This document shows positions 1-64,000 of a stretch of 64,000 nt of DNA, in pieces. This DNA is from Plumapathes pennacea (Eukaryota > Cnidaria > Anthozoa > Antipatharia > Myriopathidae). Position numbers and translations under genes: made by a program. The stretch lies in NCBI GenBank assembly GCA_964036295.1, contig OZ038469.1, positions 992,001 through 1,056,000 on the forward strand, read 5' to 3'. The notes under the pieces are model-generated. The model saw only the letters and a program-made list of their open reading frames with translations, did no database searches and was not told where the DNA came from. How positions within the stretch are numbered: position 1 is the first letter of the stretch; each line of letters opens with the position of its first letter.

Positions 1-44
1 CATCTGGCTGCAGACACTGGGACCGACAGCACATTCGTCGATAT
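1..44 (-). CDS. Gene A exon 40 (partial): calcium-binding EGF
   Basis: After a ttttcag acceptor the exon reads [15 protein letters not shown] and is cut by the window edge. DIDEC is the calcium-binding EGF start. Any transmembrane segment and the stop codon must lie to the left of base 1. Confidence 0.85.
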   Translation of the reverse strand, partial: MSTNVLSVPVSAAR

Positions 45-3000
45 CTGAAAAGCAGTACAGAAGAAGAAAGAAAAAAGAAAGAAAAGGGCATATAAAATGA
101 AAGTTAAAGGGTAGAAGATTCGTAGTTCCCATAAGATTGGCTTGTTGCTTTGCTGTCTCACTAGATTAGCCGATAATGGTTACTTCAGGTACCTAGTACT
201 TATTACAAAAATATTTTGATTTGTTTTTCTTCTATGCACATGAATTGCATCGTACATGCCAAACTTTATTGTTACTATCTATTCAGCTTTTGATGTTACA
301 CGCAATATTGCACTTGACAAATGTCACTATACCTGAGCACCTGTCTCCACGTCCCGTGTAACCTTTCGGGCAGGGTCCACAAGTGTAGCCTTGACTATCC
401 GCCGGCGGAGGTAAGTCTGTACAGTGGACACCAGGAAAACAAGGACTCAAGGCGCATGCATCAAGATCGCTTTCACAGAATCTGCCTTTGTAGCCATCAA
501 TGCAGTTGCAAGGCAAGACTTGGAATCTTTCAGTGGCGTTGGTCAGCTCGATTTCATTTCCGATGCAGATACCACTGTTGTGACAGGCGCACACACGGAC
601 AACAGGACGAAGCAAAGATGCTTCCCCGGCGCTGTCTTTTGCAGCAAAACTAAGATCAATCTGAAATCAAAGAATTAGAGCGGTTTTTGGTTGGCTTTTG
701 AAAGCGTAGAAAACGTACAAAAGTTATTACAGTGAAACAGCTTAAAAACAAAAACAAAAACAAAAACAAAAAACAAAAACACAAAAAAAGCTTTCACTTT
801 CTTAATTAAAACTGCTCTAATAGACAAAACCCGATTTTTTGGGGCAAACTCCACGAATATTTCACTGTCATTTTGATTTATCGTAGATTAAAACAATTGC
901 GACGTATATGCATGTAGGTATTCGGGGGGGGGGGGGGGGGGGGCAAAAGTATTTTGACGGGTTTCGAAGTGTGCAAGTGCCAAAGGCGGAGAATTTGGGG
1001 ATATGTTCCTGTGGAATAAAAACTGGAACTGGAACTGCCTGTGGTACTCTGTCAATGATAATTCAAGGAGAGAGACAAAATACAAGATGGTCGGCTCGGC
1101 AAACCTCTTCGGTTGTCACGTTCCAAACGAGCGTTATGGACGAAGACGTGTTCGTTGACACGGCACCTGCTGGTAGCTTTCCCGTAACTGTAAGGCTCAA
1201 CGTTTCGTTATTTGGGTCCATTGCAGACACAGTCACACGGGCTGTTGTGTTAACTGTCACATTTATTACTGATGGACCGCTGGTGATTCGCGGGGGAAAG
1301 TTTTCTGTTAGAGAGAAAAAAAAAAAAAAAAAAAAAAAAAAACGTAGAAGTTACGCTTCAGCAAAACATGACGAGACATCATTCTGCGAAAGAGTATAAT
1401 TTGTCGTCATTTCCAAGTGGGAAAACTATTATATCGACTTAGGGGTGTAAGAGCGGAACAATTAGCACCAGGGAATGGGGCTCTTCCACAGTAGATTTAC
1501 TTGGAGATATTTGTTAACTTCGAGTATACCTTCGATACCGAATTTTACGGAATAAAGTACCATAAACACCATACATAGAAAAGCATCATAAAACCAATAA
1601 CACCCTTTTACTATATATACACACCACACCAATGAAATTAATAGAAGAATTGCTACAAAATCCTTACTAATTGCGTTTGACTCTTCCACAATCTTAATAG
1701 AAACGGCTTTCGTGCTTTCACCCATTGATACATCTTTAGTAGACGCCGCGTCAAACAAGCAGTTGATGTCGCCATTGCAAGCTGCCTTGGCCTCTTCCTC
1801 CAATGACTGATTGCTAAATTTTAACTCATCAACAAACATTGGCTCAAAACTGTTGTTGGAAAACGTGGCGTGGTCTCCATTATCGTAAGTAAATAAGGTG
1901 GTGTTGGCGTCTACTTGCCCTGAATGGTAAAAATGAACAAAATGTGCAGTTCGCTTAACAAAAGGGGAAACTACAAAATTCAGTAAACAAGACAAGGTAT
2001 GTATAATCTTAGTTTTGACTTACACAGCTGGGCAAACTGATAGTGTATTTCTCTTCCAGTAGAACTTGGCGGTATGACGGTGCCGTTTGGTACACAGAAG
2101 TCATCTTCTGGATCATCATTCCATGTGCCGAGAAGTCCTTTGGTTTGGTTCTTAAATGATTTTGGAGCAGCGAAAATAATCGACAGGGCCTCTTTTACGT
2201 CAGTAATTGTGACAGAAATGCCCGATGGAAAGACAACAGCAATAGAATTGCTTTGTGGTCTAGAGACGGCAACAGAACCATTGAGTCGCATGGATTCATT
2301 GGTAAGAGTTTCATAATTGAACAATTGCCCGTCAATCAGTACCTCCAGACCACCTGAAAAATATTGTCATCAAACTATAAGGGACAACATTCAAGCAAGG
2401 GTAAAACAGCAACAAACAATTAAACTAGCGGATTGATCAAAATCAGGTGCAAAAAATTATTCTAGTATAACATCATGTTTCTTAACTAGCCACTGCCAGG
2501 TAAGGAATGCAAGTTAGAATGGGAACTAGTATGTATTCAGTTGATTAGCACAATAAATAGAGAATTTTCTAGGAATCAATCGAATTCTTTGCCGTTCACC
2601 TGAGGATTTACATCCAAGAATTTGTTGTCTACTTTGATACATACGCTCTAAAACACAAACCCATCCCTAGCCACTTATTCATCAATAAACTGCCCAGATG
2701 GTCAATAAACTGCGATGCACTATGTGGTTTAGATAGCTACAATACTAACCCTCTTTCTTCAAGTTGACTTGGACAGCACTACTTCCGCGCTCCTTTGCTA
2801 CGGCCGCTGAAAACACAGTTGCAGTTTCACCACCCTTAGCAAGTCTAGTTCGAGCTTGTAGCTGAAAAGACCCGTTCCTAGCATCAACCATGACATATTC
2901 ACCAAGGCCATTAAACGTGTAGTTCTGTCCATCTAGGGTCACGAAATGTGGATCACCCCACAACCAGCCTGGAGTTATAGAGAAAAACAGAAGCAAATAA

Positions 3001-6000
3001 GTTACATGTACATATTATATATTCAAAAAGATTGTTTAATTGTGAGCATTGTGCTGCTGATAATACTTATTAAAGTAGTTCTGTACGTTGTGGCCTGTTT
3101 TCTTTTTCAAAATCGTTGTTTAACCCTTGGACGGCCAAATTTTTTCCCGGAAAAAGAAAACAATTCAGACTGAGCTGACATTTAATCAAATATTTCTTTC
3201 CAAGTGAATTATAACTGGGCAAAAGTATACATTTTTGGAAAGCTTACAACCTAAAGAGTACTTCTAATAATGTTTGCAACTCATTATCAGTACTGACAAC
3301 ATGATTATGGTCAGCAAATCTGAGTAAATTACTTCACCAACGGCAAAAATATTATAATCTTGGCTTTCATGGCAGCTCTCAAAACACCAGACAACAAACA
3401 AATTCAAACTAACACCTCTGAAAATATCCACAAACATACAGGGAACAAAATATAAAACAGTTGCGAAGAAAATGTAAACTGTGTCTCGATGAAACTAAAA
3501 TAATCACAAGTTGAGTTGGCAGCCATCTTGAATGCTTCTATCGGCTGGTTCATATTCTTGATCATTCTCACTTTCAACCGAAGCCTACAGAGTAATTGCG
3601 ACCTCATGATAAATCAAAACACGAGTTAGGCGATAATTTGTTTCGAGTTTGCAATCACAAATACGATTTCTCGACAAATATAGAACCAAACCTATCGGAT
3701 TCACTTCGTTGTCGGCCATCAGAAGGTTCTCTTTCGTGTAGCGGGATATTTTGCCGTGTTCTAGCAGTGTAAACAGCCGTCTGTCCTTCGTCTGTCACAT
3801 CGGCAATAAATGCTTCGTCGCAATCAGTGAATTTTCCATCGGAATCGCCTAAGACTAGCCCCACAACTTCCATCTGCAGTGCATCTCGCATCCGCCATGT
3901 TTTTTTTAAAGTCCAAATACACACACAGAGTCCGAAAATCGCGAAAAAATCGACCAAGAACTCGACTTCCTTCGATGAACACGCGTCCGATTGCATGACA
4001 ACAATCCCAGGGGGCATTGCACGCATGAACAGTTACGTGGCAACGAAATAACACAATATTTTGTTGGTCACGCTTCTTGGGGTCGTATACGACCCCATTG
4101 GCCGTTTAAGGGTTAAAAGTGCTACATAACATATCTAAAACAATGTGGACAAATCGATGTATTTGGAATTTATCCATTTTATCTAACAAAGAAAACGAAG
4201 TGTATGTGAATTGAGTTGACTGTGAAAATGTCCAAACAATTGTGCTTGTTTCACGTGCTGATAACGATACGGACGGAAACGTTAAGATTTCATAATGATA
4301 GCAACTTACTCCATTCGAGAGGTTCGTAACGGCTGCAATCGTCCGCCGGGCGTCTTTTGAAATAGAGGTCGCACGAGGACGATTTTACACAGCACTGCTC
4401 ATAGCCAAACATGTCATCTGCTTGATGCTGCTGGCTTGTACTCAGCTTATGATACTTGTGAGTGGAACCTCCTCCTGGATAACCAAGAATCAGCGCTCCC
4501 CAACTGAACCAGTCCCAAGAATAGCAACATTCCTGTCCCCAGCCGTCAACAGAGGGGAAGCTTGAGTACACACACAGCCTCCTATCCCAATACCACCAGT
4601 TTCTCCAGTTGAACGAAAATCTCTCGTCCATTCGGGCTTGTCTGAACGAGCAGGGACAAGGCTCCAGATATGGAGTGTAGTAGCGGGGGTCTGGTTGCTG
4701 CTTGAACCACTTAATGCATTTTTGTTTAGGATTTAGCTGTCCTTTAGAGTTCTCTAATCGGAAAAACCATTTTCCAATGATCTTTGTATTCCCAGGCAAC
4801 TCGTCAATGCTTTCAATATTTACCGTTCCTGACCTAGAACAGCAGGAACAGGAAACGTTTTAAGAATTTTGAGCCTATTTGAATGCATAGATTTATTTTC
4901 ACTTTGTGGCCATATACTCACTCGCGCAATACGCAGTTGTCTGTGCCATAATGTTCTTGACCCAACATATTTTTTGCCAAAATCTAAACACTATCGTGAT
5001 AAATGTATTTTTCCCCACAGCATCCAATACAGCGTGTCTATACATTGTTGAGTTGGGCATTATTAACTTTAAACCTGTTACTGATGCAAAATTTTAACCA
5101 ATGAGGAACATAATCGATTGGGTCAGTTTCGTAACCGTTTGTATCACTATTTGCAATGACATTCGCCGTCACACATATGATCGAAGTATGTGCTATATTA
5201 TCCAACTTCCTTAGTAACATGCAAATATGTAGAACACCAAAGGGATATTAAAAAGTCCTATTATGCATCAAACAAACGATGAGCTCGTCCTTACCTCTGC
5301 GCACTGAATATTTTTTTATTACCAGCGTTCCAGCCAACTTCGGGGAGATTTTCGCTGTTTTGATAGTTCTGGTAAAAATTTCTGAAATCATACAATAAAG
5401 AGGGAAACGTCAAAGGAAAAATTTAGCAAGTGGCTGGTGAGTATTTGTGGTTTGAGGGTGTGTATGCGAGCGCGTGGGCGGTGCGTGTGCGTGGACGTTC
5501 GTGAGAGCCAGTGTTTGGCTACAAAATTGGCCTTTTTCGAACATATTTCCAATAATACACAGATATCATAAAAATTAAACCAAGTATACAAGTAGATGTC
5601 TTGACATTAAAGCCCTGTTTACATGGAAGGAGGGTGACCCTCCGTGAAATAGCATCCTCGCAGCAGGTGTTGCGACCACAAAAACGGCTGCGAGGAGAGT
5701 ATTCTTGGAGGGACACCCTCCTAAAAGGATCACCCTTCTCTACTGAAATTCCTTGTTCCGTTTACATGACAGGTACGGTCATCCTAGGAGGAGGGTTACC
5801 CTATCTCCTTGCTGGGGTAACTCTCCCAGCAGGGACAACTTTTTGCCACGTAAACAGGGCCAAACTTGCTGCCATTCGCACCTCAATGTCGGAGCAGACC
5901 ACTTGATTCCATCTTTTGGGTAGTTGTACATGGCAAAGCTGTAAACACCATCAGTAACAACCACAGCTTGGAACGTGTTACTCTAAAGGGAGAAACAAGA

Positions 6001-9000
6001 TAACATCAAAATATCCAACCAGTACTTTGCGTGATCTAGTTCCTTCACGGACAATAGAAGCAAACAGATGGTCGCAAATAAAACGTGTCCAGTAAGCAAT
6101 TATACAAATCAGTACAGTAGTGTCTGCGCAGAAACCTTTTTCAATTCACTTGAGTTACTGTCTTTCTTTCTTGGACGAAAAACACTGACCAGAGATATCT
6201 TCGATTTATGGGTGGAATACCTTATGACAAACACTTACAATCCTGGCCAAAAGTATGTGGGACACTGCAAAAATGCTATTTTTTCACCATCCCTCTTGTT
6301 CAACAACAAAAGCGGCTCCCCCTCCCCCTATACAATGTTGCTTAAAGAGTGTGCACTTTGAGCACACTCAGCTTGTGTCCCATGTCCCATGACTTTTGGC
6401 CAGGATTGTAGATATATATAACGCCCGTTCTTGATTAATTTCTTCTTGTTCAGGAAATGAAACTTTGTTGGGGTCGCTTAGATGTTTTGGTACCTTATAG
6501 GTAACAGTGTGTTGTAACAGTGTGTTGCCCAGGAAAATGATAGAAATTTTACTTATTGAATGCTCTTGGTGCTCGCAGGTTCAGAGGCATCATACCTAGA
6601 CGTCTGGCCTAATGTAATAACTTTCTTTTGGAAAGGAGTTGTATTATTTACATGCGAGTAAAACTAGTTTTCATAAAAAAAGAAAATGTCGCGCTGGCCC
6701 TGTTCAGGCGACCGACACAATCTCTCGTTAAGAAAAACAACAACAACAAAAAAAAACAAATTGTGTAAAAACATAATGATGGTTAAAAACTAAATTAAGG
6801 GCTCAACTTTCTACACCTATCCTGGTTTCTTTCTTCTCAGTTGATATATCTATATCTTACCAAGCTGTCCCAGTGATCATTCTTGTCCTCCAATGCTGGT
6901 TTAAGGTCGACCCAGGTAACAACAATTAACCACGAAGCTTCAAAATCCGTTGGTAAGGCGCTGACAAGGAACCTCTTGATTTCTGACTCAGCGCGTTTTA
7001 AAACTTTTGCCGAAGATGGATTGCCCTTCGTATACACCTGATAGTAAACCTTTGATGTCGAATTAAACGAATCGTGCACGTCTGTTTTGCTCCAGTAGGG
7101 CGCAAGAAATGCATCTTTCAGTGGCAACTGTGAGTCCAATGGTAACGGCCGATACCGGAGCAAGTCACTGTCAAAGTTGAGCAAGCCGTTTCGGCATATC
7201 TGAAACACAAAGTATTTTAGTTATTCCGCGATCTCCAGATGCATTTTAAACCTACACACGAGCCAAGGAAACTAATAAGAGGTCCTAAAAAGTTCACTAT
7301 GTTCCAATTTAGGGTATTATAACGTACGAAATATGGATCTTCTCTGGCGTATTTCCGTTCCAATATATATACATATATATATTTTACTTACGTGCAGTTT
7401 GTAGTGTCGCCTGCCAAAAAACAGCATGCCATCGTCAGGAATGTCAACTCTCAGACACTTGCTTGTGTAGTAGCTTGTACTTGGAACAAGTGCATCTCCA
7501 ACATTTTGGCCATAAGGATACAAAACTGGTCTTGCCACTGAATAATGAAAGGACAGGTAAAACATGAAAAGTCTCAGAGGATACACGTAAACAGTTGCCA
7601 CCCAACCATCTTACTAAGGCAGTTTTAGGTCCGTTCTCAAAAACTATCTAACATATATAACTTCCAAAATAACTTTTCGGTAATTACCAAGTATAGAGAT
7701 TTTCTCTCTATTTATCGGAATCTGTTTGCTTGAAGCTTGAGATTTGATTTATGCTAATGAGGAAAACATGAGAACAAATATTTTCTTAAAAACAGAGACT
7801 GTTGATATAAGAAGATCAATATCAGTATAATGCAGCATACGTTACCTTTTCCTGTTTTGAAAGTAAACAAGTTACTCGCATGAACAAGTCCAATTGGCGT
7901 GCGTGCCAAGACCTGCATGGTGTACTGCTGGGTCTCATGAAGGTTTCGTAGAGTTATCGTTGTACTATTTGTTGAAACAACGCTCCAAACATTTCTTAAT
8001 ATGTCTGCTGGTTTGTACAGTACAAAATACTCTTCCACTTCTCCAAACACCGCGTTCCAAGTCACTGAAGCCGACGTTTCAGTTATTTCTTCCTCCTTCA
8101 CAGCAAATCCTGAAAAGCAAACCCTCTTTTAGTTGCGAGTAGTTGATGATTTACCGTATTTATATAGCTGGCGCGCCTGGGGTGTCTCGGGAAGGAATTT
8201 TTCGGTCCTTATTTCACTAATTTTGCCCAAAATGAGGTTTAGAACTACATTTAAAAATGACACCTCTCTTTACTCACCAGGGTATGTTATTTTGTCAAAC
8301 ACGAAGTATTTTGCGTCAAACCCCTTTTCTTCGATCCCACCATCTGAATGGAGGTACACCTTGACATACTGCTCCATAACAGTAACAGCAAATGCCGATT
8401 TCTTTCCACAAAACCTGCCAACTACTTGGTTACTTTGGCCTTCAGTCACTTCAACGTAGTCGCTGCTGTATAAAATAAGGAACACAGTCACCTTTTTTTC
8501 ACACTTGTCAACCCAACAAAAACAATACGTCATCGCGAAGGGAAAACTTGCGTCCACGTTAATCACAAGTCGTAATTGTTAATTATTTTATTAATCCTGA
8601 ACGGTCCTAATACACGAAAATCCTCAATTTTAATGAAACTAAATTTCGGTTTCCACAGAAACTAATTAAACAGCCTAGCAATAGCAAAAATAGTGTTACA
8701 CTACTTTTAACGTCACGATTAACGTACCTATAAAACGTACCAGCATATTGTTAGTTTTTTTTTACTCATATATTAAAAATTAGAGAGAGGATACCTGCAG
8801 TCACCATTTTCTGTGTGAAAAGGATCGAACACCAGAGCCATCAGCGAGTTCTGCAGGTTCATGTTTTGACCAATCGTCACAGTGCAGTTCACGTTGCTGG
8901 GATAGTTACTGGGAAACCGCGGACTTGAGAAGAAACCTATTCTGCTGTCCATGTTGAAGCTGCACACTGCTCAGACGATAAACAATAATCGGGAGTAAAA

Positions 9001-12000
9001 CGGGTCACTATAAAACACTAGTGATTATATATATAATCATAAAGCACGGAGGAGGAATATTTAAGGTAACAGCTTTTTCTATTCCACGCTTAGGGACAAC
9101 TATGTTAATTAACGTCCTTTGTGTTATAAAATAAATACCGTTTATTTAAAGTCGAAGCATTAGGGAGTGGTTGCCCATTCTCCCGAGCCAGAGGCTCATG
9201 TTTCAAATGTCCGACCGGTGGAATACCTGTAGAAAGAAGACAGGTTCAGAAGGGAAAAACCGTTGGAGTTGCCTCCTCGGATGAAAAACCTTCTTACTAC
9301 TGCCGGCCGTGGGGATTGAACCCACGACCTCCTGGCTTGGAGCTTCATTACGGATTCAGGTCCACCACCCCCAAACCGCTCGGCCACCAAGTCAGTATCT
9401 AGTAGTCAGTCAAGTCAGTATCTATCAGTTTTTCGGTCTGACATGGGACAAAGGGAATGCAAGAGGATATTAGGTCTGATATTGATCAATATAGACTTCC
9501 AACATCAATGGGATCTAAGCGTGTGCAAGAATGGAGAGATATAATATATAATATAGAGGCAAGTCACCTGTCCTGACGTAAACCACTCTGCTCTTGACTC
9601 CGACCCCAATTTTTGTGAAACCGGCAACTTCAATGTGGTAATCTGTGAAAAGCTCAAGGTTGGGAATGGACACCACTGTAGTTGTGGAGTTGACAGAGAT
9701 AACTCCAATGACGTTATTGGTCCACGCGAGTTTGCAGTAGATCTTGTATCCCAGCAGTTTGCCATTGGCGTTCTCTAATGGTATTGGACTCCATGTGACT
9801 AGAACGGTGCTCGGACTTGTGCTTTTCGCTTTGACATTTAGGGGCGCACTGGGGACTAAACATGGAGGAACAGTAGGGCCTTTTTCAAACGTCGAACTTC
9901 ACGTGCGTTGAGTACGATGCAAACAAGCAAAATCTTTTGTTTCAGCTAGTTTACATTGCATTCGACGCATGTGAAGTTCGACGCTTGAAACAGGCCTAAG
10001 TAACAACATTGAAGCTCTTGGAGCAAATGTAAATGCAAATATCGTTTAAATAGGATAAAAAGCTGAAAAGCCAGTGAAAGTGGTATTTTCAGTAATACAC
10101 CGTCAGGTAAACACATGTATATATGTTAGCATCAGTGTAAGGTTTATGTGGCGTATCCAAACGATAGTTTAAGCTGATGTTTCGAGCGTTAGCACTTCGT
10201 CGGAGCAAAACATCAACCTTAGTTGACACATTAGACGTTTTATCTCTGCACCAAGACATTTAGATACGAATACATAAACAACTACATCTACACACGCAAC
10301 GACAAACATGACACATATTAAGAAAAAGAACAAATACGGAAACTGTTCTCCGTCCTTTGTACGTATTGTGTCAATCCTTTAAATAGGTACAACCTTACCA
10401 TCCTCGGCAGTTTTTGTTAGCACTGTCTCACTGGTCTTCATCTCTGCCGTCTCGGTGTTGCTATCGCGAAAAATCGCTGCCACTCGCACACGATACTCCG
10501 TAAAGGGGCGAAGTCCAGCGACCTCTTGTTCCAGTGAATGTGCGTTAGCTACACCGACTACGGGTCTGCTGGTGTTTTTCACCGGGATGAACGTCACGGC
10601 GTAGCCATACATATTACTCGACGAATTTAATTGCGAGAAATTGTAGTGAGTCCATCTAACTGTCATCGCTGTAGAATTCACATTCCAAACAGTGATATTC
10701 CACCCGGCCTGCTCAGGAGCTGAAAGAAAAGAGAATCTTCTGTTGTCAAAATTACACGGCATTGCAAGCTGGTATTGTAAACACTGTATGTATGGCTTTC
10801 GCAATATTTGAACACCGTTTAACTTCAAAATCATCCAAGACTTGACTTGGCGGCGATGAAATACTGAAAACTGTGATGTTTCAATATTTTCCTATAAGTA
10901 CACTTTGTGCTGTCACATAGAATTAACTTCCTGTTATTCTGAGATACAAAACCTATTATGCCCAAAAGGTTGAACATTTTAATCTGTCCTCGTGATGCAT
11001 TCACGTTCAGGAAAACGTTCTAACTCGTTCCTTATGATCTACTTTCGTCATGTTTACGAGAGACCTACCGTTTGACACAGTATTGTTGAATACAAAGTAC
11101 TGTGCTCTAAAGCCTCGCCAGGCCCAAGCACTTCTCTCAGCATGATAAACAACTTCGGCGAGCGAATCCTCGACCAACACGGCGAAACGATTTCTTCTAT
11201 CACAAGTCCTTGACGTCACGTCATTACCACGAGCATCTTTTACAACAACGTAGAAGCGCCTAACGAGTAACGAGAGGGAAAGAGATATATGAATACAGAC
11301 ACGGAAGATGAACATTAAGATAAGGTTTTCTCCGCTGGAGCAGGAAGTAGCACATAATCACTTTGCTATACTCAAGATTGTGCTAACGAAGTTTATCAGT
11401 CATTGTCTACTCATTATTTTGTTTTATAATTAATATAATTGAAAATTCTTAAAAACGGAGTAACACGAGCAACATTTTCAGTGCAACTTGTCGCGCAATA
11501 ATGTTGCTTTGAGAGTTGTACCGTATCGCGCGTACATTACCACAATGTTGTAAGTTGCAGCAAGATGTTGCACGATATAGAACCCACTTCTACTTCATGC
11601 AACATGCTGCTGCAACTTGCAACGCAACATTGTTGCGCGACAAGTTGCACTGAAAATGTTCATGCAAAATCATACCCCCATGCCACCGTACAAGTGTGCC
11701 CCACGTTGAAAGTGTTATGGCTTTGCCAAGGTCTCCGTTCGAACACCTTGGGCAAAACATGCTTAGTAAATAAGAAGTTTATTGAAACACTAAATTCACG
11801 ACGGCAGAATGGAAATGAAAATTTAAACAAAACTATATGTATAGAATATTGTTAACCGGCAACCGAGCAGTCTAATTGCTCGTGGCGAAGCCGACGAGCT
11901 TAGGATTGGAAAGCGTGTCTTCATCATCGTCACATTTTTTTTTTAATTTTTTTTCTGGGTTACGAATCAGCACACGGTGATTGGTTCATATTTTCACGTG

Positions 12001-13400
12001 ATTTATGATGACGTTTTGTCATCACATGACTTGCCGGGCGAGCAGTTTCGCCATTTTGAAGGAGATATGTGGGCGATGGAATTGTGCGTTGCTTGCCTTG
12101 GTTGGCTCTGTGGATTCTTTTATGGACCGCTCATCCTACTTACAAACGAATACGCCGGCTGCGGTAGACCCACACTAAATTTCATTTAGCGGTTTTGGCT
12201 TGGGTCGGTCCGTTCAGCCTCGAAAGCTTTGAAAAGAGCCGCAAATGAAGCAATGAATATATCAGTGAACATATCAAAGAACATATTAATGTTCTTATCA
12301 ATGAACTACATAGCTATGCACAACTGTACAGAAATGTACGAAGATCCTGACGTCCAGAACGTTGAGAACTTGAAGGAACAAGCTGAATGAAGGGGTTCCA
12401 AATGCAAAGATCAGAACCCGAATGATATTAACGGCGAAGCAACTTCGATTTTTGGCCATCGCTTGATAGTGTATATGGAACTGTTTAGTATGAAGGTGAA
12501 CTTAAAGGTACTTTGTATTCTTTTACTTTGTATTATTCTTGCTGATACAAGTAAAGCGTCAGAAAATCTGACTTTTCTTTGGAATCAACGTTTCACTCTG
12601 TTGTGCATTTGTGTTGTTGTTGCGACATTTTGGCTCAGTGCCATGAAGATCAAACAGGCAGCAGATAACGTGGCGTTATTATTTGAAAACTAGCGGGACC
12701 CCCGTAAAATACGGGGATCGGAATTCCTTTTTCCTAATATTTTTCCTGTCTTTTTTTCCTGTTTGAATTCCATTTTGAGCATCTCGAACGCACTATACTG
12801 TGTCCAAAGTACAAACCTCTTTGAGCATTTACCACTCAACCGTACTCGACTCGTCAAACCACCGATTGATCGACATCAAAATCTCTCTGTAGCACTCGAC
12901 CCGTAGGGTGATCGAATTTCTTTTTTCCTAATATTTTTTGTCTTTTTTTTCCTTTTTGAATTCCATTTTGAGCATCTCGAACTCAATTTCAACCGTATTC
13001 GACTGTTTACCGCGTCAAAATACAAATTTTCCTGTAGCGCATGTACCACTCGACCGTACTCGACTCGTCGAACCACCGATCGTCCGACATCCAAATCTTA
13101 CCGTTTTTCGAACATGCGGCAGCATCACCCCGCCATCCAGTCAGTTGACACTCTGAAATTCTCTTTCTAAACTCAAACGGAATTCTCACCTTCAGTAATC
13201 GCGTCCCGTGGGCTTGGTTGAAAGGCAGCGGTCGAGAAGATTTCTGGCCTGCTTTTCCCAGCGATTCAATTCGAATTGACGATACAGTAATTATGACTAA
13301 CGATCGTACGCGAGCATTTGTTGCGTCAGAAATTTAAACCACGCATTATCTAATTACCGGTTTAATTTGTTGCGTCACCAATCGAAATTATATCAATTTG

Positions 13401-13433
<33 letters not shown>

Positions 13434-14116
13434 AGCCGCGGTCAGCGGTTGCTTAGCGTATTATTATATAGAGATAGAGACTAGCGGGACCCCCGTAAAA
13501 TACGGGGATCGAATTTCGATTTTCCTAATGTTTTTTCTGTCTCTTTTTTCCTGTTTGAATTCCATTTTGAGCATCTCGAACGCACTATACTGTGTTCAAG
13601 TACAAACCTCTTTGAGCATTTACCATTCAACCGTATTCGACTCGTCAAACCACCGACTGATCGACATCAAAAGCTCCCCGTTTTTAGAAACTCTTTCTTT
13701 CTTTTCTCCTTTTTGAGCATCTCAAACGCAGTTTACCGCGTCAAAATACAAATTTCCCATAGTGCATGTACCACTCGACCGTACTCGATTCGTCGAACCA
13801 CCGATCGTCTGACATCCAAACCTTCCCGTTTTTCGAACATGCGGCAGCATTACCCCGACATCCAGACACCTGAAATTCTCTTTCTAAACTCAAAACGGAA
13901 TTCTCACTTTCAGTAATCGCGTCCCGTGGACTTGGTTGAAAGGCAACGGTCGAGAAGATTTCTGGCTTGCTTTTCCCGGTGATTCAATTCGAATTGATGG
14001 TATAGTAATTATGACTAACGAATACGCGAGCATTAATGTGGCGTCAGAAATTCAAACCACGCATTATCTAATTACCGGTTTAATTTCTTACGTCAGCAAT
14101 CGAAATTATCAATTTG

Positions 14117-14161
<45 letters not shown>

Positions 14162-16749
14162 AGCCGCGGTCAGCGGTTGCTAAGCGTATTATTATATAGA
14201 GATAATAAACTAGTCCCTTCAAAAAATAAAAGAAATAAAAAGTTTGTACGAGTGACTCAAATTACTGTTTCAGCACTCCTGCAAAAGAATGGGAAGCTGT
14301 ATTTTCCTACTCGATATAATCAAAGGAACAATAGACAGTTGTTAGTATTACTCATACGTACCTGCAGTTGACAGACGGGGGCATGTCAAAAGGGTCAAAT
14401 ACCAGCAGAACAGTTAATAGGGATCCATTCGAACCATGAATCGTCCAACTGGAATCATCGTTTTGGACATAACGTGGGTACCCAGGGCTCATAATTTCTC
14501 CAAAAGCTTTGTAGAATGAGTGGGTGCAAACTAAACCAGGACATGAAGAAGAAAATGCATAAATCAGACTACCATGTTGGAGTTAATTTCGCGGGAGTTA
14601 ATTTTTGCGGATTTCCTTGATCCGCGAAAAAAACTCCCGCAGAAAAAAAACTCCCGCAAAATTTTCCGCCGCAAAAATATACTCCCAGAAAAGAATTAGT
14701 AAATCTTGTTTTAATGGTTATATCGGGTTAACAGGGACTTTTATTGAACATAATAGCAAATAAGGCGAGCTCTCATAACTCTGAGGCGACCGGCACAACA
14801 GTCGTCTGTATTCCCGATTCAACTCCAGACACGTCCTCAAAAGAAACAGAGACTGTTATCATAATCAACTAATACATTATTACAAGAACGTACAATAATT
14901 CACTCAGGTTTTGTCGTTGTTTATGTTCATGTTGGCGCTAGAACAACAACCGTAATTATAGTTTGAAAAGTCAGAAAGTAAAATTTCAATTTAATACCGA
15001 TACTGCCTTGATTTTTATATTAAAATGGGCTCTTTATAAGCAAGCAATGCTTAATCCTTGTTTAAATTTGGTCTCCTAATTTGCATCAAAGTGATGTATC
15101 TGTAAACATCATGTTTTTTGAAAATGTATGGTGTTAGGTAAACTTTGCAAAAGTTGAGAGCATCTCACATGTTTATTGTGTAAACACAATATAATATACA
15201 TACGTGTCTTAATATGTCCCGCATCATTGTACCGTCCTTCTCCCTTTGATGTGAAGGCGCTGATATCTACATCATGCCATGTGCAACTTTGCAGACCCGT
15301 TATTGTCACCTGGAGCTGGTCAGCACCCACGTTAAGACTCCTTTGGGTCCAAGTGTCGTAATCATAAAAGCGAACTTTGTATCCACGGAGGATTCCACGA
15401 ACGTACTTTTGTGGAAGTGCGGCCCACTGCACGAATATACTGTGGGCACTGGAAGCACGGACAACCTCCACTGCAGGGCCACGCGACGGAACTTGAGACA
15501 TAAACAAAGAATAAAATATACAAAATACTCGTAAATTTAGGGAATAATAAAAACAGTTTTTCATACTCTTTTACCCTGACCAACGGAAGTGACGTCAGGA
15601 ACGTATTTCCGCGGTGTCCTGCTTCTGCCAACGTTATAGCAGCAGTAGTAGTAGCAAAATTTAAAAACAAATTCTGTTGACATTATAGCTCTCACCTTCT
15701 GAGTGTCCGTCTCATTTAAAATCAACAGTGAAGCCGTATTTGTCGAAACTCGGGCGAAACGTTTGTCATCTTACAGAAAGTTCATGGCTGCCATTACCTC
15801 CGTCAAAAAAACAAAAACGGACTGACTTAAGGCCGGTCCGTTCTGCTCAGCCTGTTCCAGGTGTAGAGAAAAGGCGCTCGCTACAAAGTTAGATTAAAAA
15901 TCGTACTTACTCTGCTTCTGACATGTACTGACTCGCGTTAAACTTCAGAAAATTTACTGAACAGGACAGTTATCAATTTACTTTCCTCCAAGAAGCCCGG
16001 CCTCGGACGAAATGACATATTTCAGCAACACGTCTGAACACAGGCTAGCTAACGTCGTTAATCCTTGTGATATCTATATAACAATACGCTAAGTCCATTT
16101 CCGTCTGTGCCTGTAAGTCTGTAACGCGTTTTCCGGTTATAGATCCTAATATGGAGATAAGCTCAAGTTCTGAGAAAACTTCATAGCGAGGCAGGTATTG
16201 TTTCGGGAGGAAAATATTATGGGATGGAGAATATCGATTCGATTGCAAACGATTTTCCCTGCGAACGAAACGGGGAAGGTTTCCATCCCGAAAGTTCATC
16301 ACCAAGTATCGTTATGGAGTTCAAATGACTTCAAGTATTACCTTGGAAAGAAGTGTACTGAAGCACTCAAGTCGGGCAATTGTCATACGGGCAAGTTGGT
16401 TCAATTTGTTGTCGCTGGTGGTAACCGAGCGATGCAAATGCGAAAAAACCTTTGGAAGAATACAAGGTGACACTTACATTCGCCGAATTTGCTGTATTTG
16501 TAGATTGCTGTGTACTGTAATGAAGGGCAAATTCGATATCAATTGTATGCAACGTAACAACGTAACGACGAAGGGCAAATTCGATATCAATTGTATGCAA
16601 CGTAACGACGTTGTGACGGTTTTGTGCAATCGTGAACCGTAGTAAAGGTCACGTAAAATGGAATTATATTTTCTCGCTTCGTTGGACACCGTAAATTGTA
16701 TGGATGATGAAATATAACCAATCGAAAATGTCCTAGATTTCTGAATTTG

Positions 16750-16782
<33 letters not shown>

Positions 16783-19399
16783 TTTCTCTTTGTTTGCAAC
16801 ATTTCGATATGTTCTCGGTTCAGCCGTGTCAGCATGACGTTTCCAAACTGAGAAAAACCAGAACAGTTAGAAATTGCAAAAAAACTTCCTAGTATTTTAT
16901 GAAGGTCCCGCTTGTCTATAATGTTTCTTATCATAAAAAAGCAATGAAAAAATAAGTACTTACCACCTTCTTCTGTATGAATAAACACTGCACCACTCCT
17001 TACTCGAAAATCATCATTCTTCCGAATAGCCAAAACCTGAACTTTGTACTCTGTAATTGCATCAAGGTTTGTGATGCTTGCACTGTTTTCATAAAGGGAT
17101 ACGTTACGTACAAATGTAAATGTCTGATTAGGCGCTGCCCACAAAACGATGAACTCCTTAACCAGTGATCCATTCAAGAAACCTTGTGGTGGGGCGTTCC
17201 ACGATGCAAAAAGGACTGATGAACCATTCGTTTCTACAGAAATGTTCCAAGAATTCATCTGCTGACCTGTACAAACCACGTTAGGAAGAGATAAAGTAGC
17301 ACTGTAAGTTTACTACAACACTAAAGTAAGTAGCAAACAAATTTATCGCCTCGTTCGAGATTGTACGCATACCTCTGTCATGTACATGAAAAGAACATTT
17401 ACAATGAAACAGTTGTTCGTTTAGGTGATCGCCCCGGGTAGAGTGGCCGTAAGGCCTGGCAAAACGAGGATACCTTGTGGCGGTGCCATTGCAACCGCGC
17501 ATGTTTTCTAAATGCTGCTCCGTTTTGCCACGCGTGAACCATTTGTTGTGGATACAAATATGTGTCCTGGACACAAAAAATGTTTCTGAAAAACTTCAGA
17601 ACGTTTGTTGTGTCCGCAATGAGCGCAGCAATGTTGCCACACGTCTCGCCACCCTGGAAACATCGAGGACACATCGTCGTCGTCACAATGTGTCCTTGTT
17701 TTGCCAGGTCATTAGAAAGACTGTTGTTTTTGAACGACGTTTTAAACACCTGAGCGGTTTATCAGCCATCTTCAGCGAAGATCAGTAAGCAAAGTGGCAA
17801 CTATTAAAATAAATCCATGTCATAGATTCTTATACGTCTCGAGGTTTGTCGAATGCACCCCATATAAGAGCGATGGACAATATATCAGATGGTGTCCAAT
17901 GGACAGATAGAAAATTGCTAGTCATTAACCAAGTGCCAGGTAGAACGATGAAGAAGAATTACTGTCGTCGTAACCACGAATCCTCAAAAATGTTGACTGA
18001 CGATAAGTTACAGTGATTGAGGGCGATGATCGAGGGAATATTATTGCAAAAGAAAAATTTATTAGGATCAAAAGAATCGAGAGAGCTCATTCTTCTAAGC
18101 ATCGCACGACGGGAGCTGCAATCGCGCTTTGTTAGTCGTGTATAAACAAAAAGAGACAAATTTTTGGTTCTCTTACCTAAAGTTTCGTTGTCTTGTCTAT
18201 AATGAGCCACAAATCTATAGTTCTCCCACTGTTCTGCCAGTAACTTGATCTCTACGTTGTTATTAAGTAGAATGCTAAATGCTCCCTTGTGGCCACACAA
18301 CTTCTGAGTAAAATTGCTGTCTGTCAACTTTATTTCGACATACGAAGTGTACCTGCAGTTTATACGAAGTAAAACATATATGTAAATTATTGCAATAACT
18401 CTTTTTTTCGGTGGATGTAAGTAGTGAGTGTTTTCTACCAAGATACCAGCCAGAGTAAGTTCCTTTCTTCGTGCTCAGTTCCACAAACTTTATTTTAATA
18501 AAACCACCTCAATCGAGGTGCTTTGTCTTTAAAACAATCAAGTTTTGAATACCTGAATTCAAGTGTACGAGACGTGCAAAATCACTGTGTAGTTCATATT
18601 CTCGTGCACAAACTCATTCTGGGAGATTGATTAACGAACCGCCAATTAGCAAAAACAATGTTTTGAGTCAGGAGAGCTTCGGAAATTGAAAGACTTCTCT
18701 TTTAGCGTCCTTAGAATTTAACAAATTGACGTCAGTTTTTAATGTTTATGTCCTCTTACTGATGATGAAACGCGTCATAACATTGTCAAAAAGATGTGGA
18801 TCCACGAGGCGCTTCGCCGAGACAGACACACAAAAAATTGACGTCAATTTGTTTTTTACATAACACACTCAAGCGACGAAAACACGCAAGAAAACTGGAT
18901 TTTGTTCGATTTGACCGAAATGTTGTCGACAACTTTTCTCGCTTTCTAATTGGTCGAGGTTAAAATTCAAGACATTTCATTGGCCAAAAAGTGCTAGTTT
19001 GACGTGAGCATTTCGCCCGTGCAAAATAAAATTTTGTCAAGGAAGTTGGAAAGAAATGAAACTAGACGCTTTTCTGCTGCGGTTTTCTCGACAATTTCAA
19101 GACAAAGCTCAAGGAAATTCGCTTCTGAACACTTCTGGTTCTCTACTTCAATTGCCGAATGTCGCTCTTGCAAGAATTGAGGTAAAATTGAAGCTGAATT
19201 CACCTTCTTTGTCCAAATCATTGTCGTCAGCACTCGATTTTATGTGACTGTCCTCTTATTGATGATGAAAATTAGCCAATCACAAAGCGAGAAACTGACG
19301 TGTTATTGTAAAAATTAATATAACGTGACTATAGAACGTGGGGCTATGCCCTATCTGACCACCCAATTAAAATTATATAACTGTTAATATTATTGTAAC

Positions 19400-19462
<63 letters not shown>

Positions 19463-22400
19463 CGTTCTTAATATTATTAATTACGATTATTATTTTTGTA
19501 TTCAGTTTAGGTGACTAAGTGATTAAATAGATAAACAAATAAATGACGTGATTAGAATAACTGAATAGAGCAACAAACCTTGTTCAGTCAAAATAGGAGT
19601 TTGACGCCCTCTTCAGATATAAAGTTAATATCAATGATGTTAATCTTATAAATTTCCTGTCCCAGTTTCGTTTGTTTGTATAAGTAATCGCATGATTTCG
19701 AGTGCAATTTGGAATAAATTAGCACGAGTAAATTTTCAAAGACGACAAAATTGCACGAGCGCCGCGCGAGTGCAATTTGTGGTCTTTGAAAAATTTACGA
19801 GTGCTTATTTATTCCAAAATTGCACGAGAAGTCGTGTGATTAAAAAATAAAATAAATAAATCCCTTTAATTAAGTTTCAATGTATTTAGCACTGCCGTGC
19901 TAATTGGGGAGACTTGAAATGCAGAAACCAAATATCGTAAACTGAACATAAATTTGTTAAGAATCCCAACTGGTCGGAGGCTAACCAGTTGGCTATTTAC
20001 AGTGTTACATAATGTGGCCGAGGATTTAAACCCGGGGCTACCGTGCTGCAAATTCAGTTAGTGGTGAGAGCGGGACTTGAACCTGGGACCTCCGGATTTC
20101 AAGTCCGGCGCTCTAACCACTCGGCCACACTGCCTCCTTATATTACTTGTTAATAACATGCATACAATAATTTACGTTGCGTAATTTTTTTCAATTTCGT
20201 TACAATTCACAAATGTCTCTCAAGAACTTTGTTTTCTCGCAAACAGAATCGGAATCGTCCTGAGGAATGAAAACACGCCTATTTGTTTTGTTTTGCTTCG
20301 CAAATACGCGCGACAGCTGTCGGCAATTTTTAATTTCAAATTTCTGCACTGTTAATTTCAAAATTTTTGCACTGTTTGGGATAAATTGACGTGCGCTCAG
20401 CCAATCAGAATGCAGAAATTATTGTATGCATGTTATTAAAGATGTAATACATGAAATCTGCTGGATGACGTATTCACCTGCACTCTCCGTAGTCTTTGTA
20501 GCCTACAGAAAACTCACTAAACGTAATCCACACCAAAGAAACCGTGAAGCCAGGCGGTGGCTGAAATTTCCATGCACAGCTCCTAGCCTTCCTGTAATAC
20601 TTGTTGGGACTGGGGTCTACGCGGAAGTATCCCGACAGCTGATCCAGATCATAACTTCCGCACACTGTGGTAGAACCAAACCACACAGTTATTGCATGCA
20701 TTTAAAAGAAAACACTCTTTATTCAACAAAGCTGGCATATTCAAGTAATGGTTCTTTCATATATATATAATTTTTTGAACCAAAGTAAAGAAAAAGTTCT
20801 TGTGGTAAAGGTGCGTTCTACGTGTTGTATACACTCGTTACCCTGAGAGCGGGCTGTGACGCTGGACACTGTTCCGTAGCGGGAAAGTGGTTCAAACTAT
20901 ATAGTTGCTTAGTCAAGGCACGGCCGTTAGTCTCCAACGCTCGGCCACTGAATCAGTCAATGGAACAAAACGCCAAACAGACGTTCCGGTCGTTTAAAAT
21001 CGTGTCTCTGGTGTGTTAAGTATAGATTCGATATCCAATACGGTAGGGCTTGCCCTATTACAGTGCTGCGGGTCCTTAATAACTTTCGTCGAACTGATCG
21101 CAAATTAGCATAAAATTTTGTATATATATATATATATATATATACGGTGTTTTTCAGTGGTCACGTGATAGATATAATTGCCTAAATATATATTTCAACT
21201 GGACAACCTTTTCGGGATTGACTGTGTATATATATATTTATTATATGACTGTGACGTAGTTTTACCATATAAGATCGCAACAGAGTGCCGGTACGGGAGC
21301 GTATTACACACTTCAAATCCGTATTACACTGTAGAAAACCGGTTTGACCGGCTTAGACGCGCGCGTATCACAAATGAATCAAAGATTTTTCTGAGTGCAA
21401 GGTAAAACGGTGCAACGAAAGTCTATGACTTTTCAGTTACAAGACCCTTCCATCGAAAGAAACTGTTAGTGGATAATTTGTCAAGGAAGAGAAAGCACAG
21501 TTCAGTTGGTGGAAAGCGAACAATCGCCATGGACAAACGGCAGTTCTGACTCCGTAAAGTTTTCCGCACGATGCCGTCACTGTAAACACTGCAAAATAAT
21601 TTTCGCCGTGTACGAACACTGTTTTGAGTGGTTCCTTTGCTGGAAGGGGTCTTAAATTTTCTACAACCAGGCAGGAAATCGGTGAGTTGTTAATAATCTA
21701 TAACTTGACAACGTGTCGGCGGTAAAAATCCTAGTTGTGTTAAAGTTTCAGATCCTTCAACGTACACATTCGCTGGCTCTGTTCTTGTGTTTATTCCTTA
21801 ACTACTCCGAGAAAATAAAAACCCTGTTTTGAGTACAAAGCTGCTTGCTATTGAAGAACAAAAATGGTTAAAAGTTTAAGCGAAGTGATCGATTTCAACC
21901 GCTCGAAGCACGTTTGTTCGCTGAATATTTATTCTGTCGAAGCAAGCATTTTCGTCTCCAGCGCATTTATCTCAGCACATTTGATCTGAATTGAACTTCG
22001 ATCATTTGGTGGCATAACTTCTTTAATTTTCTCTGTCAAGATTTTTAAATCGATGACCGGATTGGAAGCTGTAAGTGAATCTTTGTGTAAATGAGTGTGC
22101 GCACATTTTGCCTGGGATTGAATGAAAACAGTTTTGCTCGAAGTCTCTGTTTTATGTTTGCTGAAATATATTTTATATAAAGGTAAAACTACGTCACAGT
22201 CATATAATAAATCCCTCATTCGATGGTTGAGCGCGTAATACGGGCCGGCATTTTACTCGTTACTCGCATTTTTCCTCGCCCCGCGCCGGGGCTCGGAAAA
22301 GTACGAGCAACTCGTAAAATACCGGCCCGTATTACGCGCTAAACCATCGAATAAGATGTGTATATATATATATATAGGACGCCTAAAAGTGTAAGGTCAA

Positions 22401-25400
22401 TGCGCAATAGCATTTAGCTACCAGACAAACACCGAAATATCCGGAAAAGTTTCTATTTCAGCCATGTAAAATACACAAGTACAGTGTTTTTTTTTTAACT
22501 TGAAATTGTACAAATTTGGTCCAACATAGAAAAAGGTACTTACATGTTCTCACGCTTAGATCGTATTGCATTCCTTCGCCCTTCGACGTAAGTCCTGTAG
22601 CTAATATCAAGTACCAGGTGTTTCTTTCCAAAAGATCAAGTTTAGCACCAAACGTAGAAGCGTTGGTATGCAGCACAGTAAAAGCCTGTTTACTGTAGTA
22701 CGGTCTGTGGTATATCTTGTAGCCCAATATAATGCCATGGGAATCATCAGAGTTTATTCTGCTCCAATTCACTGAAATGCTGTTCAGCTGTCGATCAACC
22801 TCATTAACACGAGGCCCACGGTGAGGTACTGAAGAATCAAATTTACAACATTACAATCAGTTTATTAGAACAATAATGCAATTCTAACATCAAAGTTTAT
22901 ATCTAGCTAAAGCGCTAAAGTTTTAATATTACTAAACTATTAAAAAGCTACTAAACTGTTTTTAAAAGCTTACTACTATAACTAGTAATGCTCTACCCCG
23001 ATATTAAGGCCACTTTTTCTTGTCTTCACGGAACAAAGGCCATCCCGTTAGTACGTACGGCCAGATTTTTATGTCCAGATTGTGGCCATTATATTGGGGT
23101 TCCTTTGTACGTACGTATACAGTAGAACCCCGCTAACTCAAACCCCCAAGGGAAGCGAGAAATAGTTCGAGTTAGCGGGAGTTCGAGTTAGCCGATAGCA
23201 AATACTGAAAGGGAAATCCAAGGGAAATGGGTTTGTGCTCGAGATAGCGGGGAGTTCGAGTTAACCAAGTTCAAGTTAGCCGATAGTAAAAATGACTGAA
23301 AGGGAAATCCAAGGGAAATAGATTTGTGCTCGAGATAGCAGGGAGTTCGAGTTAACCAAGTTCAAGTTAGCGGGGTTCTACTGTAGTTAAATATTTTGGA
23401 AAGTAACCAGCCGATTATATTAAATTGAAAGGAAAGAAAATTATTATACAAATTTCAAAGATGTAAGAAACCTTAATTGAATTGGCAAAATTTTCCTCTG
23501 TTTTCAGGCCATAGCGTGAAGTAAAGAAACGACCGACTTCCCCCTCACTAAAGACCACGTCACACTGTGCAATTTTCTCAGCAATCTGTCTCGCAACGGC
23601 GCTGAATAACTTCACAATGTAACATGGCTTGTGTTGCAATCTTTTTGTTGCGCGCAACGTTGCACGAAGTATAACCAAATGAAGCTTTATTAAAAGATCT
23701 ACTGTAGAATGGCGAGATTCATCATCTAAGATAACTCTCGAGCAGCGTTTCTGCAACCTGAATATATATCTTGCATATTTTGTCTTTGTTGCAATTCGAC
23801 CATGAAATACAGCAGTACAGTATTAGAGGCTTTATGACAGCGGTATAAAATAGCACTCGTTGAACTCTAGGTAATACAATTTGATATTTTCTTAGACAAA
23901 GTTGAACTCCTCGTCTAGCTCACGACCCATAACTTAAAATGATCGACTTGTTCTGAGTTTCGTTTAAATCGATTTGAAGTTCTTGATCCGTGAGTAGTAA
24001 ACTTGGCCTTCAAAATTTTGCCACTGATTAGTATGGTCTTGATCTTCAAAACATTGAGCAGTAACTTGTTTGTAGTGGCTAAGTCATCAACATTTGATAC
24101 CTCACTAGACAACTTGTCCTTCAGCTCGTCAATGTACGTGTAGTCCGCACTGAGCAATGTTACTACACGATGTTATAATACTTATCTTACCTTTATTTCC
24201 ATTTACCATAAAATCCCGTTTACAGTTCACTATATTCACTATCTGATTACGTTTCATAAAGCTTTACAAACACGGACCACGATTTGCCTTCAGTAAATTC
24301 AATAATTTTGCGAAAGAGCCTGGACTCTAATGACGAATAAATAAAATTTACTGACGCTAAAATTCTCGTTGCCAAGTGACGAGATAATAACCAGACCATA
24401 ACCAGACCCGTGAAAAGCTACTGCTAAATACATAACAAAGAAATCAACCAAAATGTTCTCCCAAACGGAACCTCGTATGCGGTCTAGAATGCGAATAAGG
24501 TTTTCTTTAAAGCCGCGTACGTGCAACTTAAAGACTGTTTCACAGACACAGCGCGCGTAAGCAAAAAGCGCAAACAAAAAGTTGTTCCCAAGATGCCTGT
24601 TGCCTCTGTTTCAAAATGAGGCCTCGCGTGAAACCTTTGTGATGAAAAGTAACTTGCTTCGCATTTCATAAGAAAAGATTCGCACTAGACCTCGTTTTGA
24701 AACAAACCAACAGGCATCTCGGAAATGGAGCATTAGGAGATTATAGGAATTCGAAATTCAAACCTTCGTCGGCCATCTTGGATGTATGATAATGAGCGAA
24801 GCATTGCACCAGCGAATGTTCGTGTGCACATGCGCGCGTCACACATGTAAAACAACTCAAAGAGTCAGTATTTTGTACAATTATCGCAATTTCGTTTCCG
24901 GCGTGAAAGTTCCTTCCAGATAACGTACCTTGAGGTTCGTTCTTAATCAATTTAAACTCACCAGATTCATCTGTTCTCTGTATAATTCCAGTAATCCTGC
25001 ATGGACTTCCCTGCATGTCTACAGCAATGAAGCTCACGTTGTATTCCTTAAACATGTTCAGACCTTCAAGTACCAAAATTCTGTTTCCAGACGACAAAAC
25101 CTTGTATTTTCTGTCATTGCCATTGACTTCCTCTGCAAAAATCAGAAAGTAATCTGCTTGGGTTGCAGGGTCAGCCGTTTTGTTTTCCCACACAATCGAT
25201 AGGCTCGTGGAGCTGGTATTGAAGACATCGATATTCCATCCAAAACAATAAGGAGCTACAAAAGAAAAGATCACATGTGTATATTTGTATACATAATTTT
25301 GTTTACATCAATTTGCTCTCCAAATTCAAATTTGTGTCCCGCTGTTTGAAGCGCAACGTACGTTTCCCATGGCCCTTGTGCAGATGCATCTGGCGAGTTT

Positions 25401-28400
25401 CTAGTTTCATCGACGGTTCGCTGCCCTTAAATGGTTTATTGTTTCAGCGCATATAAATACTGCGAGAATCGCAATCGCAATTCTTGCTATCAACTCCAAA
25501 GCAAGCACACAACGAAAACCGTCTCAAGTTACTAAGAGAAAACATCCTTTTACCTAAATCAACTTTTTTATTTAGCACACCAAAATTAAGGTGGACAAAG
25601 CTTTCATGCTCCAGTCGTGTTTGCATGGTAACGATCCCTTGTGACGACAACTGCAACATCTTATCCCGTGTACTCGCATAGTTAGTTTCACTGTAAATGA
25701 CATTGCCAGCTTGATCCATGAGTCTTAAGTATTCGCCAGACCTATGAAACAGATAACAACATTACTAGAGCACATTGAACGTGGATGAGATTATATGGCT
25801 TCCTATGCCCAGCACCTACTGTGGGCTTTCTGTGCTTTGGCTACTCCAGTGAGAATTTTCCCCATGATTAGAAGCTACTGCATACTGGGTGTAAATGGCA
25901 AGTATTATTTTATCACACTTGGCATTTTAGCGCTACGTACGAACCCTCCCCCAGTAAGATTATTTTGTCCATTGTTATTAATACCAAATAGAAATTATAA
26001 GCCAGAAATACTAGCCTTCACACTTTTGCAAGAAGATGTAAAAATTGATTAAGCTCTGAGTCAAAGCAATCGAATTTAGAGATGCCTTTGAGATGGTTCA
26101 GAAATCCGTGAATCATCGTCAATTAAGTGGCTTGGTGTGCGTCGTTGCATGCCCGGAGTGTGCAACCCTTGCTTTCCACTAAACTAACACACGGACTACT
26201 CGCGTCAAGAGAGCCGAAAAGTGCACGAACGTAACTAACAAAAATTGCACACAATACAACTAGGAAATACAGTGGAACACAATGATCTTTTGGTTTTTGT
26301 TTTCTATGTATTATTGTGATTATCTGTTTGGTGTTGTTATTTCCTTATTACTTTTCATAATGTACATTACTAAGCACGTGGCAGTAAACTGTTCAACGTT
26401 ATTCAGATATGCAAGTCAAAAATAATTTGACAAAAGACAAAGGGTTTATATATCAGGGCCCGTTAAATCGATCTGACATCGACTCAGGTAAATGCGAGCC
26501 AACTGTAAACAGTCCTACGTCGACCCGACTGGTGTTTCAACGGGGTGAACGCGTGCCATTTCTCGGTAGCGATCTCAAGATGACCCCATTTTAGCGATCT
26601 TTTGTTAACGGCCCTATGTCAAGATGTCATCCCGATCAATCGCCTGGTGACTTGAAAGAATTTAGGTGCTTTTTCCTTCTTACCAGCCACGGAGTTCTAG
26701 CCTGTTGATGATGAAGATCACCTCCACAGTGCTTGAGGAGCCAACGGATAAATTACATTCATCCGCGCCCTGGTAAGGTTGCACAAAAGTGAACATGTCT
26801 CCGTGTGAATCACCTTGTACTGCCCTACATTCTATACAAGAAAAAAATAAATAATGTCAAATTACTGAAATATATCCCAATTTGTATTGTTTACCAATTG
26901 GAAGTCTTGTTAGATTGGTGGTTAGGTTAAAGTTCTTTTCTTCCCGTACACTGACAATGCCCTATTTCTGAATGATACTATAGACCCGGTGAGGTAAACT
27001 CCTACACAACATAATAAGTGACTAGTAACTACTGATAACAATTACTGAGACTTACTAGGCACCACAAAAATTGTAGATATTGCAAATCAGAACGCTCATA
27101 CTATTATATTCACTTCTATAAAGAAACTTTCCGTCACCGTATTCTCCGTCAACTGCATTTGTATTGTAGACGGACATACGTATAAATGCTGCTTCACGGG
27201 ATTCTTGTCCAATTTCCGCTTGGTGATAGAAGATAACCCTCTTTACATTGCATTACCTCGCCTGGAGGTCGTACGCCTGACTGACACACGAACATTAGAT
27301 TTCAAGACAGCGACCCGCTTAAAGTCTCAAAATAGCGTGATACCACAACATTAGCGACCTGATTATTAATCTCGCGGAGCTCGGGGATTAAGACGTGGAA
27401 AGTGGTTTGTATGAACATCTTTATTCAGAAGTTGAAGTATCATATAAGTCACTCGCTCGCAAACCAGCTTGCTCGGATTGATCTAGTTTACAAGTTGTGA
27501 ATAAATATTGGATGTGAAGTATAGTATCTGCAAGAAATCCCTGTAATATGCAGCAATACCACGATATGCATACCCACGTACTTCGCTTTCGTTTAATCAA
27601 CTTTGAAAAGCGTCTAATATCATTATGATATTTAAGCTCGTACATTCTACTGGCAGGTATGACATCGTAAATATATTTTTGAAGATTATCAATCATTAAA
27701 CGTAAGTAACTTAGACTCCTTCGTGTACACGTGTTTCTCTGCTATAGTTGGAGTTAACGATGTGCACTGTTATTGATCTGCAGAATAACTTACTTGTAAG
27801 ATTACCACAAATAACACTGGCGTCTTGACTGTGTCCACAGTAATGGTGAGACAATCCACGGTGCCGGCAGTTAAGCAAAGACGTTTCGTCGCCAGCGCAT
27901 TCCACCTGACCAAGCCAGATCGGACCACGCCCAACACCGAATAAAGCGTTCCTGGGAGCGGCAGTTGCTCTGGGTAAATTCAACATTCGACAGACAACTT
28001 GCGCGTCATTCAGATCCCAGTAATTATCACATACTGTGCCCCAGACTCCTCTAATTTTAATCTCCACTCTGCCTTGATTTGGAGCTCCTCCATCTGATAA
28101 GCGAACTAGCGGCGCTGTAGATCAAGATTCAAACTTAATTAAAGAAAACAAATCAAGTATACGTGCACAGTTCACACCAACATCACATGTAACTGTTGTG
28201 CATCTGAAATATCACAAATGACCAAATATAGGGGACCTCTTACGTCCGTTGGGATGCAGCCAATTTGGACAACAAAACAACTAAGTGATTTTTAATCTGA
28301 CAATCTAAATGCCATCGGTGCATTTTTGCAAACTGTAAATGTGTGTGTGTGTGTGATTTTTACTTCATAAGCTACGTTTCTTCAAGTGTAACAAACTGAA

Positions 28401-31400
28401 AGCAAGAGTCGCTTGTTTACGCTTTCAAAGTCTCAGAAATATTCTAATTATGCAAAAATGTCTGATTCACAGGGTTTGAAATATCAGCAAACCAGGTTAT
28501 CTTTCACGAAGGCACTCTAAAATAGCTTCTAAAACCGTTTACAGCGGTCGGTCAAATTGCCTTGTACAAAATTACTTCGCTTCTCACCACCGTGGTTAAA
28601 ACTTGAACTGCTGAGCAATCGCAACTGGAGGTCGCACGCCAGACTGACAAACGAACATTAGATTTCGAGATGGCGACCTGCTCCGAGCCTCCAAATAGCG
28701 CGATACTACAGCATTAGCGTCGTGATTATTACCCTCGCAGAGTTTGGGGATTAAAACGTGGAAAGGGGATAGTACGAAATTTTCTATTCACAAGTTTTGA
28801 AGAACCATAAAAGTCACTCGCTCGCAAACTCGTTTGCTCGGATTGCTACACTTGAGTTAACGATGTTCACTGTCATTGATCTACAGAATAACTTATTGCA
28901 TTGTTACCACAAATGACACTGGCATCTTGACTGTATCCACAGCCATGGTTAATCACTCCACGGTGTTTGCAGTTAAGCAAAGACGTTTCGTTGCCAACGC
29001 ATTCCATTCCATTCAGCCAGATCGGACCACGTCCAGCACCAAATAAAGCATTCCTGGGGGCAGCAATTGCTCTGGGTAAATTCAACATTCGACAGACAAC
29101 TTGCGCGTCATTCAGATCCCAGTTATCATCACATACTGTGCCCCAGACTCCTCTAATTTTAATCTCCACTCTGCCTTGATTTGGAGCTCCTCCATCTGAT
29201 AAGCGAACTAGCGGCGCTGTAGATCAAGATTCAAACTTAATTAAAGAAAACAAATCAAACATACATGCACAGTTCACACCAACATCACATGTAACTGTTG
29301 TGCATCTAAAATATCACAAATGACCAAATATAGGGGACCTCTTACGTCCGTTGGGATGCAGCCAATTTGGACGACAAAACAACTAAGTGATTTTTAATCT
29401 GACAATCTAAATGCCATCGGTGCACTCTTATGACGCAAACGCAGTAGACATGCCATGTTGGTCACGATAATAGAACGATTCTTTTGAATTTTTGCCTCAC
29501 GTGCAAGCAAGCATATGTGCTAGACAATCAAATATGGTTAGGTTACAGGTATGAGTTTATGGTTAGTTAACAGTGTTTAACTGAACACTGGTTAAATCCT
29601 TAACACTGTCTAACTTAGTCAAAGTGCTTTACCGATAACAAACCTTGAGTTCATCTTATGTCAATTTAAACTCACCAGATTCATCTGTTTTCTGTAAAAT
29701 TCCAGTAATCCTGCAAGGACTTCCCTGCATGTCTACAGCAATGAAGCTCACGTTGTATTCTTTAAACATGTTCAGACCTTCAAGTTCCAAGGTTCTGCTT
29801 CCGGACGACATAACCTTGTATTTTCTGTCATTGCCATTGACTTCCTCTGCAAAAATCAGAAAGTAATCTGCTTGGGTTGCAGGGACAGCCGTTCTGTTTT
29901 CCCACACAATCGATAGACTCGTGGAGCTGGTATTGAAGACATCAACAATCCACTCAGAACAATAGGGTGCTGGAAAAGAAAAGATTACATGTGTTTATTT
30001 GTATAACTAGTTTTTTGTATATCAATTTGCTCTCCAAATTCAGTTTCCCACTGTTCGGAGCGCAACGTCACAGTTTCCCATGCCACTTTTGCACTTTTCC
30101 AGTTTCATCAATGGTTCGCTGCCTTTGAACGGATTATTGTTCCAGCAGACATAAATACTGGTCAGGTGAGCAAAGTTGCAATTGCTGCATTTGCTTTTTG
30201 ACAACATTTGTCGACTATCCAATTTAGCGATTTCTCCAGATTTTAGAGATTTTGGAGATCTGAACTGCAACTTAAACAAAACAAGTATGCAAAATTGTAA
30301 CGCCTTATAGTTCTGAAAGCGAGTCGAGGAACCGTCTCATCCTCTGTTATTTTGTTGTTCCTCATTGTCGTGATTGAAGTTTTTAAAATATTTCTTATTT
30401 CATATGATAACACTTTTACATAATTTTTAAATTAGAGTTAAAATCTATGGGGGGTATTGGGGTGACACAAGGGACTCAAGAAACCACATATAACAGGTAC
30501 ACCCGCTTCAGTTTGAATTAATTGAAAATCTTACGATTCATTCAGATCGTTACTTTTCCCCACACATTTCATTATAATTTTCTGTTGCGCAATAACGATC
30601 ACAAGACCCTGGGCCACCTATGGGAATACCCGATAGTATCACTTTTTTTTTTTTTTTTTTGAGTCTACTGCTTCGAAGAAGCTGTGAACACTATGCTATC
30701 GGTTGTTTAAGTAAGGTAAAAATCGATAAATGGTCGCTCGTGACTATTCGGGATCAATGAGAAGCATCAATGGTTAGCTCGTGAAGTTGGGACGATTTCC
30801 GCCCGTTTATCAACTGATTGGCTGGAATTTTAGCCGACTAAAACAACGAAGGCTGACGACAAAACCCATGCTGTCGTGTCGCGAAGTTCTTGTCCGCGGT
30901 GTTTATAAATAAATCCTCGGCCACACTATGTAAATAGCCAATTGCTTAGCCTCCAACCAGTTGGGATTCTTAACGAATTTGCGTTCAGTTTATGATATTT
31001 CGTTTTTGTATTTCAAGTCTCCCCAATTAGCAAGGCAGTTCTAAATACACTGAGACTTAAATAAAGTGATTTATTTATTTATTTATTTATTTATTAATCT
31101 TGCCTCAAATCGCAGTTTTTCAAAATGTGTATGTCGAGAATGCTCAAATGAAAGGTTCTGGCCAGTACTATGCATCGCCCGATTTTCCTGATGAACTGTG
31201 TAGAGTATGACAACACGTTGCAACGGTACGTAAATCGACCAGTTATTATTTTGTGTCGATGTTTCAGTCGACAGAGTCAGTAAAATGTCAAGCACCTATG
31301 AATCTTCCATTTGGTCATTCGCGTACAAGTTAAAATATATATATTTCACTTGAGCCTAGTTTTGCTTGTCGTCACTATTCTTATTTGGCCGGCTGTGGGG

Positions 31401-34400
31401 TAAAATGTTTACAATCAAAGCAGCGTTGCCGCTGTAAGGGCGGCTCTCTATTTAATTGACAGAAACAGAAGGTTTTAATTTACAGAGTGCACATCCGTTT
31501 TCGCAGGCCTCCACCTTGGTAGAGCCGCGTATTCGAAAGTCTTTTTCAAAACCCTCCATTCCAAGGCGCCAGAGGGTGAATTAGAATTCTTCACTGCTGA
31601 ATCTTTAAACCCCAACGAGACCGTCCCAAATCGGCAAAGAGATCAAAGCAGCAAGGCAGCTGTAAGCTCGTGAATTTGTAAAAAGTACTTTTGAGGGAGT
31701 ACATATTTAATAGAACTGGCTTTATAAGGCCACGTTGTAAAACTTGTTCAATTTTAGGTTATCATTTTCGCTGAACCACGTATTCGAATTAGTCTCGGTT
31801 TCGAAACCCCTCATTTACAAGGCGGCAAAGGGTAAAAGTTATAGAACTTAGTATGGCGCTCGAAATGGGAGAATTTAGAATTCCTCATTGCCAAATCTCT
31901 GAACCGGTGCGAGGACCGTCCGAGGCCGCAAAGAAAAAAGTATATCCGTCTCTTTCATTACTCAGTATATATCATGCACAGCTTATCTTCGACATCTACA
32001 TATTTATCAGAGGCCATGATACTCCAGCCTGGGCTGCATTTCTAGCATACAGTTACCACTGCAAAATATAGGCACATGATCGAATTGAAGAAACATTTCA
32101 ACAGGCACTCTACGATAAGCCGAAGCATTTTGACGGCGCAGGCTCGCAGCATGATACATGTAATATGCTCACAAAGCCCTGTTGTGTAGAGTCTTGAGCT
32201 ACGAGGATAGATATTTCGTCACACGAAAGGTAATATTTTCGAAAAAAAAAAAACTCTACAAAACAGCTACAGTATGTATGAGGCAACATATGTCATGTAC
32301 AGTATAAAGTGTTTACGGCTAAACAGTCATCGTAGCTTTGGTGTCCGTTTTCCGCCTGGTATCTTCTCAAAGTATTTCGTGTCGCCACAGAACGTTCCAT
32401 GAGGACTAAATAATTTGCGGTGACAGAGTTGTTTGCAATCCCGCAGCGGTATCTATCTATTAATCATAAATATTACAATTTCCTCGAATGTGATTGGTTC
32501 ACAACCGACCCCGATTAATCATTAATTGGACACCTATTGTTCTGTAATCGGATACTTCTTTGTTCTGTAATCGGACAGTTGGCTTAACCAATCATAAGCA
32601 AGAGTGAAATTTAAATGCACCAATCAGCGCCACACTGATTTTCAGTGAAGAAAAAAGAAAACCGGTGTGAGTTTGTAGCATCTCGAAAGGCGACTTTTGT
32701 TAATTCTTGGACAATTTAACATGGAAGGAACAGTTTATGGTCAGTCGAAGAACGTGAACAGTCACCATTGAACAAAAGACAGGAAATTCTTGCCAATCGG
32801 ACACATTTGTTGAGTTCACGACGTCGCCACCTGCTAGCTGTGCTACAAACACTGCAAGTTATGGCTCAATGAATGAACGACGTCAATTCATTTAAAAAAT
32901 GATGGAAGACTTTTATGTTTGTTTTGATGGACCGTGATGGACAAACATTCCTTGAGAATTAAGCTGTCAAGAAATCGGTAAGTTTGGATTGCTTTGCCGA
33001 AGGTACAGATTTTTTCAGTCTTGAATATTTCCTTTGAATGCTTTGTAAACTTCTTCGAAAAAATAAACTAGTATTTTGAGTTTCAAAGCACTTGTTATGT
33101 TCAAAAATGCAAACCTGAAGAGTCGAAAGGAACTGTCTTTCAATTTGTGAGTTCGTGATGGGTTTACTGATTTTTACTGAGTGTACAGAACTTACATATT
33201 TTCGACTTTTACTCCAAAAATCCGCATTCAACTCAGATCAATGGGTAAATTAGCTTCTTGTTTCTCTCAAGTATTTTAAGTTGATAAAACTGAGAGCTAC
33301 ATGACTACGAACGAGCGGTTAACGTTGTGTTTACAAACGCCGAGCCGCGTGTACGCGCGTGTTAAAATCAATCGGCGATAAAATACTTTATTTAAAATGC
33401 TTTGTTTTTATGTATAGTACAGCATAAGACGCTGAAGCTATATGACCATTTCATTCTCAGAAATTGTAATATTTATGATTAATTGGTAAGAGGACTTCGT
33501 GTCGTCCGATGTCGGTCTGTAATCATACTCGTGATTACGAAATCGGACTCCCGCGAAGCGCGGTCGTCCGATTTCGTAATCACTCGTATGATTACAGACC
33601 GAATTGGACTCCACTCAGTCCTATTACCATTATTAATCGGATCCATCAAACATTTGTTTACGGCTATTCTCAAAGCTTTCGCCGGTGAACTTAAGAACGC
33701 AAGCCAATTCGTTACCTAAAATCCAGTTTATCCGTGCATAACGGTGTTGAGTTTGGATGCGACGCCGCTAACTTTTTACACACAAGTATTAAAATAAAAT
33801 TCAATAACCCGCATTTCAAGTTGCTCGCGATCACCTTACCTCATCGCATACCACGTGACAATGTGAACCAATCATGTGCTTATTTATAACCCAGAAGAAA
33901 TTAATACGATGGAGACATGATTTCCAATCCTATGCTCGTCGCTTCGCCACGAGCAATAATTTAGGTGAAATGCGATACATTTGTTGACAAGTATTTGCGG
34001 TTTTAGTCAATTGTATTCACTTTCAAATTCTTCTTCTTCCAGTTGTGTACAGTTTTTTATTGCTGGCGAAAATTAAGCGAAGCAAAGCAAAAGTAATCAA
34101 ATGATAGAAATATTTTGACAAGTTGAAGTCGCTCCGGCCTGTCACGGGTTCTTAAACCTGACTTTGATCTACGCTTGTCAAACAACCGAGAATTTACTGA
34201 AACCTCGATTATAATGTTTCTGAAATGCAACAGATCGACCGGAAATTTATGGTACAATGATCTGTTGCTGGCGAAAATTTAAGCAAAGCAAAACAAAAAC
34301 AATCAAATGATAGAAATATTTCGATAAGCTGAAGTCGCTCTGGGCTGTCTTTGATTTACACAACAACCGAGAGTTTACAAAAACCTCTGTGCTACGGTTC

Positions 34401-37400
34401 TGAAATGCAACAGTTTGCCTGGCAGTTCATGAGTGCAAGAATAATCAAAACAACTCCGCAAACTTCAGTGCCTTTCAAGATCATCGATTCCTTGAAATCT
34501 ATTTCTTCGTGTGTATTTAATCATGCCCAAATTTGGAATAAACTTCCTAATTTGGAAGTCTATTGTTGACACAGCAAGACTGACGGACGGACGGACGAAG
34601 TTTTGTCTGCAATAAGGTCTGCTTCGCACTTTCAGTGTAAAGCCGACCTTAAAAACCGTCAATGGCAACTAAATACACCATAAACTACTTTTGGCGAGGA
34701 AATATGAACGCGATATTATCTGTTCCGAAAAGCAAACAGTTGTCCGAGAGCGAAGCTCGACGGCAATTGTGAGCTTCGAGGAACAGATAATGTCCAAAAA
34801 CAATTATCCGTGCATATTTCCGAAGCCAAAAGTAGTTTATTGTCTTTATTATCCTTCACCTATTTCCTTCACCTATTATAGCGCAAATAATAGCGCAAGA
34901 ACTGTGAAGTTCTTTGGTGATTTCTGGAACTGCTTTATCGACAAATGAATTGATGTCCTCCTCCGTAGTCATCTCGTAATGTTTTCTTTTGTGATTAATG
35001 TATAAAATTGTGTTCGGATATTGGCAATAAACAGCGATAGTTCGCCAGGCGGGGGTTATTCGCTGATAACGTCCGCTCGTGAGCGTTATTCGGTCGCGTG
35101 TCACGATTCAACCAATCACGCGCGCGAGGAAATATTTGATGGGTCATAAATAGTCATATTTCCTATAAATGGCTACTGCATCCTTAAGCACCTTAATCTC
35201 TGGGAATCTATATTTCTCCAGTAGTTCAGTTTCACCTCGCAACGCTCTCGGAGTCGAGGTAACGTAAGTGCTTCTTTGTGCTGATCCGAGTTTGATCTGT
35301 GAAATGCCTTCAATGTCTGGGTATCATTCGCTCTGTTCCTGCATTAAGTGTGTGTGTTTTCCCTATTCTTAAATTTTACCAGTTCCCCCCCCCCCCCCCC
35401 CTAAAAAAATCGTTTGTTATACAACAGTTTAGCGTAAACACAGATGCGGCGCGACATTTTATCAGCGAGCCAGCTGATTCAAGCTAACGGAAATACGTCA
35501 CCAAACATCTTGTGGTGCAAGAGGGGTGCCTGTAAGTAAATGGAAGAAAGAAATGCAGTACACACATGCACCTCACATGTGCCTTTTTTTTTTTTTTTTT
35601 TTTTTTTTCATTCTTTTCTTTTCTTTTCCTTTTTTGAAGTGCTAGCCAATCTCAAAGAACACCTTGGTTATAGTTTACCCCGCTGGCAGTAACTCCGAGT
35701 AAAACGTATTCTTCTTCCTTCGATTATAGTAGGGAAGAGTAAAAGAGGTTCTTCTCGCAGGGTAACTTCGACACAGAAATTGCGATACTATTGCGTCATC
35801 CTCTTGCAACATACAGTAAATACCCTAATAAGCCCCCGTGGGGCTTATTAAAAGAGATGACATGATAACAAGAGGTAGTGTATTCTTGGTCGACACAAAA
35901 CTATGTAAAGTTAGACGTGGGAAATGTAAAGTTAAAAATACATCACCAAGCATCTAATGCAGGTAATTTGTCTTGTTTCTTTACTGTTATTAGTGCTCAA
36001 AGTCGACACAATGAAAATAGGTGGAGGGAAGAGGGGAGCTTATTAGGGAGAGAGGGTGGCCATATTTCAAAAGCAGTTACTAAGCAAACGATTGCATAGA
36101 TAAGACGCAGACCGCTTTTAGGATGACTGTAGAAAACCAAAACCAAAACCAAAGCAATCGACAGTTATCCTAAAACGGCTCTAAGTGCAAGAATCGCAAT
36201 CGCAATTTTTGCCATCAAACTTGCTTGACCAAAGCAAGAACACAACAAAAACCATCTCAAGATACTAACAGAAAACATCATTTTACCTGAATCAACTTTC
36301 TTGTTTAGCACACCAAAATTAAGGTGGACCAAGCTTCCGTGCTCCAGTCGTGTTTGCATGGTAACGTTCCCTTTTGACGACAACTGTAACATCTTATTCC
36401 GTGCACTCGCACCGTAGGTTTCACTGTAAGTGACATTACCAGCTTGATCCACGAGTCTTAAGTATTCACCATACCTACAGAACAGAAAACAATATGACTA
36501 GAATACACTTTAAATTTATATCTGTTTGGGGTATTAATTTGCACGGTGAAGGACGTGGGATTAGACAAGTACACGAACCAAGGGAACTTTTATTTAGCTT
36601 GCACGCAGGCTCTCGTATTAAATGCATGAAACAAGGAGAAAATATTGGGGGAATGGGGTCGGGGAGGGAACTCTCCTTCCACTTCCTCTCCGCAGCCCGA
36701 ACGAAGTTATGATTATATTGCTTCCTATGCCCAGCACCCACCGAGGGCTTCCCGTGCTTTGGCTACTCCAGTGAGAATTTTCCCCATGATTAGAAGCTAC
36801 TGCATACTGGGTGTTAATGAATTGGCAAAAACAAGAAATACGAAAATCGCAGATATCCCCTCGCCCTGTAGGTGGGTTTTCGGGAAGCGGGATTCCTCTC
36901 TATTTTCCGATTGGTGATTATCAATTGTTTAAAAACCATGGCTGTGTGTCGCAACGTTACCAGTCGGCCGGCCGCTAAAAAAAACTTTTGTCGCACGGAG
37001 TCTGGTATAGTTCAGACTACGTGTAGTGCAGAGCGATGCGTTTTCAAATTTCCGTGGAAGCTAAACTCCAAAATTCGCTGAGACAACTTTCCAGATGAAC
37101 TACAGCAAGCTAAGCAAAGCGAAACTAGAATATTGACTCAATCAGTTTTACTCAGTCAGCGAAGTCGATCTTCAATTTCTTTCTTTTTTCTCTTTTAACA
37201 GAAACCGCGATTTCTCCAACCAACTCAACCTGTGTCAACATGTCATCCCAAATTTAGGTGCTTTTCGTACTTACCAGCCACTGAGTTCTAGCCTGTTGAT
37301 GATCAAGATCAATTCCACAGAGCTTGAGGAGCCAAATGTTAAATTACATTCATTCGCGCCCTGGTAATGTTGCACATAAATGAACACGTCTCCGTGTGAA

Positions 37401-38595
37401 TCACCTTGTACTGCCCTACATTCTGTACAAAAGACAAATAAATAATGTCAAATTACTGAAACACATGCACATGTCCCAATTTTTATTGTTTACCAATTGG
37501 AAGTTTTGTAAGATTGGTGGTTAGGTTGGTGTTCTTTTCTTCTCGTATACTGACAATGTCTTATTTCTGAAAACTGCTATAGACCCGGTGAGGTAAACTC
37601 CTGCACAACATAATAAATGACTAGTAACCACTGATAACAATTACTGAGACTCACTTGACAGCACAAAAATTGTACATTTTGCAAATCAGAACCCTCATAC
37701 TCTGAAAAAGCTGGTCTAATTTCCTTATGACATTTAAGCACGTACATGCTACTGGTATGACATCGTAAATATATTTTTGAAGATTATCAATCATTAAACG
37801 TAACTAGGTTCCTTTGTGTACACGTGTTTCTCTGTTATAGTTGGAGTTGACCATGTTCACTGTCAATGATCTACAAAATAACTTACTTTTATTGTTACCA
37901 CAAATAACACTGGCATCTTGACTGTGACTACAGCTATGGTTAGACGCTCCACGGTACTGACAGTTAAGCAAAGACGTTTCGTTGCCATCGCATTCCACCT
38001 GACCAAGCCAGATCGGACCAAGTCCAACACCGAATAAAGCGCTCCTGGGGGCAGCAGTCGCTCTGGGTAAATTCAACATTCGACAGACAACTTGCGCGTC
38101 ATTCAGATCCCAGGAATCATCACATACTGTGCCCCAGACTCCTCCAATCTTAATTTCCACTCTGCCTTGATTTGGAGCTCCTCCACCTGATAAGCGAACT
38201 ATTGGCGCTGTAGATCAAGATTCAAACTCAATTAAAGAAAACAAATCAAGCATACATGCACAGTTCACACCAACATCACATGTAACTGTTGTGCATCTGA
38301 AATATCACAAATGACCAAATATAGGGGACCTCTTACGTCCGTTGGGATGCAGCCAATTTGGAGGACAAAACAACTAAGCGATTTTTATTCTGACAATCTA
38401 AATGCCATCAGTGCATTTTTGAAAACTGTAAGTGTTGTCGCTTCCGGGAGGGGTGACCCTACTTATCATGAAAAAGGAACAAGGAATTTCAATAGAGAAG
38501 GGTGCATCAGGCGAACTTCGACACCAATAATGTTTTTTTCAATCTTAACAGAAGCCGCGATTGCTCAACAAACGTACGCTGCATCCTGACCAAAT

Positions 38596-38631
<36 letters not shown>

Positions 38632-41600
38632 TTTTTACTTCATAAGCTACGTTTCTTCAAGTGTAACAAACTGAAAGCAAGAGTCGCTTGTTTACGCTTT
38701 CAAAGTCTCGGAAATATTCTAATTATGCAAAAATGTCTCATTCACAGGGTTTAAAATATCAGCAAACCAGGTTATCTTTCACGAAGGCACTCTAAAATAG
38801 CTTCTAAAACCGTTTACAGCGGTCGTCAAATTGCTCATCCTTGTATCTACATCTTGTTGTACAAAATTACTTCGCTTCTCACCACCGTGGTTAAAACTTG
38901 AACTGCTGAGCAATCGCAACTGGAGGTACCACGCCAAACTGACAAACGAACATTAGATTTCGAGATGGCGACCTGCTCCGAGTCTCCAAATAGCGCGATA
39001 CTACAGCATTAGCGTCGTGATTATTACCCTCGCAGAGTTTGGGGATTAAAACGTGGAAAGGGGATAGTACGAAATTTTTTTAATCACAAGTTTTGAAGAA
39101 CCATAAAAGTCATTCGCTCGCAAACTCGCTTGCTCGGATTGCTACACTTGAGTTAACGATGTTCACTGTCATTGATCTAAACAATAACTTACTTGCATTG
39201 TTACCACAAATGACACTGGCATCTTGACTGTATCCACAGCCATGGTTAATCACTCCACGGTGTTTGCAGTTAAGCAAAGACGTTTCGTTGCCAACGCATT
39301 CCATTCCATTCAGCCAGATCGGACCACGTCCAACACCAAATAAAGCATTCCTGGGGGCAGCAATTGCTCTGGGTAAATTCAACATTCGACAGACAACTTG
39401 CGCGTCATTCAGATCCCAGTCATCATCACATACTGTGCCCCAGACTCCTCTAATTTTAATCTCCACTCTGCCTTGATTTGGAGCTCCTCCATCTGATAAG
39501 CGAACTAGCGGCGCTGTAGATCAAGATTCAAACTTAATTAAAGAAAACAAATCAAACATACATGCACAGTTCACACCAACATCACATGTAACTGTTGTGC
39601 ATCTAAAATATCACAAATGACCAAATATAGGGGACCTCTTACGTCCGTTGGGATGCAGCCAATTTGGACGACAAAACAACTAAGTGATTTTTAATCTGAC
39701 AATCTAAATGCCATCGGTGCACTCTTATGACGCAAACGCAGTAGACATGCCATGTTGGTCACGATAATAGAACGATTCTTTTGAATTTTTGCCTCACGTG
39801 AAAGCAAGCATATGTGCTAGACAATCAAATATGGTTAGGTTACAGGTATGAGATTATGGTTAGTTAACAGTGTTTAACTGAACACTGGTTAAATCCTTAA
39901 CACTGTCTAACTTAGTCAAAGTGCTTTACCGATAACAAACCTTGAGTTCATCTTATGTCAATTTTAAACTCACCAGATTCATCTGTTTTCTGTATAATTC
40001 CAGTAATCCTGCAAGGACTTCCCTGCATGTCTACAGCAATGAAGCTCACGTTGTATTCTTTAAACATGTTCAGACCTTCAAGTTCCAAGGTTCTGCTTCC
40101 GGACGACATAACCTTGTATTTTCTGTCATTGCCATTGACTTCCTCTGCAAAAATCAGAAAGTAATCTGCTTGGGTTGCAGGGACAGCCGTTCTGTTTTCC
40201 CACACAATCGATAGACTCGTGGAGCTGGTATTGAAGACATCAACAATCCACTCAGAACAATAGGGTGCTGGAAAAGAAAAGATTACATGTGTTTATTTGT
40301 ATAACTAGTTTTTTGTATATCAATTTGCTCTCCAAATTCAGTTTCCCACTGTTCGGAGCGCAACGTCACAGTTTCCCATGCCACTTTTGCACTTTTCCAG
40401 TTTTATCAATGGTTCGCTGCCTTTGAACGGATTATTGTTCCAGCAGACATAAATACTGGTCAGGTGAGCAAAGTTGCAATTGCTGCATTTGCTTTTTGAC
40501 AACATTTGTCGACTATCCAATTTAGCGATTTCTCCAGATTTTAGAGATTTTGGAGATCTGAACTGCAACTTAAACAAAACAGGTATGAAAAATTGTAACG
40601 CTTTACAGTTCTGAAAGCGAGCCGAGGAACCGTCTCATCCTCTGTTATTTTGTTGTTCCTCATTGTCGTGATTGAAGTTTTTAAAATATTTCTTATTTCA
40701 TATGATAACACTTTTACATAATTTTTAAATTAGAGTTAAAATCTATGGGGGGGGGTGTATTGGGGTGACACAAGGGACTCAAGAGACCACAAATAGCAGG
40801 TACACCAGCTTCAGTTTGAATTAATTGAAAATCTTACGATTCATTCAGATCGTTACTTTTCCCCATACATTTCATTATAATTTTCTGTTGCGCAATAACG
40901 ATCACAAGACCCTGGGCCGCCTATGGGAATACCCGATAGTATCACTTTTTTTTTTTTTTTTTTTTGAGTCTACTGCTTCGAAGAAGCTGTAAACACTATG
41001 CTATCGGTTGTTTAAGTAAGGTAAAAATCGATAAATGGTCGCTCGTGACTATTTGGGATCAATGGGAAGCATCAATGGTTAGCTCGTGAAGTCGGGACGA
41101 TTTCCGCCCGTTTATCAACTGATTGGCTGGAATTTTAGCCGACTAAAACAACAAAGGCTGACGACAAAACCCATGCTGTCGTGTCGCGAACTTCTTGTCC
41201 ACGGTGTTTTTATTTTTTAATCTTGCCTCAAATCGCAGTTTTTCAAAATGTGTATGTCGAGAATGCTCAAATGAAAGGTTCTGGCCAGTACTATGCATCG
41301 CCCGATTTTCCTGATGAACTGTGTAGAGTATGACAACACGTTGCAACGGTACGTAAATCGACCAGTCATTATTTTGTGTCGATGTTTCAGTCGACAGACA
41401 GTAAAATGTCAAGCACCTATGAATCTTCCATTTGGTCATTCGCGTACAAGTTAAAATATATATATTTCACTTGAGCCTAGTTTTGCTTGTCGTCACTATT
41501 CTTATTTGGCCGGCTGTGGGGTAAAATGTTTACAATCAAAGCAGCGTTGCCGCTGTAAGGTCGGCTCTCTTTTTAATTAACAGAAACAGAAGTTTTTAAT

Positions 41601-44600
41601 TTACAGAGTGCACATCCGTTTTCGCAGGCCTCCACCTTGGTAGAGCCGCGTATTCGAAAGTCTTTTTCAAAACCCTCCATTCCAAGGCGCCAGAGGGTGA
41701 ATTAGAATTCTTCACTGCTGAATCTTTAAACCCCAACGAGACCGTCCCAAATCGGCAAAGAGATCAAAGCAGCAAGGCAGCTGTAAGCTCGTGAATTTGT
41801 AAAAAGTACTTTTGAGGGAGTACATATTTAATAGAACTGGCTTTATAAGGCCACGTTGTAAAATTTGTTCAATTTTAGGTTATCATTTTCGCTGAACCGC
41901 GTATTCGAATTAGTCTCAGTTTCGAAACCCCTCATTTACAAGGCGGCAAAGGGTAAAAGTTATAGAACTTAGTATGGCGCTCGAAATGGGAGAATTTAGA
42001 ATTCCTCATTGCCAAATCTCTGAACCGGTGCGAGGACCGTCCGAGGCCGCAAAGAAAAAAGTATATACGTCTCTTTCATTACTCAGTATATATCATGCAC
42101 AGCTTATCTTCGACACCTACATATTTATCGGAGGCCATGATATACTCCAGCCTGGGTTGCATTTCTAGCATACAGTTACCACTGCAAAATATAGGCACAT
42201 GATCGAATTGAAGAAACATTTCAACAGGCACTCTACGATAAGCCGAAGCATTTTGACGGCGCAGGCTCGCAGCATGATACATGTAATATGCTCACAAAGC
42301 CCTGTTGTGTAGAGTCTTGAGCTACGAGGATAGATATTTCGTCACACGAAAGGTAATATTTTCGAAAAAAAAAAAAAAAAACTCTACAAAACAGCTACAG
42401 TATGTATGAGGCAACATATGTCATGTACAGTATAAAGTGTTTACGGCTAAACAGTCATCGTAGCTTTGGTGTCCGTTTTCCGCCTGGTATCTTCTCAAAG
42501 TATTTCGTGTCGCCACAGAACGTTCCATGAGGACTAAATAATTTGCGGTGACAGAGTTGTTTGCAATCCCGCAGCGGTATCTATCTATTAATCGGATCCA
42601 TCAAACATTTGTTTACGGCTATTCTCAAAGCTTTCGCCGGTGAACTTAAGAACGCAAGCCAATTCGTTACCTAAAATCCAGTTTATCCGTGCATAACGGT
42701 GTTGAGTTTGGATGCGACGCCGCTAACTTTTTACACACAAGTATTAAAATCAAATTCAATAACCCGCATTTCAAATTGCTCGCGATCACCTTACCTCATC
42801 GCATACCACGTGACAATGTGAACCAATCATGTGCGGATTTATAACCCAGAAGAAATTAATACGATGAAGACACGATTTCCAATCCTAAGCTCGTCGCTTC
42901 GCCACGAGCAATAATTTAGGTGAAATGCGATACATTTGTTGACAAGTATTTGCGGTTTTAGTCAATTGTATTCACTTTCAAATTCTTCTTCTGCCAGTTG
43001 TGTACAGTTTTTTATTGCTGGCGAAAATTAAGCAAAGCAAAGCAAAAGTAATCAAATGATAGAAATATTTCGACAAGTTGAAGTCGCTCCGGCCTGTCAC
43101 GGGTTTTTAAACCTGACTTTGATCTACGCATGCTTGTTGACACAGCATGACTAACGGACTGACGGACGAAGTTTGGTCTGCAATAAGGTCTGCTTCGCAC
43201 TGTTATAGCCGGAATGTTACTAATTAGATAGCTTTTGTATTTTGTCTTTTGTCCGCCTGTTTCGTTTCGATTCGTTAACCTTACTAGCTATATAATCATG
43301 TGCTTAACTCGTCTTTTAGTTGGTCTTTGGAGTTTGGTTCGTTTTGTGTGTTCGCTTGGCGCTGGATTTCTCTATGATTTTTCAACCGTACAGCACCATA
43401 TCGTATCGTACTTCAACGTAGCGTAAGACGTAAGTTTTGTATTCGTATTCGTGTATTCAACCGTGTTATCTACAGTGTATTTCATGTCGTCTTCGTTCGT
43501 TTGAAGTGTTAATAAATACGTGTTCTAATCAACTCTCCGTGTCAAGCCAACCTTTGTGAAGAGGGATATTTGGCCGCTGCACGCACTTTCAGTGCAACGC
43601 CGACCTTAAAAACCGTCAATGGCAACTAAATACACCATAAACTACTTTTGGCGAGGAAATATGAACGCGATATTATCTGTTCCGAAAAGCGAACAGTTGC
43701 CCGAGAGCGAAGCTCGACGGCAATTGTGAGCTTCGAGGAACAGATAATGTCCAAAAACAATTATCCGTGCATATTTCCGAAGCCAAAAGTAGTTTATTGT
43801 CTTTATTATCCTTCACCTATTTCCTTCACCTATTATAGCGCAAATAATAGCGCAAGAACTGTGAAGTTCTTTGGTGATTTCTGGAACTGCTTTTTCGACA
43901 AATGAATTGATGTCCTCCTCCGTAGTCATCTCGTAATGTTTCCTTTTGTGATTAATGTATAAAATTGTGTTCGGATATTGTCAATAAACAGCGATAGTTC
44001 GCCAGGCGGGGGTTATTCGCTGATAACGTCCGCTCGTGAGCGTTATTCGGTCACGTGTCACGATTCAACCAATCACGCGCGCGAGGAAATATTTGATGGG
44101 TCATAAATAGTCATATTTCCTATAAATGGCTACTGCATCCTTAAGCACCTTCATCTCTGGGAACCTATATTTCTCCAGTAGTTCAGTTTCACCTCGCAAC
44201 GCTCTCGGAGTCGAGGTAACGTAAGTGCTTCTTTGTGCTGATCCGAGTTTGATCTGTGAAATGCCTTCAATGTCTGGGTATCATTCGCTCTGTTCCTGCA
44301 TTAAGTGTGTGTTTCCCTATTCTTAAATTTTACCAGCCCCCCCCCCCCCCCCCCCCTAAAAAAATTCGTTTGTTATACAACAGTTTAGCGTAAACACAAA
44401 TGCGGCGCGACATTTTATCAGCAGGCCAGCTGATTCAAGCTAACGGAAATGCGTCACCAATCATCTTGTGGTGCAAGAGGGGAGCCTGTGGCAAATGCCA
44501 TTTCTTTATGCAATAAATGGAAGAAATTAAAGAAATGCAGTACACACATGCACCTCACATGTGCCTTTTTTTTTTTTTTTTTTTTTCGTTCTTTTCTTTT

Positions 44601-47600
44601 CTTTTCCTTTTTTGAAGTGCTAGCCAACCTCAAAGAACACCTTGGTTATAATTTACCCCGCTGGCAGTAACTCTGGGTAAAACGTATTCTTCTTCCTTCG
44701 ATTATAGTAGGGAAGAGTAAAAGAGGTTCTTCTCGCAGGGTAACTTCGACACAGAAATTGCGATACTATTGCGTCATCCTCTTGCAACATACAGTAAATA
44801 CCCTAATAAGCCCCCGTGGGGCTTATTAAAAGAGATGCTAAAACGGCTCTAAGTGCAAGAATCGCAATCGCAATTTTTGCCATCAAACTTGCTAGGACAA
44901 AAGCAAGAACACAACAAAAACCATCTCAAGATACTAACAGAAAACATCATTTTACCTAAATCAACTTTCTTGTTTAGCACACCAAAATTAAGGTGGACCA
45001 AGCTTCCGTGCTCCAGTCGTGTTTGCATGGTAACGTTCCCTTTTGACGACAACTGTAACATCTTATTCCGTGCACTCGCACCGTAGGTTTCACTGTAAGT
45101 GACATTACCAGCTTGATCCACGAGTCTTAAGTATTCACCATACCTACGGAACAGAAAACAATATGACTAGAATACACTTTAAATTTATATCTGTTTGGGG
45201 TATTAATTTGCACGGTGAAGGACGTGGGATTAGACAAGTACACGAACCAAGGGAACTTTTATTTAGCTTGCACGCAGGCTCTCGTATTAAATGCATGAAA
45301 CAAGGAGAAAATATTGGGGGAATGGGGTCGGGGAGGGAACTCTCCTTCCACTTCCTCTCCGCAGCCCGAACGAAGTTATGATTATATTGCTTCCTATGCC
45401 CAGCACCCACCGAGGGCTTCCCGTGCTTTGGCTACTCCAGTGAGAATTTTCCCCATGATTAGAAGCTACTGCATACTGGGTGTTAATGAATTGGCAAAAA
45501 CAAGAAATACGATAATCGCAGATGTCCCCTCGCCCTGTAGGTGGGTTTTCGGGAAGCGGGATTCCTCTCTATTTACCCTTTGGTGATTATCAATTGTTTA
45601 AAAACCATGGTTGTGTGTCGCAACGTTACCAGTCGGCCGGCCCCAAAAAAGAACTTTTGTCGCACGGAGTCTGGTATAGTTCAGACTACGTGTAGTGCAG
45701 AGCGATGCGTTTTCAAATTTCCGTGGAAGCTAAACTCCAAAATTCGCTGAGACAACTTTCCAGATGAACTACAGCAAGCTAAGCAAAGCGAAACTAGAAT
45801 ATTGACTCAATCAGTTTCACTCAGTCAGCGAAGTCGATCTTCAATTTCTTTCTTTTTTCTCTTTTAACAGAAACCGCGATTTCTCCAACCAACTCAACCT
45901 GTGTCAACATGTCATCCCAAATTTAGGTCCTTTTTCCTACTTACCAGCCACGGAATTCTAGCCTGTTGATGATCAAGATCAATTCCACAGTGCTTGAGGA
46001 GCCAACGGTTAAATTACATTCATTCGCGCCCTGGTAATGTTGCACATAAATGAACACGTCTCCGTGTGAATCACCTTGTACTGCCCTACATTCTGTACAA
46101 AAGACAAATAAATAATGTCAAATTACTGAAACACATGCACATGTCCCAATTTTTATTGTTTACCAATTGGAAGTTTTGTTAGATTGGTGGTTAGGTTGGT
46201 GTTCTTTTCTTCTCGTATACTGACAATGTCTTATTTCTGAAAACTGCTATAGACCCGGTGAGGTAAACTCCTGCACAACATAATAAATGACTAGTAACCA
46301 CTGATAACAATTACTGACAGAGACTCACTTGACAGCACAAAAATTGTACATTTTGCAAATCAGAACCCTCATACTCTGAAAAAGGTCTAATTTCCTTATG
46401 ACATTTAAACACGTACATTCTACTGGTATGACATCATAAATATATTTTTGAAAATTATCAATCATTAAACGTAACTAGGTTCCTTTGTGTACACGTGTTT
46501 CTCTGTTATAGTTGGAGTTGACCATGTTCACTGTCAATGATCTACAAAATAACTTACTTTTATTGTTACCACAAATAACACTGGCATCTTGACTGTGACT
46601 ACAGCTATGGTTAGACGCTCCACGGTGCTGACAGTGAAGCAAAGACGTTTCGTTGCCAGCGCATTCTATTTGATCCAGCCAGATCGGACCAAGTCCAACA
46701 CCGAATAAAGCGCTCCTGGGAGCGGCAGTTGCTCTGGGTAAATTCAACATTCGACAGACAACCTGCGCGTCATTCAGATCCCAGGAATCATCACATACTG
46801 TGCCCCAGACTCCTCTAATTTTAATCTCCACTCTGCCTTGATTTGGAGCTCCTCCATCTGATAAGCGAACTAGCGGCGCTGTAGATCAAGATTCAAACTT
46901 AATCCAAGAAAAAACAAATCAAGCATACATGCACAGTTCACACCAACATCACATGTAACTGTTGTGCATCTGAAATATCACAAATGACCAAATATAGGGG
47001 ACCTCTCATGTCCGTAGGAATACAGCCTATTTGGAGAACAGATCTATGTATTTTTTACCTGGCAATCTAAATCCCATCGGTGCATACTCATGTCGCAAAC
47101 GCAGTCGAAAGAGAAATGCCAAACTTTATTTTTTAACACTTTTTGTCTGAATCTTGAACATTTACAGATGGTAATGAAATAAGTTTAGTTCACCATTTAG
47201 TTGTCTTTCACCACTGACAGTAACGTTCCCTAAACCTGAATCCTTGGACTATAATGAACGACGTTTGGTCAGAGCTCTTAGGCAATAAACATGCTACTGA
47301 CTTATTTTTTCCAGATTGTATAGTGAATAACCTTACCTGTTATCGCGTCAAACATGCATACAACACCAACATCATAGCTGTGATCACACCAGTTAACATT
47401 CCCCAGTCCATTATGTCTGCAGTCCATCAGTGAGTTTTCGTTTCCTGAACACTGCACTCCATCAAGCCAGATTGGTCCAACGCCCTCACCAAATAAATTT
47501 CTTGAGGCAGCGATCGCACGCGAAAAATTCAACATTCGGCAAACAACTTGTGCATCATTTATGTCAAAACTGTTGCCACAAACCGTGCCCCAGACTCCTT

Positions 47601-50600
47601 CTACGTTGACTTCCACACGGCCTTGGTTTTTTTGTGAACCTCCATCAACCAGACGGACAACTGGAGCTGAAGGAAAACATTTAAATATCCATTTAGCAAC
47701 TTTTTAAAATAGGGATACAATACTGTTAGCACATATCTTTTTAAGAGATGAAAATACGAATGCGACTGAAGCCCCACTGAAACTTTTACTGAATCAAAAC
47801 CACAAATCGCATATCGACAGTTATTTTGCTACACAGGCTTTGATTTTCAATGCACTTAAAACAAACTGCCTATGAGAATACCGCAAAATTATATTTTTCA
47901 GTTACAGTAACATTATAAGAAGTTCTTCACAACAACTTCTTGATTGGTGCTTGCATATTACTGCCCACTTAATTGAAATGTCACATGAAATATTTGAATT
48001 TCTGCAGCTTCAAAGTGCCTGTCAGAAATATTTTTTAAAACATTAATGTTTTAAGCGCCAAACAAATATCAAATTGTTATTTTCTGGCACCTAAAACATA
48101 AAATCAGGAGTAATATCACGTGGGCGCTTTGAAATAGCCCGGGAAACTGGCACTAATCTCAGGGCAATGTTTCCAATATATTTTGACGATCATCACTTTT
48201 ACAAACTGGCGATCGACTTTTTCCGTTTAAAGTGGCCAGGTGGCACATGCACTAATAAGGTAACTTCTGACTCTGAGTAGATTCTCTAGCAAATACAAGG
48301 GGCAATTAAGGTGTGGAAGCAATATAGAGGTAAGAAAAAGAAAACTGTGTAGTTAGGAATTAAATTGATCACTGTTGTCCTGTTTTATGCACCTTCCCCC
48401 CATCAGCTGCCAAAAATAATGATGTAGGATGATGTAAGCAGGCTATCATACATAGCATACTGTAAATACTTCTATCAGGTGTAAGGTTAGGGGAACATGT
48501 CTAAGATTTGGCTTACCTGAATCTTGAGATCTAGCTGAGGATCCAGCTGAGGTCAGCAGCACTCCTGAAAATATAATTTTATTGAAGTAAAGCTGACATA
48601 TTAAGTCAAACATAATCTATATACCACAGTACCAACAGAGGAAGTGCATGCAGTCCCAAGCATTGCATTGCGTGCTCTTGTAGATCATAGATGACTAAAT
48701 TCCCCATCACCATGGAAAACTGCAGTCTCTGTCAGCAAAAGCACACAGCTGGAGGCAGACAGATCGATAGCTATCAATGTCAGTAATGCTTTACACATCA
48801 GCCTTGAAAGAAAAAATCCAAAATGCCTTGTAGTTTACAATCATTCCATACTTTGAAGTGTTAATGACTGTGTAGAAATTGACAGAGTTTACTTAAGCTG
48901 TTCTTTCCCAACATTGGTTTGATTTAATCTTCTCATAAAGCTTTCCAACAACATATTAACTGAAATACATTGATATAATTAAAAATGTTACTGGACAGTA
49001 GGATGGTTGTGGTTGTCTGGGATAGAGTAGTCTCCAGGAAGACTGTTGCAGTCGGTCAACAACAGTCTTCCTGGAGACTTGTAGATAGCTATAGCCCGGA
49101 CCATCACAACCAACAATTACTGTTCACACTAGCTCCTGGGTTCAAACCATTTGCCAAATATTATTGTAGGATCATATTACTTTCTTTTTCCCTCATGCAA
49201 AGGAACATACCTATCCCAGACCAAAAAACAAAATCTATACCTATTTCAGACCAAAAAGGCAAAATCGATACCCTATTTCAGACTAAAAATGCTTGAAAAC
49301 AATACCCTTTGGGGCGGCACATACCATTATGGCTTATATATGGGAGTACCCCCCCCCTCCCCCCCCCCCCCCCCCCCCGGGGTTTACGCGAGTCAAGTTT
49401 ATACTCACACAGCTACACGTGGCTTTTTTAGGAGTTCAGTGGAGTCCGAGGGAAATCGACAGGCTCTCGATCGAACAAAGTCGCATTCCGCTTCATATTT
49501 GAGCTTTCTACGGAGCGAAAACTCAACACAAACAGAGCAAACTCAAAGCCCTCCTCAACCACCACCACTGATCAGCCATTTTGAACAGTACCCAGGATTC
49601 ACTGCAGCTTCTAACTCCGTTGAAGCCTGGGAATGACTAAATTTTCCCTTGAGACTTGAACCCAGGATTTGAATCCTCGGAGACCCAGGGGCAGATCGTG
49701 GGGCGGCGGTGAAAAGAACGGCGGGCAAAAAGCGGCGGAGGGGGAGGGGGAGGTGGGAGAAAAAAAGAGGAAGAAAAGAGCCCCTGGGAACACAGTTCAG
49801 ACCAGTATTGAAGGCGTGACACAGGCGCGCCGCCGATTGGGCGAAAAAATTTATCAATTGTAATTTTTTGCCCAATCAGCGATTGTCGTCAAATGCCGCC
49901 TGTCAAAAGTCCATTAAGGGATTAAGCGCGTTTCGTTCGGCAAGATAGAAGAAGCTATTAAATTTTGTGTGATTATTTCCAAATGTCAAGGAGTTGAAAG
50001 CCGAGCAGAAATTGATCGTGGAGAATGTCGTGAAAGGAAGAGATGTGTTTGGGGAGCTGCCAACGGGATTTGGCAAGAGTTTGGCCTTTCAAGTTTTGCC
50101 AGTCGTTGCGAAAGCGATGAATGCTGCGGGCCAGAAATTCCCCGCTTCTCCGATGGTCGTTGTTCTGTCTCCGCTGTCGTCGGTCATAACGTCACTAACA
50201 CTTGTCAATCAAAAGGATGGCCGGATATCAAATGGCAACTCACAACATGGCTAATCTTTACTTCGAAAGCGCTCTAAACGATGTTTTGTTTGACCTCGCT
50301 GAAACCGGATTTGTGTGGTCTTTACGAAGAGAGCAACAAGCTATCAGAAAGAAATCTTCGTGTGCTCTCGTCGTTTGTCCTCTCAAAAGTATAGTGCAAG
50401 ACCAGATTTCAGAGGCGGTGGCGATAGGAACGGATTGACCGCAGTCTGCGCGCTTCCGACTTGCATCGTTTGATTTTTTGGCGTGCCAATGTTTACAGCT
50501 GATCTTCGGCTTAGAAACTCGTTTCAAACAAGTTGTGTAAGTTACGAAACCTTCGGCCACAAAGGTTGCACACGCGTTATTAACAGCTTGGCAAAGATCA

Positions 50601-53409
50601 GCGAGAATAACTACCCGACAATCTCTTCTGTTTAAAAGCTTGAAAAGGTTTCCGAAGAAAGATAGCTTTGTTTCCCGGGTTCAAAAATATTCCCAAATCT
50701 GACTCACGGTCTACAAATTTTGCTAAGCATTTCGGTTTTCCGACATTCCGATATTGAATCTAAAAAAAACGCGTTGTTCTGATTGGTTTATTTTGACAGG
50801 TGAAATGTTAACGTGTGAGTGACTAATTAATCAGTGGCAATTTCCGGCAATTCTACTTTTTTGTTGAAACTTGAATTTGGAATCACGAAAATAAAGGAAA
50901 AACTAATTCTTAGCGCTCTTCTTTCTTGGGAAAGTTAAAATACCCCAATTATTTTCTACTTCGTTGTATACGGTCTGCAACGTAAATATTCTCGACCTTT
51001 TCTGAATAAAAATCTCGATCTTTTCTGAGATTTGTTCCGTCCAGCAGGTTTGGGGAAATGTCAGACATTTTCTCACGTTTGTCTGTCGGTTCGTGTCTCG
51101 GAACGAGCGGTTCTCATGCGGTTCCCACGTGACTTTTCGTATAAGACAACTTCGGGCCACTTACTCGCGGGTTTTGGCGCGACGACACGTGCACGGCGAG
51201 ATGTCTTTTGTAAAATTTAAACGAAAGGGCAAACTGGTTAAGGTAAAAATATCAGACTTAACAGTTAAAAGCATTTCAATGATCTTTAAGTATCACCGCG
51301 CTCCTTCGATTTCATCTTCCAGGTAAACTCCTTTCATCGCATTCAACTTAAAGATCATTGAAATGCTTTTAACTCAGTGTTAAGTCTGATATTTTTACCT
51401 TCACCAGTTTGCCCTTTCGTTTAAATTTTACAAAAGACATCTTGCCGTGCACGTGTCGTCGCGCCAAAACCCGGCGAGCAAGTGGCGCGAAGTTGTTTTT
51501 TTGTAAAGTCACGTGGGAACAGCATGAGAAAGGCTTGTTCCGAGACACGAACCGACAGACAAAACGTGAGAAAATGTCTGACATTTCCCCAAACTACTGG
51601 CCGGAACAAATCTCAGAAAGGATCGAGATTTTTATTCAGAAAGGTCGAGAATATTTACGTTGCAGACCGAATACAACGACGTAGAAAATAATTGGGGTAT
51701 TTCAACTTTCCCGAGAAAGAATAGCGCTAAGAATTGGTTTTTCCTTTATTTTCGTGATTCCAAATTCGAGTTTCAACAAAAAAGTAGAATTGCCGGAAAT
51801 TGCCACTGATTCTAATTCAAGGCGTTCGTCAAAATAACAGACCTTGGCGGCAGGCAGTCATATCACTTAACACTCACAGACGAATCAATTTAAAAAAATG
51901 CAGTAAGACAAAGTAGTACAGTCTTCCATAATAGTTTTAACTAACAAGAGGATTGAAACACATTATTTCATGCTCTATTCTTCTAACCCCAATAAAATGA
52001 CCGAGACTAAAACTCAGCTTCACAGCAGTCACGCCAGCAATTGCGCAACCAACTAAACTGTCACGAGGAGATAATCCCAAACTTCGAAAGTAATTTTTGC
52101 TTGGTACTAAGATCTTTAGTCTAGCAATGCTTGACCCCTGAGTGGCTAGAGAGATCGACAAATTATAAATTAGTTCATGTTCAACTTCGTTCAATTTATA
52201 TTTTTTCTATACATCAAGGGACATGTTTGTTATTTCAAATAATGAATTCAACATAAGAAATCACGACAACAATCCACCATTTGTTATTACAGAAAATCTC
52301 TTCTCGTATTACAGGTCAATCGCTCCTCCATCTTCTTTTTCCACTTGAAAGGTAAAAGCTCGTTTAAATTGCGAAGGGCACATGATTCGAATAGAAAATT
52401 GGCATCGGTTATCAATTAGAAATCAAATCAGGCAGTTCTTTTACTATTTCATAAATGCGCCAGCACCAAGACCTGCCAAAGACCCAAAGAAAATTTAATC
52501 CGTCAGGAATGTGTTTTGCACACTTGGAATGCTTTTTTCTCAGACACGCTTCTCAAACCTTGACTTTCTGTTTTAAAATGTAATCCATTCTGCGCTAGTT
52601 AGTTCTAGTGATCACTGTACAACTAATTTTCAAGGACATGGAATTTCACATAACTTACCAACGAGTCAATTTTAAAAAAGGGAAAGACAAGTTATGCTTT
52701 CCGTAAACAATACGAGAGAAGATTGGACCAGACAATTTTCATTTTAACCTGACAAAAGGACTTCAAACCCCTTTGAATGTTGGTACAAGTCGCAAAACTC
52801 AACTGGGCGCCTTGAACATATTCCCGACACACGGACCGTTTGGCTCTTGTTTAATGGTGGCATGGGTTTTATGCAGGTTTGCATATATATACTGACGTGA
52901 CCTGAATCTGTAATGATCTCCAAGACTCTAAAGATATATATATATATATATGTATGTACTGCTTCTAATGAACACAATTTTTACTAGCGCAAATCTGTAG
53001 TTGTTATCTAACTTACTGTATGGGTGCTTTGTTACAACATGAAATAAAGGTTTTGAGCATGCAGATCTTATAGCATACTCAATAACTAAATTTAGCTAAA
53101 AAATAAATGAAAGCAAATATGTGTTCCACACAGAGCTTCGCAAACTAATGTCGGTGACCGGTGATATACAAGCGAAGAAGGAACGCGCAGGAAATTCTTC
53201 GCTTGTGCTTGGTAGACTTCTGTCTTCCTGCGCTGCTTTCTGCGATCTTTATTTAATTAATCACTGTACAACAACTCAAAGTGCTGTAAATAGACTTTCA
53301 AGATCTAATATTTAAAGAAGCAGCTGAACTTACCAACACTGGCAATCACAATCAAAAGTAAAAAGGCCCTCAAAGGCTTGGCGGAGACGGATACCCACGT
53401 ATTCAGCAT
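1..53409 (-). CDS. Gene A: giant SRCR/CUB/FN3/NIDO/AMOP/VWD/EGF mosaic protein (3' end outside window)
   Basis: Forty exons on the minus strand, listed one by one below, join in frame and give at least 3113 residues. Start is the ATG at 53407-53409, which opens a hydrophobic signal peptide. Order: signal peptide, SRCR x2, CUB-like, FN3, SRCR x2, CUB-like, FN3, SRCR x2, CUB-like, FN3, FN3, CUB, FN3, FN3, CUB, FN3, FN3, CUB, FN3, NIDO, AMOP, VWD, post-VWD region, EGF, calcium-binding EGF. The C-terminal NIDO-AMOP-VWD-EGF set is the membrane-proximal set of mucin-4-like proteins (family knowledge), so a secreted or membrane-tethered extracellular protein is expected. A mucin-like coral skeletal-matrix protein with related domains is known to me from memory, but orthology is not shown here. 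Exon boundaries come from reading frame, GT/AG signals and phase agreement, not from transcripts. Confidence 0.9.
333..660 (-). CDS. Gene A exon 39: EGF-like domains
   Basis: Begins [20 protein letters not shown], then [40 protein letters not shown] and [16 protein letters not shown]. Two EGF-type cysteine patterns. It ends in phase 1 and joins the next exon to make DIDEC. Confidence 0.92.
1105..1304 (-). CDS. Gene A exon 38: Ig/cadherin-like segment before EGF
   Basis: Reads [20 protein letters not shown], then [20 protein letters not shown] and [12 protein letters not shown]. The NFPP.I and A.DPN.....L motifs resemble the segment between VWD and EGF in mucin-4-like proteins. The donor gtttgc is weak, so the 3' boundary is less certain. 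Confidence 0.75.
1668..1919 (-). CDS. Gene A exon 37: post-VWD region
   Basis: Reads [20 protein letters not shown], then [20 protein letters not shown] and [20 protein letters not shown]. The SLF.Y..G, F.P and C....C.FD..T.D motifs follow VWD in mucin-4-like proteins. The frame stays open past the donor into a hydrophobic stretch, which I treat as intron. Confidence 0.88.
2024..2353 (-). CDS. Gene A exon 36: VWD domain, exon b
   Basis: Reads [19 protein letters not shown], then [20 protein letters not shown] and [30 protein letters not shown] is the conserved end of VWD in the mucin-4 and tectorin group. Confidence 0.95.
2750..2968 (-). CDS. Gene A exon 35: VWD domain, exon a
   Basis: Reads [20 protein letters not shown], then [33 protein letters not shown] is the VWD signature. 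It leaves in phase 1. Confidence 0.95.
2969..4309 (-). other. Intron between AMOP and VWD
   Basis: Mostly occupied by the piggyBac-like element. The rest is AT-rich and anonymous. Confidence 0.6.
3124..4112. mobile_element. piggyBac-like element with TTAA flanks
   Basis: Flanked by TTAA at 3120-3123 and 4113-4116. Ends CCCTTGGACGGCCAA and TTGGCCGTTTAAGGG are inverted repeats. A perfect palindrome GGGGTCGTATACGACCCC lies near the right end. An open frame on the minus strand (3655-4026) with [20 protein letters not shown] may be an N-terminal transposase remnant; no catalytic region is present. Confidence 0.78.
4310..4833 (-). CDS. Gene A exon 34: AMOP domain
   Basis: Begins [20 protein letters not shown] and contains [28 protein letters not shown] and [20 protein letters not shown], then [20 protein letters not shown]. 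The CPC...QA..D.RF motif and paired cysteines are characteristic of AMOP, an extracellular adhesion-associated domain of mucin-4 and SUSD2-type proteins. Confidence 0.93.
5295..5381 (-). CDS. Gene A exon 33: NIDO domain, exon d
   Basis: Reads [20 protein letters not shown] then NKKIFSAQR. The VG.NAG motif closes the NIDO domain. It joins exons 32 and 34 in phase 2. Confidence 0.85.
5611..5861. mobile_element. MITE beside NIDO exon c
   Basis: Starts GCCCTGTTTACATGG and ends CCACGTAAACAGGGC; interior rich in GGAGGGT/ACCCTCC inverted units. Ends about 20 bp from the splice donor of the exon at 5882-5982. Confidence 0.7.
5882..5982 (-). CDS. Gene A exon 32: NIDO domain, exon c
   Basis: Reads [20 protein letters not shown], then GIKWSAPTL, the NTFQAV..TDG..SFA core of NIDO. 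A MITE-like element starts about 20 bp beyond its donor. Confidence 0.9.
5983..6860 (-). other. Intron inside the NIDO domain
   Basis: Contains the MITE at 6238-6408; otherwise anonymous AT-rich sequence. Confidence 0.5.
6238..6408. mobile_element. Mariner-like MITE (TA target site)
   Basis: CAATCCTGGCCAAAAGTATG at the left and GACTTTTGGCCAGGATTG at the right are inverted, flanked by TA. Confidence 0.75.
6861..7199 (-). CDS. Gene A exon 31: NIDO domain, exon b
   Basis: Reads [20 protein letters not shown], then [20 protein letters not shown] and [20 protein letters not shown]. The FLAPYW..D and ..VTW motifs are diagnostic of NIDO. Confidence 0.93.
7392..7537 (-). CDS. Gene A exon 30: NIDO region, exon a
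   Basis: Reads [20 protein letters not shown], then [26 protein letters not shown] is the usual lead-in to NIDO domains. It leaves in phase 0, marking the change from the phase-1 modular region to the conserved NIDO block. Confidence 0.88.
7846..8109 (-). CDS. Gene A exon 29: FN3 domain 9
   Basis: Reads [20 protein letters not shown], then [20 protein letters not shown] and [18 protein letters not shown]. Last FN3 before the NIDO block; phase 1 both sides. Confidence 0.9.
8278..8465 (-). CDS. Gene A exon 28: CUB domain 6, second half
   Basis: Reads [20 protein letters not shown], then [26 protein letters not shown] and FCG confirm CUB. Two adjacent AG acceptors (CAGCAG) would include or omit one Ser codon; the larger exon is given. 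Confidence 0.92.
8795..8966 (-). CDS. Gene A exon 27: CUB domain 6, first half
   Basis: Reads [20 protein letters not shown], then [20 protein letters not shown] and [23 protein letters not shown] is a textbook CUB start. Ends in phase 2. Confidence 0.92.
8967..9567 (-). other. Intron between FN3 8 and CUB 6
   Basis: Contains the SINE at 9128-9397 and short direct repeats of AGTCAGTATCTA near 9392-9425 that could be target-site related. Confidence 0.5.
9128..9397 (-). mobile_element. Second tRNA-derived SINE family
   Basis: A box TGGCCGAGCGG (9379-9389) and B box GGTTCAATCCC (9312-9322), spaced by a tRNA-like segment, then a non-tRNA body ending TTAAATAAACGGTATTTATT. Different body from the 19841 family. 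Confidence 0.75.
9568..9855 (-). CDS. Gene A exon 26: FN3 domain 8
   Basis: Reads [20 protein letters not shown], then [20 protein letters not shown] and [18 protein letters not shown]. One of the most canonical FN3 copies here. Phase 1 both sides. Confidence 0.92.
9856..10398 (-). other. Intron between FN3 7 and FN3 8
   Basis: Contains the MITE at 9874-9999. The rest is anonymous. Confidence 0.5.
9874..9999. mobile_element. Short MITE
   Basis: Ends AGGGCCTTTTTCAAACGTCG and CGACGCTTGAAACAGGCCT, with further internal complementarity (GAACTTCACGTGCG / CGCATGTGAAGTTC). Confidence 0.7.
10399..10719 (-). CDS. Gene A exon 25: FN3 domain 7
   Basis: Reads [20 protein letters not shown], then [20 protein letters not shown] and [17 protein letters not shown], with all core FN3 positions present. 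Phase 1 both sides. Confidence 0.9.
11069..11259 (-). CDS. Gene A exon 24: CUB domain 5, second half
   Basis: Reads [20 protein letters not shown], then [20 protein letters not shown] and [17 protein letters not shown] is the usual CUB end. Separated from the first half by a 3.1-kb intron that holds two tandem Helitrons. Confidence 0.85.
11467..11660. mobile_element. MITE with ~38-bp inverted ends
   Basis: AACATTTTCAGTGCAACTTG at the left and CAAGTTGCACTGAAAATGTT at the right are exact complements; complementarity extends through TCGCGCAA.AATGTTGC. Confidence 0.75.
11870..12300. repeat. Dispersed repeat block
   Basis: GCTCGTGGCGAAGC.GACGAGC followed by AGGATTGGAAA also occurs, reverse-complemented, at 33915-33955 and 42875-42915. 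A possible transposon relic; no coding potential supported. Confidence 0.55.
12690..13480 (-). mobile_element. Non-autonomous Helitron 1
   Basis: On the minus strand it starts TCTCTATCTCTATATAATAA and ends with a CCCCGTATTTTACGGGG hairpin followed by TCCCGCTAG, then T. TC start, 3' hairpin and CTAG end are Helitron hallmarks. It contains a CA microsatellite (13405-13431) and no Rep/helicase gene. Confidence 0.8.
13481..14202 (-). mobile_element. Non-autonomous Helitron 2, head-to-tail with copy 1
   Basis: Same ends as copy 1; on the minus strand preceded by A. Its CTAG end touches the TC start of copy 1 with no bases between. It contains a CA microsatellite at 14120-14159. Confidence 0.8.
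14362..14530 (-). CDS. Gene A exon 23: CUB domain 5, first half
   Basis: Reads [20 protein letters not shown], then [19 protein letters not shown]. The SPGYP.Y motif is a strong CUB signature. It ends in phase 2 at gtacgtat. Confidence 0.85.
14531..15203 (-). other. Intron between FN3 6 and CUB 5
   Basis: Contains a short repeat-like block (14580-14700) of GCGGGAGTTAATTT / AACTCCCGC units arranged as inverted pairs. The rest is anonymous. Confidence 0.5.
15204..15491 (-). CDS. Gene A exon 22: FN3 domain 6
   Basis: Reads [20 protein letters not shown], then [20 protein letters not shown] and [19 protein letters not shown]. Phase 1 both sides; donor gtatgtat. Confidence 0.88.
15492..16963 (-). 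other. Intron between FN3 5 and FN3 6
   Basis: Contains a two-copy tandem repeat of ~48 bp (GAAGGGCAAATTCGATATCA at 16524 and 16572) and an A-run at 16751-16780. No exon supported. Confidence 0.55.
16964..17266 (-). CDS. Gene A exon 21: FN3 domain 5
   Basis: Reads [20 protein letters not shown], then [20 protein letters not shown] and [18 protein letters not shown]. Phase 1 both sides; acceptor gtacag, donor gtaagtac. Confidence 0.88.
17267..18176 (-). other. Intron between CUB 4 and FN3 5
   Basis: Contains a MITE-like element at 17453-17710 and otherwise anonymous sequence. Confidence 0.5.
17453..17710. mobile_element. MITE-like element
   Basis: Ends GGCCTGGCAAAACGAGGATA and TGTCCTTGTTTTGCCAGGTC are near-perfect inverted repeats about 258 bp apart. 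Confidence 0.6.
18177..18352 (-). CDS. Gene A exon 20: CUB domain 4, second half
   Basis: Reads [20 protein letters not shown], then [20 protein letters not shown] and [12 protein letters not shown]. The YVE...LCG motif completes the CUB fold. Phase 2 in, phase 1 out. Confidence 0.85.
19396..19462. repeat. ATT microsatellite
   Basis: Uninterrupted trinucleotide repeat in the CUB 4 intron. Confidence 0.95.
19690..19840. mobile_element. Palindromic MITE-like block
   Basis: Left half contains CGAGTGCAATTTGGAATAAA and right half TTTATTCCAAAATTGCACG, giving arms of about 65 bp with small mismatches around a GCGCCGCGCG centre. Confidence 0.6.
19841..20137 (-). mobile_element. Near full-length tRNA-derived SINE
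   Basis: The 5' head has a tRNA-like A box (TGGCCGAGTGG, about 20117-20127) and B box (GGTTCAAGTCC, 20073-20083), with an anticodon-arm-like CCGGACTTGAAATCCGG. A unique body and an A/T-rich AAATAAAT-type tail follow. The body is shared with 30915-31095. Confidence 0.82.
20478..20664 (-). CDS. Gene A exon 19: CUB domain 4, first half
   Basis: Reads [20 protein letters not shown], then [20 protein letters not shown] and YGEC. It has the C...SG.F..P.....Y....C.W pattern of CUB domains. Ends in phase 2. Confidence 0.85.
21237..22211. mobile_element. ~975-bp element with perfect 30-bp inverted repeats
   Basis: The 30-bp repeats at 21237-21266 and 22182-22211 are exact complements, beginning TTTATTATATGACTGTGACG. 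No transposase is readable inside, so it appears non-autonomous. Confidence 0.75.
22217..22350. repeat. GC-rich hairpin with ~45-bp arms
   Basis: ATTCGATGGTT.AGCGCGTAAT and ATTACGCGCT.AACCATCGAA flank a CCCCGCGCCGGGG centre. It adjoins the right end of the previous element and may be part of a composite transposon. Confidence 0.65.
22544..22828 (-). CDS. Gene A exon 18: FN3 domain 4
   Basis: Reads [20 protein letters not shown], then [20 protein letters not shown] and [20 protein letters not shown]. The GYKI and T.KG.G features are typical FN3 strands. Phase 1 on both sides. Confidence 0.88.
23120..23383. mobile_element. Pogo/Tigger-like MITE (TA target site)
   Basis: Ends CAGTAGAACCCCGCTAACTC and its near complement AGTTAGCGGGGTTCTACTG, flanked by TA on both sides. 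Interior contains repeated GAGTTAGCCGATAG and GAAAGGGAAATCCAAGGGAA units. Confidence 0.8.
24588..24722. mobile_element. MITE copy with AGATGCCTGTTG ends
   Basis: Starts AGATGCCTGTTGCCTCTGTT and ends AACAGGCATCTC; about 135 bp. Same family as 56538-56693. Lies in the intron between FN3 exons 17 and 18. Confidence 0.65.
24962..25255 (-). CDS. Gene A exon 17: FN3 domain 3
   Basis: Reads [20 protein letters not shown], then [20 protein letters not shown]. It keeps the older GW motif where the two sister copies have EW. Same length and phases as FN3 domains 1 and 2. Confidence 0.85.
25554..25741 (-). CDS. Gene A exon 16: CUB-like domain 3, second half
   Basis: Reads [19 protein letters not shown], then [20 protein letters not shown]. 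Phase 2 in, phase 1 out. Only about 300 bp of intron separates it from the next FN3 exon, against 4.7-6.3 kb in the other two units. Confidence 0.8.
26684..26831 (-). CDS. Gene A exon 15: CUB-like domain 3, first half
   Basis: 148 bp with the same phases as exons 5 and 10, but more diverged ([18 protein letters not shown]). Its acceptor is tatag rather than tacag. Confidence 0.78.
27794..28114 (-). CDS. Gene A exon 14: SRCR domain 6
   Basis: Reads [20 protein letters not shown], then [20 protein letters not shown] and [14 protein letters not shown]. The donor ACAA/gtaagtt is intact. DNY replaces the DDS/DDN seen in its relatives. Confidence 0.92.
28908..29216 (-). CDS. Gene A exon 13: SRCR domain 5 with lost canonical donor
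   Basis: A complete SRCR domain ([20 protein letters not shown] to DASVICG). The sister exon ends AATGCAA/gtaagtt. Here two bases are missing (AATGCAATAAGTT), so no GT is present at that position. A GT 12 bases inside the exon (TGTG/gtaaca) would restore phase 1 and drop only four residues; the coordinates assume that donor. If it is not used, the frame runs into a stop about six codons later, or the exon is skipped. Confidence 0.6.
29676..29969 (-). CDS. Gene A exon 12: FN3 domain 2
   Basis: 294 bp, near-identical to 39974-40267. It reads [20 protein letters not shown] and ends [11 protein letters not shown] before a gtgagttt donor. Confidence 0.85.
30915..31095 (+). mobile_element. 5'-truncated tRNA-derived SINE
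   Basis: Starts inside the family body at CCTCGGCCACACTATGTAAA and ends in an ATTT-repeat tail. The body matches the complement of 19841-20040. The paralogous position near 41206-41216 lacks it. Confidence 0.8.
32461..33481. mobile_element. Inverted-repeat DNA element (non-autonomous)
   Basis: A perfect 22-bp inverted repeat at 32461-32482 and 33460-33481 starts TAATCATAAATATTACAATT. The paralogous intron lacks the sequence, so it is an insertion. No transposase is recognisable. Confidence 0.75.
33482..33637. mobile_element. Palindromic element beside the inverted-repeat insertion
   Basis: About 37-bp near-perfect inverted arms at 33511-33547 and 33566-33602, with complementary GGTAAGAGGAC / GTCCTATTACC ends. 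The whole 32465-33637 insertion is flanked by ATTAAT, present once at 42587-42592 in the empty paralogue. Confidence 0.65.
36287..36474 (-). CDS. Gene A exon 11: CUB-like domain 2, second half
   Basis: 188 bp reading [19 protein letters not shown] and ending NKKVDS before a gtaaaatg donor. Phase 2 in, phase 1 out. Confidence 0.8.
37275..37422 (-). CDS. Gene A exon 10: CUB-like domain 2, first half
   Basis: 148 bp, same length and phases as 45945-46092 and 26684-26831. It carries the [20 protein letters not shown] start and a phase-2 donor. Confidence 0.8.
37887..38207 (-). CDS. Gene A exon 9: SRCR domain 4
   Basis: Reads [20 protein letters not shown], then [20 protein letters not shown] and [16 protein letters not shown]. 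The six cysteines are kept. Phase-1 acceptor and donor are intact. Confidence 0.92.
38599..38631. repeat. TG microsatellite (expanded relative to paralogue)
   Basis: A longer TG run than the matching site near 28340-28354 in the other unit. About 150 bp of extra sequence precedes it in this copy. Confidence 0.85.
39193..39513 (-). CDS. Gene A exon 8: SRCR domain 3
   Basis: Reads [20 protein letters not shown], then [20 protein letters not shown] and [17 protein letters not shown]. The donor GCAA/gtaagtt is intact. Its sister exon at 28908-29216 has lost this donor. Confidence 0.92.
39974..40267 (-). CDS. Gene A exon 7: FN3 domain 1
   Basis: Reads [19 protein letters not shown], then [20 protein letters not shown] and [18 protein letters not shown], a fibronectin type III fold with its conserved Trp and the Y.V.F.A pattern. 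Phase 1 on both sides. Near-identical to 29676-29969. Confidence 0.85.
40268..44955 (-). other. Large intron between CUB-like 1 and FN3 1
   Basis: 4.7 kb of non-coding sequence paralogous to 29970-36286. It includes a T-run near 40946, the solo LTR, a poly-C tract near 44338 and a T-run near 44565. It ends with TAATAAGCCCCC/GGGGCTTATTA, a short hairpin also present at 35826-35851. Confidence 0.65.
43201..43581 (+). mobile_element. Solo LTR with 5-bp target duplication
   Basis: 381 bp starting TGTTATAGCC and ending GGCCGCTGCA, so TG...CA ends, flanked by CGCAC on both sides (43196-43200 and 43582-43586). The paralogous site at 34625-34629 has a single CGCAC and no insert. A TATATAAT box and an AATAAA signal lie inside. 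Strand is inferred from those signals. No internal retroelement genes remain. Confidence 0.88.
44956..45143 (-). CDS. Gene A exon 6: CUB-like domain 1, second half
   Basis: Continues [19 protein letters not shown], then [20 protein letters not shown]. It enters in phase 2 and leaves in phase 1. Almost identical to 36287-36474 and closely similar to 25554-25741. Confidence 0.8.
45945..46092 (-). CDS. Gene A exon 5: CUB-like domain 1, first half
   Basis: Reads [20 protein letters not shown], then [18 protein letters not shown] and LEFRGW. It enters in phase 1 and ends in phase 2, with the intron splitting the domain as in the other CUB domains of this gene. It has two cysteines rather than the usual four, so it is called CUB-like. 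Confidence 0.8.
46558..46878 (-). CDS. Gene A exon 4: SRCR domain 2
   Basis: Reads [20 protein letters not shown], then [20 protein letters not shown] and a C-terminal ASVICGNNK. It is almost identical to the SRCR exon at 37887-38207. Acceptor and phase-1 donor (AAAA/gtaagtt) are intact. SRCR domains bind protein or polyanionic ligands in scavenger receptors; the ligand here is unknown. Confidence 0.92.
46879..47336 (-). other. Intron between SRCR 1 and SRCR 2
   Basis: The part nearest 46879 is a diverged copy of the sequence that follows the SRCR exons at 28115, 29217, 38208 and 39514. The rest is unique. No other feature was seen. Confidence 0.55.
47337..47666 (-). CDS. Gene A exon 3: SRCR domain 1 (divergent copy)
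   Basis: Reads [18 protein letters not shown], then [20 protein letters not shown] and a DCRHNGLG...WCDH...VVC tail, the full SRCR pattern. The six cysteines fit a group A spacing. It differs from the other five SRCR exons (VNVEG, NLFGEG), so it probably predates the tandem expansion. Phase 1 on both sides. Confidence 0.9.
47667..48516 (-). other. Intron 2 of gene A
   Basis: About 850 bp of AT-rich sequence. No coding, repeat or regulatory feature could be supported. Confidence 0.6.
48517..48564 (-). CDS. Gene A exon 2: end of signal peptide and short linker
   Basis: A 48-bp exon with acceptor tattttcag and donor gtaagcc. With the last base of exon 1 it reads [16 protein letters not shown], which completes the hydrophobic signal region and supplies a small-residue cleavage zone. 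It enters and leaves in phase 1. Confidence 0.65.
49029..49079. repeat. 20-bp perfect hairpin inside a short MITE-like palindrome
   Basis: AGTCTCCAGGAAGACTGTTG and its exact complement lie 11 bases apart. Partly complementary GGTTGT/ACAACC sequences extend the palindrome to about 49005-49114. Confidence 0.7.
49205..49305. repeat. Three-copy ~30-bp tandem repeat of the same family
   Basis: Units begin CCTATTTCAGACCAAAAA, then CAAAATCGATA. It is the complement of the family at 56215-56400 and is followed by a poly-C tract at about 49351-49378. Confidence 0.7.
49980..50438 (+). pseudogene. RecQ-family helicase-like fragments
   Basis: One frame reads [20 protein letters not shown] then [16 protein letters not shown] and [11 protein letters not shown], a Walker A loop (GFGKS) with flanking RecQ-type motifs. 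A shifted frame then reads [25 protein letters not shown] and [19 protein letters not shown], which looks like a second N-terminal fragment missing its Walker A. No full helicase follows. Probably a degenerate or transposon-derived copy inside intron 1 of gene A. Confidence 0.7.
50830..51810. mobile_element. Large foldback element with ~460-bp arms
   Basis: Left arm 50830-51290 and right arm 51347-51810 are near-identical inverted copies with a 56-bp spacer. Both arms carry the same short frame starting [20 protein letters not shown]. No transposase is visible, so it looks non-autonomous. It lies in intron 1 of gene A. Confidence 0.8.
53334..53409 (-). CDS. Gene A exon 1: signal peptide
   Basis: Encodes [20 protein letters not shown] followed by VIASV, a basic N-terminus then a hydrophobic core typical of a signal peptide. 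The exon ends in phase 1 at a gtaagttc donor and joins exon 2 in frame. A closely related exon lies upstream at 55136-55211. Confidence 0.8.
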
Positions 53410-53570
53410 CTTCCAGCAGAAGAAGTTAACAACAACAGGACGACATGGTGATCATTAGGCGGCCGGTTCGTCCACAAAGAAATAATGTGATATGCTGCAG
53501 ACTCGACGAGAAGAAGGTGAGCGAGTCAAATTACTTCCGGGTAAACTTTGGCCCGGCCTGACACTTACAA
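53410..53570 (-). promoter_or_regulatory. Probable 5' UTR and proximal promoter of exon 1 (duplicated at 55212-55370)
   Basis: Sequence upstream of the first ATG is clearly similar to 55212-55370: both have the GCAGAAGAAGTTAACA stretch, a GGACGACAT block, CACAAAGAAATAA and an ATTACTTCCGGGT-type motif. Conservation of non-coding sequence beside both first exons suggests the whole promoter region was copied. No clear TATA box was identified. Confidence 0.4.
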
Positions 53571-54563
53571 GTCAAAAATGGTTTGCTCGCATACCCAGCG
53601 CTCAGCGCGCTGCAACAAAACTAAACGAACTCAGCTTACATACAAACGCTCGTGCAAAAATGTTTCAAACCGTTGCAGTTGAGCAGTTGCTTTCCAGCAA
53701 TACTTCAGAACAGTAATGCGGTCAGGAAGTTTCGCAACAGCTGTCACGAGTGAGCTGTATTGCACAATACGCATATGACTATAGTTTTGTAGCGAGACCA
53801 TAAACCGTCATGAGGAGATGCGTCTCACTAAGATATCACAGAATTTACCTTCCAGAAGGCCTTGAAAGTAATATTCCTTTTATTTTTATTTTTGGGTACT
53901 ATAATCTATTTCCGTTCTTTTACACGTCACGCGATGTTTGACCGGCTCAGGAGCGAGTGTCTCGAGAGTTTTGAAAACGTCGCACAGCCCACTCCCAGAT
54001 GAAAGTGCGAAGCTGTTAAAAATTATTCTGCGGTTGATAACTTTTATATTAGTTCATGTTCAATTTCATTCAGTTTTTCTTATGCCGAGAGACATTGCTA
54101 TTTCAAACGATGACTCAACATAAGAATTTACGACAACATTCCACCATTTGTTATTACAGAAAAACTTATCTCGTATTATAGGTCATTCACTCTTCCATCT
54201 GTTTCTTTTTCCGCTTAGCAAGTAAAGTTTTTTTAAATTGCGAAGAGCACATTTATTTTCGCTGAGAAAACTAGAATTTTAGAGGCCAGATCAGGCAGTT
54301 CTTTCTTCTACCATGAGCTTATATTAAAAACGTAAGACTGACAAACTAGTTAACGTTTCAAGAGAGGAATGAACCATATAATAATTTCTCCGTAGCGTAC
54401 CAAGTCGATGTATTAGTCCCTTGAAACTTGGCCGTTTGTCAGACACCAGCGGCCAATCCCTGTAGGTCCATGTTTCCGCTTCGTATGCAGTCAGAAACCG
54501 GCTCAGTGAAGCCAAACTAGCTATGAAGCTATAATTGCACTGCTCTATCAGCGGGCCGCGTCA

Positions 54564-54605
54564 GTTCCCCCCATGGCATCAATCCGTTGATGCCATGGGG
54601 GGAAC
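54564..54605. repeat. Perfect 19-bp hairpin
   Basis: GTTCCCCCCATGGCATCAA and its exact reverse complement, separated by TCCG. No T-run follows and no CDS is near; it could be the core of a short MITE. Confidence 0.8.
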
Positions 54606-54932
54606 ACAGCATGATGCCGCAACACAGAAAGAAACGTATCCAAATACAGTTTGTTTAACTATGTGAAGCAAAGATTCAGTCTTCACGGCGCGACGTTTGG
54701 CGATGATGGTATTAGCGGATTCTAACGATTGGTGATCAACCAGTTATGTGTTGAAGAGGGAACAAGACGGGAAGGAAATTGTTTGTGATTGCTGGCCTCC
54801 AGTTATCCTGTGCCGTTCTATCTTTCATTCAGATAAAAGACTGCACCGCAGCTCAAACTGCTGTAAGATGGCAGAGAAAGAATACAGAATTCCATACTTA
54901 CTCGGAAGCAGGACAGTGCACAGCTTACCGTA

Positions 54933-55105
54933 AAGTCAACTCTCTCTAAAGCGGACACCTCTCTAAGGCGGATAGTATGCATATTTGGTCCTTGCCGAAT
55001 TTCACTTGTTTCTCTGTAACAGTACTCTCCCTAAGGCGGACACCTCTCTAAGGCGGACACTAAATGTAGTCCCGAAGGTGTCCGCCTTAGGGAGAGAGTT
55101 GACTG
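54933..55105. mobile_element. Pogo/mariner-like MITE (TA target site)
   Basis: Ends AGTCAACTCTCTCTAAAGCG and GGGAGAGAGTTGACT are inverted repeats, flanked by TA. Internal CTAAGGCGGACACCTCTC units repeat. It lies about 30 bp inside the intron after the alternative first exon. Confidence 0.7.
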
Positions 55106-55135
55106 TAATCACAACTTTAAAGAAACTGAACTTAC

Positions 55136-55211
55136 CAACATTGGCAAACACAATCAGCAGTAAAAAGGTCCTTAAGGGCTTGGCAGATAAGGACATCCTC
55201 GTATAAAGCAT
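55136..55211 (-). CDS. Duplicated first exon of gene A (alternative signal peptide)
   Basis: Encodes MLYTRMSLSAKPLRTFLLLI followed by VFANV. It has the same length (76 bp), same phase and same gtaagttc donor as the exon at 53334-53409. The flanks are also duplicated, including the stretch just upstream of each ATG. It could splice to exon 2 at 48517-48564 without a frame change. Whether it is an alternative promoter and first exon, or a relic, cannot be told from sequence alone. Confidence 0.65.
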
Positions 55212-56214
55212 CTTGCGGCAGAAGAAGTTAACAGCGACCGGACGACATTGTGATCGGGGGTGATCAGGGTTGGCTCGTTCACAAAGAAATAAAATATGCT
55301 ACAAAGAAAGGCGGGGTTGGTATAGAGGTAAAATTGTTTCCGGGTAAAATTGCTTCCGGGTAAGTTATTACGAAATTTTGTAATTACGAAAAGTTGGAAA
55401 GTTAGTCACTGTGCTACTAAAATTTTATCCGCCTTCATCTAGCAACATGTTTTGCTAAAAGTCGATAGATATCCTGGATCAAAAAAGTCCCTGACAACCG
55501 CTTAATCACGATTCTGACATGTCTATGATGGTTAACGTCAAATGCAATGCATTTTTCGATCACCAAGGCACAAACACTGAACTTGGCAGTAAACAACACG
55601 TATGAATATATATTTTCAGAATTACTTTGGAAAGGAACAACTTTGCAGTTATTCTTCACTTTTATTCCCGCAACTGTAACACGCTACAAAGTTTCGTGTG
55701 TCAGTGCTTTGATTATGCAAATTTCATTGTTATGCCCAGTAGATGTGACTTTCACGACCAAGTTTTCTTGTATACTACAGATTCAATGTAATTCGACGCA
55801 TTATACAAACCGAATTTTAGTCTCGTTGCTCTCCTGGTTGTGCCATTTATCCTACTGTAAATGAGGCCCCAAGAGGGACGGGGTAGGGGAGAAAAAAAAT
55901 TTTAGGGGAGGGAGGGGAGGAAAGGTGGACGCTCGACTGACTGGTTGGGTAAAAGTACATCTAAGGTCACAGACTGGTAATAAACTTGTGTATAATAATT
56001 TTAATGAAAATGTAGTGATTTCGGGAACACATTCATTGGAAGGAGTAAATTACTCATGAAACTAAAAGAAGTTCCCGGAGAACTGTCACTGGAATAGCGA
56101 GTTGTGCTTCAGAAAACAAATTTTATCAATAAATTTATGCTAAATGTGACAACCAGATAGAAATAGAGGAAGACAAAGAAGGGATGATGCCCGGGGGGGG
56201 GGGGGGGAGTAGTT

Positions 56215-56400
56215 CTTTTAGTCTGAAATAGGGTATCGATTCTGTTTTGTTTTCCCTCGAACATTGCACAGAAAATGGAAGAGAACACCAGGCGGAATCG
56301 TTGCAACAGAAAAAGAAATCTTTGAAATAGGGTATACATTTTAAGGTCAGGTCTCAAATAGGGTATAGAAATTCAGATGTTTTGGTCTGAAATAGGGCAA
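56215..56400. repeat. Dispersed GAAATAGGGTAT repeat cluster
   Basis: Several spaced copies of GAAATAGGGTAT-type units next to GGTCTGAAATAGGG. The same family appears inverted at 49205-49305. Confidence 0.65.
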
Positions 56401-56537
56401 GGGTTTTCAGGACCGGGCGGCACACTCCTACCCAAAATTATGATGAATACCTTAACTGTCCCCCCCCCTTTTCCGGGGATGATGCCAGCAAAATGATTCT
56501 TCTCCTCCACACCTCCCCATTCATTAGGTTATTTCCG

Positions 56538-56693
56538 AAAAACCTGTTGCCTCTGTTTCAAACTGAGGCTTAGTACGAACCTTGCTCGTGAAAATGATTT
56601 TGATTTGCATGAAAATAAAAACAAACTTTCACGAGAAAGGTTTCTCACTAGGCTTCGTCTTTAGACAGAAGCAACAGGCATCTCGAAAATGGG
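56538..56693. mobile_element. MITE copy with AGATGCCTGTTG-type ends
   Basis: Starts CCTGTTGCCTCTGTTTCAAA and ends CAACAGGCATCTCG, an imperfect terminal inverted repeat. A second copy is at 24588-24722. Confidence 0.6.
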
Positions 56694-57324
56694 CTATTGA
56701 TTTATATATAATATAATAATAATAATATACATACAGTATTATTATTTTTATATTATAGGATATTTACATTAATTAGAATCGTGTCACATTTCAAGACAAT
56801 CTCGGTTACAACGATGAGGATCATTGTCATGATTTTGTAACCTTAGATTTTGCGTGAAAATCACACATCACGAGTTTTCCTAAATTTGTACAATAATATT
56901 TGTCAGCTTATAAACCCGTCACAAAATATGCCTTTTTAAAGACGCAACTCTCCATAGAAAAATAATATTGTTCTAAGCATCTTGGGATTACACTCAATAT
57001 GAGTACTTTGTAAGAGGTAGTGCCTCAAGGAATTGTGGGACCGTGTTTAGACACGCACACAAATCCATTAAGTTTGCTCTTACTTCACGTAAGTAAGCGC
57101 TCGATGAACGGAAATATTAAATTCCTCTTCCTTCTATAACCGTCACCTGTAAAGTAAAGGTATGCGTGGGTAGATGTCTACGAATGTTCCATTTTACAAT
57201 TAATTTCTGCTAAACGCGCGTGGAAGAAATTCTAAGAAATTCTAGGAATTACACGCAATATCGCTTCCAGCTTGGCTCCAGTCCCCTACTAATCGATTAT
57301 CATGTCTGTCACGTGTTCATCTCA

Positions 57325-57545
57325 ATTGGTAGCTTTCTGAACCTTGGATGAAATACAAAGCTACAGTCATACAAGCCATACACACGTTCTTGTTTATCTC
57401 AATTGGTGGCTTTCTGAATCTGGATGGCAGACAAAACTACAGTCAGGCAAGCCATCATATTTGCTTGTTTAGCTCAACTGGTGGCTTTCTGAATCTCCAT
57501 GGCATACAAAGGCACAGTCAGGCAAGCCATCCATACGTTCTTGCT
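57325..57545 (-). repeat. Three tandem ~75-bp copies of gene B's C-terminal coding end
   Basis: The stretch coding the final PH helix, QKATS and stop is repeated twice more downstream in the same orientation. Each copy keeps the ATGGCTTG block and the CAGAAAGC.ACCA end with a stop. Only the copy at 57474-57545 is coding; the others fall in the 3' UTR or just past the gene. Confidence 0.75.
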
Positions 57546-57686
57546 CATCTCACTCGGGGCGCTGATTGTGTATGTTCTGTCCGGCGTCTCCACACAGAAC
57601 AGATGCGGCTTCTGTTTCCCGCCCTTTCTGTGCTCGTACACTTGAGAGATGGTCTGGTAACTAATCGCGCCTTTAGGATGGTCGGC
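57474..57686 (-). CDS. Gene B last exon: PH domain end and stop
   Basis: Reads [20 protein letters not shown], then [20 protein letters not shown] and [20 protein letters not shown], ending KATS and a TGA. The final helix carries the conserved Trp. Two decayed tandem copies of the last ~75 bp follow the stop. Confidence 0.93.
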   Translation of the reverse strand, partial: ADHPKGAISYQTISQVYEHRKGGKQKPHLFCVETPDRTYTISAPSEMSKNVWMACLTVPLYAMEIQKATS

Positions 57687-60600
57687 CTGGAACAGAGTCA
57701 AACAAGTGAGGCCAGGATTGGTTCTAGGCTACTGCAGCCGCCACTAGCAGCAAGGCACGCTGGGAAGGAGCCTTTGCGGCAAAAGTGTTCACGGCGGTTT
57801 GACATGTATATATTCTACAGAAGGTTACAACGTCGACCAACATGACCGCCTTCATGGGGAGAAATAAAGGATTATACAAGGAGAATTACCTTGTCTGTCT
57901 CAAAGTAAGCCAAGTATTTCTTCGTAAGATCCAGAACGAACCAACGCTTCTTCCAACTTTTGCGCACCTCTGTGAAAGAGACGAATTTATTTTAAATATT
58001 GAAACTCAGCAAAAGACATCAAGTTCAGCGGCTGAGTGAAGGGTTGGACTCCAAATTAATCGATTGAACTACTAACTTACTAAAGGACAATTTCGAACAC
58101 ATGAAGCGAAGGGATTAATTGACCTGGTCAAAGAATCAAGCAGTTTACAATAAAGATGATTTTAGTAGCTTAGAGAGTGGATTAATTTGTTCGAATCCTA
58201 GCATGGGACTGAAAGCTGTTAGTGACATTTGCGAAAACTAAATTTCAGTTCAATTCATGTGGATACTGCAAAGGGAACAAGTCAGGCAGACTCACTCAAC
58301 TTCAACTCAACTTCTGATTCTGAACTTACGTCCTTGTTTCACCATGAACCCGCAACACTGTGCGCTGGTGACTTTGACCGTGGACTCGGTATGGTAATTT
58401 ATACCTACAAGATACAATTATGGAATGACAGTCCTAATTAGAACTTTGAGACGGGAAATGTGAGCTTCTGAAGAGCTGACCGGGGCGAGAGTTGTGTTCT
58501 TCTTGATAATCTGTACAAAGAGTCACATCACCTGTGTTGTCCAGATATTCGTTGAGACTGCTGAACTTTTCCTTGATAGGACGACACGCCACGTGGTTTC
58601 TTAGTTCTGAAACGCGAACAAGAGAAACAACTGCGATCACAGAAATATTCGCATAACAAATAATTTGCAAATAATAAAACTTAGAAACGGCAAAAAGTCT
58701 TAAACTAAGTCCAAGGTTAACTTAACCGAGCGAGCTGGGTTCTTCTATCAAGTGAACACCTGAACAGTCCTCGCATTGGAACAAGGTTGACCAAAAAGCT
58801 CCTCCCACTGACCTTTGTTGCGCTGGTTGAGCAGTTCTTCTGTGTAAAATTTGCTGCCACCAATCCGTCGCTTGATGCTTCGTGGTTGCCGCCGAAGAGA
58901 TTTCTGGCGAACCTGCGTGCTCAACATATCGTCCAGCGACTTGCTCCTGGTCATGCGCCGATGGGGCATAGTTGACGTCAGAGACATCGCCGACGACGAT
59001 CGGCTGACCAAGTCGTCGTCGGAAGGCGTCCGGCACGTAAGCGACGGGGTATCGGAAGAGGCGAGCGACGAGCTACTGCTCGAGCTGAGCTGATCCGGGG
59101 GAGTATTCCTTTGCAGAAGATTTGAGATGGTGGCCGATGAGAAGGCTGTACCGAACGGTCGATTTGAGTCCATGTCGGCCAGTTGATGAAGCAACTTCGA
59201 GCGTTTACTGAGAAGATCCTGCACAGGGAGATCGGTGTTTTAGATAAGAGGTGTTTCGTGTGGCAGTGGCCGTCAAAACTCAATAAAACGTTCTTCTGTT
59301 ATTTTGCGTTTTAATATTGATGACGACACAAGAGATTTTGAAAGTCTACAGACGTTTAACCCATGTGACACTGCTCATAATTCCCTATAGAATTACAAGA
59401 TGACTACGTCACAGACTGAAGAGTTGACGCGCGCATGACCGATCCAGCACCCCGCCTAGGCTCAGTCCCCAGCCGTCGGTGTGTCGGCGGGGAGGATCGC
59501 GGGCGCCGAAACACTGCCGGCTTGGTAATGAGCCTACGCCCCGCCCTTGCTTGAGTCTATTTATTGGTTTCTTTACAAAACTGCACTTTCACAAAAGTCG
59601 TATCCCTGCTTCAAAACTACATTGACCACGTTTAAGATTCCTGTTACCTCGTATCGTTGCTCAAGTTTTAGTGCTTGCACTTTCGCAGCTTTTACTTCAT
59701 CTTGAAGATGTTCCTGTAGACAAATTCCAAATAAAAAGGTCAGCGGACCATACTCACAAGGGTGCGCGCACACTCAAACTCACAAGCAACTGTTGTAGAA
59801 ATAGGCTTTAAAACAAGCAAGCAAACAATACAGTGACCGCTAACTAGATTGTTTTACTGACCTGCCTGTGTCGACCCAGGTATAGAGACGACCACAGCTG
59901 TAAAGACGGAATCCGGTAATGCGGAATCAAGACTCTACAGAAATGAACATAAAGATCGTGAATTGAGGCCCGGGCACTGATGAATCAATACTCTGTAAAG
60001 AGAACAAAAGTGTCTTGAGTTTCAACCATTAACGCGTCGCTTACCTTTGCTGGTTTGTGTTACAGTAGCGCAGGTTCTTAAATCTGTCAGGGTCCGACAT
60101 ACAAACCACGTTGAGCCACGTCCACAGGGACGCTGTCTTCTTGTCGATGTCTTCCTGTAACAGCAAGACAAGCACATGAGCTAACCCTTCTCCTCAGAGC
60201 AACGCCCATTGAAAGATTTGACAGGGTCAACTTATAAGTTTATTCATTTAGCTTCGCCATTTTCTATGTGGCAGAGGCTCCGCAACAACAGAGACTTAGT
60301 TGCGTCCTCAGCGGTTCTTTTACTTCCCCGCGGTTACTTTTACCTATAGACGGGACCGCATTTTACGAGCCACAAGTAGACAGCTAGCTTTTTACACCTC
60401 AAATTTCACTGCCTTGTGTGGGAATTCAGCCCGCGCCCTCGGTGTGAAGGGCAACCGTGCTAACTGGGGGCTCTCTAACGTCTCAGTATAAGCTATACCT
60501 GTATTACAAACACAATTTTACCATACCTCCTCCATTTCTCTTTCTGAGTTGACCAGAAAAGTCCCAAAGCGCGACGAGTAAGGGTGCTTGGCAAGAGTCT

Positions 60601-63600
60601 GGCAAAAACGAAAGACGATACTAATGTCATAGATGCACGCAACTCCCTGACCTTTCTTCCTCCCCCAGCTTTCACTCTCCCAAATTATAATCTGTGGGTC
60701 TTAGTCAATTATTTTTGAGTCACAGAAAAAACTAGATAATTGTACAAAACACTATCAAACAATTAACATAGACAAAATTTGTTTTAGGCTCAGAGACCAA
60801 TTTACTGGATAAGGCGCCGAGACTGAAGGAAAGTTAGTTTTGAAGCATTTCTGGAGTCTCACGAGGTAACAAACAAGAAAAAAATGTGGGAAGACAGTGC
60901 CTACCTCAAGCAAGAACTCGTCGAACTCAAAAGAAAAGGGAAACTGTTGTACAAGCTGTAGTGGGACAAGACGAAACACAGCAATATATCAGCAGGAAAA
61001 AATACAAGACAAGACAAGACAATACAACACTCCCACCCCCCCTCCCACACACACACAGAGACAGGCGGAGGGGGGCGGGCGCCATTTTGTCTTAGCCTTA
61101 CACGTAACATACCTGCCATACACAATCAAGCCATTGTAGAAACACCGGGCTATGTTCTTCTGTGTTTCCTAACGGTAAAGAGCGGTCTGCAAACTTGTGA
61201 CCAAATGACAACCATTCCTTTTGAATGAGAACCTGTGAAAAATAAAACACATGGATTGACGTCACATGCAATTAGCAGTCAAAGATAAGAACACGCGAGT
61301 CGCAGAAACAAATGTTACATCATTTTGTAGCCTGCGAAGCAAGTGTGTCCGTAGGTTCTGAGCGCATACGACGCCTTTTTTCGGCCGCGCGAAAATTGGG
61401 GCGAGCGCAAAAAGGATGCGAAGAGGAGGGGGGGCGCTCGCCCCGAGTTTCGCGCGGCCAAAATCGAAAAAGTCGTCGTGCGCTCTTCGTATCGAGGGGA
61501 AACGGTTGCTACGCAGGCTAATCGTTTTGTAGTTACCTGAAAGCCGTCCAATGTCCTGTAGTACGGGTCCAGCATCAACTGCGACAGACTTGTCAGCTGG
61601 GCAATGCAACAAGACAGAAGCATCAGATAAAGTCATGGGGACAGGGGCGGACTGAATACGCAGCCATTTTGTATTACCCCTGAGTTCTCTTCACACGTAA
61701 TAGGCGAGACTGTGGTACGCACCTGCGCTGTTCGGTCCATTCCGTCCTCGTAACCAATCACGACAGATGACTTGTCGTTCTCCATGGCAACCACTACCTG
61801 GGTGGCCGTCTCCAGAAGCTCGCTGATCTGAGACAGCCACTCAGTGTCCTCCAGACTGGACAGACACTTAGCGTCATCACTGAAGATCGATAGCACGTGT
61901 TAGATTGATCAGAATGCATTCCCACCTAATAATGTAAATCCCTGGGCCAAACGAAACCCCCACTGTCACTCCTGATCTCGAAATATAAATTCTTCCGGAA
62001 GCAATCCAAGAAAACAAAAGAGCGCAACCGTGGTAATTGATAGCTTGTCAAGTTCTCCATACTATATGATATATCTCTGGTGAGAGATTTAGGGAGAATA
62101 TTTAGGTTGATCACTCAAAAAATTAACTTATCACAGAAGCGAGGATGCTTACATTTTCGAAGCAAGGTAAGACTGCAGCTTTTGTGAACTGTGTCGGATG
62201 GCCCTGAAATCCGGCAACGTTGACTCCGCGATGACAAATCGACAGTTTGGGTAATAAAACGCTGAAGGAAAAACCAACAAGCAAAATCATACAATAGGCA
62301 AAGAGCGCTGCGGTCTGTTCATCTACATCCTCGCTACTCACTTTCTCCTTGTTCCGGGGTCAGTTGTCCGGTCATCTGAGTCACTGGTGCTGAAGCGTTA
62401 AGAATCCCAGAGCCGCTGTGCCGCACACTACCGAATAAAGAAACAAAGCGCAAATGAGTTGAGAACCGCGCACACAAAATAGTCTTCAAAATGAGTTGAA
62501 AAGTTTCCATTCTCTTGCGCTAATTGCGTTTGCGCTTACTTCGCAAAAAGCTCCCGTGTGCATCGGTCGTTTGCGCTTGCTTCACAAAATGCTACCGTGT
62601 GCATCGGTTGCTTGCCCTTGCTTCACAAAATGCTACCGTGTGAACCGGTCGCTTGAGCTTGCGCTTTACTCGTGTAAACCAGCCTTCAGATATTGACATT
62701 TGCTACAAGTCTACGCCGGAACCTGTAGTGTACTTACTGTTCTGTAAAGAGCGCTAACTTGTTCTTGGTGGAGGAGTGATTTGACAAACACAAGTTAACC
62801 ATGAACTTTTCGTCCGTTTTAGAGCGGGACTCCTTCAGACCACTAAGGAAAAGAAAACAAGGTAAGCCAATCAAAAGTGACAAGAGAGAGGGAAGATGTA
62901 GTCAGACTACGGGACAGAGAGAACGCCGACAAAAAGTATTTACCGCCTGCACAGAGAAGCCGAAGATCGGAGCATAGTGGCGCCACTACCTTGATGTCTC
63001 CAGCACACAGCGGGAAAACAACCATTCCTGGAAATGCCAGGGAAAAAAAATGCAGTCCACACATTAGCCCCAGTTCCAAGAATTCTTGACTGTTTAATAA
63101 CCCCGGTTAGATATAAGGGTATATGTGATACTTGGATTTATACAGTAATATCGATTGTCGCGATGTTATTTTTCAGTACCTGTGAAAACCGGCGACCTCC
63201 TCTAAGTCACTTTCGGTAACGGATGAAGGAACCACAGTCTGGGTAGGATACTGCAACGGTTCCTTGGTCGCTGGAATGCAAATCGTAAATGACATACATG
63301 TACGACAATTTGTTGACAAGGGAAACAGCATAAACATTACACTGATCGATTCAATACTCTTTATCAGGCTGCATAAGCAAAATGTGTCGACTTAAAAATA
63401 TACTGGGGACACTTGACCTCATTTCACTCGCGCACTAACCATGTGTCCGCCACTCTGTGGACTCCAGAAGATCTAGCCGTGAGAACTCCTCTGCAGATAA
63501 ACATAAACAGTAACATCAAATGAGGTTTAGCCTGTACAGAGCAACAACAATATTGATAAGGATACAGTTTGTTGTCTATTTTACACTTACCGTCAAACTT

Positions 63601-63699
63601 GTAAAAATTTGGAGCATCTTTTTTTTCCAGAATGTCACATGACTTTGGGATAAGAATGCTGTTCTTGTAGGAAATTGCAAAAACTTTAGACAGATCCCC
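57474..63699 (-). CDS. Gene B: myotubularin-family pseudophosphatase with C-terminal PH domain (N-terminus outside window)
   Basis: Twenty exons join in frame to give the last 730 residues and a stop at 57474-57476. Layout: end of a GRAM-like region, myotubularin core, Ser-rich linker with a coiled coil, PH domain. The active-site loop reads [11 protein letters not shown] where active enzymes have HCSDGWDRTAQ. The catalytic Cys is Tyr while Asp and Arg remain, so it should be unable to hydrolyse phosphoinositides and may act as an adaptor for an active myotubularin (family knowledge). The C-terminal PH domain fits SBF1/SBF2 (MTMR5/MTMR13). Other motifs ([21 protein letters not shown]) resemble canonical myotubularins more, so the subtype is left open. 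Confidence 0.88.
57890..57969 (-). CDS. Gene B exon s: PH domain middle
   Basis: 80 bp reading [20 protein letters not shown] then YFETDK. W.KRWFVL is the most conserved PH motif, and the basic residues could contact phosphoinositide headgroups. Confidence 0.93.
58330..58404 (-). CDS. Gene B exon r: PH domain start
   Basis: 75 bp reading [20 protein letters not shown] then VKQG. G.M.K.G is the usual PH domain start. Confidence 0.82.
58532..58606 (-). CDS. Gene B exon q
   Basis: 75 bp reading [20 protein letters not shown] then YLDNT. It links the Ser-rich region to the PH domain. The phase agrees with both neighbours. Confidence 0.75.
58813..59218 (-). CDS. Gene B exon p: Ser-rich linker
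   Basis: 406 bp reading [20 protein letters not shown], a poly-Ser tract, then [20 protein letters not shown] and [13 protein letters not shown]. The RSKSLDD type site could be a phosphorylation or 14-3-3 site (inference). The chosen donor gtcagtg gives correct phase; the frame stays open past it. Confidence 0.82.
59648..59713 (-). CDS. Gene B exon o: coiled coil
   Basis: 66 bp, phase 0, reading [20 protein letters not shown] then YE. Leucine and alanine spacing suggests a short coiled coil, as myotubularins often carry after the phosphatase domain. Confidence 0.8.
59862..59934 (-). CDS. Gene B exon n: end of myotubularin core
   Basis: 73 bp reading [20 protein letters not shown] then RHRQ. 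It closes the phosphatase-like domain with the ..LQLW...Y motif. Confidence 0.88.
60045..60154 (-). CDS. Gene B exon m
   Basis: 110 bp reading [20 protein letters not shown] then [21 protein letters not shown]......F.N..Y is typical of active-type myotubularins. Confidence 0.9.
60527..60598 (-). CDS. Gene B exon l
   Basis: 72 bp, phase 0, reading [20 protein letters not shown] then EMEE. It matches H.YS.RFGTFL.NSERER of myotubularins. Confidence 0.93.
60905..60955 (-). CDS. Gene B exon k
   Basis: 51 bp, phase 0, reading [17 protein letters not shown], the conserved QFP..FEF.E.FL motif. Confidence 0.93.
61113..61232 (-). CDS. Gene B exon j
   Basis: 120 bp, phase 0, reading [20 protein letters not shown], then [28 protein letters not shown] and SPVF.QWLDCV are hallmark myotubularin motifs. 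Confidence 0.96.
61328..61520. mobile_element. MITE in a gene B intron
   Basis: Ends TAGCCTGCGAAGC and GCTACGCAGGCTA are near-perfect inverted repeats; interior has GGGGCGAGCGC / GCGCTCGCCCC. Confidence 0.7.
61537..61596 (-). CDS. Gene B exon i
   Basis: 60 bp, phase 0, reading [35 protein letters not shown] is a highly conserved myotubularin motif. Confidence 0.95.
61723..61879 (-). CDS. Gene B exon h: active-site loop (dead)
   Basis: 157 bp reading [20 protein letters not shown], then [20 protein letters not shown] and DRTAQ. LE.T.WL..I..LL is followed by the CX5R position, where the Cys is replaced by Tyr. Confidence 0.93.
62153..62261 (-). CDS. Gene B exon g
   Basis: 109 bp reading [20 protein letters not shown], then [14 protein letters not shown]. 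It corresponds to the YP......F..IP.I..IR.S..KL segment of myotubularins. Confidence 0.85.
62342..62427 (-). CDS. Gene B exon f: low-complexity insert
   Basis: 86 bp reading [20 protein letters not shown] then QLTPEQGE. Looks like a flexible loop inserted in the core. Phases agree. Confidence 0.65.
62738..62842 (-). CDS. Gene B exon e
   Basis: 105 bp reading [20 protein letters not shown], then [15 protein letters not shown]. The SRS..DE.F motif is conserved in myotubularins (the catalytic core approaches R..DE). Phase agrees on both sides. Confidence 0.8.
62944..63027 (-). CDS. Gene B exon d: myotubularin core
   Basis: 84 bp reading [20 protein letters not shown] then SSASLC. It matches the RFPV..WRH..SGA.L.RSS motif of myotubularins. 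A different frame is open further, but only this one keeps phase with both neighbours. Confidence 0.85.
63180..63270 (-). CDS. Gene B exon c
   Basis: 91 bp reading [20 protein letters not shown] then DLEEVAGFH. The YP...VVP..V.D..L..VA.FR pattern is the conserved start of the myotubularin core. Confidence 0.75.
63440..63490 (-). CDS. Gene B exon b
   Basis: 51 bp reading [16 protein letters not shown]. Myotubularins often have a D...E..RM/W segment here. Phases 1 to 1 join both neighbours; the donor gttagtg is non-standard after GT but plausible. Confidence 0.65.
63591..63699 (-). CDS. Gene B exon a: end of GRAM-like region / start of myotubularin core
   Basis: Reads [20 protein letters not shown], then [16 protein letters not shown]. 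It resembles the (V/M)YAI.RSYP..L.VP segment just before the phosphatase domain of MTMR5-type proteins. Acceptor tactag, donor gtaagtg. Confidence 0.75.
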
Positions 63700-63798
63700 C
63701 TAGTAAGAAGAAACCATGACTTCCAATGAGCATAAACACATATTATGTAACTAGCAGAGTTTAAGATTAAGATAATAATAGTAGTCATCATCATCATC

Positions 63799-63821
63799 AT
63801 TATTATTATTATTATTATTAC

Positions 63822-63906
<85 letters not shown>
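63799..63906. repeat. ATT/TTA microsatellite
   Basis: Long trinucleotide run, interrupted once, in the gene B intron. It creates artificial poly-Asn and poly-Ile frames that are not coding. Confidence 0.95.
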
Positions 63907-63908
<2 letters not shown>

Positions 63909-64000
63909 TGTTATTATTAGCCCACATGGCCATTTAAGTCCTAACTGCAGACTTTTGAAAAACTGCATACGGGCAAAACAATTAACAACAGTAAATCATG

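Follow-up and report, generated by a model that had tools for sequence, protein, structure and literature searches.

The minus strand of the 64,000-nucleotide window of Plumapathes pennacea (C8:992001-1056000) is best explained, with a probability of roughly 0.6, as carrying one gene for a membrane receptor in which an SRCR array is placed on a mucin-4-type core. The product of this gene, here called copy A, would consist of a signal peptide, three SRCR-SRCR-CUB-like-FN3 units, three FN3-CUB-FN3 units, the mucin-4-type core, EGF domains, a SEA-like stalk, a helix and a short tail. The earlier note had proposed a giant mosaic surface protein with an SRCR array and a mucin-4-like C-terminus; this proposal is supported at the level of sequence, and the protein is now predicted to possess one transmembrane helix.

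Gene model

Coordinates are window positions, with negative values lying beyond base 1; the genome searched comprises 290 Mb in 24 contigs. The window and its flanks were analyzed with a self-trained exon-chain gene finder, after which the model was refined with the tandem copy and missing exons were added by eye; exons were retained on the evidence of both copies, of domains or of direct reading of the sequence. A gene-finder setting with a weaker exon penalty was discarded, as it gave 645 exons on one strand.

The curated model of copy A comprises 48 minus-strand exons from 53409 down to -3570, ending 3.57 kb beyond base 1, with a coding length of 10,554 bases (3517 residues). All 47 introns are GT-AG, phases match at every junction, and the frame contains no internal stop and a single terminal stop. 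The forty phase-consistent exons counted previously are borne out, as the window includes 39 complete exons and part of one more; the accompanying length of at least 3113 residues is too high for the window, which encodes about 3089 (3074 from complete exons, with 44 nt more). Hydropathy exceeds the threshold used at the signal peptide and at one helix only, across the whole chain of both tandem copies. In copy A this helix spans approximately residues 3458-3477 and precedes a 40-residue tail; the product is predicted to be a complete type I membrane protein.

Domain architecture

All exons below lie on the minus strand. Exon 1 (53334-53409; 25 protein letters) supplies the start codon together with the signal peptide; it has a homologous exon in copy B and contains the sole strong N-terminal hydrophobic stretch. 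Exon 2 (48517-48564), present in both the gene finder output and the curated model, encodes a linker. Intron 1 also contains a fold-back element of approximately 980 bp (50829-51811), with inverted arms of 172, 96, 59, 59, 33 and 33 nt at 85-100% complementarity.

Unit 1 consists of SRCR 1 (47337-47666) and SRCR 2 (46558-46878), which together score 205.6 bits in Pfam (PF00530), a CUB-like domain on two exons (45945-46092 and 44956-45143; phases 1-2-1) drawn from the exon model and of putative CUB identity, and an FN3 domain (39974-40267) at 22.1 bits, under the cut-off of 25. Unit 2 repeats this order with SRCR 3 (39193-39513), SRCR 4 (37887-38207), a CUB-like domain (37275-37422 and 36287-36474) and FN3 (29676-29969), as does unit 3 with SRCR 5 (28908-29216), SRCR 6 (27794-28114), a CUB-like domain (26684-26831 and 25554-25741) and FN3 (24962-25255). 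In units 2 and 3 the SRCR domains were placed by a genome SRCR profile search, the CUB-like domains by the exon model and CUB HMM comparison, and the FN3 domains by the curated model and a genome search with the unit module. All six SRCR exons in the window are over the SRCR cut-off in the genome profile search. The Pfam search covered residues 1-468 and 1313-3517 of 3517 in ten pieces; units 2 and 3 (469-1312), left out of this input, match unit 1 at 95% and 85% identity across the second SRCR, the CUB-like domain and FN3.

Three FN3-CUB-FN3 units follow. The first (22544-22828, 20478-20664, 18177-18352, 16964-17266) scores 47.0 bits for fn3 and 27.0 for CUB; the second (15204-15491, 14362-14530, 11069-11259, 10399-10719) scores 60.1 and 32.4; the third (9568-9855, 8795-8966, 8278-8465, 7846-8109) scores 80.6 and 70.6, so that all three CUB domains are over the Pfam cut-off of 21.4. 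The core opens with NIDO (7392-7537, 6861-7127, 5882-5982, 5295-5381; 108 bits), continues with AMOP on a single exon (4310-4833) at 23.5 bits (E 6.4e-5), 1.5 under the cut-off of 25, and VWD (2750-2968, 2024-2353; 82.8 bits) with WGDPH at its start, and includes a mucin-4-type C8-3 domain (C8-3_MUC4, PF23263; 1668-1919) at 48.5 bits against a cut-off of 25. Next come an Ig-like stretch with no Pfam assignment and a first EGF-like stretch (1105-1304 and 333-660; gene finder and Pfam). The following EGF exon of the curated model, 44 to -78, lies in the window at positions 1-44; beyond the window, to -3570, are four further EGF exons, the SEA-like region, the transmembrane helix and the 40-residue tail. 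EGF_CA scores 121.4 bits. Copy A shows the order NIDO-AMOP-VWD, with EGF domains and a single transmembrane helix after it, by which mucin-4-type membrane proteins are recognized; the GDPH motif of VWD falls at residue 2636 in copy A and 2108 in copy B, and is also found in two other translated loci.

The domain order read earlier from the letters stands for SRCR, the FN3-CUB-FN3 units, NIDO, VWD and EGF, all over their cut-offs; AMOP and the FN3 of the SRCR units fall just under theirs, and the CUB of the SRCR units is unrecognized. This last domain has no Pfam match (unit 1 being the one sent) and no PDB match, and hhalign comparison to CUB gave probabilities of 0.5% and 0.1%, the latter against 20 CUBs of the same genome, compared with 99.7% for the CUBs of the three FN3-CUB-FN3 units of copy A taken together. 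A CUB HMM scores five CUB-like copies at 1.8-7.6 bits against at most 0.3 in the 14 listed of 15 SRCR/FN3 controls, a difference which alone is not significant; the two-exon 1-2-1 phase layout is common to the CUB-like domain and the true CUBs of copy A. Based on this ranking and the shared layout, the module is likeliest a worn CUB, and is treated here as putative. Copy A has no Pfam match to ZP (residues 1-468 and 1313-3517) and no mucin domain, with a maximum of 34% Ser/Thr/Pro in any 100 residues. The SEA-like region, which occupies the position of the SEA domain described in anemone mucin4-like proteins, has no Pfam match to SEA in copy A or in the paralogue, and these two regions share 24% identity.

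One gene or two adjacent genes

The alternative that bears most directly on this anatomy is that two adjacent genes meet in the 2133-bp gap 24961-22829, one encoding a secreted SRCR/CUB-like/FN3 protein and the other an FN3-CUB-FN3-NIDO-AMOP-VWD membrane protein; this is considered improbable. Nearly all extracellular module boundaries are phase 1, so adjacent genes would also look phase-consistent, and for this reason phase agreement was discarded as proof of a single gene; the joining of exons by the gene finder was likewise discarded, since the finder also fused upstream genes and the tandem copy. The gap contains AATAAA three times in copy A and four times in copy B, a weak indication in AT-rich DNA, and sea-anemone mucin4-like proteins in print carry CUB and FN3, with SRCR unmentioned in the available text (PMC9080433).

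As a test for a hidden gene start, introns were scanned for first exons with a signal peptide, a scan that recovers the real first exon in both copies. The introns of copy A (46,426 bp) yield eight candidates with six distinct starts, compared with 14 by chance on the opposite strand; none of the eight resembles any of the five in copy B, and the first intron of copy B yields none. Some of the copy A candidates, two in 14362-11259 and one in 4310-2968, follow the SRCR part; these are unconserved yet might be genuine, and they count against a single gene. No candidate in any phase is present in the gap that follows the SRCR part (24961-22829 in copy A and its counterpart in copy B), where the second part of a split locus would need another means of secretory entry, nor in the intron that separates the last FN3 from NIDO in either copy; this intron is 308 bp in length. 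A genome search with the CUB-like/FN3 module of the SRCR units also argues against a separate SRCR gene, as 15 of its 17 matches lie in the two tandem copies and the other two are weak FN3 matches. The absence of a conserved signal-peptide exon from the introns, together with the 308-bp FN3-NIDO intron, favors one gene: the FN3-CUB-FN3 units and NIDO are almost certainly parts of the same gene, to which the SRCR part most likely belongs as well, and from the exon evidence the single-gene anatomy of copy A is considered probable.

Tandem copy and evolution of the repeats

Copy B is a tandem duplicate of the whole gene (-13622 to -58812; 42 exons, 2990 residues) and is open throughout. Its order is SRCR-SRCR-CUB-like-FN3, SRCR-CUB-like-FN3, three FN3-CUB-FN3 units and the core, giving three SRCR exons compared with six in copy A. 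Within copy A, units 1 and 2 share five DNA blocks that, introns included, total approximately 8 kb and are 95-98% identical. Upstream of copy A on the same strand (57537-62842) lies a gene with myotubularin-type phosphatase and PH exons, presumably SBF/MTMR13-like, the tail of which was co-duplicated and lies between the copies at approximately -7.4 kb to -11.3 kb. Tandem repeats are found at 57314-57552 (75 bp, beside the PH exon at 57537), 62530-62662 (41 bp) and 23164-23371 (91 bp).

Duplicated blocks up to 97-98% alike raise the possibility of an artefact, either a decayed gene or false tandem copies produced by misassembly. The usual donor is also gone in one SRCR exon: at SRCR 5 (28880-28908) a single-base difference from SRCR 3 abolishes the homologous GT, which is likely replaced by an in-frame donor predicted 12 nt upstream. 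However, open frames and splice sites are complete in both copies, and the A-B blocks range from 79 to 97% identity with differing insertions, unlike a false duplication of one locus; an artefact is thus very improbable.

Divergence between the copies increases from the core outward. The core (NIDO to end) is 97.2% identical with a dS of 0.033 and a ratio of 0.38 (26 synonymous and 37 nonsynonymous changes in 1260 codons); FN3-CUB-FN3 is 90.1% identical with a dS of 0.065 and a ratio of 0.83; the SRCR units are 83-87% identical with a dS of 0.10-0.17 and ratios of 0.44-0.67. The lesser conservation of the ectodomain, the difference in SRCR exon number and the five near-identical blocks of units 1 and 2, which suggest an array being remade, are what would be expected of a receptor for self/non-self or partner recognition in which variation of the repeat array is maintained among loci and individuals. 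Synonymous divergence runs parallel along the chain, however, and the ratios above 1 (1.24 for the EGFs and 1.17 for FN3-CUB-FN3 unit 2) are based on just 1.5 and 9 synonymous changes. Because dS climbs too, conversion of the core or comparison of non-orthologous units explains the gradient as well as selection does; positive selection on the ectodomain was discarded on the grounds of few changes and the shift in synonymous divergence, and a self/non-self role is doubtful.

Other NIDO and mucin-4-like loci

At least 28 NIDO matches group into at least 15 loci in the genome, nine of the 15 on C8, the chromosome of the window; this concentration suggests local spread of the family. Among these loci only copies A and B have a listed SRCR (at least 94 places) within 100 kb, the next being 647 kb off. 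An AMOP match at C8:14741170 was discarded as a close relative, with no tblastn match of the copy A protein at E 1e-3 in the surrounding 50 kb. A locus at C7:17.75 Mb differs in architecture from copy A; the region C7:17726001-17776000 holds a NIDO-AMOP-VWD gene with sushi-like repeats, which we take to be SUSD2/mesh-like. Separately, the 17.7-kb contig C24 reads as mitochondrial DNA, with what we take to be nad4, nad6, atp8, atp6 and nad5 tightly packed in a row; no tRNA was found in 3 kb. This fits an anthozoan, but the gene order is presumably unlike that of scleractinians.

Copy A was also compared with a serine-rich mucin-4-like gene at approximately C8:2.648-2.663 Mb, in the region C8:2624001-2674000, about 1.65 Mb from copy A and known from a raw gene prediction. 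From NIDO to the helix all 16 exons compared are equal in phase to those of copy A; five are identical in length and the others are within 36 nt, as seen in lengths of 101, 87, 518 and 219 compared with 101, 87, 524 and 219 in copy A. In front of this shared set the serine-rich gene has a 687-residue exon of 71% serine (76% S/T/P) with SASSSSSSSV-type repeats, whereas copy A has SRCR/CUB/FN3 there. Judged from these equal phases and similar lengths, the core of copy A is of mucin-4 type, and the difference between the two genes is the front part.

Known relatives

The predicted product shares the order NIDO-AMOP-VWD(GDPH)-C8-3-EGF-transmembrane with the vertebrate transmembrane mucin MUC4; unlike MUC4, it is without a Ser/Thr/Pro-rich mucin domain and has an SRCR/CUB-like/FN3 array and a SEA-like stalk. 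Mucin4-like proteins with N-terminal CUB, FN3 and ZP, some also with SEA, are described from sea anemones (Actinia tenebrosa and others) and O. faveolata (PMC9080433). The sea-anemone proteins, compared by description only, are transmembrane with CUB and FN3 before NIDO-AMOP-VWD, as in copy A; SRCR has no occurrence in the available text of that paper, and the ZP of some was not found in copy A (PMC9080433). Acropora mucin4-like proteins, found in the skeletal proteome, also have a NIDO-AMOP-VWD-EGF core with extra N-terminal modules, these being TSP1 repeats rather than the SRCR/CUB/FN3 of copy A (PMC4890752). A sushi-domain-2-like protein of red-coral skeleton is classed under mucins (PMC7853314).

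On the scavenger-receptor side, DMBT1/SALSA and cnidarian DMBT-like proteins have SRCR arrays with CUB, as in copy A, the cnidarian ones also with fibronectin domains (PMC5119243, PMC3100851). Copy A differs from DMBT1/SALSA in having no ZP match, an unrecognized CUB beside SRCR, and a mucin-4 core with a transmembrane anchor; by reading, its SRCR domains have six cysteines compared with eight in DMBT1/SALSA. An SRCR figure panel for a ctenophore includes VWD and CUB among its domains, with NIDO unmentioned in the available text (PMC11797021), and an anthozoan study, which ranks an SRCR+CUB gene first in significance among those raised in the Exaiptasia pedal disc, lists a Mucin-4 gene and DMBT1 genes separately in its available parts (PMC6626399).

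The novelty claimed for an ectodomain ahead of the mucin-4 set is narrowed by these reports, since CUB/FN3/ZP and TSP1 fronts are in print. What holds is the combination of SRCR with a NIDO-AMOP-VWD core, of which no description was found in the open-license literature, where figures are not searchable; the literature pairing SRCR with NIDO amounted to one sponge paper, available in part, which names NIDO once, under 'other domains' in a figure legend. Automatic annotation may well already include the same architecture. A tentative new reading, possible though short of favored, is that of an expandable SRCR array on a cleavable mucin-4 core, a two-subunit receptor with a recognition array in place of the mucin domain that evolves by gain and loss of units; in this genome it would be represented by only one tandem pair, the arrays of which differ in length.

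Proposed function

The proposed mechanism draws on characterized relatives of the core. In SUSD2 the D-P cleavage in GDPH was demonstrated by sequencing and is needed for surface delivery, and cleavage of MUC4 is reported in the same paper (PMC6696261). By analogy, the chain of copy A may be cleaved at GD|PH on its way through the secretory pathway, and the SRCR/CUB/FN3/NIDO/AMOP part would then be a large subunit carried by a membrane-bound VWD-EGF subunit. The mucin-4 core would serve as stalk and anchor, the array replacing a mucin. The SRCR array, many-valent by repetition, may bind particles or microbial surfaces at the epithelial surface in a cation-dependent manner; a role in particle or microbe binding is proposed tentatively, at slightly less than even odds.

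A cation site mediates the binding of SRCR domains to many ligands (PMC7043408). An acidic DD pair after GTVC is found in four of the six SRCR domains of copy A and one of the three of copy B, its equation with the published SALSA sites being our own mapping. In DMBT1 bacteria are bound by an 11-mer, and the deviating SRCR 14 (GRVEI) is probably non-binding according to the authors (PMC3100851). At the corresponding position (GRVEV...W) the 11-mer is matched by SRCR 1 only, in which the acidic pair is lost (GN), and the other five of six read GRVEI; this counts against a simple copy of the bacterial binding of DMBT1.

A role in adhesion or in the extracellular matrix (as epithelial glue or egg coat, or in mesoglea or skeletal matrix), with the SRCR array making glycan or matrix contacts, is unlikely but has more in its favor than the other alternatives. 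NIDO, CUB, FN3, VWD and EGF all belong to the modules of matrix and adhesion proteins, and fibronectin, CUB, NIDO and EGF domains suit such a role as well as they suit microbe binding; the mucin4-like protein of the Acropora skeletal proteome (PMC4890752) and the SRCR+CUB gene raised in the Exaiptasia pedal disc (PMC6626399) point the same way. However, the copy A product is predicted to be membrane-anchored, and the skeletal mucin4-like proteins are described with TSP1 rather than SRCR (PMC4890752). Both points are compatible with adhesion, but the skeletal matrix suggested in the earlier note gains no support from this analysis.

Significance

Should the membrane receptor with an SRCR array prove to be encoded by a single transcript, the mucin-4 core would be a general-purpose, probably cleavable membrane platform, with the same exon set joined to a serine-rich mucin-like domain in one gene of the genome and to a scavenger-receptor array in a second. 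This would permit a direct test of the function of the NIDO-AMOP-VWD core apart from mucin. Scavenger receptors are suspected in cnidarian-alga recognition, with fucoidan used for blocking (PMC5119243), and copy A would provide a defined candidate for such a receptor.
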